A DNA stretch of 64,000 bases from Siphonodentalium dalli. Taxonomy: Eukaryota; Mollusca; Scaphopoda; Gadilida; Siphonodentaliidae. The stretch's first letter is position 1. Every line of letters begins with the position of its first letter. The notes beneath the pieces were generated by a model, which was not told the DNA's origin, did not search any database, and saw only the letters and a program-made list of their open reading frames with translations. The stretch covers positions 275,179,614-275,243,613 of the forward strand of contig CP136064.1 in NCBI GenBank assembly GCA_032622095.1, read 5' to 3'. Both the position numbers and the translations under genes were made by a program. Below, one piece after another: positions 1 through 64,000 of the stretch.

Positions 1-32
1 ATGCCATGCATGTTCACGCATTACCAAACCTG

Positions 33-452
33 CAAATAGTGTGCCTGTCATTTGCAGAATGAGGTACACATATGGTGAATTTAGTGACCATATCCAGCAT
101 GGCGTTATAGCGTCACAAAATTCACCCTCTGTAAACCTAATTCTGTTTAGGTCTCAACTGCTATTGAAATCCTAGGATCAGATCGAATTTCCTCAGTTGA
201 AGTTAGTGATGTACACTCATCAGTTACATCGTTTGTTTTATCTTCTTAAAATTAGGATATATAAACGTACCGGAAGGGAAAAGGTAACTAACACAATGTT
301 AATTTGATATTATAGATACTTCCCAGAAGACGAGGCTTAAGTATAGTGAGGTCCCCAGATGGTGAATTTGGTGATGCTCCCTCGCCGTGCGGGATATATT
401 CACTAACTTCACCCTCTCTGGACCGCATTCTGCAAATGACAGACACACTATT
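33..452. repeat. imperfect inverted repeat pair
   Basis: A stretch at about 33-152 recurs as its reverse complement at about 343-452. The shared words include gtgtgcctgtcatttgcag on the left and its near-match in reverse complement on the right. Both arms can be read with similar peptides around IVCLSFAE. The left arm has stops; the right arm, read on the minus strand, is open for 77 codons (532-299). No protein family is recognised. It could be a short foldback or MITE whose arms happen to be open, or a decayed duplicated coding fragment. Confidence 0.5.
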
Positions 453-559
453 TCAAGGATTGCATATTTTAATAGTGCATGTGTCACCCCGACGTTGTCT
501 GTTATCCATCCGGATCCGACGACAGAGTCCACATAGTGATGGGAAGTGTTCGATGACCA

Positions 560-1440
560 GATAATAGAAAACGTGGTTCACTTGTACTTTCGGGCATTAT
601 AATAATTATCTCCGGCAACATCGGGGTACATGGAGAGCCCCCTTCCATGACTGGTGCTTCCTGAAATTTTGCCAATTCATTATCTCATATAATATAAGAT
701 AGGGAGCCTCGCATAAGAGAATACAATGGCCTAACGATATTAATCTTGAGGCAAAAGCAAGTTGTATTAATTGACAGCACGTTTGGCGGCTATAACTGAC
801 CACACCTTAACTTGGACCACAGCGCATGCTATATAACTCAGCTACATGTTTCTAGATGTCGGCGGCCTTTGTGAAGAGAACTCCAATGTACAGCCTAGGT
901 GCCATATATATTTGGAGAGCGGTTAGTTTCAGATAGGAGAGTTTCAAAGGCGCCACACATATTTGGAGAGAATTGTACGGACCTGCTTGCTGTGTTATGT
1001 CTTAGAATTATATTGTAATGCAGCAATATATCAATTTGTATATATGTGTAAAATATATATTTTCTGTTTCTATTTGCCAGGCAATATCCGCTTTTGGCTA
1101 GTCCTATATTTGAATCTTTTTTATGATTTTAGCGTTCTAACTGCACATACATCCCTCTATTTTCAAATCAATATCTTACGTTAACCACCAATATTATGCC
1201 ATTGGGTGACATGGACAGTGCGGTCTATTATATGGATCAAGCTGATTTTAAAGATGCATAACATTTGAATATATTAAATGTTTCGTAAAGGGCACGTAGA
1301 TGTGGATATACAAGTTTCAGTTTGAATAAAAATTGGGTGTAAATTTAACGAATATTTTAAATTTAAAGCATCCATAAATGTGTTATTTCGAATATAAATG
1401 GTGCTTAAATTGCACGTGTATTTGAAATTTAATTTCATTT
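560..1440. other. no gene recognised
   Basis: This is A+T-rich sequence with no coding or RNA gene that I can support. A short word, atttggagag, is repeated at about 911 and 961, but nothing organised surrounds it. Confidence 0.4.
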
Positions 1441-1447
1441 AAACGTC

Positions 1448-3680
1448 ACGTATTTCCCATTAAAAGTCTAGATTTATGCCATATATGGATCATATAAAAT
1501 TTGACATATGCGTGGGATTTACGGACATGCAATTTCCACGTAAATGTGAAAGAATACGTACGTGTCCGTTAATCCCACATAATTCTCATAGTAGAGTCGC
1601 TTATGTACTTTCGTGGGAATTTTTTGAACAAATGTAGAGACTATGATATTATGATAGGGTATCACTTACTTTGTCAGCAAAAGTTTGTTAGACTTCATGG
1701 GTCCGCGACTGGAGAGAATTATGACGTCACAAAGATGACGTCATTGTCAGTTCAGTTTGGATGTAGGGTTGTCCTGAGAACTGACGAATTCTGCGCATAT
1801 TTCTTAATTGTTATACATTTTTTTCAGTTAGGGCAATTCAGTAATAGTAGTTCTCAAAGTACAGTACCCAAATTTACGGGAAAATGTTATTCCGGTCAAA
1901 GATGGCTGCCAAAATGGCACCAGAAAATCAACAGTTTTGCGATTTTCAAGAATATCATGTAACTGTCCTTCCGATTGGTAGCGACTGCGAATTGTGACAC
2001 TTATGTGTTTACTTATCGCTTCGGTAATGTAGCTCACCAATTGTATCGTACAAAACATTCTCGATATTTCAAAAATCCACTTTAGACAACCGGATTATAG
2101 CTTCTTGTCAAATGTCAATTCCGATATTGTAGCAATAGAATTAAAGAAATGAGCGGAATTCAGTGATGGGAACGAAATATTCGTGCCATATACGGAATTA
2201 TTATCACATTTCAACAGAACTGTTCAATTTCACACAAGATGGCTACCAAAATGGCAGTCAAAATATAAAAGTCAGCATTTCGTCATGGGGAATTAGGTTA
2301 ATCGGCTACTTTCACAATTTGTACCTCATTTAGTTGATCTTAGCAGGTTTCAATCGCATTGATAACAACGGCAGATTAAAATAGAATAGACCTCATAGGT
2401 GAGGAATATAGCAGTATAAGGGGTAGTGTCCCGTATCAAGCTTAAAGTGATATATTGTGTATACCAGGTTCTGAAATCTGGATGATGGTATTCAACAAAG
2501 TAGTCCAACCACTTTCATAGCATATGTGGAGTTTTGAGACGTTACTATAAGTTATTGACCTCCCATGACATATATGCATTATATATGCATTATAATGTCA
2601 AATTTCGACATTTCCGCCACACTGGCGGCCATCTCGATTACAATAAGATATTAATAAGTCCGGATTATCTAAATCGGAGCACATTCGTACATTCATTCAT
2701 ATATCAAAAACCGAGATATCGTTCTCCTGTGTTGGACATGTTATTTGACGTATACAAATATAATGTTTGGCGAATTTTCACGATGGTTATTTGACAATAA
2801 TTGTGATATGAACTCGCATTTTGAGTCATGTGGTAAGACAACTAATATGAGTAATAACATGTCGAGTATTTATTTGGAAGAAGCCAATGAGTCTGCTACA
2901 TTCACCTTCAATATGACAGAAACCTAATAGGCTGAAATAGGGTAAAATTGCATATTTTGGTCGCCATCTTGGAAGCCATCTTGGAATAAGTTGACAGTTT
3001 CAGACATAAATATCTTATGTAATGATCCTACTAATTTCTATCATCTATTAATTATAAATTGATATAAGGAAATCGTTAGAAAATAAAAAAGTTTATACCA
3101 CTTCCTTTAAATCATCGCATTTGGAGAACACAATCGAGGTTATGATTCAAGAAATCAACTAATGTGATGCCTAAATGATTTGTTATGATGATTTAAGAGA
3201 AGTATAATCCCTAATCGTCCCCAGTTCGATACAGTCGGAAATGATGTTGGCGACATGTATGGAAAATCATCAAGTTTCCCACTTCCGGTCGCAATTTTGG
3301 CAGCCATCTTTGATCGAGTTGACAAATTTTAATATAAAAATATAACATGGCGTCCAACAATACACTGCACAAAAGGATTGTCATCTATTTTATATCAAAA
3401 GTCAAACAATAGCGAATTTAACAAAATTAGCATGGCGGCCATTTTTGTAACGTCACCAGACCACCCAGTCGCGACTCCAGGGGGGTCTAACAAATTTTTT
3501 TCTGAAGTAGAGCCATATACTGGCTCATAAACATGGTCCCTATATTTGTTCATGAATTTCCCACGGGAGCCCAAAATCGGACATAAGTGACTCTACTATC
3601 ACGTATATTTCAAATTTATGGAAATTTACGTGATCCGTATATGACGTAAATCTAGACATTTAGTGGAAATTAAGTGTAAC
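1448..3680. repeat. large foldback-like region with spaced ATGGC motifs
   Basis: The left end (1448-1610) and right end (3575-3680) contain inverted matches, for example agtagagtcgcttatgt at about 1590 against acataagtgactctact at about 3580, and a tctaga-containing word further out. Between them, short phrases of the type gatggctgccaaaatggc recur at about 1903, 2238, 2615, 2965 and 3293, spaced 320-370 bp apart. The first two are in plus orientation and the later ones in minus, which fits a decayed foldback with internal repeats. The exact ends are uncertain. No coding sequence is recognised. Confidence 0.45.
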
Positions 3681-3844
3681 AATCTGGCAGCAGCTTTAAA
3701 AGTGTGCTGCACAATTATGTGTTCAGTTTTGAGAAAACACAGTCTATAACAAATTTGTAAAGCTGTTGCTGCCAATTTTGTTGTTATGTGGTAACCTTCA
3801 CGAGATTTGTGTCTCAAATATAACACATCTCAGCTATTATCTAA

Positions 3845-6090
3845 GATACACACCCATGTGGGTCCGGGTAGAATAGGCCTACCGCCCCACTGGGAGGGGT
3901 AAAAATCCCCTAATGTGGCACCATTTTTTCCGTGGGGTGCATCCCGCGAGGTGTGGTGTAGGAGTCCTGGAGTTACTAGGGCGGTTGTATCACGTGGGGC
4001 ATTGACCTGTGGCTATGACTTAGCTCATGGTCCTCTTTGGTCCTACATCTCTTGAAGGCGGGTGGTTGAGTTGACCCGGCTCAATCAATCGCTTTTCACG
4101 CCTCTCCACAGTGTTTCAGATTAAATTGTTGTTATATGTTGTATTGCTCGTTTAATGTTTGATGTATTGCTTTCTGTTTTTTGCATGTATGATGTTTCTG
4201 TTCTCTCCTGCCTCTTGTGTTCATCTTGATGATTGTTGGATGTTGATTACTGTATTGTTCACGCCTGTCTCGCTGTGGAGAGGAACCGAGATGCTGATGT
4301 ATGAAGTGGCTAAACTGGTCACCGCTTCAGCTATGTACCAGTCTTTGGCCCGACCAGAATTTGAAGGGTAGTCCACGGCGGCTGCTGGGCCAGTTGTAGA
4401 TATTTTTGCTTTTTGTATGGCAACTCAAAACAAAAAAAACAACGTCTTGCTCGTAAGAATGATGAATCGCCAAGTTCCAATGATGCTGTGGTATTCCCTC
4501 AGTACTTGGTTCTTGGCTTTGACCCAAATGTGAAAAGACGATCTATTTTTGTCATTGACAAAACACTATAAAGCATTGCTGGACAATTGAAATATGTTAA
4601 ACAAATTAGGACTGGGCCAATACGTGGCTCTCTCTTGATTGAATGCTCAAATAAAGTTAAATCGGATGCTCTTCTACAGTTAACACCTATTGCACAAACA
4701 CTAGTATTGGTTACTCCTCACAAGACATTAAATAGTAGCAGAGCTGTGTAGCGGTACGCGATATAGGTGATTCTTCGGAATTAGAAATATTGGCGTAGTT
4801 GGTACCACATGGAGTTACAGAAGTCCGTCGATTTACAAAAAAAACTGTTATTCGAGTTCTTCTGAATAGTCATCTTCTGACCTTCAATCGATGCGAACAT
4901 CCACCGACATTGAAGGTTGGATATATGAAGGTAGATATAAGTATCTATGTTCCAAATCCATTACGATGTTTTAAATGCCAGGGCTATGACCATGACCAGG
5001 AACATTGTAGAAGTAAAGAAACCATTTTTGGACGATGTTCTGTTTCTGGTCATGATCATAAGGATATTACAAATCTTAAAAAATGCTCGAATTGTCAAGG
5101 TTCACATGCTGCAATGGATCGTTCGTGTCCCATATGGGACTATGAATTCAAGATACCAAGATTTAAGGCTGAAAAACATTTATCGTATATAGATGCTAAG
5201 AAAATAGTTGGTACCTGACCATCAATTGCTCAAGTCACAAACTCAGCCGCCGTTTCTCGAAAAAAGTATGTTGATGCCCCAGAGCTCGAGGGTCAAACAC
5301 AATTTGTCAGTATCTCACTAGCAACCCAAGTTCAAGAGAATGATATTATTCCTGTTCCAGAACCTGTCTCACGGGCAATGGATACAGCTCCCGCAGTTTT
5401 ACCATATGCTACACAACCAACTAAGGAAGATGATTCCATTGTTCCCAATCAGAAATCTCCAAAATCCGTCAAAAGTTCCGACTCAGGTTTAACTTTGAGT
5501 ATTCAAAGTTCGCTACGATGTATAACGATAAACTGTCCACTTGGAAGGGGGTGACGCCTTGCATAGTGAGTGGATAGCGGCTGGCGAGTGGGCGAATGGT
5601 CGCCTGGATAGTCTATCACTCGATTGTCAACTTGATGAATTGATTAAGATTCACGCCAGATTCAACAGATATTATACATATCTTATCAATCATTCATAAT
5701 GCTTGTTTGACAGCTACTTAAAATATTATGGTCTGTCACAATCTTGTTAAATTAAATTAATTATTTTTGCTAATTAAATTTATGTAGGTTTTATAACTTG
5801 GCTTTATAACCTATGCAGTATTGCTGTCTTTTTTTGATATTCTGTTTTATATGTGTTTGCACAGTGGTCAGTTTCTTAACGGTTCTGACCGCAATTGAGT
5901 ACGCTCGCTCTGATTTTGGGTATTTTTGTTTGTATATATTTAGTTTCAATTTAGTCTAATTCACGGTTACGTCTATACACAGTTGCTTCGCTTAATTCTG
6001 ATTCAGTTTTCTCAGTCGTGATGAGGCCTAACGGCGAAAACGACGTAAAATCCTAACCAAACAAACAATAACCAAACTAAGGTACACTCA
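3845..6090 (+). mobile_element. internally deleted non-LTR retrotransposon (I/Jockey-type)
   Basis: A G/C-rich leader (about 3845-4380) is followed by a broken ORF1 with CCHC zinc knuckles (about 4490-5515). After a short acidic/serine-rich tail, the sequence passes at about 5550 directly into what looks like a 3' untranslated region ending near 6090 with aaccaaacaaac repeats. No endonuclease or reverse transcriptase sequence is present, although autonomous I/Jockey-type elements carry about 3 kb of ORF2 after ORF1. The copy therefore appears to have kept both ends and lost ORF2. The leader and 3' UTR are assigned by position; the ORF1 identification is firm. Confidence 0.7.
4490..5515 (+). 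pseudogene. non-LTR retrotransposon ORF1 (gag-like, zinc knuckles), decayed
   Basis: ORF1 proteins of this kind bind the element's RNA and act as nucleic acid chaperones. From about 4494 the frame reads FPQYLVLGFDP, with stops near 4569 and 4749. A frameshift before 4799 leads into the best-preserved part (4799-5218). There the sequence GVTEVRRFTKK, a KVGYMK segment and the boundary phrase PNPLRCFKCQ precede three knuckles. Knuckle 1 (CX2CX4HX4C) is intact. Knuckle 2 has lost its first and last cysteines. Knuckle 3 (CSNCQGSHAAMDRSC) is complete and followed by PIW, as usual in I, Jockey and related clades. A TGA at 5216 interrupts the frame, after which a Ser/Pro/Glu-rich tail continues to about 5515. 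At least three stops and one frameshift make it non-functional. The clade within the I/Jockey group is uncertain. Confidence 0.85.
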
Positions 6091-6094
6091 GCTT

Positions 6095-6767
6095 TCACTA
6101 ATATTCAACGTTGAGGAAATTGACCGACACATAAATGTTATGTGTAATTTCTACACCATTTTGTATAAGATAAAATATAACAGAGATTTAATACGTGGAC
6201 GTCGATTATGAGGGGTTCACAAATATATATAACCTTGTAAAAAAATCTCCGTGTACCCAAGATGTTACGTACCAGAGATAGCGATGTTTCTCCATAACGA
6301 TATCGAGCTAATTTTAGGCCTTAATTTAGGTGTGGTTTTCATCGGTTCTCGCATTCATTTACACCAATGTGAAGAATTCAGTAGCCGACCTATGGATCGG
6401 TCGTTATGTGACGTCAAGCAAAGCGTGCCAGGGCAACTTCATGATTGGTGAAAACTGCAAGTTTAATGGTCATGCATATACCTCCGATGTTTCACGTGCT
6501 CATATACCCCTCAGGTTTTGCGCACGCTCTCTTCAACACCAAAGTCATGTGTGACTGTGGAAAATGGCGATTTTAATTTGATGTTAGCCAATCAGATTGC
6601 TCGTTACAACCGGTTATGGCTTGTGGATGTTACCTCACGACGGACGTTTAATAGAACCACATGATTGCGTCCGTTGTGGAACCCAAATCACGAATCAATA
6701 CACCGCGGGGGTATAGAATATGAGCCCTACGTTTGAAGGAGTTCCGGCACTTTTCATTCTATCACAC
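6095..6767. other. no gene recognised
   Basis: I see no supported coding, RNA or repeat feature. The stretch lies between the end of the ORF1 element and the target duplication of the following MITE. Confidence 0.4.
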
Positions 6768-6776
6768 ACACGTACG

Positions 6777-7093
6777 CAACTCCAAGCAGAGTTATCTCCC
6801 ATCGCTCCGCTGAGATGCCATTGCCATAAGGACATTTGGTAAGGATTTCTTACGTGTTCTTAGTTCTTATGTTTTAGGATTAAAATTGTCTATGTCTGGC
6901 TCAGTTCATATTGTTCTTATCAATACCGAAAGATTTACCATTATTTGCAAACTTTTGGTGGTCAAAATAAGATAATAGGTAACTAAATATAGTTCCGACG
7001 ATATGTAAAAATAGATGTATCGGTCCGCAAAGTACCATCCTTGTGGCAGTGCTATATCGCAGTGATAACGTAGAGTGTGCTGCATGGAGTTTG
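6777..7093 (+). mobile_element. Mutator-like MITE, copy 1, with 9-bp target duplication
   Basis: This 317-bp element is flanked by a perfect 9-bp direct repeat, ACACGTACG, at 6768-6776 and 7094-7102. Its ends form a short imperfect terminal inverted repeat (CAACTCCAAGCAG against CAAACTCCATGCAG). A homologous copy in the opposite orientation at 12578-12889 has its own, different 9-bp duplication. Nine-bp duplications are characteristic of Mutator-like (MULE) transposases; that family assignment is inference. No transposase is encoded. Confidence 0.8.
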
Positions 7094-7109
7094 ACACGTA
7101 CGTTGTCGT

Positions 7110-7587
7110 TCATTTACCCATTTAACGTAACCCGGATGGTGTTTGTCTTGAGATTTCATAGGGCGATACGATAAGATAGGCGTCAACGCATTGTCATTTT
7201 TTGTGTAGGATTTTTCTGTTTTGTACATACTACAATATCGTTACGTCTTAGCGCCTAGCAGGCTGCAAGGACAAAATGATATTTTGTGTTTTGTGTAGGA
7301 TATTTCTATTTTGTACGCGCGTTGGAACTAATTGACTGTGAAATTCGTTTGAAATGTATTTTATAATGATATAATAATAATAATTATCTTATTTATTTAT
7401 ATCTTGTTTTGACACACTCGTTTCTACTTGCGTATACCTTTTCTCGATTATCGTATTGTTTTATCAGCTACTTTCGTTCAATTATCATTGCTAAAACAAA
7501 CTCACCTGGTCGGGTGTATAAATATCGTATTGTAAAATGCCGGCCGCTTCAAGTGTTACCTGTGTATAGTGTGGCTTTTATATTCAC
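7110..7587. other. no gene; short direct repeat
   Basis: The word ttttgtgtaggat, followed by ttctRttttgtac, occurs at about 7199 and again at about 7284, a local 85-bp duplication. Nothing else is recognised. Confidence 0.4.
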
Positions 7588-7766
7588 GGTGGGGAATCAC
7601 GTGGTTTCGAGTTGACGAGAATCATGCATTCAAAATGGCCGAGGCGATCGCAAACGCGACCAGAAACGAAAAGGTAATACACCAGGCTGGCTGTGACATA
7701 TTACATATTTTGCCAGCTATGAGCATAGCACTACACTATGTTTCAAACAAGATGAAACCTCAATTG

Positions 7767-8226
7767 TGACCCGCCATATAAAATCCAGTCGGAAGTCGGG
7801 ATTTTTTTACCCTGTGCCATTGCATTCTCTTATATATGCGAGTCGACCATAGGTCGCCTCGCATATATAAGAGAATGCATTGGCCTAACAATTTTTTACA
7901 ATTTTAGTAATTTGTTCTTGTATTCTTTAACAATTTTATAATTTCACCCATACAGAGCCCCAGACAAACACGAGCAGACAACACTCTTCTAGGTGCTTCT
8001 ATAATATGTGTGGGGCTCCCTGCAGGGTAATGAATGTTTTTTTTATTTTATGTCCTAAAAATTGTAAGAAACATTTATTTAAAAAACATGATAAAAATTG
8101 TTAGGCCAATGCATTCTCTTATATATGCGAGGCGACATATGGTCGACTCGCATATATAAGAGAATTCATTAGCACAGGGTAAAAAAAATCCCGACTTCCG
8201 ACTGGATTTGATATGGCGGGTCACAT
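7767..8226. mobile_element. foldback element carrying hairpin cassette (background A)
   Basis: Arms of about 137 bp (7767-7905 and 8089-8226) are inverted copies of each other. Each arm runs from a terminal word (TGTGACCCGCCATAT) through a T-rich tract into one 69-bp hairpin (7816-7884 and 8105-8173). About 185 bp separates the arms. The cassette boundary CCCTGTGCC follows TA on the left and is mirrored by GGCACAGGG then TA on the right. The sequences outside the cassette are unlike those in the other copies at 8.9, 14.3 and 37.4 kb. Confidence 0.75.
7816..8173. repeat. paired 69-bp hairpins, copy 1
   Basis: Hairpin 1 is 7816-7884 and hairpin 2 is 8105-8173. Each has 27-bp outer arms (gccaatgcattctcttatat and onward), one internal mismatch, a further five paired bases and a three-base loop (ATA or TAT). 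Hairpin 2 is essentially the reverse complement of hairpin 1. This copy has a few substitutions, such as gccattg at the left start and gaattcattagc at the right end. Confidence 0.9.
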
Positions 8227-8843
8227 CTGTATCCAAACTCACAGTTGTTTGCTCTAATATTCTGACCAAAGTAATCAGTCGAAGGATTCTCAGATGTATG
8301 GACTGGGGGTATTCCACGAACCACCACCGACTGGCTACTTTGGTCAGAATGTTTTAGAAAACTACTGAGTATTTCGGACCAAACAAGGTAATAACTTTTT
8401 TGTTAAATAAACTGGCATATGCTAATTTTTAATGCGTGGTACTCACCAACCTCGAAACCACGTGATTCCCCACCATGTTCTTGTTGTCACCATAAGCATA
8501 TATATATATATGTGTGTGTTAAGAGTACCTAAGAATATACACAATTTACAGACGTACCAGCAAATCGTTTGAATTTTACAATATTCGCCCACAAGCACTA
8601 TTAACACCGATATTAATTTTAGGTGAAGTAAACATTCGTATTTCAAAATAGTATGCATTCGCAATACTAATGTGCCTCCGATAAATGTACAGGAATGGTC
8701 CGTTTGCTCTGCAGCATGTAATACAGAAACCCGTTTCTTGATTCTCTTGTTAAAACGAAAGGCTCTTGTCCCACCTATGTATGAACAATTGAAAACAATT
8801 GATATATTTCTATCATCTGCGTGAGTCGTTTCGGAACATAAAA

Positions 8844-9110
8844 CCTTTACCCAACAAAACGGCAAAAAACGCCCAAATAAAGCTTCAACAGCCTAAAATA
8901 TCTTCGGTCTGTCTCAATAACAGTTATGCCCTGTGCCAATGCATTCTCTTATATATGCGAGTCGACCATAGGTCGCCTCGCATATATAAGAGAATGCATT
9001 GGCCTAATATGTTAAGCCAATGCATTCTCTTATATATGCGAGGCGACCTATGGTCGACTCGCATATATAAGAGAATGCATTGGCACAGGGCCGTTCTGTT
9101 GGGTAAAGGG
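8844..9110 (+). mobile_element. TTAA-type MITE with double hairpin (family 1), copy a
   Basis: The right end reads TGTTGGGTAAAGGG followed by TTAA at 9111-9114. The left end at about 8844 is a worn copy of the same terminal repeat (CCTTTACCCAACA). Inside are the tract aaataaagcttcaacagcc and hairpins at 8935-9003 and 9016-9084. Only 12 bp separate the hairpins here. The TTAA flank and CCC-starting terminal repeat are typical of non-autonomous piggyBac-type elements. No transposase is encoded. Confidence 0.75.
8935..9084. repeat. paired 69-bp hairpins, copy 2 (12-bp spacer)
   Basis: The hairpins at 8935-9003 and 9016-9084 have fully matched 27-bp outer arms, the single internal mismatch and a three-base loop. 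As they are reverse complements of each other, the whole 150 bp is one palindrome made of two palindromes. Confidence 0.95.
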
Positions 9111-9119
9111 TTAAATTGA

Positions 9120-11395
9120 ATAATAAATAGAGTAAGTAGATGTTATCCATCCAGTTTGATTCATGTGAGAAAAGCGAGCAACTTCTTCATTAAATTTGAT
9201 AAGATTTTTAGCTTTAATTATTCATAAATGTCATCCCCGATCAATGGTAATCCTAGGAAGATAAAGAAACTGCGTTATACTTCAACGTTTTTGAAATTAA
9301 TTGAGCGATAAACATCTTGCTATAGCAGCATTGTTCACAGTACAGTAACCAAGTAATTGTTTCTTTCAGGTTGGAAATAACAACAAGGTGGGCCTGTTAA
9401 AAACCAATCCTCTGCACATTGTTCATCATCGACCATGGACTCTCAAATAAAACAATCCATATAGGCACTCTATAGTAAATATTAACCACGGGTTGCCAAT
9501 ATAACTGTGGTAACATCCAATAGTGCCAGTGGTATTATATGACTGTGGAACCTGTATATGTTAGGTTCCACATAGTGCCAACTCGTTGAATCCAAGCTGA
9601 TTGGATGCGGCGATAACGTGTGTCGATCGTGTGGTGCACGATACATTATCAAATTGAAGTGAACAAAATGGCCGCCTCGAATCACTTTTATATATGGTTT
9701 TACAGAACCGTATAACAACGATGAAAACACAACATAATACTCAGCTTACACCTTTTATTTAAAACCGATCTACAGCATCGACTTACAGGTACACTTTTAG
9801 TGCGGCCTAAAAGTCTATGTTGTACCATAATTTTGGTGGTATTCAGAACTAACGAATCCGCAAAATGTTAAATAGTTTTATTTTTTCCAATTTGGGCGAC
9901 GTATGATCAAATGGCTACTTCTTGTACTGTAGAACAACTGGAATAATGTCAACAATGTCTGATTTAGGTCTGCATGTGAACCGGACAAGATGTTAATCTT
10001 CGAAACCGGCCGATGTCTGCAAACATTGACATTTTCGAGCTATTGATTCGACTGTTCTTCGTTGCGCCGATCCATGGCTGTTACACTTGGCAGTGTTGGG
10101 ATGTTTCTAAAGTTACACTAGAGTATAAATGCACCATAATAATTAACAAGAAATTTGATGTCAGCCACTGGTGACCAGTATACAGGACAATATCAGCAAC
10201 AGTAACAACGCAGACGTTTAGTCGGGATTGATTGATTACAACTTGTGTGTTGATATCCTCTTTGTAGGAATTAATGATCGCTAAATGACTAGTAGACACA
10301 GATCAGTCACTAATGATGCATCATATTCATCCATTTTCAACGAAACATCTGTGGCTATGAGTCGCGAACCATGTCGCAAAATCATCGTCCAGTTACAGAG
10401 TCTGTTGTTTTGAATGTTGAATGTTGAAACTGTTATCTTTCTTGACAACATGAATACCGATACATTGATACATTCCTTGCATACTGCCTTGGCGGTTGTA
10501 TCCCAATTCAAATTGAACAGCTGTGTAATGCATATCGTCTTTTCAGGCGATGTGTGGGTTTATTTTCATCTTATGTACTGATTTGATGGGGATAGCTGTA
10601 TCATATCGGATACCGCAATGACGTATATGCATTTATTTGTTTGAGTTTGTCTATGCATCATATATTACCTCTCTCTTGTAAATATTTCAATAATTATGCA
10701 CATGTATATATCATCTTCATTGATATGGGGGAATAAACCATCTCTCTCTACTGAGTCTGCTATTGTTTTGATTGTTTCTACGGAGTTTGAGACGATCTGA
10801 TAGGCCTACTTAGCGATAATATACGCATGGACTGATTATAAGATTTTCGACCGTTAATGGCCGCGACCAATCATTCTTCTCGATTCAATCAGTGGAATGC
10901 AGAGCCTCGGAGATTACTCAGGTAATTATACTTCACGTCAAAGGTACTCAATCCGTTCAGATGCTCCTAAATTACTATTAACACGATCAAGTGGTATCAT
11001 CACGATCGCGAACAGTTAATTAACACGTCGTATGATTGGTTATCTTACTGCGGTACTATTCCCACAAACCTAATTTATTTTATGTCAACTGAGCGCTTAA
11101 TAACTGTTAATAAATGATATTGAATATTTATTATATATAGTTCATATATACATGTAGGTTTTATTTACAGCGATGAGATTAAACTAATGTAAACTTCGAG
11201 AAAAACAGCGAGTTTGAACTAGCAATATCGAAACACCTGAGCGTTCGACGTTTGGCGCCATTTTCAACCACCAAGTTTTCAACTGATAAATACCCTATTT
11301 AAACCTCCAGCCTGGAGGCTCCAGGGGCATCTTTTTTCTAGACAAGCCCTTGAAATTGACATTGTTCTTATACAGTATTACTTTAAAATTGACAT
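9120..11395. other. no gene recognised
   Basis: Over 2 kb without a supportable gene. A small hairpin (gtggaacct/aggttccac) lies at about 9545-9572. A fragment of the AGGTACTC-type TTAA MITE lies at about 10940-10985, matching the element in the Kv intron. Open frames here are short and unrelated to any family I know. Confidence 0.4.
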
Positions 11396-11403
11396 TATCT
11401 TAC

Positions 11404-11656
11404 CCTAATGGCACTTCTGGCTATATAGTCGAATGAGACACAATGTGTCACCTTAGTTGCGCACCAAAATCGACAACATGTCACATGTTTTGTTGATTGT
11501 CTCGCTTTCGACATGCGCCAAAACATGTGAAATGTCGCATGTTTTGGTGCGCGCCTAACGTGACACGAGCGACAAAACATGCGACATTATGTCGTTTCTG
11601 TGCACAACTAATATCTCCTGTTTTGTCGCTTTCAGCGCGCACAAGTCATGCCATTA
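11404..11656. mobile_element. short inverted-repeat element, MITE-like
   Basis: CTAATGGCA at about 11405 is mirrored by TGCCATTAG at about 11647. Inside, words such as aaaacatgtgaaatgtcgc, acaaaacatgcgacat and caccaaaatcgacaacatg recur in both orientations, giving strong self-complementarity. No target duplication is obvious and no coding sequence is recognised. Confidence 0.5.
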
Positions 11657-12310
11657 GGAAGTGGCCCGATTAATATTCCAATGACCATACATTCTATATG
11701 TGTTTCTTCGACTCTTCTACGGCATCACCTTTTGTCGCCTTATTTCGAGGGCTGAGTCAACTATACACAAAACAATATTTCAATTAATAAATTGTGTACG
11801 GTGTATTCAACAAGTTGGTCACTGACCAACATTCGCGATTGCATCATCAATTAAAAAAACTAAATAAAATTCAAATACACATCGCATGAAAAATTCTTCA
11901 CCGACCTGTCTGTATATGACCGGCAGAACCCGCTGTCACTGCAAATAAATAAATATGGTCCACATTACTTTCAAGCTTTCCATTGGGACATACAAATGCG
12001 TTACTGAAAATATGAGATGAATTTGTATAACAACCAGTTGTTTAGTCTGTGTTTGTTTGAGCACAACACTACATACGTGCCATCAAACATGTTCTATATA
12101 AATACTATGTATTATTCGAGGGGTGCAGAGAATGGATATCGTATCTCTAACATTGGTATTTGCCCTTCATATTAAAGATGGTCTATCTCTTCCTAAATAC
12201 TTTTTATATAACAAAAAAGTTGGTCACTCTTCTTTTAAATATTTTGGAGCAAACTTTTGAAATTTACAACCACCAAATTTTAACTTTATAGAAGGCGTTC
12301 ACATATTTAA

Positions 12311-12520
12311 CCCTTTCTAATCTAAAGCATCATTGACGAATAGTTATCCCATAGGAAATGTTCAGATAATAATAAACATTTCCCTCAACAAATAGGACTC
12401 AATCTTTACTTCAATATATGTTGTCTGCTTAAATTACATGTACATCCCTACCAATCAATAACAAACCATGCCGATGTACTCTTTATAACTTACTGGTTGA
12501 ATCCATTTAGAAGTCAATAA
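12311..12520 (-). mobile_element. MITE2 (TTAA type), copy 1
   Basis: TTAA at 12307-12310 is followed by ccctttctaa and the family sequence aaagcatcattga, then ttatcccataggaaatgttc. The copy is reversed relative to the one at 13265 and its far end is worn. It lacks part of the central palindrome. Confidence 0.65.
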
Positions 12521-12577
12521 ACAGTACATTGAAGAGTTTGAGCATCGATACTTTATATACTATTTCTAGTTCGATAA

Positions 12578-12889
12578 CAAACGCCATGTAGCGCCCTCTC
12601 CGTTATCACTGCGATAGGTCACTGCCACAGGGGTGGTACTTTGCGGACCGATACATCTATTGTTACGTATCGTCGGAACTATATTTAGTCACCTATTATC
12701 TTATTTTGACCACCACAAGTTTGCAATAATTGTAATTAGTTCGGTGTTGATAAATATGAATTGATCCAGTCATAGACAATTTTAATCCTAAAACATAAGA
12801 ACTAAGATCATGTTAGAAATACTTACTAAATGTCCTTGTGGCAGTGGTATCTCAGCGGAGCGATGGGAGATGACTCTGCCTGGAGTTTG
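12578..12889 (-). mobile_element. Mutator-like MITE, copy 2, with 9-bp target duplication
   Basis: This is an inverted homologue of 6777-7093. It is bounded by a perfect 9-bp direct repeat, GTTCGATAA, at 12569-12577 and 12890-12898. The terminal words CAAACGCCATG and CTGCCTGGAGTTTG are imperfect inverted repeats. Two copies with independent 9-bp duplications define the element ends firmly. Confidence 0.85.
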
Positions 12890-12959
12890 GTTCGATAACT
12901 TCGAGTTTTAACATCGGTGGAGGCAACCCGTGTGCACGTGGGCATTATTACAATCACGT

Positions 12960-13130
12960 GCCAGTGCATTCTCTTATATATGTGAGTCTACCATAGGGAT
13001 CCTCACATATATAAGAGAATGCACTGGCTTACAAGGTCAAGGTAAATATTGTTAGGCCAATGTATTTTCTTATATATGCGAGGTTCCCTTTGGAGACTCG
13101 ATTATATACATGTAAGAGGATGCATTGACG
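12960..13130. repeat. paired hairpins, copy 3 (old, diverged)
   Basis: The first hairpin (12960-13028) keeps its arms with substitutions (gccagtgcattctc). The second (13056-13130) is strongly eroded. The terminal sequences of the TTAA MITE are not recognisable around it, so this is an older copy. Confidence 0.75.
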
Positions 13131-13264
13131 CACTGTTTTAGGAAGCTCCAGTCATGGAAGGATTAAGGAGTGAGTTTGATGGGATATTCTGAGTGTATGT
13201 TTTTTTCATATTCAGAACTGGAATAATACCGTCATTATATCTGATGAATTTTATCTAATTTTAA

Positions 13265-13505
13265 CCCTTTCTATAATAAATTGATTCTCCCAGTCAGTTA
13301 AAGGGTGTACATTGGAATGGTCTAGTATCGATTTGGAAGGATGTTAATGTGATAAAAATCAGACGGGAGATAAATAGAAATGCAGACGCAGTCATATTTA
13401 TTGATGGAAATATTCAGATAATAAGTTCAACGAACGTTTGTTGAACTTATCTGAACATTTCCTATGGGATAACTACTCGTCAATGATGTTGCAGTATAGA
13501 TAGGG
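13265..13505 (+). mobile_element. MITE2 (TTAA type), copy 2
   Basis: TTAA at 13261-13264 precedes CCCTTTCTATAATAAA. The far end reads gtatagatagggt, a worn inverted copy. The centre holds a palindrome (ggaaatattcagataa to ttatctgaacatttcc, about 13407-13461) around ttcaacgaacgtttgttgaa. The flanking phrases agacgggagataaa and catttcctatgggataacta recur in the other copies. No coding capacity. Confidence 0.8.
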
Positions 13506-14150
13506 TATATATTCTTAAATGTCAAATATTATGCTGGGAAACTGGATACATAAATGCGATATATTATATTGTAACCTCACTAATACGATGATGTCCTTCA
13601 TTTCAGGTAGCAGGACCACACTGGACATAAGTGAATAACAGTATAATTGTGTCATCCTGGGTCGTATGTAATGCATATGTACCATGTATTTAGATAAAAT
13701 ACTAACCTGATCTTATCTTATCTTATCAGAGGATAGTGTCTGAATAAATCGTGACCGCATTAGTTCGCCCAAACGAATCTTACCTTTACCCATAAGAGTT
13801 ATAGACCATTTGTAACAATATCTGCACCGATTGCTGCAAAGCGACCCGATTTTTGTAACAATGTGCGCAGCTATTATTATATTATTATTAGCTATTATTA
13901 GATTATGGACAATGATTTTTGTATGAAAGTGGTCCCTGTGGATAATTAAATTATGAGAATAATCAACTATATTATGGCATGTATTGTGAGAGATTAACTA
14001 CTAGTATTACATTAACATCGTGAATATTCAGCGACTGGCAAATCACAAGAATTTTCAAAATATACTACTCATAAACAATGCTAACGTGCTTATGGAAAAG
14101 CTATATACACGCAGAAGAATTATACGAATGCAGCTTAAGGGTACGTTCGT
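13506..14150. other. no gene recognised
   Basis: A+T-rich, with a short (att)n-like patch near 13870-13910. Nothing else is supported. Confidence 0.4.
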
Positions 14151-14154
14151 CCAC

Positions 14155-14275
14155 TGGCAAGTTTGCACGGCAGTTGTTGTAGGCATTTTCTCATAGAAAA
14201 CCCAATGGTGTCAGAATATGAACGGCAACATCCACATAAAATATGCATTTTTAGCAAAGGTAACGACATGAGAAG
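14155..14275 (+). repeat. fragment of the CACTGGCAAG inverted-repeat element
   Basis: The sequence from cactggcaagtttgcacgg onward (catagaaaacccaatggtgt, aatatgaacgg) matches one arm of the element at 42249-42612. The other arm is absent. Confidence 0.6.
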
Positions 14276-14336
14276 TAACATTTCGATAGTTCCACATGTA
14301 ATGGTGCTAATAACCTATTGCCTTAACCCTTTACCC

Positions 14337-14718
14337 AACAGAAGGGCCCTGTGCCAATGCATTCTCTTATATATGCGAGTCGACCATAGGTCGCCTCGCA
14401 TATATAAGAGAATGCATTGGCTTAACACATTAAAAATTATAAAATTGTTAAAGAATGTAAGACAAAATGGTAAAAAGTGTTAAAAAAAGATTTTTTTTAG
14501 GCCAATGCATTCTCTTATATATGCGAGGCGACCTATGGTCGACTCGCATATATAAGAGAATGCATTGGCACAGGGCATAACTGTAACCATCACAATGTGG
14601 TCAATGAGCCGGTTCCAATGATACCCATATTTGTATGGTTCTATTGAGACAGACCGAAGATATTTTAGGCTGTTGAAGCTTTATTTGGCCGGTTTTGGCC
14701 GGTTTGTTGGCTAAAGGG
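14337..14718 (-). mobile_element. TTAA-type MITE with double hairpin (family 1), copy b
   Basis: The target duplication TTAA lies at 14333-14336 and 14719-14722. The terminal inverted repeats are CCCTTTACCCAACA on the left and TGTTGGCTAAAGGG on the right. The hairpins are 14353-14421 and 14501-14569, separated by 79 bp of A/T-rich spacer. The copy is reversed relative to those at 8.8 and 37.4 kb. On its right side it contains the tract with ccaatgatacccatattt and the ggccggttttggccgg repeat. Confidence 0.9.
14353..14569. repeat. paired 69-bp hairpins, copy 4
   Basis: Both hairpins are perfect in their 27-bp outer arms and reverse complements of each other. The A/T-rich spacer is shared in inverse orientation with the copy at 37583-37799. 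Confidence 0.95.
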
Positions 14719-14724
14719 TTAAAT

Positions 14725-16270
14725 GACCTGTATAATTTATTTTTACATATTATTATTACATACACACAGACACAAGGTATGGGATGACAAGTGCTGTCAC
14801 TTACAGTAACATCCTCTCCCTATTGTCAAAACACTAAATATATACAAACTAAACGCTGACAAGAGCAAGGAAATATGTTATAACAATATAGCTATGTACA
14901 AGTAATGACAACTAACAGTAGAAAGAACTGATGGATTGTTTCACATGTTATGTATGAGAGAAGGAAGAGTGACACAACAAACACGCGATAGAGGTACTGA
15001 AATTAAACAAACGGTAGGAAGGATGGAGAAAAAGAGAAAATTAATATATGTCGTTTATTCATCCTTTGCATCGTCCATAGAGCACATGAGTGTGTTTGCA
15101 CTAATCCCGTGGTCATATTCATTTATTGGTTGCATAATTATATTCTGTTGATATAAAAAGAGATGGTACTATAAATGGCCGGATTTAGTCTACAATACCC
15201 CTTTAAGGTCTTATCTTAACATACCTGGTTGTTGAGAATGTGTTTCTTGTCAGGTATTGTTACCACATCCATTATATAGACCCGTATGGTCCTCAGCACG
15301 ATTCAATATAATTATGACAATTAAGGAGACACCCAAGAACAATGATAATGCAGGCGTTTTAACAATGTCTGCACTGATGGCTGTAACCTTCATTGGGATC
15401 ATTTGGCAACAATTTGCGCAGCTGCTATTAGAATTTGGTCAATTATCTATATATCGGTAAATTGTCCCATGCAGTAGGCAATGAAATTGTCGTGAATTGT
15501 ATCGGCGGCATGTTATGGGAAATAATGAAAGCACATTTGCACTGCAGTTTATATTGTGATAAGGATGCACCGGAAAGCTATTTGTGGTTGTCAGCGGTTG
15601 GCACAATAATATATATATTTGTTTTTAATATTTTTTTATTTTTTTTATTTTACCATCTAGAATTACCGAGATGGTCAAGAAAGTCCGATAGAAATTGTAA
15701 TGGTATGTTACATTTCCCCATCGTGTACACACATGTATACCTATAACACGACTGGCACAATAATATGTTCGAGATCGTTCTCTGCTACTCATTATGTGAG
15801 TTGATTCTGAAACCATGGTGTGTCCTTAAACTGTATACACCATGTAGCCACAATGAGGAGAAGCACGTTTTGATACGTCCAGCCAAAATGTCAAGAGAGT
15901 TTCAACAAAGAATTTCTAGTTATCTATCTGGCGAGAAATCAAGGAATTTCACAAATAATCATTTTCATTGTATATAGAATCTGACTAATTGTTAAGAGAC
16001 GACAAAACAATGGATTTTTATAAATTTGAGAGGTTGGAAATATTATTTTCTTTTTTGTTGTCCTTTTCGGTAACAAGAACTGCTAGAATATTTAATAATT
16101 TCACACAACAATCCAATCACCAATTAAGTCATTGTATTTTCTCCACGAGAGGAGGCTTCATTTGTATCATAATGTTGAGCTAGATTTGTAATTGCATAAA
16201 ATAGCATCATACCCCATTATATTATAATGAAGAATAAAGTAGTCACAAATATTCGACCCCAATGAAAACA
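14725..16270. other. no gene; one dispersed-repeat copy
   Basis: At about 15085-15205 lies a roughly 110-bp dispersed repeat (from tttgcactaat to acccctttaag) also found at about 27475-27580 and 58795-58910. The rest is A/T-rich sequence with only short open frames that I do not recognise. Confidence 0.45.
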
Positions 16271-16279
16271 GATGTGTAT

Positions 16280-16790
16280 ATGCTGTGTGGACCACCCAAG
16301 CAGGGATCAATCAACTGGATTTATGACTCAATGTTAAGAGGTATTGTGATCAGTTTAACTTGGTTATGAAACAATAAAACCCACAACTCATCCCAGCCCA
16401 AAGTTTGATTGATCTACAGGAATGACATAAACAATCTCGAATATAGAACATTGCCTTTCTAAATGAAAATAATTATTAAATTTCACAGATCAAGTATAAT
16501 TAAGTCTCCTCTCATGATCTTCAGATATGATATATGAACTGCACTTTTGAAAAAAATATATTTTACAGAAGTTCTTGGTACCTAAAAAAAAGTTAAATTT
16601 TAAATACTTTTCACGCCATAACAGTAAAGTAAATGCTCGGATCGATACAAGTCGGATAAAAGCGCCATTTTTTAGTATCTTGTAGGACAGCATCTGTAGT
16701 CTAGGAATTTTCTCAAGAACCAACTTTTTGACCGACGCAGAGCCGAGATTCAAGATGGCGTCCAAGATGGCCGCCGGTTTGACGGTGGTA
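16280..16790 (-). repeat. dispersed repeat, copy shared with 59.3 kb
   Basis: Read on the minus strand, this matches 59340-59830 on the plus strand. Shared phrases include gaggagacttaat, ttattttcatttagaaagg and ttcataaccaagttaaa. A minus-strand open frame (91 codons, 16765-16490) and a plus-strand frame at 59421-59621 share the ending CSSYI...EDxERRLN, but both look like chance frames in a repeat. The element class is unknown. Confidence 0.6.
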
Positions 16791-17940
16791 CACCTAATGG
16801 TTTTGCTTCTCGATTTGATACGGTAAACATAACGAATTCCCCCACATTATCTAAGAATGGTGTTTATGGAATAACAACCGCGACCTTTAGTTGAAAAATG
16901 GCCCCAATTATTGAAGATGGATGCCAAAATGGCGGCCAAAACATGAGAAATTGTGTTTTTTCCTTACTTTTTTATTAAATACTTTACAATTTTCGTGATA
17001 ATATAAGAGAAGATATCAACAATGTGTTCATTATTCGATGAAAGAGTTATGCACATTAAAGGCGAAGTGGTTTTGTTCGTACTGGTAAAAATGTGAGGTA
17101 GAATATGTGCTATATAAAATGAAATTATTCTCAGACTGGGTTTCTTTCAGTAAATGCTTAATAACCAACCATGAATGACACTGATGTCATCAATTCTATT
17201 TACGACACTACTATATGGTATGGATCAATTAAATACAAATTTGAATGTCGAGATATTTACAAATAAAATATCAATTTAGTAGTGGATTTACCACGAAATT
17301 ATGAAACACTAAATGACAGACCAATACTCATCAAACCCAATTTGTTTCTAAAAAAAAACAAGAACATGTGGAAGGTATTCTGCAACATATCTTCACCATC
17401 AGGCCTCGTATTCAAATTACCAATACTTAAATTAAGTGTTTTATGTCCAATTAAACACAACATGATTGAAGCTTATAATCGAAGGCATATTTGAGGTCGG
17501 AATAAGAAATAATATTATTTCCTTGTAATATATAGTGTCCTCAATTATTCCAGCAACAGAACATGAAACAATCATGCGAATAGCCCAGATTCAATAATAT
17601 ATACATTAGTGCAATGTATTGCATATATATATATCCATATGTATAATTTTGTGTGTTATATTGTTGCTGGTATATACTCCAGGGGGGGGGGCATGTGGTG
17701 GTAAGATAGGATCAGTAAATTTGAAAATGCCCTTTCTTTTACTAAATTGAATTGAACAATTCACTGCTCACAACCACATGTGCACAACTCCGTACATGGA
17801 AGTTTGCTTTTTGAACATTTGCACCTGGAATAAACCGATTTGCAAACACAACTAATCAACTATGTGCACACTCTAGCCACTTCCGTGATTGTCATCCATA
17901 CAGGAACAAAAGAATCATCAATACATTTCCACTCGAAGGA
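16791..17940. other. no gene recognised
   Basis: It contains ATGGCGGCC-type phrases at about 16925, an (at)n patch near 17625 and a run of nine G near 17683. No supportable gene. Confidence 0.4.
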
Positions 17941-17942
17941 GT

Positions 17943-18672
17943 CACACTTGGGGAATCTGTTTCATCAGAACGATTCTAACACCCTTCCGGTTCCGTCTCT
18001 ATCAAATTAAGTTCCGACTCTTTCGCGATTTGTCAAAAAATATTCGAAGTTTTGATAGGCTGTTTATACACTGAATGTCAGCACAGAAAGTATTCTCCAA
18101 TAACAATCAACAGATTAGGTCTTTGAACGTGCTTATTGATGATAGTAATGCAAAATCGGTTGGTTGTGGTGAACATTTAGAGACGTGCGTTTGTGTGTAT
18201 TTCCCACGAGAATTAATTGGCAGTTCGATGCTCAGATTTTCAGCCTTATCATATTTACATTGGGCTGGAACTTGTCAGGTTTTATGATTGAACATTAGGT
18301 ATTACAGTGTCCTGGTGTTCGATCATACAACGAGACATGTTCCAGCCCAACTAAAGTGTCAAGGCCGATAAACTTATCAAATTGCTGCTTAATTTACATA
18401 GGAAATGCACACAAACGCATTATGCCTCTAAGTGTGCACAAATATAGCTGATTTCGCATTACAATCATCAATAAGCACGAGCAAAGACCTAATCTACGGA
18501 TATTTGTTTAGAAAATAGTTCTGTTTTTACATTTAGTGTATATTAAAATGGCGGTCAAAACTTTTGAAAATATTTGTTTTAAATAGCGAAAGAGTCGGGA
18601 CTTAGTTCGATAGAGACGGAACCGCAAAGGCGATATAATCGATTCTTGTGAAACAGTTTCCCCCAGTGAGTC
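17943..18672. mobile_element. foldback element, arms about 340 bp
   Basis: The left arm (about 17943-18285) and right arm (about 18330-18672) are imperfect inverted copies. Matching words include ccggttccgtctctatc against gatagagacggaacc, gactctttcgc against gcgaaagagtc, and ttattgatgat against atcatcaataa. Only some 50 bp separate the arms. There is no convincing coding sequence or target duplication. Confidence 0.75.
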
Positions 18673-18738
18673 AGGTGCTGGAAACATTGCATCTATTATG
18701 GGGCTTACAGTCCATATACCAGCCTGATATATAGAGGA

Positions 18739-18858
18739 TATCCACACTTTTTCAGTGGATATGGGTTATATCTCATTCGTGATGACAAAACATTGAATTC
18801 AAATGTTTTGTCATCACGAATGAGATTTAACCCATATCCACTGAAAAATTGTGGATAT
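18739..18858. repeat. 120-bp near-perfect palindrome
   Basis: The two halves (tatccacactttttcagtgg and onward) meet at GAATTC near 18795 and match with only a couple of mismatches over about 55 bp each. As RNA or extruded DNA this would be a long hairpin. Confidence 0.9.
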
Positions 18859-18860
18859 TC

Positions 18861-19047
18861 TGTTTATTATATACTTTAGTTACTTGCATATGGCCTCCAA
18901 TGAATGTCAATACATAAGAAATTTTAAGTTGACACATTACGCCCAAAAAATAGTCCCATATTTAAAACACTCAATAAGTATATATTTTGTTTTTATTATA
19001 TACTTTCGTTACTTGCCGATGTCCCCCAATGAATGTCAGTACATGAT
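18861..19047 (+). repeat. direct duplication, offset about 128 bp
   Basis: A block beginning ttattatatacttt and containing ccaatgaatgtca occurs at about 18862-18922 and again at about 18990-19047. Confidence 0.75.
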
Positions 19048-20110
19048 GTGTGCAGGAAATCATTCACTATGAAGTATAACCTGACTACACACATGAGGAT
19101 CCATACGGCGCAATACTACCAGTGAGATATCGATATCTCACTAGTGGGATATCACTTATATCTCACTGCTAAAACCTTATAATTCATGGGCAAGTATATA
19201 ATAAATACTAGTAGCACGATTTCCGTTGGTGGTAACTGTTCATGTGCACGGCCTTTGCTGAACATTTAATGTCTAACTCCATTAACTGAGGACAGTTTCA
19301 CAGATTTGTCATAAACAATCAAGACGAAATGCTAACTCCACTCAAATAGAGGTGATGGAACATCAAGTACCACAAAAGGTTTATTTCGGCCAATTTGGCC
19401 GTTTGCTTCATGTCTGTTTTTCATCTGACGTGTGTGTCGAATAAATGATGTGGAGGATTTATGTAAATGTTAGCCCAAACTACATTTCCAAATAACGATG
19501 CTTTTGTTGTTTATTTTGAGGAATAATACCGCGTCAGATGAATTCAGCCCAAATATGTTAACAGTTGTCGTGTAAAACATTCGGCAGTAGGTTAGCGTTA
19601 TTTAGTATTTGTGGATGTCCTTTAACATGGGGAAAATAGACTACTGCGCTTGAACGAGCATGTGAATTTGTCGTTTTTAATGTATAGCAACTTGATAATC
19701 AATAACAGATGCATTCTCTGTCAAATATGGTCGCTCTATTTGCGGTATTAATTGCGGAACTTTCTAAAGTAAACTACGCGTAAACGGATACATACGGTAA
19801 ATTATAGAAGGTGCCGGAATCGGCCTAATCGCACCAGGGCCAACTCGCCCCAGTCGACGTGTGTCAATTCGGTACCTACTATAACATGTACCCCAGGATG
19901 AGTCCGGCTCGGAATACAATATGTATACGGGTGTTATATAGCGTTTTGTCCGTTGTTTCTCAATGAATATTATTGAAATTTGGTGTATATGTCCGGGCTG
20001 GGACATGGAATACAACAACGTTTGAATTGTTTTTAAATTTACAAATTTGTTGATTTTATTCATTTTTGTTTCGTTCTGAAAACACACTATAAAGTGTATA
20101 TAATATAATA
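19048..20110. other. no gene; small palindrome
   Basis: At about 19120-19178 gtgagatatc words in both orientations form a small inverted repeat. No supported gene otherwise. Confidence 0.4.
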
Positions 20111-20115
20111 ACGAA

Positions 20116-20406
20116 CACGAGACATACATAATTTATAAACTGTTAACAAAAGATAGCAAATTCAATACATGACAAAGATGACTCAGTGGAGTTTATAAAG
20201 TGAACATAAAAACATTGAGGTAAGAATCTTTTTAAGGAATGCAACTTTATTTAATGATAATAAACACATAAATTAAAATATCAAACATGAGACATACATA
20301 ATTTATAAACTGTTAACAAAAGATATCAAACTCAATACATGACAAGGATGACTCAGTGAAGTTTATAAAGTGAACATAAAAATATTAAGGTAAGAATCTT
20401 TTTAAG
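20116..20406 (+). repeat. tandem duplication, about 171-bp period
   Basis: The segment gagacatacataatttataa to gtaagaatctttttaag occurs at about 20118-20237 and 20289-20405 with few differences. The intervening A/T-rich linker is not repeated. Confidence 0.85.
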
Positions 20407-20456
20407 CATTACCAAACCGTTTAGCACAGACCACAGTCCACTTCACTCATCCGATC

Positions 20457-21780
20457 ATCACCAAACTTCATATTTATCTTGATATTGATCTATCAGATGA
20501 GAGATATCAAATATTTTTTTAATTTCATAGGAAAAAATGGTCGCCAGCGGCCATATTGCATTTACGTTATATGTTATCGCGTTATGTCGATATCTAGTAT
20601 TACTTCGAAATTTCACCTTTCCAGATTCATAATTGCTCCATTGACTGTAACAGATGAAATTATTCCCCTCTTCGGATAGAGTGTCACTGAAACTTTATTT
20701 TGTCAGACTGTCTGTATAATCACTGATTATATATGGCAATAATCTGTAATAAGATGTAGCACTATTTTATTTTATATTTACACGCAGTGCTGTTTTTATA
20801 CAACAATTTTAATCCCCCCCCCTAGTTCATCATGTGATCGACCATACATCGCGCGAGGACCTGGTTGAATTAAGGGGGGTTTTATGGATCAATTCTGTCC
20901 TCAAGCTAGATTATACTTATGACATTTAATGGCATGTTACTAACGTGGAGGGTTAGATATGCTTGAGAAACCACCACTCTTTAATTCACACCAAGTTCTC
21001 AGCTGTCATGAACCCATAGCCATGATATATGGTTTATGTTATGTATACTAGTAATATAGTTATTTTCAGTACCTTTATATACCAGTACTGTGTATAACAA
21101 TGCATATAAATTAATCAATGTATACATGTCTATTGATTCAACGGATTCAGTGGTTTTGTCCTTCAGTCTATCAAATTTGCGGGGAAAACATGGCCACAAG
21201 CAGTACACCCTGCTAAATTTCGAATTTGAATCAATTGGCGCACCCTGCAGCCAGCTTTTATTGGAGAACTTTTTCTCATGTGGATATTTTGGGTCACCGC
21301 TAGATGTGAGCCATATTTTGTTCTCAAACTGTCCTTGTGAAGACATCACTGCCAGCGGTGATCTTCAATTTTACTATTTTTATGGCTAAATAATTTGGTT
21401 GATCCTACAGACGACACCCCTTGTCCGATCGTCACCAGATTCCACAATGATCTTCTGGATAACCAGCGTGAGAGTAATCTAATTTTCCCGAATTTCGTTA
21501 AAAAACATTACCACAGGCAGCAATTTTGTATCTTACTCTTTGATCCTCTTTTGCATGACTGAATTGTTTAGCAACTGTACAGACATATCCCTCATCTGAT
21601 AGTCACCAAACTTCATATTGATCTTCGGGCTGACAACTAGATGGGAGCTATCGAATGCTTTGAATTTTTTTGGAAAACATTGTCGCCAGCAGTCATCTTC
21701 TATTTTGCTTTTTATATACATGTATATCTCTTCATGCGGATAGCCAGTATTACGTATGTACTTCAACTTTCCGCATTCCT
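20457..21780 (+). repeat. diverged repeats of one unknown family
   Basis: The phrase caccaaacttcatattgatctt, followed later by ggaaaacattgtcgccagc, or worn versions of it, recurs at about 20458, 21426 and 21602, with related sequence at about 21180-21370. The open frames here are interrupted and do not resemble known proteins. Confidence 0.5.
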
Positions 21781-21954
21781 GTCATCATTTGAAATATAAA
21801 AATTTACCTGATACATGCACCCTTCAAAATTTGTTTCGTCGTATCTATTTTAATGACCCGCATGGTAATATTGATACAGATATATTTGTCAAACATTTCT
21901 TTGTACAATATACAGGTATTTAGTTTGTAACTAAATCTAGAAATATATAATAGT

Positions 21955-22440
21955 AGCTGGTGGACCCGACTTCGTCCGGGATGTTCCCCTCTGATTTTCG
22001 GAGAATTGCGCGATTTAACCTTGAATTGACTATTTTAAAGGTGAAGGTCATGTCGGGGTCACGATTTGACCCGTCCAAAACACTCCCCGGACAAAAGTCA
22101 CGACAAAAGTACCCGTCGAAATCCGCCCGGCTTTACCCGATTTGACCTTGAATTGACAATTTTGAATGTCAAGATCAGGCCAGGGTCATGATTTGACCCA
22201 CCCGAAACACTCCTGGGACAAAAGTAACAGTAGGTATCAAATTTCGTTGAAATACTTCCGTTTTACCAGATTTGACCTTGAATTGATCCTTTTGAATGTC
22301 AAAGTCAGGTCGGGATCAAGATTTGACCCGTCCAAAATACTCCCTGGAAATAATTTCCCCTAGATATCAAATTTCGTCAAATCTGTCAGGCAGTTTTCCC
22401 GGCCATAGCTAACAGACAAACAGACAGACAAATGTCCAAA
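21955..22440 (+). repeat. retroposon-like repeat with conserved hairpin head, copy 1
   Basis: It begins tagctggtggacccgacttc and contains three tandem-like internal blocks, each with gatttgaccttgaattga and ttgacccgtccaaaa phrases. It ends in acagacaaacagacagaca. A head, repeated middle and (acag)n tail suggest a retroposed element, but the class (SINE, Penelope-like or RTE derivative) cannot be fixed by eye. Confidence 0.55.
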
Positions 22441-22446
22441 ATATAT

Positions 22447-22830
22447 ATTAGACTAGCTGATGTACTCGACTTCGTTCGGGATAGTTAGGGATTTTTTTGT
22501 GATCGCCTCCATCTGGACAGTACCCAGTATATACAGCGTCTGGCCAAACTATTGTTCAATTGGTCCAGAAACATGCCTATATCAACACGTTCGAGAACAT
22601 GGTCCCACGTGAAATTGGACCCGTCCATATTGCTCCCGGGATCGAAGTAGTCCTACACACAAATTTTTAGTCGGATCGGTCACGGTCCAGAAACATGCCT
22701 ATGAGCGAGGTCAAGTTGACACGTTAAATACCAAATTCGAGCAGTGTTCGAGTCTATAACACATACACACATGCATTCATGCATACACACATACATACAC
22801 ACAGACAGGTGTTTCAAAATGTATAATCGA
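22447..22830 (+). repeat. retroposon-like repeat, copy 2
   Basis: A second head (tagctgatgtactcgacttc) starts directly after copy 1. Its middle carries ggtccagaaacatgcctat twice, and it ends in an (acac/atac)n tract with acagacagg. It is a diverged relative of 21955-22440. Confidence 0.5.
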
Positions 22831-22913
22831 TAGCTACAACAATTCTATGGTAGATAGTTCACGGCCGACCTGATGCATGCATCTTAGTTTTCTTGTTAAC
22901 TATGTTGCAGAGA

Positions 22914-23764
22914 TAACATGGGATTTAGACTTGCCGAAAGACACAGTTTCAAATCTTTGCATTGGAGTAACATAGCATGCAGATGTCACAACATAATCGC
23001 GATAATATCCTTGTCAACAGTACGAACAATAATCGATGAATGAGTTTTAGCACATGAGATATATGTCCGACTAATCTACTGTCAGATTCTTCAAAGAGAA
23101 TAGGTTCCACATTAGGACCGTGGTATCATCCTCCGTTACGAAGATGGTTTTCCCTGTTAGGGTTTCCAATTTAAAGAGACATTCATTGACCAATGCAAAC
23201 AAATCTTGCTTGTTGGTGGTGTTTCTTAGAAAGTCATTCCAATTCGGTGGAATTTTGTAATTAGCCACCAGTTTACTTCAAATGCCACAACCACGGTTAT
23301 CTCGCGTTCCTGTTTTGATACTGTCCTCTATTTACCTCTTCAAAACCAAGTCAATTAGTCTACAATCTGAGAGCTGCATCATAACACATGGAATAAACGT
23401 TGTGCTGATATACATTGAGAAGGTGTGCCCGACTTCAGGTGGCAGTAAATGTATCAGAGCACCCCCATCGAACACCTTACACTCGACCTTTGGCTTTAGC
23501 TCTACAGTTCCTATGTAGTTAGAATCGGATGGGACCTTCATGCAGCTTAGGAAGTCACATTTATTACCGCCCCTCCTTCGCCCACTTTCGGTATATATGG
23601 GGGAACCGCTGGGTTACGTGTGAGAAGAACATATATTTCATATTCTTCAAACCGAGTATTCATCGATTATTGTTCGCACTAACAGTTGACACATATATAC
23701 ATGCTATGCTTCAATGCAAATATTTGAAACTGTTTGTCTTTCGACAAGTATAAATCCCATGTTA
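22914..23764. mobile_element. inverted-repeat element enclosing a gene fragment
   Basis: Arms of about 110-130 bp (22914-23043 and about 23655-23764) are inverted copies, with shared words such as taacatgggattta, cagtttcaaat and gaacaataatcgatgaat. The 0.6-kb interior is mostly a piece of protein-coding sequence on the minus strand. This is the layout expected of a non-autonomous element that has taken up part of a gene. No target duplication is clear. Confidence 0.65.
23071..23541 (-). pseudogene. fragment of an invertebrate multigene protein of unknown function
   Basis: Read on the minus strand, one frame runs over about 157 codons and is broken only by TAA near 23329 and TGA near 23279. 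Recognisable segments are KVFDGGALIHLLPPE, a TFSMYISTTFIP segment, SIKTGTRDNRGCG and KIPPNWNDFLRN followed by NKQDLFALV. From memory, this order (DGAA-V--L, then a T-R--RG-G linker, then P--W--FLR---NK-ELF) matches a large family of uncharacterised proteins seen in many marine invertebrates. The match is recalled, not searched. Two stops and the absence of flanking domains make it a pseudogene fragment. It sits between inverted repeats, suggesting transposon-borne capture. Confidence 0.6.
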
Positions 23765-23999
23765 CCTACATGATCGTTAATACCGAAGCAGCGCAGCTCC
23801 CGTCACGAAAGGGTTAATGTTAGAATTGTTTGCTTCTTCCTTTTGTTTATTTTTAGCGACCACTCCTGTTTAATATTAAAGCCACATGGCGGTATGCGCT
23901 TCAATAAAATACAACCAATAATATTCGTTTTTGAATTTTAGTAGTAATTATTGTACCCACAAGATTCCTCTACAATTTAAGTTAGTAACAAACCTTTTT

Positions 24000-24640
24000 T
24001 TCATCTATATTGGTGTCCCCCTCCCCTGATCCACAACCCTGGTCCGAATGGTGTCACTTCGGAACATGTAAACTACACAATTCGGTTCTAATATATTTTG
24101 GAGACAATTCTGGATCAAAAGTTTGATCAATTTTGTTGCCCTTCCCCTCCCCATCACTCCAATTTTCACATATTTAAACCACACAGTTAGACTACACGTG
24201 TCATGTGGATGACTATATATAAGTTCGGTGGATATCGTCAACTAAAAATATTCTTATCGACTTTAGTGACACCCCCCCCCCCCCAAACAAAAATCTGATC
24301 CAAACGAACGACACCAATTTGACGTCTTTAAACCACACAATTATACTTCTCATATCAAGGAGATGATTATATACGTTTGGTGGATTTCAGCGACTAAATG
24401 CATTCTTATCAAATTTAGGGCCCATCTCTTCGTGGAAATCGGCACAAATGAAATATTTATACCAATTATGGTACCCCTCCCATCCCCAACACTGACTCGA
24501 ACAGCGTCACTTTAGAACATTTTAACCTGCACCACTATCTTCGTCGTAAACAGTTACACATATTATATACCCTTTAGAGCCGTCTAGGTGGTCCTCCGTT
24601 AATTTATATAGAACACAGACAGACACAGATTCGCAATACA
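24000..24640. repeat. diverged roughly 230-bp repeats with C-rich tracts
   Basis: Phrases such as aaaccacacaatta, gatgattatata and cccctcccc recur about every 200-250 bp (about 24010, 24150, 24270, 24470), including a long C run near 24272. The block ends in acacagacagacacagattc, a tail like those of the retroposon-like repeats at 22 kb. Confidence 0.45.
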
Positions 24641-25183
24641 GATATAGATGAAACGCTCATCACTTCAATAGATTAGCACCACATCTCACATGATCAAAGA
24701 GATGGTACGTCGCGTATTTTCTGTAAGACTAACTTTCATGCTGCTAACATACCGGTTTCTTATTGGTGAATTTTGTTCAAATTACTTCAGTCGGTAATTT
24801 ACAAGTGGAATATGCTACCACGCAATGGACATGGTATACACATTGGCGCAGGTAGTATATATACAAGAAAACCATAGTAAGAAATGATAACGCCCTCAAG
24901 ATAATAGTACATGTATTAGGTATTTATAAAATATATTGGGGCCTGGGACCTTCATATACAGTGAAATTAATTGTATACAATGGAAACTTCGGACACTTTC
25001 CATTCCTCGCCATGAAAACCCCAAACATGTTTTTCAATTGACACCTTTGGCATAATGAACTCTTAATGATAAGAATTACGAATAGCGCACTACGTCACCA
25101 GGATATGTGTACCTTCTATCGTTTGTCGTTTTTTGCATATCCGTAGTTACGATTACGATTTAGGGTTTTCAACATAACTCATA
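24641..25183. other. no gene; fragment of foldback interior
   Basis: At about 25088-25170 the phrases actacgtcacca, tgtgtacc and ttacgattacgattt match the interior of the large foldback at 51465-51535. Nothing else is recognised. Confidence 0.45.
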
Positions 25184-25350
25184 AATAGATCATGTAGTGA
25201 TACGTTCCAAATAGATCATGTAGTGATACGTTCCACAAATATATCATGTAGTGATACGTTCCACAAATAGATCATGTAGTGATACGTTCCACAAATAGAT
25301 CATGTAGTGATACGTTCCACAAATAGATCATGTAGTGATACGTTCCAGAT
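25184..25350 (+). repeat. 28-bp tandem repeat, about 6 copies
   Basis: The unit is acaaatagatcatgtagtga plus tacgttcc. Copies are nearly identical; the second unit lacks two bases. Confidence 0.95.
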
Positions 25351-25539
25351 CGTTTCTCTGTTCCGCAATGTGGGAGCTGACTCTGAGATTGTGTCCCAAA
25401 TTGTAATTTCTATCTTTTTTTGGTAATCAAATAATTCGTCATCTTGAAACACGAGAATTTTGCTAAACAAGATTTCTCAACCCCACGCGAATCTTAGCTC
25501 CACTGCACTCAGATGCTCAGCAAAAACTAGACTAACTTC

Positions 25540-25812
25540 CGTTAAAACTAATCAAAAAGAATATTAAAATGTAGATTTTGTTCTTATACCAATCATAAAC
25601 ATCGCGTAAATCAGCGTGAATAGTATGTTATTGTCAAGTTCATGCGCTTTGTTATGTAAACAAAAGCCAAAAATGTTACAGGATGTGGCTTTTGTTGCCA
25701 TAACACAGCGTACAAACCTGACAATAACATATTATCTACCAGATAGTGATGATTTGTATAAGAACAAAATATGTTTATATTTTAATTTTTTTTTATGTCA
25801 ATTTTAACGGGT
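25540..25812. repeat. foldback, arms about 120 bp
   Basis: The left arm begins cgttaaaactaatc and includes gattttgttcttata, gttattgtcaag and aacaaaagcc. The right arm has the reverse complements ggcttttgtt, ctgacaataac, tataagaacaaaat and attttaacgg. The loop is about 20 bp near 25675. A MITE-like hairpin of unknown family. Confidence 0.8.
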
Positions 25813-26324
25813 GTGACTATTTGAACAAAATACCATCGCGAAGGCCACCCGTGCCTTTAAATTGTAGTTAATTGTATGTACATATTTACCTGTCATTGAT
25901 AAGATATTTCCTGACTTCAGAACGTGGTAGTTGTATTCCATGAGATCAAACGTCCCGTGCTGTAAGCTTTATAACCATGGCCTTCGGTCCCGGATACCCG
26001 TCCTATTGGAACCTTCATGGTAATATTTGTTGAGCATGTTATATGTTTTCATTGTATTTGCGTCGATTCGGCTTCACTGTTATATGTTATTTTTTCCTAA
26101 AGGTTCCATTCCATATAAATAACAGCACAGCCGTCATCCCTTCATGACCTTGTTGATAAAATGGTTATTTTGGTTATTACTGTCAATCCTTTGAAAGATT
26201 ACACTTCATTTTAATTGGGCTTAACCACAGCAGCGGGTCGTTAACAAAACATGTAGAAATATATATTTAAAACGAGTCCGCCACTTTAAAAACGCATCGC
26301 TATCAATAGCGACGCGTTCGTTAA

Positions 26325-27297
26325 AGTGATGTGAAACACTCCGGCTGGGTGATCAAATAGAAATGGAGAATAATCTTGTTCAAAGTAGTTATATTTACGA
26401 ATATTAATCCAAATTAACAACACACACCGTTATTCATATATATTAATTAAATGCATAGGTGGCGAAATTATTTGTGTTAGATTATTGCCGATAGTTGCGT
26501 CCCGAATCGAGATGTAAATATTTACAATTGAGCGTAGTTCAGACGATGTTTTCTATGGAGTGGTATGGTCGATTTCTTTGAAATTTTCGTTGATTTTAGT
26601 AGAACGCTACATTCCACAATATGGCATAGTGCCTGAGTACTAACTTATCAATTTCATGCACCCAAACAAGTCCATAATATGTCTTTAAAAACATTTCGCT
26701 ACCGATGCGTTTGTTAAAGTGGTACGCTCGTTTTACTTTGTTAGAAAAAGCTATGACGCTAGAAAAAGGTGTATACGAAGAAATGAAATGGGAATAAAAT
26801 AATATGAGTTTAGTACAATTAAAAGCAGACGCGCTGTCCACCTGAAGTAAGACAACTCACGTCAAGAATCATTAAAGATCCACTTCCAATTTGCCACCAA
26901 TTTGTTCAAAACTGTTCAAGTTAAGTTAAAGACATATTGTTGACGTGTTCGGCTGCGTGGAGTTGATGAGTTAGTGCAGGCGCTAATTGCCAACATGGGG
27001 GATGCAGCACTCTACTAACATCGCCGAACATTTTAACGAAATCGGTCATACCGCTCCATAGAAAACATCGTCTGAACTACGCTCAATTGTAAATATTCAC
27101 ATCTCGATTCGGGACGCAACAATCGGCGATAAACTAACACAAATGATTACGCCATCGAGAGTCGTTGCATTTAATTAATAAATACGAATGGCGGTGTGTG
27201 TTGTCAATTTTGATTAGTAATCGTAAAGAATAACTACTTTGAGGAAGATTATTCTCAATTTGTATTTGATGACCCTACCGGAGTGTTTCACATCACT
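26325..27297. mobile_element. TTAA-type inverted-repeat element, about 970 bp (AGTG family)
   Basis: TTAA at 26321-26324 and 27298-27301 flank the terminal inverted repeats AGTGATGTGAAACACTCC / GGAGTGTTTCACATCACT. The inverted similarity extends about 290 bp inward on each side, through gagaataatctt, atttaattaat and gagatgtaaatatttacaat. The interior has no recognised transposase. A deleted copy lies at 42887-43247 and a terminal fragment at about 54440-54470. Confidence 0.85.
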
Positions 27298-27301
27298 TTA
27301 A

Positions 27302-27841
27302 TGTTCAGCTTACCCTGAAAATAAAAAAGGGAAAACATACCATGGCATCGCGAAAATCCATGAAAGTATAAATAAATGTTTATGTTAATGTATATGAGAA
27401 TGCAGGTGTAGAGTGTAAGTAACAGGTTTGTAGTAAATATAATAAATTTCACCGGTATCGTCGTCTATTTTGCACTAATACATGGTTCAAATTCATTCAT
27501 TTGTCACATATATTCTGTTGAGTATAAAAGGAGATGGTCCCATAAATGGCCGGATTTAGTGTAGGGTCCCCTTTAAGCAACGAACCATCGCTTTTTGGCA
27601 ATACTTCCAGTCAGCATTATTCATAACGAACAGCCGCCAGGAAATATCCTCAAAGCTTCTAAAATTAACACAACGTGAAAGAGGTCTTAATGGCCAGACG
27701 CATTAGTAGGAATGGTCTTTGATATCGGCATGAAATACGAAAGAATAAAGGACCGTTTGTGAATAAGAATCGCTTGGTTTCTGTTTAGAGTTAGTAACAG
27801 TAAAACCGGTTACAGTTGACTCATTTGAAAGTACTGGATAA
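27302..27841. other. dispersed-repeat copy, otherwise no gene
   Basis: At 27475-27580 lies a copy of the roughly 110-bp repeat (tttgcactaatacatgg to cccctttaag) shared with 15085-15205 and 58795-58910. No gene is supported. Confidence 0.5.
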
Positions 27842-28059
27842 AGTGATTTGCTTCCTATGCCGGATCACCAAGCACAGCGACAGGTAGTGATTTGCTTCCT
27901 ATGCCGGATCACCATGCACAGCGACAGGTAGTGATTTGCTTCCTATGCCGGATCACCATGCACAGCGACAGGTAGTGATTTGCTTCCTATGCCGGATCAC
28001 CATGCACAGCGACAGGTAGTGATTTGCTTCCTATGCCGGATCACCATGCACAGCGACAG
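27842..28059 (+). repeat. 44-bp tandem repeat, 5 copies
   Basis: The unit begins agtgatttgcttcctatgcc and ends cagcgacaggt. The copies are almost identical, implying recent expansion. Confidence 0.97.
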
Positions 28060-28261
28060 CTTGGGTTGTCCGATATACATACAATTAAATTACAAAACAT
28101 GTCAGGGTTTAAATGGCCACAGTATATTTACGAAGTTGACAATGAACGATGTTTATCGAGCGTTGTCCGGAATTGAAATAGTCTTGTGTCGCTTCAAGTA
28201 GTTTGATTGGCTTAGATCATGTCATGTATATCTATACTCTAGTTACGCTCGTATATATCAC

Positions 28262-28710
28262 ATTCCACAAGTACAAAACCGGGGAACTGTTTGATATTTT
28301 TACAGGGAAGCTATAACATTGAAAAGGCAGCGCAGGTAATACATTTCTTAGTTAATACCTGTTCATTAATAATGTGTTTCGCTGTTGGCGAAGGTCCAAA
28401 ACGAAATTGCACGATTTAAGTAACTTTTTTTTTAGCAATTATGCTTTGCGTCGCTTGTACACAATCGTGGAATTTTCGCGGTTAATTAATTCAATGTGTA
28501 TTGAGATATCAGCTCACACAAGTCACACCAAGCATGCAATCTCGAGATGAGACCACCCCCATTGTGAAGTAGATTATCGAGGAACAAGTATTAACAAAGA
28601 AATATAATCTCTGCCTTGTTTGTTCAATTTTATAAAGTTCCCCGTCAGAACGGGTCAGAACATCAAAAAGTTCCCAGGTTTTTTACTGGTGGAATATGAT
28701 CACTACACCG
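28262..28710. mobile_element. inverted-repeat element, arms shared with 29.3 and 31.1 kb
   Basis: The left arm (about 28262-28410, minus orientation) and right arm (about 28555-28710, plus) are inverted copies. Diagnostic words are aagttccc, ggttttttactggtgga and taacaaagaaat. The same arm sequence forms the ends of the larger element at 29255-31210. Confidence 0.65.
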
Positions 28711-28863
28711 CGGGCGTAGCTAAAGTAGAGATTCGTGGCATCTTTGGTTGGCCAAATAGTTCGCGTTCGAGGCAAGCTCGTGATAATCGTGTTTTCTTCA
28801 CGTCACCATTAGCGACGACCGTGTATTGTTAATAACTACCACTGTATATTATACATATAGAGA

Positions 28864-28984
28864 GTAATCAGTTGGTTTAATTCGACGATCACGCGAAATA
28901 ATTCATGAGGGGAGCCGCGCCTGGTTCTAACCGGCTCCCAGATTGAATTATGTCACGTAATCATCGAAACCAATTGATTATTCT
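28864..28984. repeat. 120-bp imperfect palindrome
   Basis: aatcagttggtttaattcga at 28866 is mirrored by tcgaaaccaattgatt ending near 28980. The inner part pairs ggagccgcg with cggctcc. Few mismatches. Confidence 0.8.
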
Positions 28985-29254
28985 GTTTATTACACACTTT
29001 CCACCACTAAAAGGCGCTAATTATAAAGATAATATGTAACAAAATAGTCCCTGATCAGCTGATCGTGTGCGCTGACCGGGAGGCAATTCACAGGGGTGAC
29101 ATTATCACTTCTAATTCACACGTAGAAATCCTTTAAATCACAGCTAGTAAATAATAACTCTGATGATCGTGTTTACTGATATGTAAAGGTAGATTTATGG
29201 TGTGTATAACACAGATCGAGTCTTTGTTCCTCGCGATAAGAGATGAGAAAAAAT

Positions 29255-31210
29255 GATAAGATCATATCAGGAATCTCTATACTCTGTCTACGGCCGTAGG
29301 GATCATACTTCACCAATTCAAAACATGGGAAATATGTATGTGCTGACCTGTTCTGGTGGGGAACTTTATACCATTGAACAAACAACGCAGGGAATATATT
29401 TCTTTGTTATGACATGTTTCTTAATAATATCTGTCACGGTACGGTGTGGTCTCAGCCCGGGTTTGTGTGATCATGGTACGGTGCGGTCTCAGTTCGGGTT
29501 TGTGTGATCACGGTACGGTGTGGTCTCAGCTCGGGTTAGCGTGATCATGGTACGGTGTGGTATCAGTTCGGGTTTGTGTGATCACGGTACGGTGTGGTCT
29601 CAGCTCGGGTTTGTGTGATCACGGTACGATGTGGTCTCAGCTCGGGTTTGTGTGATCACGGTACGGTGTGGTCTCTGCTCGGATTTGTGTGATCACGGTA
29701 CGGTGTGGTATTAGCTCGGGTTTGTATGATCACGGTACGGTGTGGTATTAGCTCGGGTTTGTGTGATCACGGTACGGTGTGGTATTAGCTCGGGTTTGTA
29801 TGATCACGGTACGGTGTGGTATTAGCTCGGGTTTGTGTGCTCTCAGCTCGGGTTTGTGTGATCACGGTACGGTGTGGTCTCAGCTCGGGTTTGTGTGATC
29901 ACGGTACGGTGTGGTATTAGCTCGGGTTTGTATGATCACGGTACGGTGTGGTCTCAGCTCGGGTTTGTATTATCACGGTACGGTGTGGTCTCAGCTCGGG
30001 TTTGTGTGGTCTCAGCTCGGATTTGTGTGATCACGGTACGGTGTGGTCTCAGCTCGGATTTGTGTGATCACGGTACGGTGTGGTCTCAGCTCGGATTTGT
30101 GTGAACACGGTACGGTGTGGTCTCAGCTCGGGTTTGTGTGATCACGGTACGGTGTGGTCTCATCTAGGGTTTGTGTGATCACGGTACGGTGTGGTCTCAG
30201 CTCGGGTTTGTGTTATCACGGTACGGTGTGTGGTCTCAGCTCGGGTTTGTGTTATCACGGTACGGTGTGGTCTCAGCTAGGGTTTGTGTGATCACGGTAC
30301 GGTGTGGTCTCAGCTCTGGTTTGTGTTATCACGGTACGGTGTGTGGTCTCAGCTCGGGTTTGTGTGATCACGGTACGGTGTGGTCTCAGCTCGGGTTTGT
30401 GTTATCACGGTACGGTGTGGTCTCAGCTCGGGTTTGTGTGATCACGGTACGGTGTGTGGTCTCAGCTCGGGTTTGTGTTATCTCGGTACGGTGTGGTCTC
30501 AGCTCGGGTTTGTGTGATCACGGTACGGTGTGGTCTCAGCTCGGGTTTGTGTGTTCACGGTACGGTGTGGTCTCAGCTCGGGTTTGTATGATCACGGTAC
30601 TGTGTGGTCTCAGCTCGGGTTTGTGTGATCACGATACGGTGTGCTCTCAGCTCGGGTTTGTGTGATCACGGTACGGTGTGGTCTCAGTTCAGGTTTGTGT
30701 GATCACGGTACGGTGTGTGGTCTCAGCTCGGGTTTGTGTGATCACGGTACGGTGTGGTCTCAGCTCAGGTTTGTGTGATCACGGTACGGTGTGTGGTCTC
30801 AGCTCGGGTTTGTGTGGTCACGGTACGGTGTGTGGTCTCAGCTCGGGTTTGCGTGGTCTCAGCTCGGGTTTGTGTGATCACGGTACGGTGTAGTCTCAGC
30901 TCGGGTTTGTGTGATTTTTGTGACTTGTGTGAGTCGATATTGCACTAAACATTGAATTATTTCGCTGGAGAAATTCCATGAGTGTGATATATGTAAATCA
31001 AAATCGGCTCAAAGATAGTAATCTAACTGATGCAATCTCGAGCTGGGCATTCGCCAACTGTGAAATACGTATTAAGGAAAGCATATTAACTAAGAAATAT
31101 ATTACATGCACTGTTTTTCCAATGTTATAGACATCAAACAAGTCCCAGGTTTTTAACTGGCGGAGTTTACTCTTTACCGACTTAGCCAAAGTAGAGATTC
31201 GTGATCTGAT
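29255..31210. mobile_element. inverted-repeat element containing a 37-bp minisatellite
   Basis: Arms at about 29255-29425 (minus orientation) and 31055-31210 (plus) are homologous to each other and to the pair at 28262-28710. The interior is almost wholly a 37-bp tandem array, which starts about 8 bp after the left arm. The simplest reading is expansion of an internal repeat within one copy of the element. Confidence 0.6.
29433..30913 (+). repeat. 37-bp minisatellite, about 40 copies
   Basis: The unit is gatcacggtacggtgtggtc followed by tcagctcgggtttgtgt. Variants cluster: a version with tattagctcggg dominates at about 29700-29940, while 39-bp units with an extra tg are frequent after 30220. 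Because 37 is not a multiple of three, the open frames across it are artefacts of repetition. Confidence 0.97.
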
Positions 31211-31700
31211 GTAGGAACAAGTTTTGATCTCGTTTTATCTCTCTATACGAAGATCGTATATAGATTACAGCGTTCCTTGTGGAATGACCGGTGCAAGCAT
31301 ACTTCTACGTAGAGTCATTTTCGGGCTAGAGCTAGTGAAATTGCCACATTCAATAAGCGATATCACTGAGTCGCGGCCATATTGGATTCACACAGCTCCG
31401 TTCCGTGGTTTCAGAGATTCATCTCAGGCGTACGAGAATGACAAAATGCAAAAATATGCAGGTCATATACTGATGCGACCTTAGCAGTATAATGCAAAAT
31501 AATGAGTAAAATTAAGCGTGATTTAACTAAGTGGAAAGACCAGGAGTGCACCTGTAAGCACAGGCACAGTGTTTATTTATTTATACAGTACCAGTCAGAA
31601 GAAGCGGAATATTGAGTCGCGCCTTTATTGCGATATTGAGCGCGTTTAATTTCGAAAAAAGGCGCGATTATTAGTATCCTGTCATTGTAAAAAAAAAAAT

Positions 31701-32460
31701 TGGTTTCGTAACATTTTTTGGGGATTTTTGGCAACATATGTTTTCTTAAAGCCCATATACTGGAGGCATTGGAAACCAATGTTGACAAGATTCTTGTCGC
31801 TTAGTTGCCTCGAAAATGATGTTACCATAGCAACAGTATGTGATTTCTGAGAATTCTGGAAAATGACCATATTTGAAGTATATTAGTGACATCGGTGGAC
31901 TTATTGGTGATATAGTTATATACTAATATGTATATGTATATATTCTCCATGAAGGACGGCCAGTACTTATCTGAAAGGTCAAGGTCACTGTGCAAGGTCA
32001 GGTCATTGTCATTGATGAACCTATCTCAATTTGTTGCATCATATTGGTATTGTGTTAGATGCTGGAGATCATCACCTTTATTTTGAGCTATATGTCATAT
32101 CCAAAATGGTTGCCATGGCAACGGTGTACATTATCCAGTTTGGGATCATGTCCAAAGTGACTTATATTTATGCGATATATATGAGAGCCAACTTTGATGG
32201 TTTTTCCAAAAAAATCACGATTTTGTCCTCTTTCTGCCACACTAATGGTGTGGCCATTGTTTATTGGGAAGAACAATGTCTTATTTTAGGGGTTGGCATT
32301 GCCCAGTCTTATGTTTTGTAAAATATCTCGCACTAGTAATAATCACCCAGTGTACATGGTATATAGCTCAAGATAAAGGTGATTGGTTTCCAATGCCTCC
32401 AGTATATGGATTTTAAGAAAAAATAAGTTGCCAAAAATCCCCAATTTTTTTTACGAAACC
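31701..32460. repeat. inverted-repeat unit nested in the Tc1-like element
   Basis: About 77 bp at 31701-31778 (tggtttcgta to ggcattggaaacca) is repeated inverted at 32384-32460. The interior contains ccaaaatggttgccatggca and frequent cttgacct-type words. It may be an independent insertion or an internal part of the host element; the exact ends are unclear. Confidence 0.6.
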
Positions 32461-32791
32461 TGCGAAACCCAAATTCCAAAATTATGTCGGGCTTATTATT
32501 GCGATATTAAGCGCGCAAAATTCCATACAGACCCGATAGTGTTATATTAGATAAATACTGTGCATATAGTGTACATATAGTTATACATATAGCATTTACA
32601 ACTATAATTATATTGAAAACTACAAAATGGTCTCTATTTATGCAATAAACAATATAGAAGAAGCAATAATTTGCTTTAATGTCACAATTTTGAGCGCAAG
32701 ATATCGCAATATTAAACGCGAAATATTGCTCTTATAAGCTTTTCCACTTGCAATATTATTGCGATATTGGGCGCGAAAATAGCGCGCTTAA

Positions 32792-33593
32792 AGCCCCGGT
32801 TCCATATTCCCGATTTTCTGTCCCGAATTAGTATATTCGGCACCAATTCGGGACCAGACCAAATCGGCAGCATTCAAGATAATTCTGGACGAGTTTTATT
32901 CCAAAAAGCCGCCGAACTGATGCCGAATTATGACAAAATTTAATCGTCCCGAACATTGCCGAGTATTCCAGAATGCTTCCGAATTTCTTCCCGAATGATC
33001 AAGAATTATCCCGAACTGATACCGAAATTTCGTGCGAGTGGCTGCCGAATTGCCCAGATTACTACCGACTTACACCGAATTGTTGCCGAATACCCCGAAT
33101 CAATGCCGAACTGGTACCGAATTGATGCCGAATATATGCCGAATTGGTATTCAATTGCTGCCGAACGTCCCGAATCGATGCCGAATTTTGCAGATACACC
33201 GGATCTCAGTATAAAAGCAGCCACACATGGCGAATTCGGGAATAACTTACCGAATACTGCCGACTACTCCAGAATATCCACCCGAATATTGCCGAATACT
33301 GCCGACTTCTCCCGAATAGGTGCCGATTTGCTCCCGAATTTCTCCCGATGATTGACAATTCGGGAGCGATTCGGCTTGGTTCCCGATAGTTTTGAACATT
33401 TCAAAACTGTCGGGAGCGAGTCCAGAATTGTCCCGAATCGACCCCGATAGCACCGATATCCCCGATAATGTTCGGGGGTAAAAATTCACTGTCCCGACTT
33501 GTCCCGAATTTACTCCACGATTTTTGCAAAATTATGATTCGGGAGTCATTCGGGAACATTCGGGGTGGGAAATCGGGGATATGGAACCGGGGC
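32792..33593. mobile_element. TTAA-type element saturated with CCGAAT motifs
   Basis: TTAA at 32788-32791 and 33594-33597 flank the terminal repeats AGCCCCGGTTCCATA (left) and TATGGAACCGGGGC (right), which extend about 25 bp. The 800-bp interior is dominated by cccgaat, gccgaat and their reverse complement attcggg, repeated dozens of times at short, irregular spacing. Plus-oriented copies dominate on the left and both orientations occur on the right. The 131-codon open frame (32956-33351) follows from this repetition and is not a recognisable protein. Dense short motifs could be transposase-binding sites, but that is inference. Confidence 0.8.
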
Positions 33594-33786
33594 TTAATGT
33601 ACAACTTCTTTTGACTGGTACTGTAAATTTACAACGTGTGTTTATTGCTGACCGCATATTAACAAAGACACAATCATGTTGATAGTAGAGATAAAGAAAA
33701 AGCTATGTGCTCTCTCATGTGGATGACATATATGTATATGCATTATTTTTCTCGTATTTGTAGACGATGTGAGTGTGCACATGATG

Positions 33787-34560
33787 TATTCGTGTTGAAA
33801 ATCGATGGCTCGTGCGTGTTAGAGCGTGACTGATTATTGTAGTACGTGTGTAGAGAGAGAGATACTTTATTCCTCCATATCAACGGAGATTACATATATT
33901 ACAAATATATACAACAAAATAATTACATATAATTTGTTAATACAAGCTGGGAGCTATGCGCGTAAACACATTTGCTAAGTTTCAGTGCAATTTTACTGCC
34001 AGTATCGTGAACAGTTCTCAACACAGCCACATTTGGTATTAAACGCCAACATATACATTATGGCTAGGATGTGTTTAACCGCAATAAAACATTTCAAGAG
34101 AATTGGTCGCCATTCAGAGGTGTTCATTTATATGCTGAGGGTATATACTTTCTATTCCGAGCAGAGGAAACAAATGAAGCGAACGCATCGCTTTAATAAG
34201 AGATTCTCGTTGCAGAGAAGATGGATCTGCAGTGGGATACACCCACCAAAGCAGTACGCTAGAAATGTGTTTTTGCTGAGGCTATCTAGGAGCGCGAATG
34301 TTTCTATCCCATGTCTGTCGATTATTGCATACCAGAAAGCATTCCTCGTCACCTGTGCAAATTCTGACATACAATCATGATACATATGAGTAAGAAGATT
34401 AACGAATGAATTATGGCTATGAATACAGGTGGCATCATTATTGTACGTGGTTTTTGCCAGAATGTTCGCCATTTTGATGCACATAGGATAGTAATTCGTG
34501 TTGAAAATCGATGGCTCGTGTGTGTTAGAGCGTGACTGACTATTGTAGTAAGTGTGTAGA
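33787..34560 (-). mobile_element. 5'-truncated retroelement between 67-bp direct repeats
   Basis: A 67-bp sequence (attcgtgttgaaaatcgatg to gtgtgtaga) occurs at about 33787-33851 and again at about 34494-34560, 93-95% identical by eye. The enclosed 640 bp, read on the minus strand, has an open frame, then an A/T-rich tail, and ends ggaggaataaagta followed by a (tc)n stretch. This looks like the 3' end of a non-LTR element inserted with an unusually long target duplication, or an older duplication that recombined. Confidence 0.5.
34155..34493 (-). pseudogene. possible C-terminal end of a retroelement ORF
   Basis: On the minus strand an open frame continues from the left boundary of the duplicated flank to a stop near 34152. 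It includes MYHDCMSEFAQVTRNAFWY, FLAYCFGGCIPL and ends LLLKRCVRFICFLCSE. The segment is compositionally protein-like and lies directly upstream of a retroelement-style 3' tail, which suggests the end of an ORF2. I do not recognise a domain in it, so the identity is inferred from position only. Confidence 0.35.
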
Positions 34561-35180
34561 TGTCTGAGATTCCGTGTGTATACATGTACCACATATAGCT
34601 TTGTGAGGTAATGTCTCAGAGTGATCGCCCTTCTAAGTTAATTTAATTGCGTGCGTGTCCTTGTGCAGATTGATGGGTTGTACGCGTATATATGTTGCCT
34701 GATGAATGTAGTTGTTGTGTTGGAGTCCATCCTTTATTTATGAGGAGCACCCCACGCGTGGGTTAAAATAAATATAAAACCTAGTCTTGGTTGTGAAACA
34801 GTAAGATGTATTGGTTAAAATGTAATGGTTAAGATTGCATTACATATGTACACTTGGTTTGTTTGTTTGTTTGTTTGTTTGTTTTTTTTTAATTTGTGTG
34901 CAATGTTTATGTACATGTGACTTTGAGCTTCAATTAGCTCTCAGTAACTCGTATAGCTCTATTGGTTAAAATATTTGGTAGGTAAATAAAAACATTTAAA
35001 AAACTACAATTATTAAAATATAGGTTTATTTGTTTTTGTTTTTTGACATGTTTTTATGTCTTACAGTGGTCTTATCTTTCCATCATCACTGTGTAGTCAA
35101 TTGCTTTTTCAGTATGTTGGTTCTTATTGTATGTATTGAATATATGTAGTTCCTTTCTGCTTCTTCAATACAATGTAAGG

Positions 35181-35430
35181 TTATAGCCTTGTAGAGTCAT
35201 CTATTTCGATGAGTTGTGTGCAGTCAATCACTAGCTGGGTGAGTATTTCATGTTGTTTAAGTGGTTGGTTTCCACTGTTGCACAGTTTATTTTTGAGGAG
35301 ATGTTCTATTTTGCTCATATATTTACTTCTTTGCATGGAGTATGATGGGCATTTGGCAATGAAGTGCAATCTGTCTTCAGTTTGGCAAACTGGGCATATA
35401 TTGTTTGTTGGAATGTGTGCACGATTTGAT
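35181..35430 (-). pseudogene. non-LTR retrotransposon ORF2, C-terminal zinc-finger fragment
   Basis: Read on the minus strand the frame gives ICPVCQTEDRLHFIAKCPSY, then a helix-rich segment to a stop at about 35181. The spacing CX2CX6HX4C followed by PSY matches the cysteine/histidine motif near the C-terminus of many non-LTR ORF2 proteins (C--C-----E---H----CP-Y). Downstream (34735-35180) is A/T-rich with a (tttg)n tract at about 34859-34880, consistent with a 3' UTR. No reverse transcriptase is left upstream, so this is a 5'-truncated copy. Confidence 0.65.
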
Positions 35431-35569
35431 TTGATTTTCTTTGTTTCTGTATTTCACTCTTTGATGTAAAAATATAAGTTAACGACCACCTTTGTGTAAA
35501 TGGTAAGTGCTTGTATGTATAATGTACTCTTCATATCATGGAGGACAATAAACGTATATATAATACACG

Positions 35570-36300
35570 AGGCGAAATAATGAGTAAAATGAAGCGTAAT
35601 TTAACCAAATGTAAAGACCAGGAATGAACTGTGATCCCGCTTAGCTTATAATTGACATCGCACCACGTGACGAATGTGATCTCGCGTGAATCTCCATGTA
35701 TTCCGTCAACATGCCGGCTGTTTTAATTACATTTGTGAAATATCATATATTTATTGTTCTGGACACCATTGATTGGCATCCAGTATACGTGAACATTTGG
35801 GAATGTTGTTGTGAGGTCTAGTTGGAAACCCCATCTCCCCTCCATATACTGCATATCAGACTCACCCACACGTTTTATATGTCACCTCACACTCTTTTAT
35901 ATACCGATCTATACTTCGTTCCCCTATACTAAATATATTTTCAGTCAATTTCTTTCTATTACTCCATATGAAGAAAAAAATCTCATCTATCGACCCAGCC
36001 CACGCTGTGAGTAGCTGAGTAACATATATACCAACAACGATCTTCTAAAATTATTATGAACACCATTACCTAATATTATGTCATCATGCTCACAGTGTGG
36101 GCTTATTCACACGTAATCGGAACGACCCCCATAAGCTTTATGCTTGATGTCGGATCCAATAATCATGCTTCATATTTTGTACCATGCATTTTTTTTAATT
36201 ATATGGAATAAATATTGTTTACATTATAAACACATAACCATTTTGAGTATTTGGTCTATACATGTTAATTGTAGAGAATTATATTATGCAGAAGGGCCAG
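35570..36300. other. no gene; dispersed-repeat fragment
   Basis: At about 35570-35630 a phrase (aataatgagtaaaatgaagc, then aagaccaggaa) repeats one seen at about 31487-31550. The remainder shows nothing supportable. Confidence 0.4.
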
Positions 36301-36310
36301 TGCAACTCCA

Positions 36311-37119
36311 TTGTAACGCTGGTGACTATGCTGGTGTTGTAACGATGGTGAATATGCTGGAGTTGTAACGATGGTGACTATGCTGGAGTTGTAACGATTG
36401 TGACTATGCTGGAGTTGTAACGATCGTGACTATGCTGGAGTTGTAACGATGATGACTATGCTGGAGTTGTAACGATGGTGACATGCTGGAGTTGTAACGA
36501 TGGTGACTACGCTGGAGTTGTAATGATGGTCATTATGCTGGAGTTGTAACGATGGTGACTATGCTGGAGTTATAACGATGGTGACTATGCTGGAGTTGTA
36601 ACGATTGCGACTATGCTGGAGTTGTAACGATGGTGACTATACTGGAGTTGTAACGATGGTGACTATGCTGGAGTTGTAACGATGGTGACTATGCTGGAGT
36701 TGTAACGATGGTGACGATGCTGGAGTTGTAACGATGGTGACTATGCTGGAGTTGTAACGATGGTGACTATGCTGGAGTTGTAACGATGGTGACTATGCTG
36801 GAGTTGTAACGATGGTGACTATGCTGGAGTTGTAACGATGGTGACTACGCTGGAATTGTAATGATGGTAATTATGCTGGAGTTGTAATAATGGTGATTAT
36901 GCTGGAATTGTAACGACGGTGACTATGCTGGAGTTGTAACGATGGTGACTACGCTGGAGTTGTAACGATGGTAATTATGCTGGAGTTGTAATAATGGTGA
37001 TTATGCTGGAATTGTAACGACGGTGACTATGCTGGAGTTGTAACGATGGTGACTATGCTGGAGTTGTAACGATGGTGACTATGCTGGAGTTGTAACGATG
37101 GTGACTATGCTGGAGTTGA
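36311..37119 (+). repeat. 26-bp minisatellite, about 31 copies
   Basis: The unit is gatggtgactatgctggagt plus tgtaac. Most copies are identical. A variant block with taattatgctgg and ataatggtgatt appears twice, at about 36865-36900 and 36970-37005, indicating a duplicated higher-order segment. Confidence 0.97.
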
Positions 37120-37250
37120 TGTACACGTCGGTGTCCCTGACCCGTGCCTTTCTCGAAAATATATACCTGGCGCTGAGAGCACTGACCTCTATACAATTTT
37201 AATAGTTATTTTTGGTTTGAATACATACATTTATCCATCACCCTTGATTT

Positions 37251-37255
<5 letters not shown>

Positions 37256-37283
<28 letters not shown>
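37256..37283. repeat. (TA)n microsatellite
   Basis: A run of about 13 TA dinucleotides just 3' of the 26-bp array. Confidence 0.9.
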
Positions 37284-37286
<3 letters not shown>

Positions 37287-37434
37287 ATCAGAAGTGGGAC
37301 ATTATTCGGTCAAGTTACATGCTAACGCGTTTGGGTCAATAGCAAATAAATACAGATAGTATCGTGTTTGATATTGGATTGTGTATGCAATTGTTCAATA
37401 ATTACGATGTGATAGAAGTACAGCTCTCTGTTAA

Positions 37435-37825
37435 CCCTTTACCCAACAAAGCGGCCAAAACCGGCCAAATAAAGCTTCAACAGCCTAAATGTCTTCGGTC
37501 TGTCTCAATAGAACCATACAAATATGGATATCATTGGAACCGGCTCCTTGACCACATTGTGATAGTTACAGTTATGCCCTGTGCCAATGCATTCTCTTAT
37601 ATATGCGAGTCGACCATAGGTCGCCTCGCATATATAAGAGAATGCATTGACCTAAAAAAAATCTTTTTTTAACACTTTTTACCATTTTTTCTTACATTCT
37701 TTAACAATTTTATAATTTGTAATGTGTTAAGCCAATGCATTCTCTTATATATGCGAGGCGACCTATGGTCGACTCGCATATATAAGAGAATGCATTGGCA
37801 CAGGGCCGTTCTGTTGGGTAAAGGG
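37435..37825 (+). mobile_element. TTAA-type MITE with double hairpin (family 1), copy c
   Basis: This is the best-preserved copy. TTAA lies at 37431-37434 and 37826-37829, with termini CCCTTTACCCAACA and TGTTGGGTAAAGGG. The left part carries ggccaaaaccggcc and ggaaccggctcc. The hairpins are 37583-37651 and 37731-37799 around a 79-bp T-rich spacer. Same orientation as the 8.8-kb copy. Confidence 0.93.
37583..37799. repeat. paired 69-bp hairpins, copy 5
   Basis: The arms are nearly perfect: one change (gcattgac) at the inner end of the first hairpin. The spacer contains ttctttaacaattttataat, also present in the spacer of the 7.8-kb copy. Confidence 0.95.
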
Positions 37826-37988
37826 TTAATTTCTGACTAACAAAATCATGGTATTTGATGTGTGTACAGGCCTAATGTGTTTGTCACGATCGATTTCCGT
37901 CACAGTTCAGCGCGACAAAGAAAAACCACTCTGTTTAGCTTGACGCACCAGGAACCATAAGGCATATGTGTGCCACGATCATATTTTA

Positions 37989-38225
37989 CCCTTGCTATAC
38001 TGAATAGATTCTGTCATTCAGTTTTAAAAGTATACATTGGAATGATCTATTATTCATGTGATAAAAGCAGACGACAGATAGTTAAATGTTCAGAAGGAGA
38101 TTTATTTATTGGAGGGAAATGTTCAGATAATAAGGTCAACAAACGACCTTAATTGTTGCACACTTAATAGATGAACATTTCCTATGGGATAACTACTCAT
38201 CAATCATGCTTTAGTATATACCGTG
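37989..38225 (+). mobile_element. MITE2 (TTAA type), copy 3
   Basis: It starts with a worn terminus (cccttgctatactgaatag), runs through tatacattggaatgatc, gcagacgacagata and the central ggaaatgttcagataata, and ends catcaatcatgctttagtat. Confidence 0.75.
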
Positions 38226-38229
38226 TTAC

Positions 38230-39060
38230 CGATCAGTAATTTACAATGTCATATGTAGAATGTTGTAAATATGTTGTCCAACCTTTGATAATGGTGATCC
38301 ACAAGGAGAAGTGAAATTTACGAGCAACGGTTAAAAGCCAACTGTCAAAGACAACTGAATATTTTAGCCAAATGCGCTATTAATGATTGCCATATAATAA
38401 ATCTCCTCTGATAATATACATTTTTCACGGGTTTTTAGCAGCACCACGGTGTTATCAAACACAATTCCCCAATCGTAGTATTGATCTGTCGTGCAGTAGA
38501 TGGATATTTTGAACGTGATATCCCCCGCGATCTGCCGATATATAGTTGATGGCGGCACTTGATCAATCGACAATAAGATGTCGTGTTTTGTGCTTTAATT
38601 TAATTTTTTTTAAAGATTGAACTTCTTGCTCAATTTAACACAAATTATTATTATTTGTTTTAAATTAAATTAATTTGTTTTTAAATGAAAATATTGAAAA
38701 GCTAACGTCGTCACCCCGAGTCACCACCCCCGATTTGGTTGAAATTGGTCCAGGGGTTGGGAGACAAATCGCGAACAGACAGACGGAAAGACAGACATAT
38801 CATACTCGTTTATAAAGACAGACATATCGTACTCGTTTATATGTAGTTAACTATTGTTTCGATTAAGGTTATGAGTTATAACTGAACAGTTTGAAAACAA
38901 ATATACTATATAATGTCACTAAGTGCGTTATAAACTGTTCGGTTATAACACATAACCTTCAATAACATTAAACGTGTCCCAATTCACTCGCAGTGGGAAC
39001 ATATGCACAAATTGTGAGAAAAAAAAATAGTTAACCGTTTTTATTCTTATATTAATTATT
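38230..39060. other. no gene; repeat tail and hairpin
   Basis: At 38700-38830 the phrase ttggttgaaattggtccagg, followed by acagacagacggaaagacag, resembles the 3' ends of widespread invertebrate retroposons. At 38865-38959 aaggttatgagttata pairs with tataacacataacctt to form a roughly 95-bp hairpin. An A/T-only inverted patch lies at 38595-38690. Confidence 0.5.
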
Positions 39061-39331
39061 GATAACTCTCCAATAACGAACTTTCGCGTATTGAAAGCAT
39101 TGTTAGTGATTTATCAAAAAACATCACTGATCATATACGTTCAACTCTTTTGGTCTAAATGTGATTTTTCAGAAAACTTTTCGGTGCTTTTACCTTTTCC
39201 ATTGTTTACTGTCAATTTGTTATTAAACTATGATATCTTATTGGACTTTGATCGGCAATTTCAATGTAACAGTTCTGTTTACATAACAATGGTTTGAATG
39301 TGTGGAATCTCGTTATTGGAGAGATGGAGGA

Positions 39332-39477
39332 TCTACAACGAGTCCCCAGTTTATAGCGGAATTTACAAAACGAGTCCAGTAAATTAGATCAGTGGACCGA
39401 GCCTATGGCGAGGTTCAGAACGAATTTACTGGACGAGTTTTGTAAATTCGGCTATAAATTTGGGATGAGTTGTAGAC
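39332..39477. repeat. palindromic unit (first of a related pair)
   Basis: tctacaacgagtcc at 39332 pairs with the end at 39477 across about 60-bp arms containing gaatttacaaaacgagtcc. The loop region reads gaccgagcctatggcgaggt. The unit at 39976-40094 has the same plan with different sequence. Confidence 0.7.
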
Positions 39478-39975
39478 TCTATTTATTACATGATCCAAAA
39501 CCTCGACAAAACATACTTAAATCAACAACTGGGACGCAAAAATAGCATCGGCATCTGTAAGGTATATACGATGACGTTTCACTCAACTATGAATTGTTTA
39601 CCGGCGTAAATACATAGTCCCAGATAAATAACGACTCTTTGGCGTATTTAATGGCGTTTATTTAATGACATAACATTTCAAACTCTTCATGCATTATAGA
39701 TTGTTGGCAAAATATTGGAAACCATAGTATTTTGAGACGTAGGGAAGGAATGTAAACAGACGACAAACCGGAAGTCAAATGTCACCTGGCACTATATCCT
39801 GTTATTAAACAAACGTTTAATATCACAATTTATAGAATGGGTTTAATGAATGGAATAAGGGTAGGATCGTGTAATAATTATTAATATTGAACATAAGAAC
39901 AAAATGGTATTTTTTTCATGTACCTCTTGATGATAGTTGTTTACATACTTTTATAAACAGAGTACCTCCATGAGT

Positions 39976-40094
39976 CGCAATTCTGTACGAAATTTATTAA
40001 CCGAGTGCACTAAATTCGATTCGAACCGAGCTTTAGCGAGGCTCAAATCGAATTTAGCGGATGGTGTTAATAAATTTCGTATATAATTGGGACG
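39976..40094. repeat. palindromic unit (second of a related pair)
   Basis: The arms run from cgcaattctgtacgaaattt to the mirrored aaatttcgtatataattg. The centre, aaccgagctttagcgaggct, resembles the centre of the palindrome at 39332-39477. Confidence 0.65.
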
Positions 40095-40602
40095 AATTTG
40101 ATATCCATTTTTATCACATAAAGACATTTTAACAAGGACAAAATGAAATGGCAAGGGTTAAACAAAATTAATATTGATTTCCTTATCAAAAACAAAGAGG
40201 AAGTAAACACACCTTTAAAAAATATATAGTTCCATTTTAAAGTTTTCTTTTCATGTTGACAAAACTGCTCAATCACCCTTATCACGCATGTTGATTTCAC
40301 AGTCAACACAAATCGATAATAATATAGTTCAGTCATTGACATCATTGCGCTAATGTCTTACCTCACTGCGCGTACCGATAATACACGTGCATCTTACTAT
40401 AACACGAGGCCTGGTTTTGTGATAAACAAAACTATGTTATTTCTCATCAACCAACTTCGAAGGCCTTGTGTCTCTTTAATCGAAATATTTCTTAAATAAT
40501 GGCCTCAATCCTGGTAGTGGAGCCATAACTCTATCTCCAATCTATCACCACCCTTTGCCGATCTTAGCATCCCGCATACCTAGCATCCAGTGGAGACGTT
40601 AT

Positions 40603-41410
40603 CTCTTACCACACTAAAGCTTAATGGTGCATTTACATTGGTGTAGATCTGTAGACAGATATGCGTGAAGTCACGTGTCGCGGATTACTGTGATCACAAC
40701 ATGATTACTGATAGTGAACGCGCGCTCATCAGTACTCAGGTAATTGACAATTCGGGTCAGTTTAGGCCAGACAAAAATAATGAACCAACTATAAGCAGAC
40801 CAAAGCGATTTGATCCGTGCCGCGTCAGCGTCAGTTGAGTCTAAGAGGATCAGGAGATGGTGGGCCCGGTCGTGGGCTACTGCCACAGAAAGATGCGCAC
40901 CGGATTTTTTGACAATTGTCTCGATGCTCGTTGTATTCCATATGAAATACATGGGTTGAAATAACAAAGAAAGATTACGCACATTCGCCATGCCCGGGTA
41001 ACAATTAATCAAATCAGATTTGCCTGTCGCAATGCCTCGGTGTTGACCGTGAATTATAACGGACACGATTTTTGCTCACACGAACGAATACCGTTTTCTT
41101 TCTGTGTGCATTTCTATATCAACCCGTTTACACTAGTATGCGTGTAGAACTGTATACAGATCTACAGTAATGTAAACACACCCTAATTGATGATTAGTTA
41201 TCCCAAAGGAAATGTTCAGATAATAAGTTCAACAAACGTTTATTGAACTTGTTATCTAATAATTTCCCTCAATAAATATGGCTCCTTCTGTACTGTTATT
41301 ATCTGCCGTCTGCTGGTATCGCATTAACATCCATCCAAATCAATAATATACCATTGCGATGTACATTTTTTAGCTGACTCGAAGAATCTATTTAGTATAT
41401 ATAGAAATGG
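40603..41410 (-). mobile_element. MITE2 (TTAA type), copy 4, interrupted
   Basis: The left terminus (ctcttaccacactaaagc, worn) and right terminus (tatatagaaatgg then TTAA at 41411-41414) match MITE2 in reverse orientation. The inner sequence resumes at 41187 with ttgatgattagttatccc. The element at 40625-41182 splits it at the sequence between aaagc and ttgatga. Confidence 0.75.
40625..41182. mobile_element. TTAA-type inverted-repeat element inside MITE2
   Basis: The terminal repeats, about 45 bp, share GGTGYRTTTACATT and tgtagatctgta. The flanks are TTAA (40621-40624) and CTAA (41183-41186), consistent with a TTAA target with one later change. The host MITE2 reads continuously if the 558 bp is removed. 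The interior is less A/T-rich than its surroundings and has a 131-codon open frame on the minus strand (41066-40671) that I cannot assign to any family. It may be chance, or captured coding sequence. Confidence 0.7.
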
Positions 41411-41477
41411 TTAACCCCTTACTCTGTAATGAACGACGAATGACTCATTTTGGATTGTATCAGATCAAGCAGCTATT

Positions 41478-41990
41478 GTTGTGGTAATTCATGTGAAGAC
41501 GCAAACCATTTTTTCTTCAGTTGTCCTCTGTACGCAGTAGCGCGAAATCGGATGTGGGCTCGTATGGATGAACTTAACGTGACTATTGTCTCCGAAAAAG
41601 ATCTCCTGTTTGGTGTACAACACTACAGCGGAAAGCTAAATGCGCGCCTGTTTGAGACAGTACAATCATTTATCTCATCTACAGACCGTTTCTCTTAATC
41701 TCTTAATCTAATAATTATCAGAATTTTCTCGTTATAGTTTCCCTTACCCCAATCCTGCGAGACCACAGCCACTCCAACAGCCACACTTAAATATTAACTT
41801 CTACAATACACCTGAATTAAAACCATCTCCGATATTTGAATTTATTAGCAATTGAATGCCAGGGGAGAGGAGCTCCGATAAGTTCGGCAACTTGTGCTCC
41901 GATCCTCTGTGCCCACACTCATACCATTATTGTTATATTTAATCTGTGTAATATATATTGTATATAGTGGGTCACAATAAATATGTTCAA
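41478..41990 (+). mobile_element. 5'-truncated non-LTR retrotransposon with 14-bp target duplication
   Basis: ATCAAGCAGCTATT at 41464-41477 is repeated at 41991-42004. Between them lie the last 72 or so codons of an ORF2 and a roughly 290-bp 3' UTR that ends acaataaatatgttca without a poly(A) tail. The 5' boundary falls inside the coding region, the usual result of incomplete reverse transcription. The short gttcaa-type end fits CR1/L2-like elements, which lack poly(A). Confidence 0.85.
41480..41698 (+). pseudogene. ORF2 C-terminal fragment (Cys/His motif)
   Basis: Within the truncated insertion the frame begins CGNSCEDANHFFFSCPLYAV and continues through RMWARMDEL and LLFGVQHYS to the stop at 41696-41698. 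The pattern CG--CED--HFFF-CP-Y is the cysteine/histidine motif near the end of many non-LTR ORF2 proteins. The frame is uninterrupted, suggesting a fairly young insertion, but it has no endonuclease or reverse transcriptase and cannot act alone. Confidence 0.8.
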
Positions 41991-42204
41991 ATCAAGCAGC
42001 TATTTATTTGATTAGTTGTTCATTTCAATAAACTACATACCTAATTAAATTTCACCGACGTATCACGAATTGTGATAAAGCGTAATTAAGTTTAACTGAA
42101 ATACTGTAATCCTATTGGGGAACCACTAGAAATCTGGTCAACAGAAAATCCATTTCGTTTGTGACATGGCAATTGTATGTAAAATCAGGTTTAAACCGGA
42201 GTTT

Positions 42205-42750
42205 GACACTTCTTTACTAATCCATTCAGTTATGATGGTATGTTTATACACTGGCAAGTTTGCACGGTATGGTTTGCAGTCATTTTGTCGTAGCAAACGA
42301 TATGGTGCCATAATATGAACGGAAACAAACACATAAAGTGCATAGGTGCCACAGCTAACTACGTGCCTGTAGCGATGCTACCGGAATTTGTCTGTAAATA
42401 TCATGAAATTATGTCTAAAGAATAAATCATACAGGTATTTGAAGGCAAATTCAAATAGCACTCCTACAAGTGGAATTATATAAATGTTACTTCTCATGGC
42501 TTTCACTTTGGTAAAGATGCATGTTAAGTGCACGGTTCCGTTCATATTATGACACCAAGTCGTTTTCTATGACGAAATGCCCGCAAAAACATTCAGTGCA
42601 AACTTGCCAGCGATATACATTGGACTGTTCAATTATTCATCTGGATGGACGATAAGGCAATATGAGCAGACGACAGATAATACAACTTGTTATCGGAACA
42701 TAACCGAATAAGGGAACTATACTCGTCAAAGAATAATTAGTATAGAATGA
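42205..42750 (+). mobile_element. MITE2 (TTAA type), copy 5, interrupted
   Basis: The left part (ttactaatccattcagttat) and right part (tatacattggactgttcaat, then gcagacgacagata and attagtatagaatg) form one MITE2 copy when 42249-42612 is removed. The right half is more diverged than in other copies. Confidence 0.65.
42249..42612. mobile_element. CACTGGCAAG inverted-repeat element inside MITE2
   Basis: CACTGGCAAGTTTGCAC at 42249 is mirrored by gtgcaaacttgccag ending at 42610. Inverted similarity extends about 100 bp inward (aatatgaacgga). The flanks are tata-rich, so a TA or ATA target duplication is plausible but not certain. A partial copy lies at 14155-14275. Confidence 0.7.
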
Positions 42751-42848
42751 TAGATGGGACCTTGTAGTCTGCAATTATGTTCAGATGTTGTCATGGTGAC
42801 TAACTGTCGTAAAACCCTCCAATTATGGTATAGAGTGGGACATTATAA

Positions 42849-43465
42849 ACCATTGCTCTATTAAATGGATTCTCCCAGTCAGTTAAAGTGATGTGAAACA
42901 CTCCGATAGGGTGGTCAAATAGAAATGGAGAATAATCTCGCTCAGAGTAGTTATGTTTACGAATATTAATCAACACACACCGTCATTCTGACATATTAAT
43001 TAAATGCACTGACTCTCGATGGCGAAAACATGTGTGTGTGTTTGTCGCCGATTGTTGAACCCGAATCCAGATGTAAATATTTACAATTGAGCGTAGTTTT
43101 GACGATGTTTTCTATTCAGTGGTGTTGTCGATTTCTTTGAAATTTTCGGCGATGTTAGTAGAATGCTACATTCTCCATGCAGGTTGGCATAACGCCTGCA
43201 TATTAACATATCAGTTTCACGAACCCGAACAAGTCCATGATATGTCTTTAAAAAATGTACATCGGAATGGCCTATTATTGATTTGAATGGATGTTGAAGT
43301 GATAAAAGCAAACGACAGGTAAATAAAAGGGCAAAAGCCCTATTTATTGAGGGAAATGTTTAGATAATAAGTTCAACAAAGGACCTATAGTCGTTTGTCA
43401 AACTTATTATCTGTATATTTCCTATGGGATAACTACTCATCAATGATGCTTTAGTATTAAAAGGA
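42849..43465 (+). mobile_element. MITE2 (TTAA type), copy 6, interrupted
   Basis: It starts aaccattgctctattaaatg, reaches tctcccagtcag at 42871, and resumes at 43252 with aaaatgtacatcggaatgg. It ends ctttagtattaaaaggat followed by TTAA at 43466-43469. The central palindrome is well preserved at about 43352-43433. A copy of the AGTG element is inserted at its internal TTAA. Confidence 0.8.
42887..43247 (+). mobile_element. AGTG-family TTAA element, one-ended copy, inside MITE2
   Basis: This matches the left 360 bp or so of 26325-27297, beginning AGTGATGTGAAACACTCC after TTAA (42883-42886). It stops at an internal TTAA of the element (43248-43251), where MITE2 sequence resumes. The right terminus is missing. 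Either the element was excised back to an internal TTAA, or a deletion joined two TTAA sites. Confidence 0.75.
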
Positions 43466-43850
43466 TTAACAATGTCAGACAATAAGAGCGCCATCGGAGT
43501 GACTATTGGGATACTGTATGGCGCCTTTGACCGCTCGACCACAGTCTGCATAGCATTAATTTTTCATAAATCCATAAACCCCATAGACTCATCCGCATCT
43601 TATGACAATTGAATGATAAATTAATAATGCTGTTATAAATGTCACTCAAAACGAATATTGATCCCCGCAGTCTATGGTATAAAGTTACTGCTCCCTGTGG
43701 TGTAGAATATCTGATTTATTGAGGCAGTACGCGTGTTGCGCGTATCTTATATATGAGTGTTTCGTATCGAGATGTTCTTGTATCGATCGGTATGGCACAC
43801 TGGTATGTCCCTCAACTTAGACGAAGCGTGAAATTCTGTCTCGTTTTCGC

Positions 43851-43950
43851 CCATGTTGGGGTTCGAACCCATCAGATATCGTCTATCCAGACTGATATGC
43901 TGTCATCCGCGATCTCATCACTTCTGCTACGCGCGCGACCTAACCATCTC
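43851..43950 (-). other. tRNA-like sequence (A and B box motifs)
   Basis: On the minus strand TAGCCGAGATGGTTAGG resembles the D-arm and A box of serine/leucine-type tRNAs. Further on, GGTTCGAACCC is an exact B box with the TTCGAAC loop. The distance between the boxes, about 70 bases, is longer than in a tRNA, and an acceptor stem is not evident. This is therefore a tRNA-derived sequence, perhaps a SINE head, and not a working tRNA gene. It lies at the edge of the 26-bp array whose unit repeats its A-box half. Confidence 0.5.
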
Positions 43951-44415
43951 GGCTACGGTTGCGACCTAACCATTTCGACTACATGCGCGACATAACCATC
44001 TCGACTACGGGCGCGACCTAACCATCTCGGCTACGGGCGCGACCTAACCACATCGACTATGTGCGCGACTTAACCATCTCGAATACGGGCGCGACCTAAC
44101 CATATATGCTACGGGCGCGACCTAACCATCTCGGCTACGCGCGCGACTTAACCATCTCGGATACGGGCGCGACCTAACCATCTCGGCTACGTGCGCGACC
44201 TAACCATCTAGGCTACGACACTACCTAACCATCTCGACTACGTGCGCGACCTAACCATATCGGCTACGTGCGCGACCTAACCATATCGACTATGGGCGCG
44301 AGCTAACCATCTTGGATACGGCACGACCTAACCATCTCGGCTACGGGCGCGACCTAACCACATCGGCTACGTGCGCGACCTTACCATCTAGGCTACGAGC
44401 ACGACCTAACCATTG
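43938..44415 (-). repeat. 26-bp minisatellite built from a tRNA-like A-box unit
   Basis: The plus-strand unit is gcgcgacctaaccatctcgg plus ctacgg; about 17-18 units with frequent substitutions. Read on the minus strand each unit is GTAGCCGAGATGGTTAGGTC plus gcgc, the same motif as in the adjacent tRNA-like sequence. The array lies 3' of the Kv stop codon, within 750 bp of it, so it may be in or near that gene's 3' UTR. Confidence 0.85.
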
Positions 44416-44492
44416 TGTAATCGAAACACAATGGCTACACGTACTTTCAGTGCTGATACCGATTTGTGATAGGGCGCTGTGTTTCGATTACA
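44416..44492. repeat. short inverted repeat
   Basis: tgtaatcgaaacaca at about 44416 is mirrored by tgtgtttcgattaca ending at about 44492. Confidence 0.7.
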
Positions 44493-44662
44493 TATGCGCC
44501 AGAGGCCTGTGACCGAAACATTTCTGAAATAGTATAGGACAGCGTAGCCGTGATACAATGCACCATGTGGATAGTGAACATGAATGTGCGAACAGACACT
44601 GTCATTTCCATTGTTGTTAATTTTTTTACAATAAAAAATGAATAAGAAGAAAAAAAACAAAT

Positions 44663-45559
44663 TCATAATGTAGCCACCGGTGGATGGTCATTTTGAGGTT
44701 GCAGCTTGTTCAGTCTTTTAGCAGCTATTGCGAACTTACAATCACCAGCGAAAGCATTCTTCATCAACTGATGTAAGTGTTTTTGTTTGTATTTGTGCAG
44801 TTTGTATCGGTCACTGAAATTCCCAGCAATTACCGCAACAGGCATCGCCAAAACTAGTAACCCAGAAATGGCACACATACCACCAACAACGCGACCTAAT
44901 GGCGACCTTGGAACAATATCGCCATAGCCAACCGTTGTCATTGTGATGATCGCCCACCATATTGCACTAAACATGTTCATAAAGTCGTTCTCGTTGTGGA
45001 TTTCCACGTGATAAACCAATGCTGCGAACACACACACGAATATCACAAGAGTAACGGCTAACAACGCTAGTTCATAAGCACTTGCCTTGACAGTGAGCAA
45101 CAGAATTTTGAGGCCAGCGAACTGGTTAGCTAGTCTGAAGAATCGCAGTAATCGTAGGACTTCCAATCCTCGCAGGACAGAATATGTTCCCATAAGATGA
45201 CTGTTGTGAAAAAGGTACTCGAAGAATTCCAAAGCAAATGCGGCCCACATGCAAGGTATCACGAAAAAATCAATGGCGTTAAGAATGTTCTTCATGAATG
45301 TCTTCTTGTTGTACGATATAAGCAGTCTTGTGTAGTAGTCGATGGTGAATATTACTTTCGTTACGGTATTTACCCAATCGACACCCGGGTGAACCTCTGT
45401 TGTGAAATGCATTCTGAGCTTGGGGTTTGAGTAGTTGCTTCCGAGTATCGTCGAACGATCATCTTCTTCGTGTTTACCCACTCTGAATTCTTCCATTGTC
45501 TCGAAGCAAAACGAAAAGAATGAAATAATGAGAAGAACCAGATATAAGATACTCCATAT
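44663..45559 (-). CDS. voltage-gated K+ channel, terminal exon (S1-S6), divergent Kv
   Basis: This exon encodes 298 residues of a Shaker-superfamily potassium channel subunit, which forms tetrameric K+-selective pores in the plasma membrane. It begins after a splice acceptor (cag at 45562-45560) in phase 0 with IWSILYL and ends at TGA 44665-44663. By exon residue: S1 about 1-21; S2 61-82 with a Phe and an acidic Asp as in the charge-transfer centre; S3 89-113 with the conserved Asp in NAIDFF; S4 126-145; S5 161-184; pore helix and TMTTVGYGD filter about 206-214; S6 223-248; then a short basic C-terminus. S4 reads R-x2-E-x2-R-x2-R-x2-R-x2-N: the second gating arginine is glutamate and the sixth position is Asn. 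The S6 hinge, usually PVP, is PVA. The frame is intact and membrane segments are preserved, so this looks functional. The T1 domain exon is not in the window. Closest subfamily (Shaw/Kv3-like or a lineage-specific group) is uncertain. Confidence 0.93.
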   Translation of the reverse strand: MWSILYLVLLIISFFSFCFETMEEFRVGKHEEDDRSTILGSNYSNPKLRMHFTTEVHPGVDWVNTVTKVIFTIDYYTRLLISYNKKTFMKNILNAIDFFVIPCMWAAFALEFFEYLFHNSHLMGTYSVLRGLEVLRLLRFFRLANQFAGLKILLLTVKASAYELALLAVTLVIFVCVFAALVYHVEIHNENDFMNMFSAIWWAIITMTTVGYGDIVPRSPLGRVVGGMCAISGLLVLAMPVAVIAGNFSDRYKLHKYKQKHLHQLMKNAFAGDCKFAIAAKRLNKLQPQNDHPPVATL

Positions 45560-45585
45560 CTGAAATACAAAAACAAAATTTAAAT
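45560..45585 (-). promoter_or_regulatory. 3' splice site of the Kv exon
   Basis: On the minus strand a T-rich tract (ttttgtttttgtatttcag) immediately precedes the exon's first codon ATA. This is a canonical pyrimidine tract and AG acceptor. The open frame continues upstream into the intron for 27 codons, but these residues are not channel-like. Confidence 0.85.
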
Positions 45586-45657
45586 TATGCATTGAATACG
45601 TGGGAAACATTTCCAAATTTATGGTATTACATGTACGCATTTATCTGCTAGGTTTAA

Positions 45658-46127
45658 AGGTACTCAACCCGTAAAGAGAGTCCCCATCTCAACAGATTCC
45701 AACAACAACAATCCGATCAGAGGGTCCTATATTACTATTTCTTTGGCTTTGGGGGTAAAAAATATTTGATTCGAGTCGAGGAACCCATCAAACAAAGCTC
45801 AGAGTTATTAGATATTGATTTTTCAAATTTGTTATGTTCTCGAGATGAGTACTAATAACTGCCGTAATCTGCTCTGGATGTGTACTCCAAATCTATTCAA
45901 ACAGACAAGGATGAATAACTCTAAAATCAAGTGGTAATTTTAACGCAATTTTGCCTGAGTTCTGGGCCAGATAGTATTCCCGATAATGAAAAATAATAGA
46001 TTTCTAAAATCGATATCTAACAAATCTGAGCTTTGGTGGGTGACTTCCTCGACTCGAATCAAATATTTTTGACCCCCCGAAGCCATTGAAATAGTAATTG
46101 AGAGGAGTTTTATCGGGTTGAGTACCT
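45658..46127. mobile_element. TTAA-type MITE in the Kv intron (AGGT family)
   Basis: TTAA at 45654-45657 and 46128-46131 flank AGGTACTCAACCCG and CGGGTTGAGTACCT. Inverted similarity continues for about 130 bp or more on each side, including gattcgagtcgaggaa and ttatcagat-type words. It lies about 100 bp upstream of the splice acceptor on the gene's strand. Fragments of the family occur at about 10940 and 52372. Confidence 0.88.
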
Positions 46128-46131
46128 TTAA

Positions 46132-47710
46132 TCAATGCGTTTTTAACATCTCTTGTGAAACGCTTCTTATGTTGCCAGTTTTATTTTAACTTGACCATTC
46201 AATTCAGTTTACAGTGTTCTGATAGTTTTGAATCACATACGTGTACATCTACATGAGAGGATAGACTGTGCGCACCAGAGTAATGCACAAGGGCTCCAAG
46301 TCAACAACAACAACAACAACAACAACACGGTAAACAATGAACTGATTCCGAGCAGTGGCGGATGATCGCATAGCTATACAATTCCGACTTACGAGTATAA
46401 CTATTACAATTACACGGACCGATTCATCGCATGTTCGTCAATTTTCATAGAAACGTGTGGATATAAGATATAAGACATTGTCGCCTTTCTCCATGTTATC
46501 GCCCAGTTATTACGACAATTTCCGGACCGGGAGTCCACTATTCGTTTGATGTTCTTATCAAACTATCTTTGGCTGACTCACTGAAATGGATACTAAGTGT
46601 TGTGATACAAGTATACATATTTTGATGTATCACGCTATCAAATTTCATCGAAAAATGTGGAACTATATAGAAGAACGTTGCGAACAAATCATCAAGCATC
46701 GTTATTACGGGCTTTGCTGTTGTCTTGAATGTTTCAATCCCAACTAGCTGTTACTGATATATTGGCGTGATGTACGCATTCACCTGTTAAAACAAAAAAC
46801 TGTGTTTCCAAGTAACTGGACAATTTCACGCCATACATGTTACAAAAACGTATGCCATTAAGATGTTTTACTTTTAGAGGTACATAAATTGAGTTTTAAC
46901 TGTGATACATGTAGCTTTCGTCCTTTATGTCTTAAAAGGGCACGCCCTATTCATATGTTAGAATGGTCGCAATTAGTATTACACGTAACTGAAGGATGGG
47001 CTTTTCAGCTACATGTTGCATTATCGTTTTTTATTTACAGCTATATTTATAGTCAGTGAAAGGTGAACACATCACACAGTCTTTTTTTGGATTAAATTTC
47101 ACGAGGCAGATAACAAGTTTGATTCTCTTAAATTTCAAAGTTTCATAAGTATTTTCTGTCACATTATCCATTGATGATTTAAATTTCATCAAAACTATGA
47201 TCGTAATAGAAGAACTAAGATGTATTTTTTCAGTTGAGCAGAATAATACTAATTTCGACCATTCTAAAACATATGAATCGTAATGCCTATCGGGAAATCA
47301 TATTGTCACGACGGGCTAATTCTACGGTAAATTAGCAAATTAAGAGCAAAAAATTGGTGGTGACCCGTCAAAAATACCATCCATCTGAGTCGTCTGACCG
47401 TTATTAGTTACGGTCATGATATTAAATAAACGGTGTTGAACCATAAAAAATACAACGGTCTGACTGTTACTGGTTAAAATCTGCCAGTTACTTCAACAGT
47501 TTTGTACCATGTAACATACTGCAGCCTGACCGTATGTGTAATGCTCCAAGTTTGGCAGCGATGTTGCGTGGTATGACACCGTTAAAGCGACAGGCATTTG
47601 TCTAACAGTGTGATACTGCGCGCTATATGATGGTGGTTAAGGCTTTGGGGTTACGGTCAGAATGGGCAGATAACTGCATCGATTCGTAGCTTTTCAAATC
47701 GATCACAAAG
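46132..47710. other. presumed intron; no exon recognised
   Basis: It contains an (aac)n run at about 46302-46326. The block 46782-46858 (acctgttaaaacaaaaa to aacgtatgccatt) recurs almost identically at 49828-49905. No T1-domain coding sequence of the channel is visible here. Confidence 0.5.
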
Positions 47711-49505
47711 GTAACCAGCTTTTAAAGGGCGATTACATTCGTAGCCAGCTTTTAAAGGGCAATCACATTCGTAGTCAGCTTTTAAAGGGCAATCACATTC
47801 GTAGCCAGCTTTTAAAGGGCAATCACATTCGTAGCCAGCTTTTAAAGGGCAATCACATTCGTAGCCAGCTTTTAAATGGTGATCACATTCGTAGCCAGCT
47901 TTAAAGGGCAATCACATCCGTAGCCAGCTTTTAAAGGGCAATCACATCCGTAGCCAGCTTTTAAAGGGCAATCACATTCGTAGCCAGCTTTTAAAGGGCG
48001 ATCGCATTCGTAGCCAGCTTTTAAAGGGCGATCGCATTCGTAGCCAGCTTTTAAAGGGCAATCACATTCGTAGCCAGCTTTTAAAGGGCAATCACATTCG
48101 TAGCCAGCTTTTAAAGGGCAATCACATTCGTAGCCAGCTTTTAAAGGGCAATCACATTCGTAGCCAGCTTTTAAAGGGCAATCACATCCGTAGCCAGCTT
48201 TTAAAGGGCGATCACATTCGTAGCCAGCTTTTAAAGGGCGATCGCATTCGTAGCCAGCTTTTAAAAGGCGATCGCATTCGTAGCCAGCTTTTAAAGGGCA
48301 ATCACATTCGTAGCCAGCTTTTAAAGGGCAATCACATTCGTAGCCAGCTTTTAAAGGGCAATCACATTCGTAGCCAGCTTTTAAAGGGCAATCACATTCG
48401 TAGCCAGCATTTAAAGGGCAATCACATTCGTAGCCATCTTTTAAAGGGCAATCACATTCGTAGCCAGCTTTTAAAGGGCAATCACATCCGTAGCCAGCTT
48501 TTAAAGGGCGATCACATTCGTAGCCAGCTTTTAAAGGGCGATCACATCCGTAGCCAGCTTTTAAAGGGCGATCGCATTCGTAGCCAGCTTTTATAGGGCA
48601 ATCACATTCGTAGCCAGCTTTTAAAGGGCGGTCACATTCGTAACCAGCTTTTAAAGGGCAATCACATTCGTAGCCAGCTTTTATAGGGCAATCACATTCG
48701 TAGCCAGCTTTTAAAGGGCAATCACATTCGTAGCCAGCTTTTAAAGGGCAATCACATTCGTAGCCAGCTTTTAAAGGGCAATCACATTCGTAGCCAGCTT
48801 TTAAAGGGCGATCGCATTCGTAGCCAGCTTTTAAAGGGCAATCACATTCGTAGCCAGCTTTTAAAGGGCAATCACATTCGTAGCCAGCTTTTAAAGGGCA
48901 ATCACATTCGTAGCCAGCTTTTAAAGGGCAATCACATTCGTAGCCAGCTTTTAAAGGGCAATCACATCCGTAGCCAGCTTTTAAAGGGCGATCACATTCG
49001 TAGCCAGCTTTTAAAGGGCGATCACATTCGTAGCCAGCTTTTAAAGGGCAATCACATTCGTAGCCAGCTTTTAAGTGGTGATCACATTCGTAGCCAACTT
49101 TTAAAGGGCAATCACATTCGTAGCCAGCTTTTAAAGGGCAATCACATTCGTAGCCAGCTTTTAAAGGGTGATCACATTCGTAGCCAGCTTTTAAAGGGCG
49201 ACCGCATTCGTAGCCAGCTTTTAAAGGGCGATCGCATTCGTAGCCAGCTTTTAAAGGGCAATCACATTCGTAGCCAGCTTTAAAGGGCGATCACATTCGT
49301 AGCCAGCTTTTAAAGGGCAATCACATTCGTAGCCAGCTTTTAAAGGGCAATCACATTCGTAACCAGATTTTAAAGGGCAATCACATTCGTAGCCAGCTTT
49401 TAAAGGGTGGTCACATTCGTAGCCAGCTTTTAAAGGGCGATCGCATTCGTAGCCAGCTTTTAAAGGGCAATCATATTCGTAGCCAGCTTTTAAAGGGTGA
49501 TCACA
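47711..49505 (-). repeat. 30-bp minisatellite, about 60 copies
   Basis: The plus-strand unit is gggcaatcacattcgtagcc plus agcttttaaa. Variants with gcgatcgc and gcgatcac are interspersed in a recurring order. Because 30 is a multiple of three, the minus strand reads KAGYECDCPL repeatedly. The frame stays open across most of the array (about 47920-49270), broken by 1-bp deletions near 47895 and 49275, but lacks an ATG over that span. I regard it as non-coding. Confidence 0.97.
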
Positions 49506-49680
49506 TTAAAAAGCTAACTACTAATGTGATAGCCTGTGAAAAGCTAATCGCATGTGAAAAGCTGACTGCCAATGTGATCGCCTGTGAAAAGCTGACTACT
49601 ATTAATGTGATCGCCTGTGCAAAGCTGGCCACATTTGTGATCGAATGGAAAAGCTGGCTACGAATGTGGTCGGTGCTTTG
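49506..49680 (+). repeat. inverted, diverged units of the 30-bp repeat
   Basis: Directly after the array, words such as gaaaagctgactaYYaatgt, gtgatcgcctgtgaaaagct and aagctggctacgaatgtggt are worn units in the opposite orientation. The array therefore changes direction at about 49505. Confidence 0.75.
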
Positions 49681-50370
49681 TGACAATGACCCTATGGGCC
49701 ACATAACTTGATAACTTTGATCGTAATTGCTAACCGTGGGTTTGTGCAAGCTCTCTATGTCGTACACTTGTGGTCTATATTGTGGTTGTGGCGCCGCTCC
49801 CCTTCAACTGATGTGCTAATTGTAATTCACCTGTTAAAACAAAAACTGTGTTTCCAAGTAACTGGACAATTTCACGCCATACATGTTACAAAAACGTATG
49901 CCATTCCCCTTCAACTGATGTGTTAATTGTAAAGCGAGTTCGGTTCGAAGAAAATGGACGTTGTAACCATACACATGGGATTGCTTTTCAAATAAAAAAA
50001 GTTTTGTTGTTAATATTGCGAGAATGCTCAATGAATATTTAATGTTGAATCTGATTCTGATCAATGCGAGACACAACGGCTGTCATAGTTACTGAAATGT
50101 CCTAGTGTCACTTTGTTACTGGCAGACCAATCTGGCATCACTACCAATGTGTCTCGATAACAATCACAGTTCTTCACTTATATTATGATGTAGATGTTCG
50201 AATAGACTGAATGGTGCTTGAAGGAAGTCCGCGCTCTACCTTGTTATTGGAGGAATTTTACGTTAAACTTCGTGTCGATTTGAATACAAATAAGCCATCT
50301 CTTCCCGGCAGGCCTTCCGACAAAAACAACACTTCACTTGGATTCAAGTTGTTATACGATTGCTTTGGGC
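49681..50370. other. presumed intron; direct repeats only
   Basis: The block at 49828-49905 duplicates 46782-46858. The phrase ccttcaactgatgtg followed by taattgtaa occurs at about 49800 and again at about 49911. No gene is recognised. Confidence 0.45.
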
Positions 50371-50377
50371 ATATTAA

Positions 50378-50540
50378 CCCTAAACTAAATGGATTCTCCC
50401 ACTCAGTTATAAAAGTATACATTGGAACAGTCTATTATTCGTTTTGGGTGATGTAAGATGATAAAAGCAGACGACAGATAAATAAAAGTGCAGAAGGAGC
50501 CCTATTTATTGAGGGAAATGTTTAAGTAATAAGCTCAACG
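50378..50540 (+). mobile_element. MITE2 (TTAA type), copy 7, truncated
   Basis: TTAA at 50374-50377 is followed by ccctaaactaaatggattct, tatacattggaacagtc, gcagacgacagataaataaa and ttattgagggaaatg. The right half is missing. Confidence 0.7.
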
Positions 50541-51249
50541 GTAGTTATTTTTTTTAATCAAAACATGTGCTCACATCAGTGTTCGATAAGAATGTCTAGC
50601 AACTCATTTTATAGTTGCTATTGTGGAGCCTACTTTCAAATGAAGCTTAGCCTATATTTTCTTCTGCTCTATCTAGCACATCAGTCGCCGCCATTAGAGA
50701 CCTTTCGCATCCTTACAATCACAATTTCAAATACGGATAGCTCTCGGTAGTCGTAAGTCTATCCGTATGGCCAAAAAGTCATTTCGCAAAGCGACTACGG
50801 ATAATAGTTTTGACGAAGATGCACCATCAATATTTCGTACCACTTTTACAACTCAAAGTCACTTCTCTCATTTGCAACAATGTGATAATCATGAAATGTT
50901 TATTATACCACCAGTCAGAACGTATAACCCGGGAGTCGTGATATATTGTACATATACATGTATAAATGCCAGGTCATATGTGGTGGAAATTCAGTTCGTT
51001 GTTATCATGGATGACCTGATCGACGTCATTAATGATGGGGGAAGAGGGGTTCCTATATTTTGATCTGATATCAACCACGATGCCATCATTTCAACACCCT
51101 TCCAGTCCGCGATTTCATTTGAATGAAATTTAGGAATCACATGCCTATCACTGTTGAGCATCACTTCTGATTTGGTTCTATCAAATCGAACCAAAGTCGA
51201 CGCGATGTGCACCATGCTGAGACGTGTTCGATACCCAAATAAATATTAT

Positions 51250-51830
51250 TTGGCGACTGGCTTCATCGCATTGTGTACCCCAGCATGATGATTACTGCGA
51301 GGCTTTGTGTCATCTGCAGCCAACGATGGCTATCCGCGCTTTGCGAATAGCGATCTTATATCGCGGGAAGCTCGTGATTCATGACGACGATTGCCAATCT
51401 AAACAGCACACCGAGGTCGTAGCACGAAAAAACTGGACGGTTTGCGATTACGGATACGGATAGGGTACTACGTCACCAACCTTTGTGTACTCTCTAATCG
51501 TTCTCGTATTTTACTATCCGTAATAACGGTTACGATTTCATGGTTTCTAATAAGCTCAAATAACACCTGGAATTTATTTCCTGCAATATAATACTTTACT
51601 CCGTTCGAGACTGTATATGTATATCATGTAAACCGTCCAGTTGTATTGAGCTACGACCTCGATATGCTGTTTAGATTGTCAATCGCTGTACTCGTCGTCG
51701 TGAATCACGAGCTTCCCGCGAAATATGATCGCTATTCACAACGGATAGCCATCGCTGGCTGCGACATAACACTTTACAGTAAGAGGAGTGCACTATGAAA
51801 CCAGTCGCCATAAATACAGTTTATAGTGTG
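51250..51830. repeat. inner foldback, arms about 200 bp
   Basis: The arms share ggcgactggYttcat, agcgatggctatccg, cgcgggaagctcgtgattca, caatctaaacagca and aactggacggttt in inverted orientation. The 190-bp loop (about 51445-51640) contains actacgtcaccaacc and ttacgattt, which occur as an isolated fragment at about 25088-25170. Confidence 0.8.
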
Positions 51831-52371
51831 CGATGCATGAGGAGTTTTGAGTGATTATTATGTGCAAGATAGTACACAATATATAGTGAAATTCAACAAA
51901 TATTTATTCAACAACTCATGGTCGTGTCCTAACGTGTGCAGTTATAGAATGCATCAGGAGAGCCTAAAGAATGGCATAACCCTATTAATGAAAAGTGAAA
52001 GATTTTGTGTTCTCTTCCCCTTTCCCGAATTGAATAGTTCATTCAATTTAATAATATTCTGTTTTCGGTAGAAGTTGGGTTTTATATATCTCTCTCGTAG
52101 AGTCTGTAATGCACGGCATTTATAATTCATAACCGATTTTAAAATTACATGGAATTCATAACCGAGTTCTAAGTTACATAAAGTACTCTGTCTGAGTAAT
52201 CGGAACCTACCCTAGATCCCGATTAAACTGGTAAGTAGTAATGTCTGCTCCTGAACCGTAAAACTAAAAGAATATTTGGCACACCCACCGACATCACCAG
52301 AGCTCAGCAGTCTCTGTCAGGTTTGTACTTTGCATTTATTTTTAATTTAAAAAACACGCACAAATGCGGCA

Positions 52372-52430
52372 TTTAAAGGTACTCAATGCGATTAGATGTC
52401 CCCATATCATCAGATTCCAACAACAATATT
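52372..52430 (+). repeat. fragment of the AGGT-family TTAA MITE
   Basis: TTAAAGGTACTCAATGCGAT, then cagattccaacaacaa, matches the left end of the element at 45658-46127. Confidence 0.7.
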
Positions 52431-53225
52431 TTTTTGAAATGCCGCTTCTGTTATCAGAATCGAGTAATTGCTCAACATTAATGCTAACCACAGTCAACTA
52501 TATTATAAAATTTCCCAAAACCTGTTATTTGTCAAGATTTTGTTCAACGAAATTTTGCCGGTTTGTCAAATATCTGACAAAAAAGCAACTTGTTGCACAT
52601 CGCTTCTACCGTGTCGACTTTGTTTCGATTTGGTAGTAACAAATCAGAAGTGTCGCATTGAAATCAAATCGCGGACATGAAGGGGCTTGAACGATGGCGT
52701 CGTGGTTGACGTGAGGTCCAAATTCAAGAACCCCCCTTTCTCATCAGCATAACGTGTATCTGGTCAACCATGTTAACAACGAACTGTATTTTCACCACAA
52801 ATGACCTGGTATTTATACCTGTATTGCCACAATATATCACGAGAATCCCGGGTCGTACGTTGTGACTGGTCGAATTATTGACAACATTAACAGGTCGTGA
52901 TTATCGCAATGTTGCATATGAGACGATAAGTGAAGTATTAAGGGACGGTATACCAAACACACGCTTTGAGTTGTGAAAGTGGTACGAAATAATGATCGTA
53001 CGTGTTCGTCAAAACTCTTACGCGTAATCGTTTTGCGAAAGGATTTTTTTGCCATACGGATAGACTTACGACTACGAATAGCTATCCGTATTCGTAATCG
53101 TAAACGTGAGGATGCGAAAGGTCTCTATTTATATATATTTCTCGACGAGTACAACGTGATACTAATTCAAGATCCACTGCTCCACAGTCATAGCAGTTTC
53201 TACTAAATGTTATTGTATATACTCA

Positions 53226-53340
53226 GCATGCATACCCTGCCACTAAAGTGGTTCTATTCTCGGCATGCTGTCATTGTATGAATCTGTCGATTGCAGGCTG
53301 GGAAAATAAGCAATTATTTCGCAGCTTTGGTTTGAACCGT
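53226..53340 (+). repeat. roughly 115-bp dispersed repeat, copy 1 of 3
   Basis: It contains gtggttctattctcggcatg and aaaataagcaattatttcgc. It is shared with 54570-54690 and 55681-55810, all in the same orientation, with spacings of about 1.34 and 1.11 kb. Confidence 0.8.
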
Positions 53341-53935
53341 ATTCATTCCATGAATAATACAACAATACAAATTACATCAAATTAGTATAACACCATGGAC
53401 CGGATTCGACACCACGCGTGTGGGCTAATTGAGTCGTTTCCGCGATTCGGTTTATATCGATCCCACCTGACATTGGAATAATGTCTGCTTTATATGTACG
53501 ATATACCATTTTAATTGAGATATGACTGTCGTTTCGTGTAGCCGCGTATATGTGATGGCATTGTGTAATTGCGTATATAGAACATAAGGAAGAAGTATGT
53601 TGGCTAGGTAATGATACTGATCGTGTATCTCTTCCATGTTTCCTGTATTGGTTCCGAGATGTAACATAAAACTTTGAGTTGCAAAGACGTTCATTAGATT
53701 TCTTTAATATCGCAGCTTTGATCATTGTATTTCTAACAAATAAACCATATATGTGGTTTCTCTTGTTCCACTGTGGTTAAAAATACACTCCGTATTCTGG
53801 TCTATCCTGCATTAGCTTTAGGACAGACGCGTCGCCAGTTATATCTCATATATATTTTGAAGACCTCTGTCTGTATGTATGTATGTTTGTTTGTTTGTCT
53901 GTCTGTCTGTCATTTATACAAATCTACGATTCTTG

Positions 53936-54365
53936 ACCGATCGGGACGAAACTTGGTACGTGTGTGTAGGTTGACCAGGCGGTGAACGTTGTCGTATTGG
54001 CGAGCCCGTGCGGCGCCCGCTTCGCGCATGCGCAGACGAGATCTCGGAAACGGGTGGAGCTATCGACTTGATATTTGGTATGTGAATGTATCTTGCCCCG
54101 GATGCGAATTTTATCGGGTCGCCGAGCTCGTGCGACGCCAGCTTCGCGCATGCGCAGACGAGATCTCGGCAACGGGTGGAGCTATCGACTTGAAATTTGG
54201 TATGTGAATGTGTCTTGCCCCGGATACGAATTTTATCGGGTCGACGAGCCCGTGCGACGCCAGCTTCGCGCATGCGCAGACCAGATCTCGGAAACGGGTG
54301 GAGCTATCGACTTGAAATTTGGTTTTTGAATAGCCCGGACAACGTCGGGCTCATCGGCTAGTAAA
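53936..54365 (-). repeat. retroposon-like repeat with three 122-bp units, hairpin head
   Basis: On the minus strand it starts ctagccgatgagcccgac near 54360. It continues through three 122-bp units (each with ccaaatttcaagtcgatagc and a gcgcatgcgc palindrome) and ends in the gacagacagacagacaaac tract at about 53880-53915. The head resembles those at 21955 and 22447. G/C-rich open frames on both strands across it are shadows of the repetition. Confidence 0.7.
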
Positions 54366-54439
54366 TATATATTTTGATATCCTATTTGTAAAATATCACT
54401 ACTTTGAACAAGTATATTGTCCATTTCTTTATGGTCATC

Positions 54440-54470
54440 ATTCCGGTGTGTTTCACGTCACTTTAAACTA
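54440..54470 (-). repeat. terminal fragment of the AGTG-family element
   Basis: ggtgtgtttcacgtcacttt followed by aa matches the right terminus of 26325-27297 plus TTAA. The upstream sequence is too diverged to extend the match. Confidence 0.55.
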
Positions 54471-54569
54471 TTTACATATAATAGTGCAAGTATATGATGT
54501 AGGTCCTATACTATATGAAACATATAGTCTTTGACAGGAAATAGAGGTATTGCATATGTGTTAATTTGT

Positions 54570-54690
54570 GACCGCCGTGCTGGCAGTAGAGTGGTTCTAT
54601 TCGCGGCATGATGCCATCGTATGAGTGTCGACTAAGACAATAAGCAATCATTTCGCCACTTCAAACTTTATATTGATAACAAATAGACAT
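54570..54690 (+). repeat. roughly 115-bp dispersed repeat, copy 2 of 3
   Basis: gtggttctattcgcggcatg and aataagcaatcatttcgc, as at 53226 and 55681. Confidence 0.8.
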
Positions 54691-54938
54691 TAATTTGTGT
54701 TTCCTCCAGTTCCGCTCAACGGACGTGTTAACCACTGCTTTAAATAAAACAAATACTCATTTCTTTAGCCGACCAGAAGTTTTATGACCGACTTTGAAAT
54801 GAAATGTATAACTCTGTCATGACTCTCATGCTCGACCGCACCCAAACTTGCATGTACAGCGCCATGTTTTAGAATACGACAGGCCAATCGGCGCAAGACG
54901 ACCTGAGATATAATGCATTTGCCAAAGGTTATCAAAGC

Positions 54939-55025
54939 GATATTTTCTCTGCTATAATGAGTTTGTTGATATTTTCCCTGTTATAATGAGTTTGTTGATA
55001 TTTTCTCTGCTATAATGAGTTTGTT
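54939..55025 (+). repeat. 29-bp tandem repeat, 3 copies
   Basis: The unit is gatattttctctgctataat plus gagtttgtt. The middle copy differs slightly. Confidence 0.9.
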
Positions 55026-55194
55026 CGAAGATAAATGTTTGTTAAGGCGTCCGTCATTATAAATCACCAAAACAAAACTCCGGGAAAACTCCGCACACCG
55101 TATGGCGGCTTTCTGTATGTCGATATCAGCGGTGGCGATATTTTCCTGTATTGCATGTTTGTCACTCCGTCATTTTGACGGGCAAACATCCAAT

Positions 55195-55310
55195 AATCAT
55201 CAAAGTTATCATCATCAGCATCATCATCATGGTCATCGCCATAATCACCGTCATCATCTTCGTGTCGTCATCTTCATTGTCTTCATTACCGTCACGTCAT
55301 TAGTATTGGT
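55195..55310 (+). repeat. (ATC)n-like degenerate microsatellite
   Basis: A run of cat/atc trinucleotides. The histidine-rich open frame over it (55102-55347) comes from this repeat and is not taken as a gene. Confidence 0.75.
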
Positions 55311-55680
55311 ACCAGCACCGACGCATGCCATCACAATGTGTGGATAATAATTAAAGTAACATGTCCGCCTGGCTTTCCGCGATGGCACAAGTGCCGTATC
55401 GACAAATCCAATAACACATGTTGTTCTGTTTATTACACTGCACGATATCCGCCCTGAAATCCGTGAATTAAAACCACTTTGACGTTCAATGTTTAAATCA
55501 GGCAAATATAGTGCTTGTTTTGTCATGCGTGATGATGCTTTATTTTATAGCTCCGATGTCATGGTGAAAGCGAACGTCGTTTGCGTCGTGTGACATCAAC
55601 GGGATGCGAATGGAACATGTGTTCCTTGTGGATTACATAGTATATCAGAGGTAATTGCATGGATATGAATTTATAATATA

Positions 55681-55810
55681 CCGGCGGGCGTACCCTGTCG
55701 GTAGACTGGTTCTCGTCTCGGCATGATGCCTTCGTTTGAATCGATTATCGAATGCGAAAATAAGCAATCATTCCGCAGCTTCGAACATTATATTGATAAT
55801 AAATGAGATT
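55681..55810 (+). repeat. roughly 115-bp dispersed repeat, copy 3 of 3
   Basis: tactggttctcgtctcggca-type sequence followed by aaaataagcaatcattccgc and a ttatattgataataaat tail that copy 2 shares. Confidence 0.8.
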
Positions 55811-55949
55811 ATTATTAGTTATCGGTGTCAGACAAATGTTGTTTTCGCGAGTTTCACTTTTAAGGTGATGCAGAGGTCATAATATGAACATTGAAAATTT
55901 TCAGAAACTTAATCTTTCAAAATTGAAACTACGCTCAACTTAAAGAGTC

Positions 55950-58785
55950 ATACACTTATCTCCATTATAATTACCATGTTGTTAACTCATTTCCATTATA
56001 ACTACCATGTTGTTAACTCATTTCCATTATAACTACCATGTTGTTAACTCATTTCCATTATAATTACCATGTTGTTAACTCATTTCCATTATAATTACCA
56101 TATTGTTAACTCATTTCCAGTATAATTACCATGTTTTAACTCATTTACATTATAATTACCATTTTGTTAACTCATTACCATAGTATTGCCATATGATTAA
56201 CATGTAATTACCATGTTGTTAACTCATTTCCATTATAATTACTATGTTAACTCATTTCCATTATAATTACCATGTTTTAACTCATTTTCATTATAATTAC
56301 CATGTTTTAACTCATTACCATAGTATTACCATATAGTTACCACATGGTTGACATATAATCACCATACAATTACCATGTTGTTAACATATTTCCATTATAA
56401 TTACCATGTTGTTAACTAATGTCCATTATAATTACCATGTTCGCATTGTTCACATTATAATTATCATATTGTTTGCATTGTTCACATTATAATTACCATG
56501 ATGTTTCCATTATAATTACCAAGTAGCTTAAAGATTCATAAACTCATTTCCATTATAATTACCAAGTTGTTAACTCCTTACAATAGTATTACCATATAGT
56601 TACCATATGGTTGCCATATAATTACCATTAATTACCATGTTGTTAACTCATTTCCATTATCATTACCATGTTGTTAACTCATTTCCATTATAATTACCAT
56701 GTTGTTAACTAATGTCCATTATTATTACCAAGTTGTTGTTTATAATTATCATGTGTTTGCATCGTTCACATTATAATTACCATGTTGTTTGCGTCGTGCA
56801 TAGACTCGAGTCATAAACTCTTTTCCATTATAATTACCATGTTGTTTCCATTATAATTACCATGTAACTTAAAGATTCATAAAGTCATTTCCACTATAAT
56901 TAACATGTTGTTTGCATCGTTCAAATTACATTTACCATGTTGTTTGTATCGTTCATAGATTCGAGTCATAAACTCTTTTCCATTATAATTACCATGCTGT
57001 TTGCATCGTGCACACTGTAACTACCATGTTGTTTGCGTCGTTCAAATTATAATTACCATGTTGTTTGCATCGTTCACACTAAAACTACCATGCTTTTTGC
57101 GTCGTTCATAGACTCGAGTCATAAACTCATTTCCATTATAATTACCATGTTGTTTCCATTATAATTACCATGTGACTTAAAGATTCATAAAGTCATTTCC
57201 ATTATAATTACCATGTTGTTTGCATCCTTCACATTATAATTACCATGTTGTTTGCATCGTTCAAATTACATTTACCATGTTGTTTGCATCGTTCACATTA
57301 GAACTACCATGCTGTTTGCGTCGTTCATAGACTCGAGTCATAAACTCATTTCCATTATAATTACCATGTTGTTTCCATTATAATTACCATGTAACTTAAA
57401 GATTCATAAAGTCATTTCCATTATAATTACCATGTTGTTTGCATCCTTCACATTATAATTACCATGTTGTTTGCATCCTTCACATTATAATCACCATGTT
57501 GTTTGCATCCTTCACATTATAATTACCATGTTGTTTGCATTCTTCACATTATAATTACCATGTTGTTTGCATCCTTCACATTATAATTACCTTGTTGTTT
57601 GCATCCTTCACATTATAATTACCATGTTGTTTGCATCCTTCACATTATAATTACCATGTTGTTTGCATCCTTCACATTATAATTACCATGTTGTTTGCAT
57701 CATTCACATTATAATTACCATGTTGTTTGCATCCTTCACATTATAATTACCATGTTGTTTGCATCCTTCACATTATAATTACCATGTTGTTTGCATCCTT
57801 CACATTATAATTACCATGTTGTTTGCATCCTTCACATTATAATTACCACGTTGTTTGCATCCTTCACATTATAATTACCATGTTGTTTGCATCCTTCACA
57901 GTATAATTACCATGTTGTTTGCATCATTCACATTATACTTACCATGTTGTTTGCATCGTTCACATTATGATTACCTTGTTGTTTGCATCGTTCACATTAT
58001 AATTACCTTGTTGTTTGCATCGTTCACATTATAATTACCTTGTTGTTTGCATCGTTCACATTATAATTACCTTTTTGTTTGCATCCTTCGCATTATAATT
58101 GCCATGTTGTTTGCATCCTTCGCATTATAATTACCATGTTGTTTGCATCCTTCACATTACAATTACCATGTTGTTTACATCCTTCACATTATAATTACCA
58201 TGTTGTTTGCATCCTTCACATTATAATTACCATGTTGTTTGCATCCTTCACATTATAATTACCATGTTGTTTGCATCCTTCACATTATAATTACCATGTT
58301 GTTTGCATCATTCACATTATAATTACCATGTTGTTTGCATCGTTCACATTATAATTACCTTGTTGTTTGCATCGTTCACATTATAATTACCATGTTGTTT
58401 GCATCCTTCACATTATAATTACCTTGTTGTTTGCATCGTTCACATTATAATTACCATGTTGTTTGCATCGTTCACATTATAATTACCTTGTTGTTTGCAT
58501 CGTTCACATTATAATTACCTTGTTGTTTGCATCGTTCACATTATAATTGCCTTGTTGTTTGCATCGTTCATAGATTCGAGTCAAAAACTCATTTCCGTTA
58601 TAATTACCTTGTTGTTTGCATCGTTCACATTATAATTGCCTTGTTGTTGGCATCGTTCATAGATTCGAGTCATAAACTCATTTCCATTATAATTACAATG
58701 TTGTTTCCATCGTTAATAGACTCGAGTCATAAACTCATTTCCATTATAATTACCATGCTGTTTGCATCGATCACAGCTATATAGA
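55950..58785 (+). repeat. 2.8-kb composite minisatellite
   Basis: Two related units alternate: a 30/31-bp one (actcatttccattataatta ccatgttgtta) that dominates at 55960-56700, and a 32-bp one (cattataattaccatgttgt ttgcatccttca) that dominates from about 57440. Between about 56800 and 57440 a longer higher-order block containing gactcgagtcataaactc and gtaacttaaagattcat recurs every 230-300 bp. Related gactcgagtc blocks reappear at 58560-58740. All units share attataattaccatgttgtt. Confidence 0.95.
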
Positions 58786-58794
58786 GCACATTAG

Positions 58795-58910
58795 TGTATT
58801 GTGCACTAATCCATGGCTCAAATTCATTCATTTGTTGCATATATTCTTCTGAGTATACAAGGATATGGTCCCATAAATGGTCTGATTTAGTGTACTGTAC
58901 CCCTTTAAGG
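58795..58910 (+). repeat. dispersed repeat, third copy of the 110-bp family
   Basis: gtgcactaatccatggctca to tacccctttaag, as at 15085-15205 and 27475-27580. It immediately follows the minisatellite. Confidence 0.8.
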
Positions 58911-59339
58911 ATATTTCAAAAAGCTAGAACACTTATTCAGTGAAAGTGTTGGTTTAATTTGTAGAACAAGAAACAATTAATGTAATTTTTGACAATTCCT
59001 TTAAAATGACCCTTCCTGGTTTTCACAACAATATCCGTATTCTCTACCAAAGTGAATATATTTGTTTCTGTTTTTGTTGTTGTGATTTTCAAAAGGATTC
59101 ATCTACGGTTTGATTTAATTTAGTTTTCAGAAATATGTTTTCTGTTCACAAACATGTCACTTAATTCCCAGATATGAGTTATCTCCCTTTGAAATTCAAC
59201 AGGGCCTATAGTTCAGAAATGATGTCCAGTTCACTATAAATGGAAATCAGTGGCATCCAATCATTTATGAATTCCTGGATGGGAGGAATTGAGATTTATA
59301 CAAAGGTGAAACATTTGTGACCACAGCGCCATCTTAAGG

Positions 59340-59830
59340 GTCAGACGCACGTTTTGCCAAAATGTACTAGTTTTTCCAAATAGATGTTCTCACAATCTGT
59401 CAGGTATTTCTTTGTGAATATTGGTACAAGCGATTATTGTGACAAAATATTTAAGAACCATCGACACTTTGGATATTAAAACCTCATTTACTTACTTTTA
59501 TGGCACGATACGTTTGTCGGTACTAAGAACTTCTGTAAAATATATTGTTCTTCAAAAGTGCTGTTCATATATCCATGCTATGATCACTGAAGATCTTGAG
59601 AGGAGACTTAATGTTTCTTGATTAGTGATATTTAATGATTATTTTCATTTAGAAAGGAAACTGCCCATAAATAATATTCTATATTTGAGAATGTTCATGT
59701 CATACCTGTTGATCAACGAAAAATGAGATGATGTTTGAGATGATGACTGGGTCATGGATTCATAACCAAGTTAAAGCTGACAACCATATCTCTTCACACT
59801 GGCCTAATTTCAGTTGATCGCTCTCTGTTT
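59340..59830 (+). repeat. dispersed repeat, inverted relative to 16.3-16.8 kb
   Basis: It matches the minus strand of 16280-16790 over several hundred bases with many substitutions and indels. Class unknown. Confidence 0.6.
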
Positions 59831-59839
59831 GAGTTGAAC

Positions 59840-61210
59840 ACACTGCTTATCAACATTTGTTCTAATCGGGCTGGAATATTTGTGACTGCTTAATTCGTTA
59901 GTATAATATATGGGGGTATGATGCTATATGATGCAATATCTAACTCAACATTATGATACAAATGAAGCATTATATCATATAGCCAATACAATGAGCTATT
60001 TGGTGATTAGAGTGTTGTGTGAAATTTTTAATTATTCTAGCAATTCTTGGTACCGAGAGGGAAAAAAACCTGATATTTTCAACCTCTCAAATGTATTACA
60101 ATCCATTGTTTTAACGTCTCTTAATAATTTCTCAGATTCTTTATACAATGAAGATAGTGATATGTGAAATTAAATTTTTCAGCAGATAGATCCCGAGATA
60201 TTCATTGTGAAAAATATTTTGCCATTTTTGGCTGGCGTCTCCCCTTAACAAAAGCGATTACCGATCATAGTTTGACACGTGCGTGTACAAAATAGCTACA
60301 CCCTTTTTTCTTTTTTCCTGACGGTCGGCAACAGCAGGATATATTTTAAATTAAAATTTAATTATTTTATGATTTAATTTTTTCAGTCGACCAGAATGTC
60401 AAACAACTTGTGTTATTTGTGCTATTAACAGCTGCTATTAATAGTAAAATTGTTTCTATTATGTCATAGAAAGACCGCTTATTGTCGAGCTCCGGGACAT
60501 AATACTCCCTTAATTTCCCAGAATAGTTTAGAAGCCATGTCTAGCGAACGAAATTGCAGTTTCAATTTAGGAGTCACGATTAACACACGGCAATACACGA
60601 CACAGTCAAACCAAGATGCGATCGACGCTCATAATATAACACGTCACAAATCAACCCGAACGTGTATGTGTTACGGATGCAACCCGCTGCGACATTATTG
60701 CAATTGTTGAATGCGTCTTTACATTATCCATTGGCGATTAAAGGAAATGTGTTTAATAAGCCCATGTTTGCTGCCATTTATTACACAGAGTCGGTCGATA
60801 TTTATTGCTTTCAAACGGAAGGTACTTGCCGATTTGACAATGCCTCACATGATAGTTATAGCGCGGACATCTACGTCGTTTATATCAGACAGTAATAAAA
60901 GTATAGACATCGATTCAGTGACCTCGACTTATCAACTGTGCACTGTATTAATTGTAGCACGCCGAGGCGCACATTTCCGGAGATAACGTCATTTTACTTT
61001 AGTTATTATGAACACTATGTGGTGGCATTCACAGATGCTAGTTTCAATAATACTGACGTGATGGTAACGTGATCTTGTTATTTGGTTTTGTTCACCAGCT
61101 CTCAGTACGATATACAACCTATTGATTATAGATCCATATTCTACTTATATCACTCATTCAATTATTCCATCCGATAATTCAATATGCCATTTGACCAGGT
61201 CTTCAACATT
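59840..61210. other. no gene recognised
   Basis: Open frames of up to 91 codons (for example 60450-60710, cysteine-rich at its end) show no similarity to proteins I know. If the ORF2 pseudogene downstream had an ORF1, it should lie here, but no zinc knuckle or other ORF1 signature is visible. Confidence 0.4.
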
Positions 61211-61216
61211 ACCATA

Positions 61217-64000
61217 TTTCCCAATGGCTAATCAGGAAATTTCTGATGAGAGTGACAGTGATGATGATGAGGGATCAAACGGAATAAGCGGTGGCGATTG
61301 CAAGTATTACTCCCCTGCAGAATATAGTCAGCTAAACGAAGAATTAGGGCTTTCGCTCAAGCTATTTCAATAAACTGTCAGAGTATTGGAGCTCATTGGG
61401 ATTCATTTAATGAACTGATCAACTCTCTACATATTAATTCCAATACACTGGATATAATTGGAATAAGCGAGTTCTTCAGACAACCATCCCAATGCTGTTT
61501 CGATCTTGATGGCTATACGTTATACACTAAAACCAGACCTATAGACGATGGCTGTTATGGAGGAGTTGGCTGTTATGTAAAAGAAAATCTACCACATTTG
61601 TTTGAATCAATCTTCATAGAGGTGCAGCCCCAAAATAGCAAACCGTATATTGTGGGTGACTTTAATATTAATAACTTGAATTATCACTTTCATTCAAAAA
61701 ACAGAAACTTGTATTGATAATGCATTCGCTCAAGGTTTTGTTCAAGTCATTTCTAAGGAAACCCGTGTTACTGACTATTCACTGATAGACCATATATACT
61801 AAAATGACCCATCTCCTTTCATATCAGGCGTTATTATTACCGATGTTAGCGATCATTTCGGGGTATTCTACTCCTTAACCAAAAAAACTAAAAATATGCC
61901 AGTCGAAAGTAAACTTGTCATAAAACGTTGCTTAAACATGCAGAATAAAGAGAGATTTAAATTATTACTTTCTTCATGCTCATGCTCGTCTGTGCTGGAG
62001 TCGTCTTGTCCAAATGATGCCTTTAACAAATTTCAAAATATTATTGCGACAGCTTTTGAGACTGCATTCCCGCTAAAACTTATTAAGGTTCACCAAAATA
62101 ACAAACAAAAACGAAATCCATGGATGACAAATGGATTAATCATCCTTAAATAAAAACAAATTACTGCGGAAAAAAATCAACACCCGACAATAGGAAACTA
62201 AGATAAATATAAAAATAATACTGTAAAATATTCAGCTCTATTATGCGAGTTAGTAAACGGCTGTGTTATGAAACGACACTAAAAGAAAACAAGAAAAATA
62301 TGAAGAAAACATGGCAAATTATGAATAGTGCTATTATCCGTAAACAGAATACCGCTGGGATGCCATGTATAATAACTATGAATAATGTAGACTATAATGA
62401 TCCGGATTCAATTGCAAATGCCTTCAACAAATATTTCTCTGAAGTAGCGCATGATACGCTTAACAAAATAGATGTGGTGCCTGTGACAAAACCCTACACA
62501 TCATACTTAAAGGAACCAAAAAATGATAGTTTTGTCCTGTATCCATCAAGTCCAAATGAAATTATATACATTACCAGTGGGTTCAAAAATAAGAAAAGTG
62601 TTGATAACTCTGGTTTACTACAGAGCTGCTGAAAGAGACCTGTCAGTACATCGCGCATCCAACATCGCATATAGTAAACCTTTTTTATGAGATCGTTATA
62701 TTCCCCGACGCAATGAAAATAGCACGGGTAGTCCCAATCCTCAAGACTGGAGATAAAAACGATGTTCGTAACTACCGACCCATAAGCATTCTTCCCGTAT
62801 TCTCTAAGATATTAGAAACAGCTACTTGCAGAAGATTGACAGATTTCTTAGAGAAAAAGAACATATTATATCCAATGCAATTTGGCTTTAGAAAGCACCA
62901 CTCCACTATTCACCCTCTCCGGAAACTCCTAAATTACATCGGCGAAATGAATGATAAAACAACTAAAGATTCAACAATGGCATTATTCTTAGATTTTTCA
63001 AAAGCCTTCGATACGATAGATCACAATATCCTATTGAATAAAATGAAGCATTATGGGATCCGGGGAATAGTTAACAATTTTTTCAGAAGCTATCTAACCA
63101 ACAGAAAGCAATATGTAGATCATTCTGGGAAAAAATCAGATTATAAAGATGTTTCCAATGGAGTGCCCCAAGGCTCAAAACTTGGACCGATACTCTTTTT
63201 AATATATGTAAATGACATGCCAAATTCAACAAATTCAACATGCTGTCTTTTGCAGACGATACAACTGCATATACGTCTAATCCTGACATTGGTAAGCTCT
63301 TCCCTGACGCAAACACTGAACTATACAACATTTGCCAATGTTGTACTGCAAACAAACTCGTTCTAAATGCATCTAAGTCGAAGTATATGATATTTAACGC
63401 CAAATCTGACAGGAGCTATCTTGTTCGTAACAAACTGAAATTAAATGAGCAATGTATCCAACCTGTAAGTGCTTTAGTGGGCGATCCATCTCAAATTTCT
63501 CGGTATTCATTTAGACGAAAACCTGGAATTCAAGTATCACACTGACTATCTCCGAAGTAAAATATCTAAAACTATACATTGTCTAAATAGAGCAAAACGC
63601 TTTCTTCCAAGAAACGCATTAGAACGCATATATGCTAAATTTAATTCCCACACGGAACCACCATTTAAACGAAGTAAAATATTGAAAGTTCGTAACCTAT
63701 ACTCATTGAAAGCATCCCTTTATGGCATACAACTGGAAACATGGGCTACTGCCTTACTCCCTAGATACTCTCCTGGAAAATACCACGCGGACTGGCAGGG
63801 CTTCTCGCCAAGAAAACGATCTTGCACATAAGACACCAATGATCAACTATACTGAGCGATTGCCACTTCACCAAATCCCAACTGCCTGGAATTCGTTGCC
63901 GGCGCCCATAAAACATTCTGGTCCAAGAGTTACGTTCAAACGACTTATAGCAGATGGTTATCTCGAGAACTATAAAAGTAAAGTCAACTGTGAAAATCCC
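61217..64000 (+). pseudogene. non-LTR retrotransposon ORF2 (endonuclease, reverse transcriptase), decayed, CR1/L2-like
   Basis: ORF2 proteins nick DNA and reverse-transcribe the element's RNA at the target. The order of domains is clear but the frame changes at least five times. The leader (61217-61373, MANQEISDE to CKYYSPAEYSQL) is followed, one frame over, by the APE-type endonuclease (SINCQSIGAH, LDIIGISEFFRQ, GGVGCYVKE, VGDFNINN). Roughly 35 residues usually found before the GDFN motif appear to be deleted. Then come SLIDHIY, a stop at 61800, DVSDHFGVF, PWMTNGL, a linker (62243-62632), and the reverse transcriptase (62713-63366: NYRPISILPVFSKILE, FGFRKHHST, FLDFSKAFDTIDH, NGVPQGSKLGPILFLIYVND). 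FADDTTAY, the catalytic motif, lies at about 63245 in another frame. KFLGIHLDENLEFKYH, the thumb, follows at about 63500, and WNSLP near 63890 belongs to the C-terminal tail. The sequence reaches the window edge. Clade assignment within CR1/L2/Jockey relatives is by eye. Confidence 0.9.

Follow-up and report, generated by a model that had tools for sequence, protein, structure and literature searches.

The 64,000-nt stretch of DNA analysed here (the window) contains five inverted pairs of hairpins, cassettes A to E, which are best read as a module of small gene-less mobile elements, so the hairpins are probably mobile-element parts and not a new kind of gene. The unit shared by cassettes A, B, D and E has the organisation CCCTGTG-hairpin-spacer-hairpin-CACAGGG, and looks like a miniature element, or a captured module, with palindromic terminal repeats. 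The original prediction had missed that three of the five, B, D and E, are each enclosed in a copy of a TTAA-ended MITE.

The hairpins were predicted to be near-perfect 69-nt palindromes with a 3-nt loop, the second of each pair being the reverse complement of the first, and this is borne out at the predicted places for nine of the ten, the second hairpin of C (C2) being worn and 73 nt long. Out of 33 possible Watson-Crick pairs, A has 31 and 29 in its two hairpins, B and D 32 in each, E 31 and 32, and the first hairpin of C (C1) 30; the sole unpaired position in B and D is the same T-C mismatch, common to both. With the second hairpin reverse-complemented, the two members of a pair differ at 0 of 69 bases in B and in D, at 1 in E and at 4 in A, a comparison restricted to these four cassettes as the worn C2 was left unscored. 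The stems are as strong as had been proposed, with DNA fold z-scores of -15.6 (D1) and -12.4 (C1), and the hairpin folded as RNA gives -54.3 kcal/mol (z -14.3). A scan for palindromes with arms of at least 25 and at most 2 mismatches found 9 loci in the window and 0 in each of five first-order Markov sequences used as control, which rules out chance palindromes. Eight of these loci belong to the hairpin family (B1 and B2 merge as one, and C2 falls below the scan criteria); the ninth, at 18738-18858, is an unrelated palindrome. A tandem array is also ruled out, as the repeat listing shows B alone, an 81-bp unit in 1.9 copies that corresponds to the two hairpins of B, and so is identity as a tRNA or an Rfam RNA, the window giving 0 matches in a tRNA search and 0 in Rfam at gathering scores.

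Cassette A (7810-8179, plus strand) is the long form, running from the CCCTGTG edge through hairpins at 7816-7884 and 8105-8173, separated by a 220-bp spacer, to the CACAGGG edge. It is flanked by a 44-bp outer inverted repeat, 98% complementary, with its left arm at 7765-7808 (plus) and its right arm at 8182-8225 (minus). Cassette B (8929-9090, plus) has hairpins at 8935-9003 and 9016-9084 and a spacer of 12 bp, while D (14347-14575, minus; hairpins 14353-14421 and 14501-14569) and E (37577-37805, plus; hairpins 37583-37651 and 37731-37799) each have a spacer of 79 bp, with which that of A aligns as a longer form. The worn cassette C (12958-13128, plus) comprises C1 at 12960-13028, carrying three compensated pair changes, a 27-bp spacer and the decayed C2 at 13056-13128. 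The spacers therefore range from 12 to 220 bp and not, as first estimated, from 12 to 185 bp. A sixth, very worn remnant at about 641-749 (plus) keeps one hairpin and the first part of a spacer, and its outer end resembles that of cassette C.

Seven of the eight edges of the shared unit in A, B, D and E are exactly CCCTGTGCC, and the eighth, the right edge of A, has one change at its last base. The bases immediately beyond differ between A, the left flank of B/D/E and their right flank. The cassette, bounded by one and the same edge, is found in two settings, that of A and that of B/D/E; C and the sixth copy hold a worn version in yet another. In a self-comparison of the window the outer sequences of B/D/E had no match to those of A or C. 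To the right of C lies a terminal-repeat-like stretch (13148-13166, minus), followed by TTAA; the stretch is common to the sixth copy but the TTAA there is not shared, and the end of C after its TTAA begins TCC, not CCC, with no matching left end. Between B/D/E and C the hairpins agree and the outer ends do not, but the end of C is worn and A has no TTAA. TTAA is found directly outside the CCCTGTG edges in none of the four cassettes A, B, D and E, and none of these shows a convincing target-site duplication of its own: A, B and E, together with the outer repeat of A, give 3-base matches at most or none, and the 3-5-base matches at D arise from the very edge of the inverted repeat. Next to C lies a 316-bp repeat (12578-12887, matching 6778-7093), which ends short of the cassette and yielded no empty site.

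Cassettes B, D and E sit within three copies of one 268-392-bp element. Copy D (14323-14722, minus, including TTAA on each side) is 392 bp long (14327-14718), and copy E (37431-37829, plus, likewise with TTAA on each side) 391 bp (37435-37825); the two are 97.25% identical over 400 bp in opposite orientation, and the shorter copy B (8843-9110, plus) matches both their ends. TTAA is present at five of the six ends, all four of D and E and the right end of B (9111-9114), the left TTAA of B being worn. The terminal repeats are of the CCCTTTACCCAACA type, D and E being bounded by inverted repeats of the CCCTTT type. All six ends carry the 14-bp terminal repeat when up to 2 mismatches are allowed, and the window as a whole has seven matches, one of which (at 1279) is unrelated. 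Five of the six ends start with CCCT, the left repeat of B beginning ACCT. In piggyBac-like MITEs the terminal inverted repeats measure about 12-19 bp and have a CC[C/T]T terminal motif (PMC2872659), and B, D and E have both the terminal inverted repeats and the TTAA target-site duplication of this class. By these TTAA ends and CCCTTTACCCAACA-type repeats the three look like piggyBac-type relics. No transposase was found by Pfam in 12 of about 100 listed ORFs, the only matches being to reverse transcriptase and ion channel. A second TTAA-associated repeat family is also present in the window, and its alignment shows no hairpin. Being copies of a single larger repeat, B, D and E are not independent places, and the five locations originally proposed stand as five pairs but not as five separate occurrences, with the sixth, one-hairpin remnant to be added.

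The hairpins are better preserved than their surroundings, as had been suggested. In B/D/E 1 of 138 hairpin columns is variable, compared with 9 of 112 in the remaining MITE (p=0.006), and between A and E 5 of 138 hairpin columns vary, compared with 11 of 72 aligned spacer columns (p=0.005), while D and E alone give p=0.079; these comparisons draw on few, related copies, were chosen after the data were seen, and count as variable some MITE columns that are the worn left end of B. Whether the stems decay at random, named beforehand as a refutation, has a mixed answer. C1 has 8 substitutions that include the three compensated pairs and leave two pairs broken, and the simulated chance of at least three compensated pairs ranges from 3e-5 to 0.013 across the four rate settings used; changes in A1, A2, E1, C2 and the sixth copy are uncompensated. 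Across the whole hairpin set, an alignment of 11 rows of which 7 are distinct, covariation does not exceed that of shuffles: the 3 doubly changed pairs compare with a shuffle mean of 1.7 and were reached by 111 of 500 shuffles, and the covariation score of 0.079 compares with 0.058 in shuffles and was reached by 51 of 500.

The cassette is likely to be a non-autonomous DNA-transposon module which became lodged in a piggyBac-like MITE, the composite then spreading by TTAA-targeted cut and paste. The module would be a miniature element with edges CCCTGTG...CACAGGG, each of its terminal inverted repeats a 69-nt palindrome, formerly self-mobile or else captured, and it would have lodged near one end of the MITE. 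B, D and E would have arisen through a piggyBac-type transposase supplied by an autonomous partner elsewhere. The transposase of piggyBac is reported to bind palindromes within the transposon ends, and piggyBat to have inhibitory subterminal sites (PMC11707139); the subterminal palindromes here may similarly be transposase-binding or regulatory sites, and the identity of their arms may be maintained by template switching between them. A rather unlikely alternative is that the cassette belonged from the start to a single piggyBac-like MITE lineage and was never independently mobile or captured, A and C being rearranged or eroded members. This would fit the TTAA that terminates the right side of C, the lack of a target duplication proper to the cassette, and the cassette edges, whose CCCT start agrees with the piggyBac CC[C/T]T motif (PMC2872659). 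However, what lies beyond this CCCTGTG edge in A is a symmetric inverted repeat of 44 bp and no TTAA, and in the self-comparison neither A nor C matched B/D/E in outer sequence.

It is improbable that the hairpins are dsRNA, microRNA-like or siRNA precursors that are expressed and retained for that function, as might be proposed from their predicted RNA fold and from their lower variability than neighbouring sequence, and for which miR-548, derived from the hairpins of the Made1 MITE, is a precedent (PMC1784062). Against this, there is no Rfam match at gathering scores and several copies show uncompensated decay. Animal pre-miRNAs, moreover, do not typically combine a near-perfect 33-bp stem with a loop of 3 nt. 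A REPIN-like, single-strand mechanism, in which an enzyme acting on single strands recognises the hairpins and mobilises both together, leaving no target duplication, we regard as about equally improbable: the inverted palindromes, the less conserved spacer of variable length and the missing cassette duplication are compatible with it, and the layout is that of REPINs (PMC3116915), but such an enzyme is absent from the 12 of about 100 ORFs scanned, the host is of animal type, and the TTAA ends already account for the movement of B/D/E. It is likewise improbable, if a shade less so, that this is an animal REPIN-like module, a transferable cis-element in which a reciprocal pair of hairpins moves from one MITE family to unrelated ones. 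Selection, or copying from arm to arm, would then keep the palindromes, and the module would be mobilised or recognised in the form of single-strand hairpins.

If correct, the reading as a transposon module would offer a clear natural example of different MITE families having one hairpin module in common. It would then be possible to test what subterminal palindromes do to piggyBac-type transposition, promoting or restraining it, and if template switching is enough, in the absence of selection, to keep palindromes perfect. The reading also carries a warning for annotation, as such hairpins are likely transposon parts and the label of microRNA gene needs reads. Literature searches did not find exactly such a build in a eukaryote, none of the titles or abstract beginnings among the matches listed describes an element of the same or similar design, and a literature text search had no occurrence of the string TTATATATGCGAG. 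Exact pattern searches gave 0 matches in IMG/VR for the hairpin patterns, the A flank and the MITE end, and 0 in GTDB prokaryote contigs for two hairpin patterns.

The original view that no described element has this design is nevertheless too strong, given bacterial REPINs (PMC3116915) and mitochondrial double-hairpin elements (PMC2800124). The mitochondrial elements are repeated, possibly mobile and in some cases double, whereas the surroundings here appear, from their genes and repeats, to be of nuclear type. Made1, a near-perfect 80-bp palindrome whose centre spans 6 bp, is of about the size of one of the present hairpins, but it is a single hairpin derived from Hsmar-type elements and not an inverted pair (PMC1784062). 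REPINs likewise consist of inverted palindromic units with a less conserved spacer, and two inverted palindromes with a spacer are what is found here; yet they are bacterial, have much shorter REP units and are tied to RAYT transposases (PMC3116915), whereas the hairpins here are long and lie within TTAA-ended MITEs in an animal-type genome, with a potassium-channel exon and an animal-type reverse transcriptase in the window and no RAYT in the 12 ORFs searched with Pfam. The coral elements CMITE and CMITE-IN have TTAA ends and CCCTTT termini as here, an internal region that is better conserved than the termini and recurs in families whose termini differ, and elements nested within elements (PMC2872659). 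CMITEs are about 100 bp long, and neither 'hairpin' nor 'palindrom' occurs in the text of the paper on them (PMC2872659), while the shared region here is a pair of 69-nt palindromes near one end. Paired palindromes are already on record in the REPINs of bacteria, and coral CMITEs are known to have a conserved core beneath TTAA termini that differ.

Inverted-repeat search and direct inspection locate five cassettes of paired hairpins, A (7816-7884 and 8105-8173), B (8935-9003 and 9016-9084), C (12960-13028, good, and 13056-13128, worn and 73 nt long), D (14353-14421 and 14501-14569) and E (37583-37651 and 37731-37799), with hairpins of 69 nt throughout A, B, D and E, and a sixth, very worn copy that is a lone hairpin at about 641-749. 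The original observation that hairpin 2 is the reverse complement of hairpin 1 is borne out in the four cassettes scored (C excluded), which show 0 (B and D), 1 (E) and 4 (A) differences, and the upper limit of the originally stated spacer range, 12-185 bp, is wrong, the spacers measuring 220 (A), 12 (B), 27 (C), 79 (D) and 79 bp (E). After orienting, five of the ten hairpins (B1, B2, D1, D2 and E2) are identical, each having a single T-C mismatch and a loop of 3 nt. The hairpins are real; when arms must reach 25 and no more than two mismatches are tolerated, the window has nine loci, eight of them this family, and each of five Markov sequences has none, and at the lower threshold of at least 15 the window has 19 against 1, 1, 1, 1 and 2. 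Single-stranded D1 folds at -35.4 kcal/mol as DNA (z -15.6) and -54.3 kcal/mol as RNA (z -14.3), the worn C2 still reaches -28 as RNA (z -5.9), and the B pair folded as 150 nt favours a single long stem (-88.8). The arms (e.g. 14353-14421) contain GCCAAT and TATATAAG, which we take to resemble CCAAT and TATA boxes, perhaps by coincidence. Elsewhere the window holds an unrelated single palindromic element (18729-18867, 66-nt arms at 92%, 7-nt centre), a foldback-like repeat (26320-27301, 229-bp arms at 82%) with a further single copy at 42882-43254, and long minisatellite arrays at 29434-30855, 36311-37118, 47711-49507 and 56895-58659, with units of 37, 26, 30 and 32 bp (or multiples).

Cassettes B, D and E are enclosed in larger repeats, the MITE copies. 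Self-comparison of the window aligns D and E in opposite orientation at 97.25% over 400 bp, and B matches both their ends, a stretch on the cassette's left side and the greater part of the spacer being absent from it. TTAA flanks D (14323-14326 and 14719-14722) and E (37431-37434 and 37826-37829) and is present at B on the right side only. The 14-bp repeat CCCTTTACCCAACA occurs at all six ends with at most two mismatches, one unrelated extra match being found by the same scan at 1279, and five of the six ends start with CCCT, the left end of B reading ACCT. As piggyBac elements are described as marked by TTAA duplications and by CC[C/T]T at their termini (PMC2872659), the three copies are very probably insertions of one piggyBac-like MITE family. 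Hairpin pairs are present in all five originally stated locations, but on this reading B, D and E represent one occurrence of the design, not three. Another repeat family, whose copies reach about 230 bp (12301-12510, 13260-13498, 37984-38218, 41186-41414, 43248-43457 and 50374-50539) has TTAACCC at the edge in four of six copies (12307, 13261, 41411 and 50374); its alignment contains no hairpin.

The cassette also occurs in other contexts. Outward of its CCCTGTG edge, cassette A has a 44-bp inverted repeat, found by the inverted-repeat search, without TTAA, while C and the sixth copy have in common a one-sided outer sequence unlike the other contexts, followed by TTAA to the right of C and by none at the equivalent place in the sixth copy. 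A lone TTAA end like the outer end of C lies at 23799-23817 (three mismatches allowed in 15 bases). In A, B, D and E the cassette is edged by CCCTGTGCC, exact in seven of eight and altered at the last base in the other; beyond this edge the contexts disagree. The D/E spacer is a shorter version of that of A. No convincing target duplication of the cassette's own is seen at A, B, D or E, which either argues against simple cut-and-paste at the cassette edges or reflects age. On the simplest reading, CCCTGTG-hairpin-spacer-hairpin-CACAGGG was either a miniature element in its own right, its terminal repeats being palindromes, or a captured module.

Better preservation of the hairpins than of their surroundings, also stated originally, is evident in tests picked post hoc on few, related copies: across B, D and E, excluding gapped columns, spacer and 12 edge columns, 1/138 hairpin columns vary against 9/112 elsewhere in the MITE (Fisher p=0.006), where the worn left end of B contributes part of the variation, the pairwise counts being 0/138 against 8/113 (B/D, p=0.0015), 1/138 against 7/112 (B/E, p=0.024) and 1/138 against 7/170 (D/E, p=0.079), and A and E differ at 5/138 hairpin and 11/72 aligned spacer positions (p=0.005). 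The proposed check for compensatory changes divides, with three restored pairs in C1 but covariation of the whole hairpin set no higher than in shuffles. Six of the eight substitutions in C1, a hairpin selected from the ten after inspection, make up the restored pairs (5/65, 24/46 and 30/40), and two leave pairs 29/41 and 31/39 broken. By simulation, the chance of at least three restored pairs is 3e-5 when rates are uniform and rises to as much as 0.013 when CpG rates are set tenfold and transitions are strongly favoured; pair 24/46 could represent two CpG deaminations, and changes near the loop may be partly common to C2 and the sixth copy. The whole-set alignment (11 rows, 7 distinct) has three pairs in which both members changed, where 1.7 are expected (111 of 500 shuffles reach three), and its covariation score is 0.079 where 0.058 is expected (51 of 500 shuffles score as high), slid pairings giving 0 or 1 such doubly changed pairs. 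Changes in A1, A2 and E1 are uncompensated, and both C2 and the sixth copy have decayed. Template switching between arms could keep stems perfect without selection.

We consider it almost sure that the hairpin cassettes are transposon-derived, and modestly favour the cassette being separately mobile or captured. As a whole, a non-autonomous DNA-transposon module lodged in a piggyBac-like MITE and then spread is the likely explanation, with which its rivals partly overlap; MITE structure, TTAA ends and the common cassette are its observed parts, drawn from a single 64-kb window and the literature. A piggyBac-type transposase encoded elsewhere would bind the MITE ends and then shift the MITE from TTAA site to TTAA site. 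The window (G+C 38%) contains a minus-strand voltage-gated potassium-channel exon (44663-45640, Pfam Ion_trans), whose closest solved-structure relatives are Kv1 channels, and a reverse transcriptase ORF (62608-63366, Pfam RVT_1), presumably of non-LTR type, and is therefore taken to be animal-type nuclear sequence.

PiggyBac itself is reported to carry at both ends, at asymmetric distance from the tips, a 19-bp palindromic sequence bound by the transposase cysteine-rich domains, and piggyBat activity is restrained by subterminal sites (PMC11707139). In D and E the cassette starts 20 bp from one tip only, and could be an accessory binding site, a restraining site or a passenger; its hairpin palindrome is much longer than the 19 bp of piggyBac. 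Among the literature matches listed there is no eukaryotic element of exactly this build, which is weak evidence of absence, most subscription papers and the repeat databases lying outside the search. Mitochondrial hairpin elements (PMC2800124) and Made1 (PMC1784062) have hairpins in common with the cassettes, though not as a pair set within TTAA-ended MITEs. The layout of paired palindromes is also that of REPINs, which, however, belong to bacteria and are linked to RAYT transposases (PMC3116915). Coral CMITEs, in whose paper 'hairpin' and 'palindrom' have no occurrences, resemble B, D and E in their TTAA and CCCTTT termini, and resemble the elements here in nesting and in having termini that are less conserved than the interior (PMC2872659).
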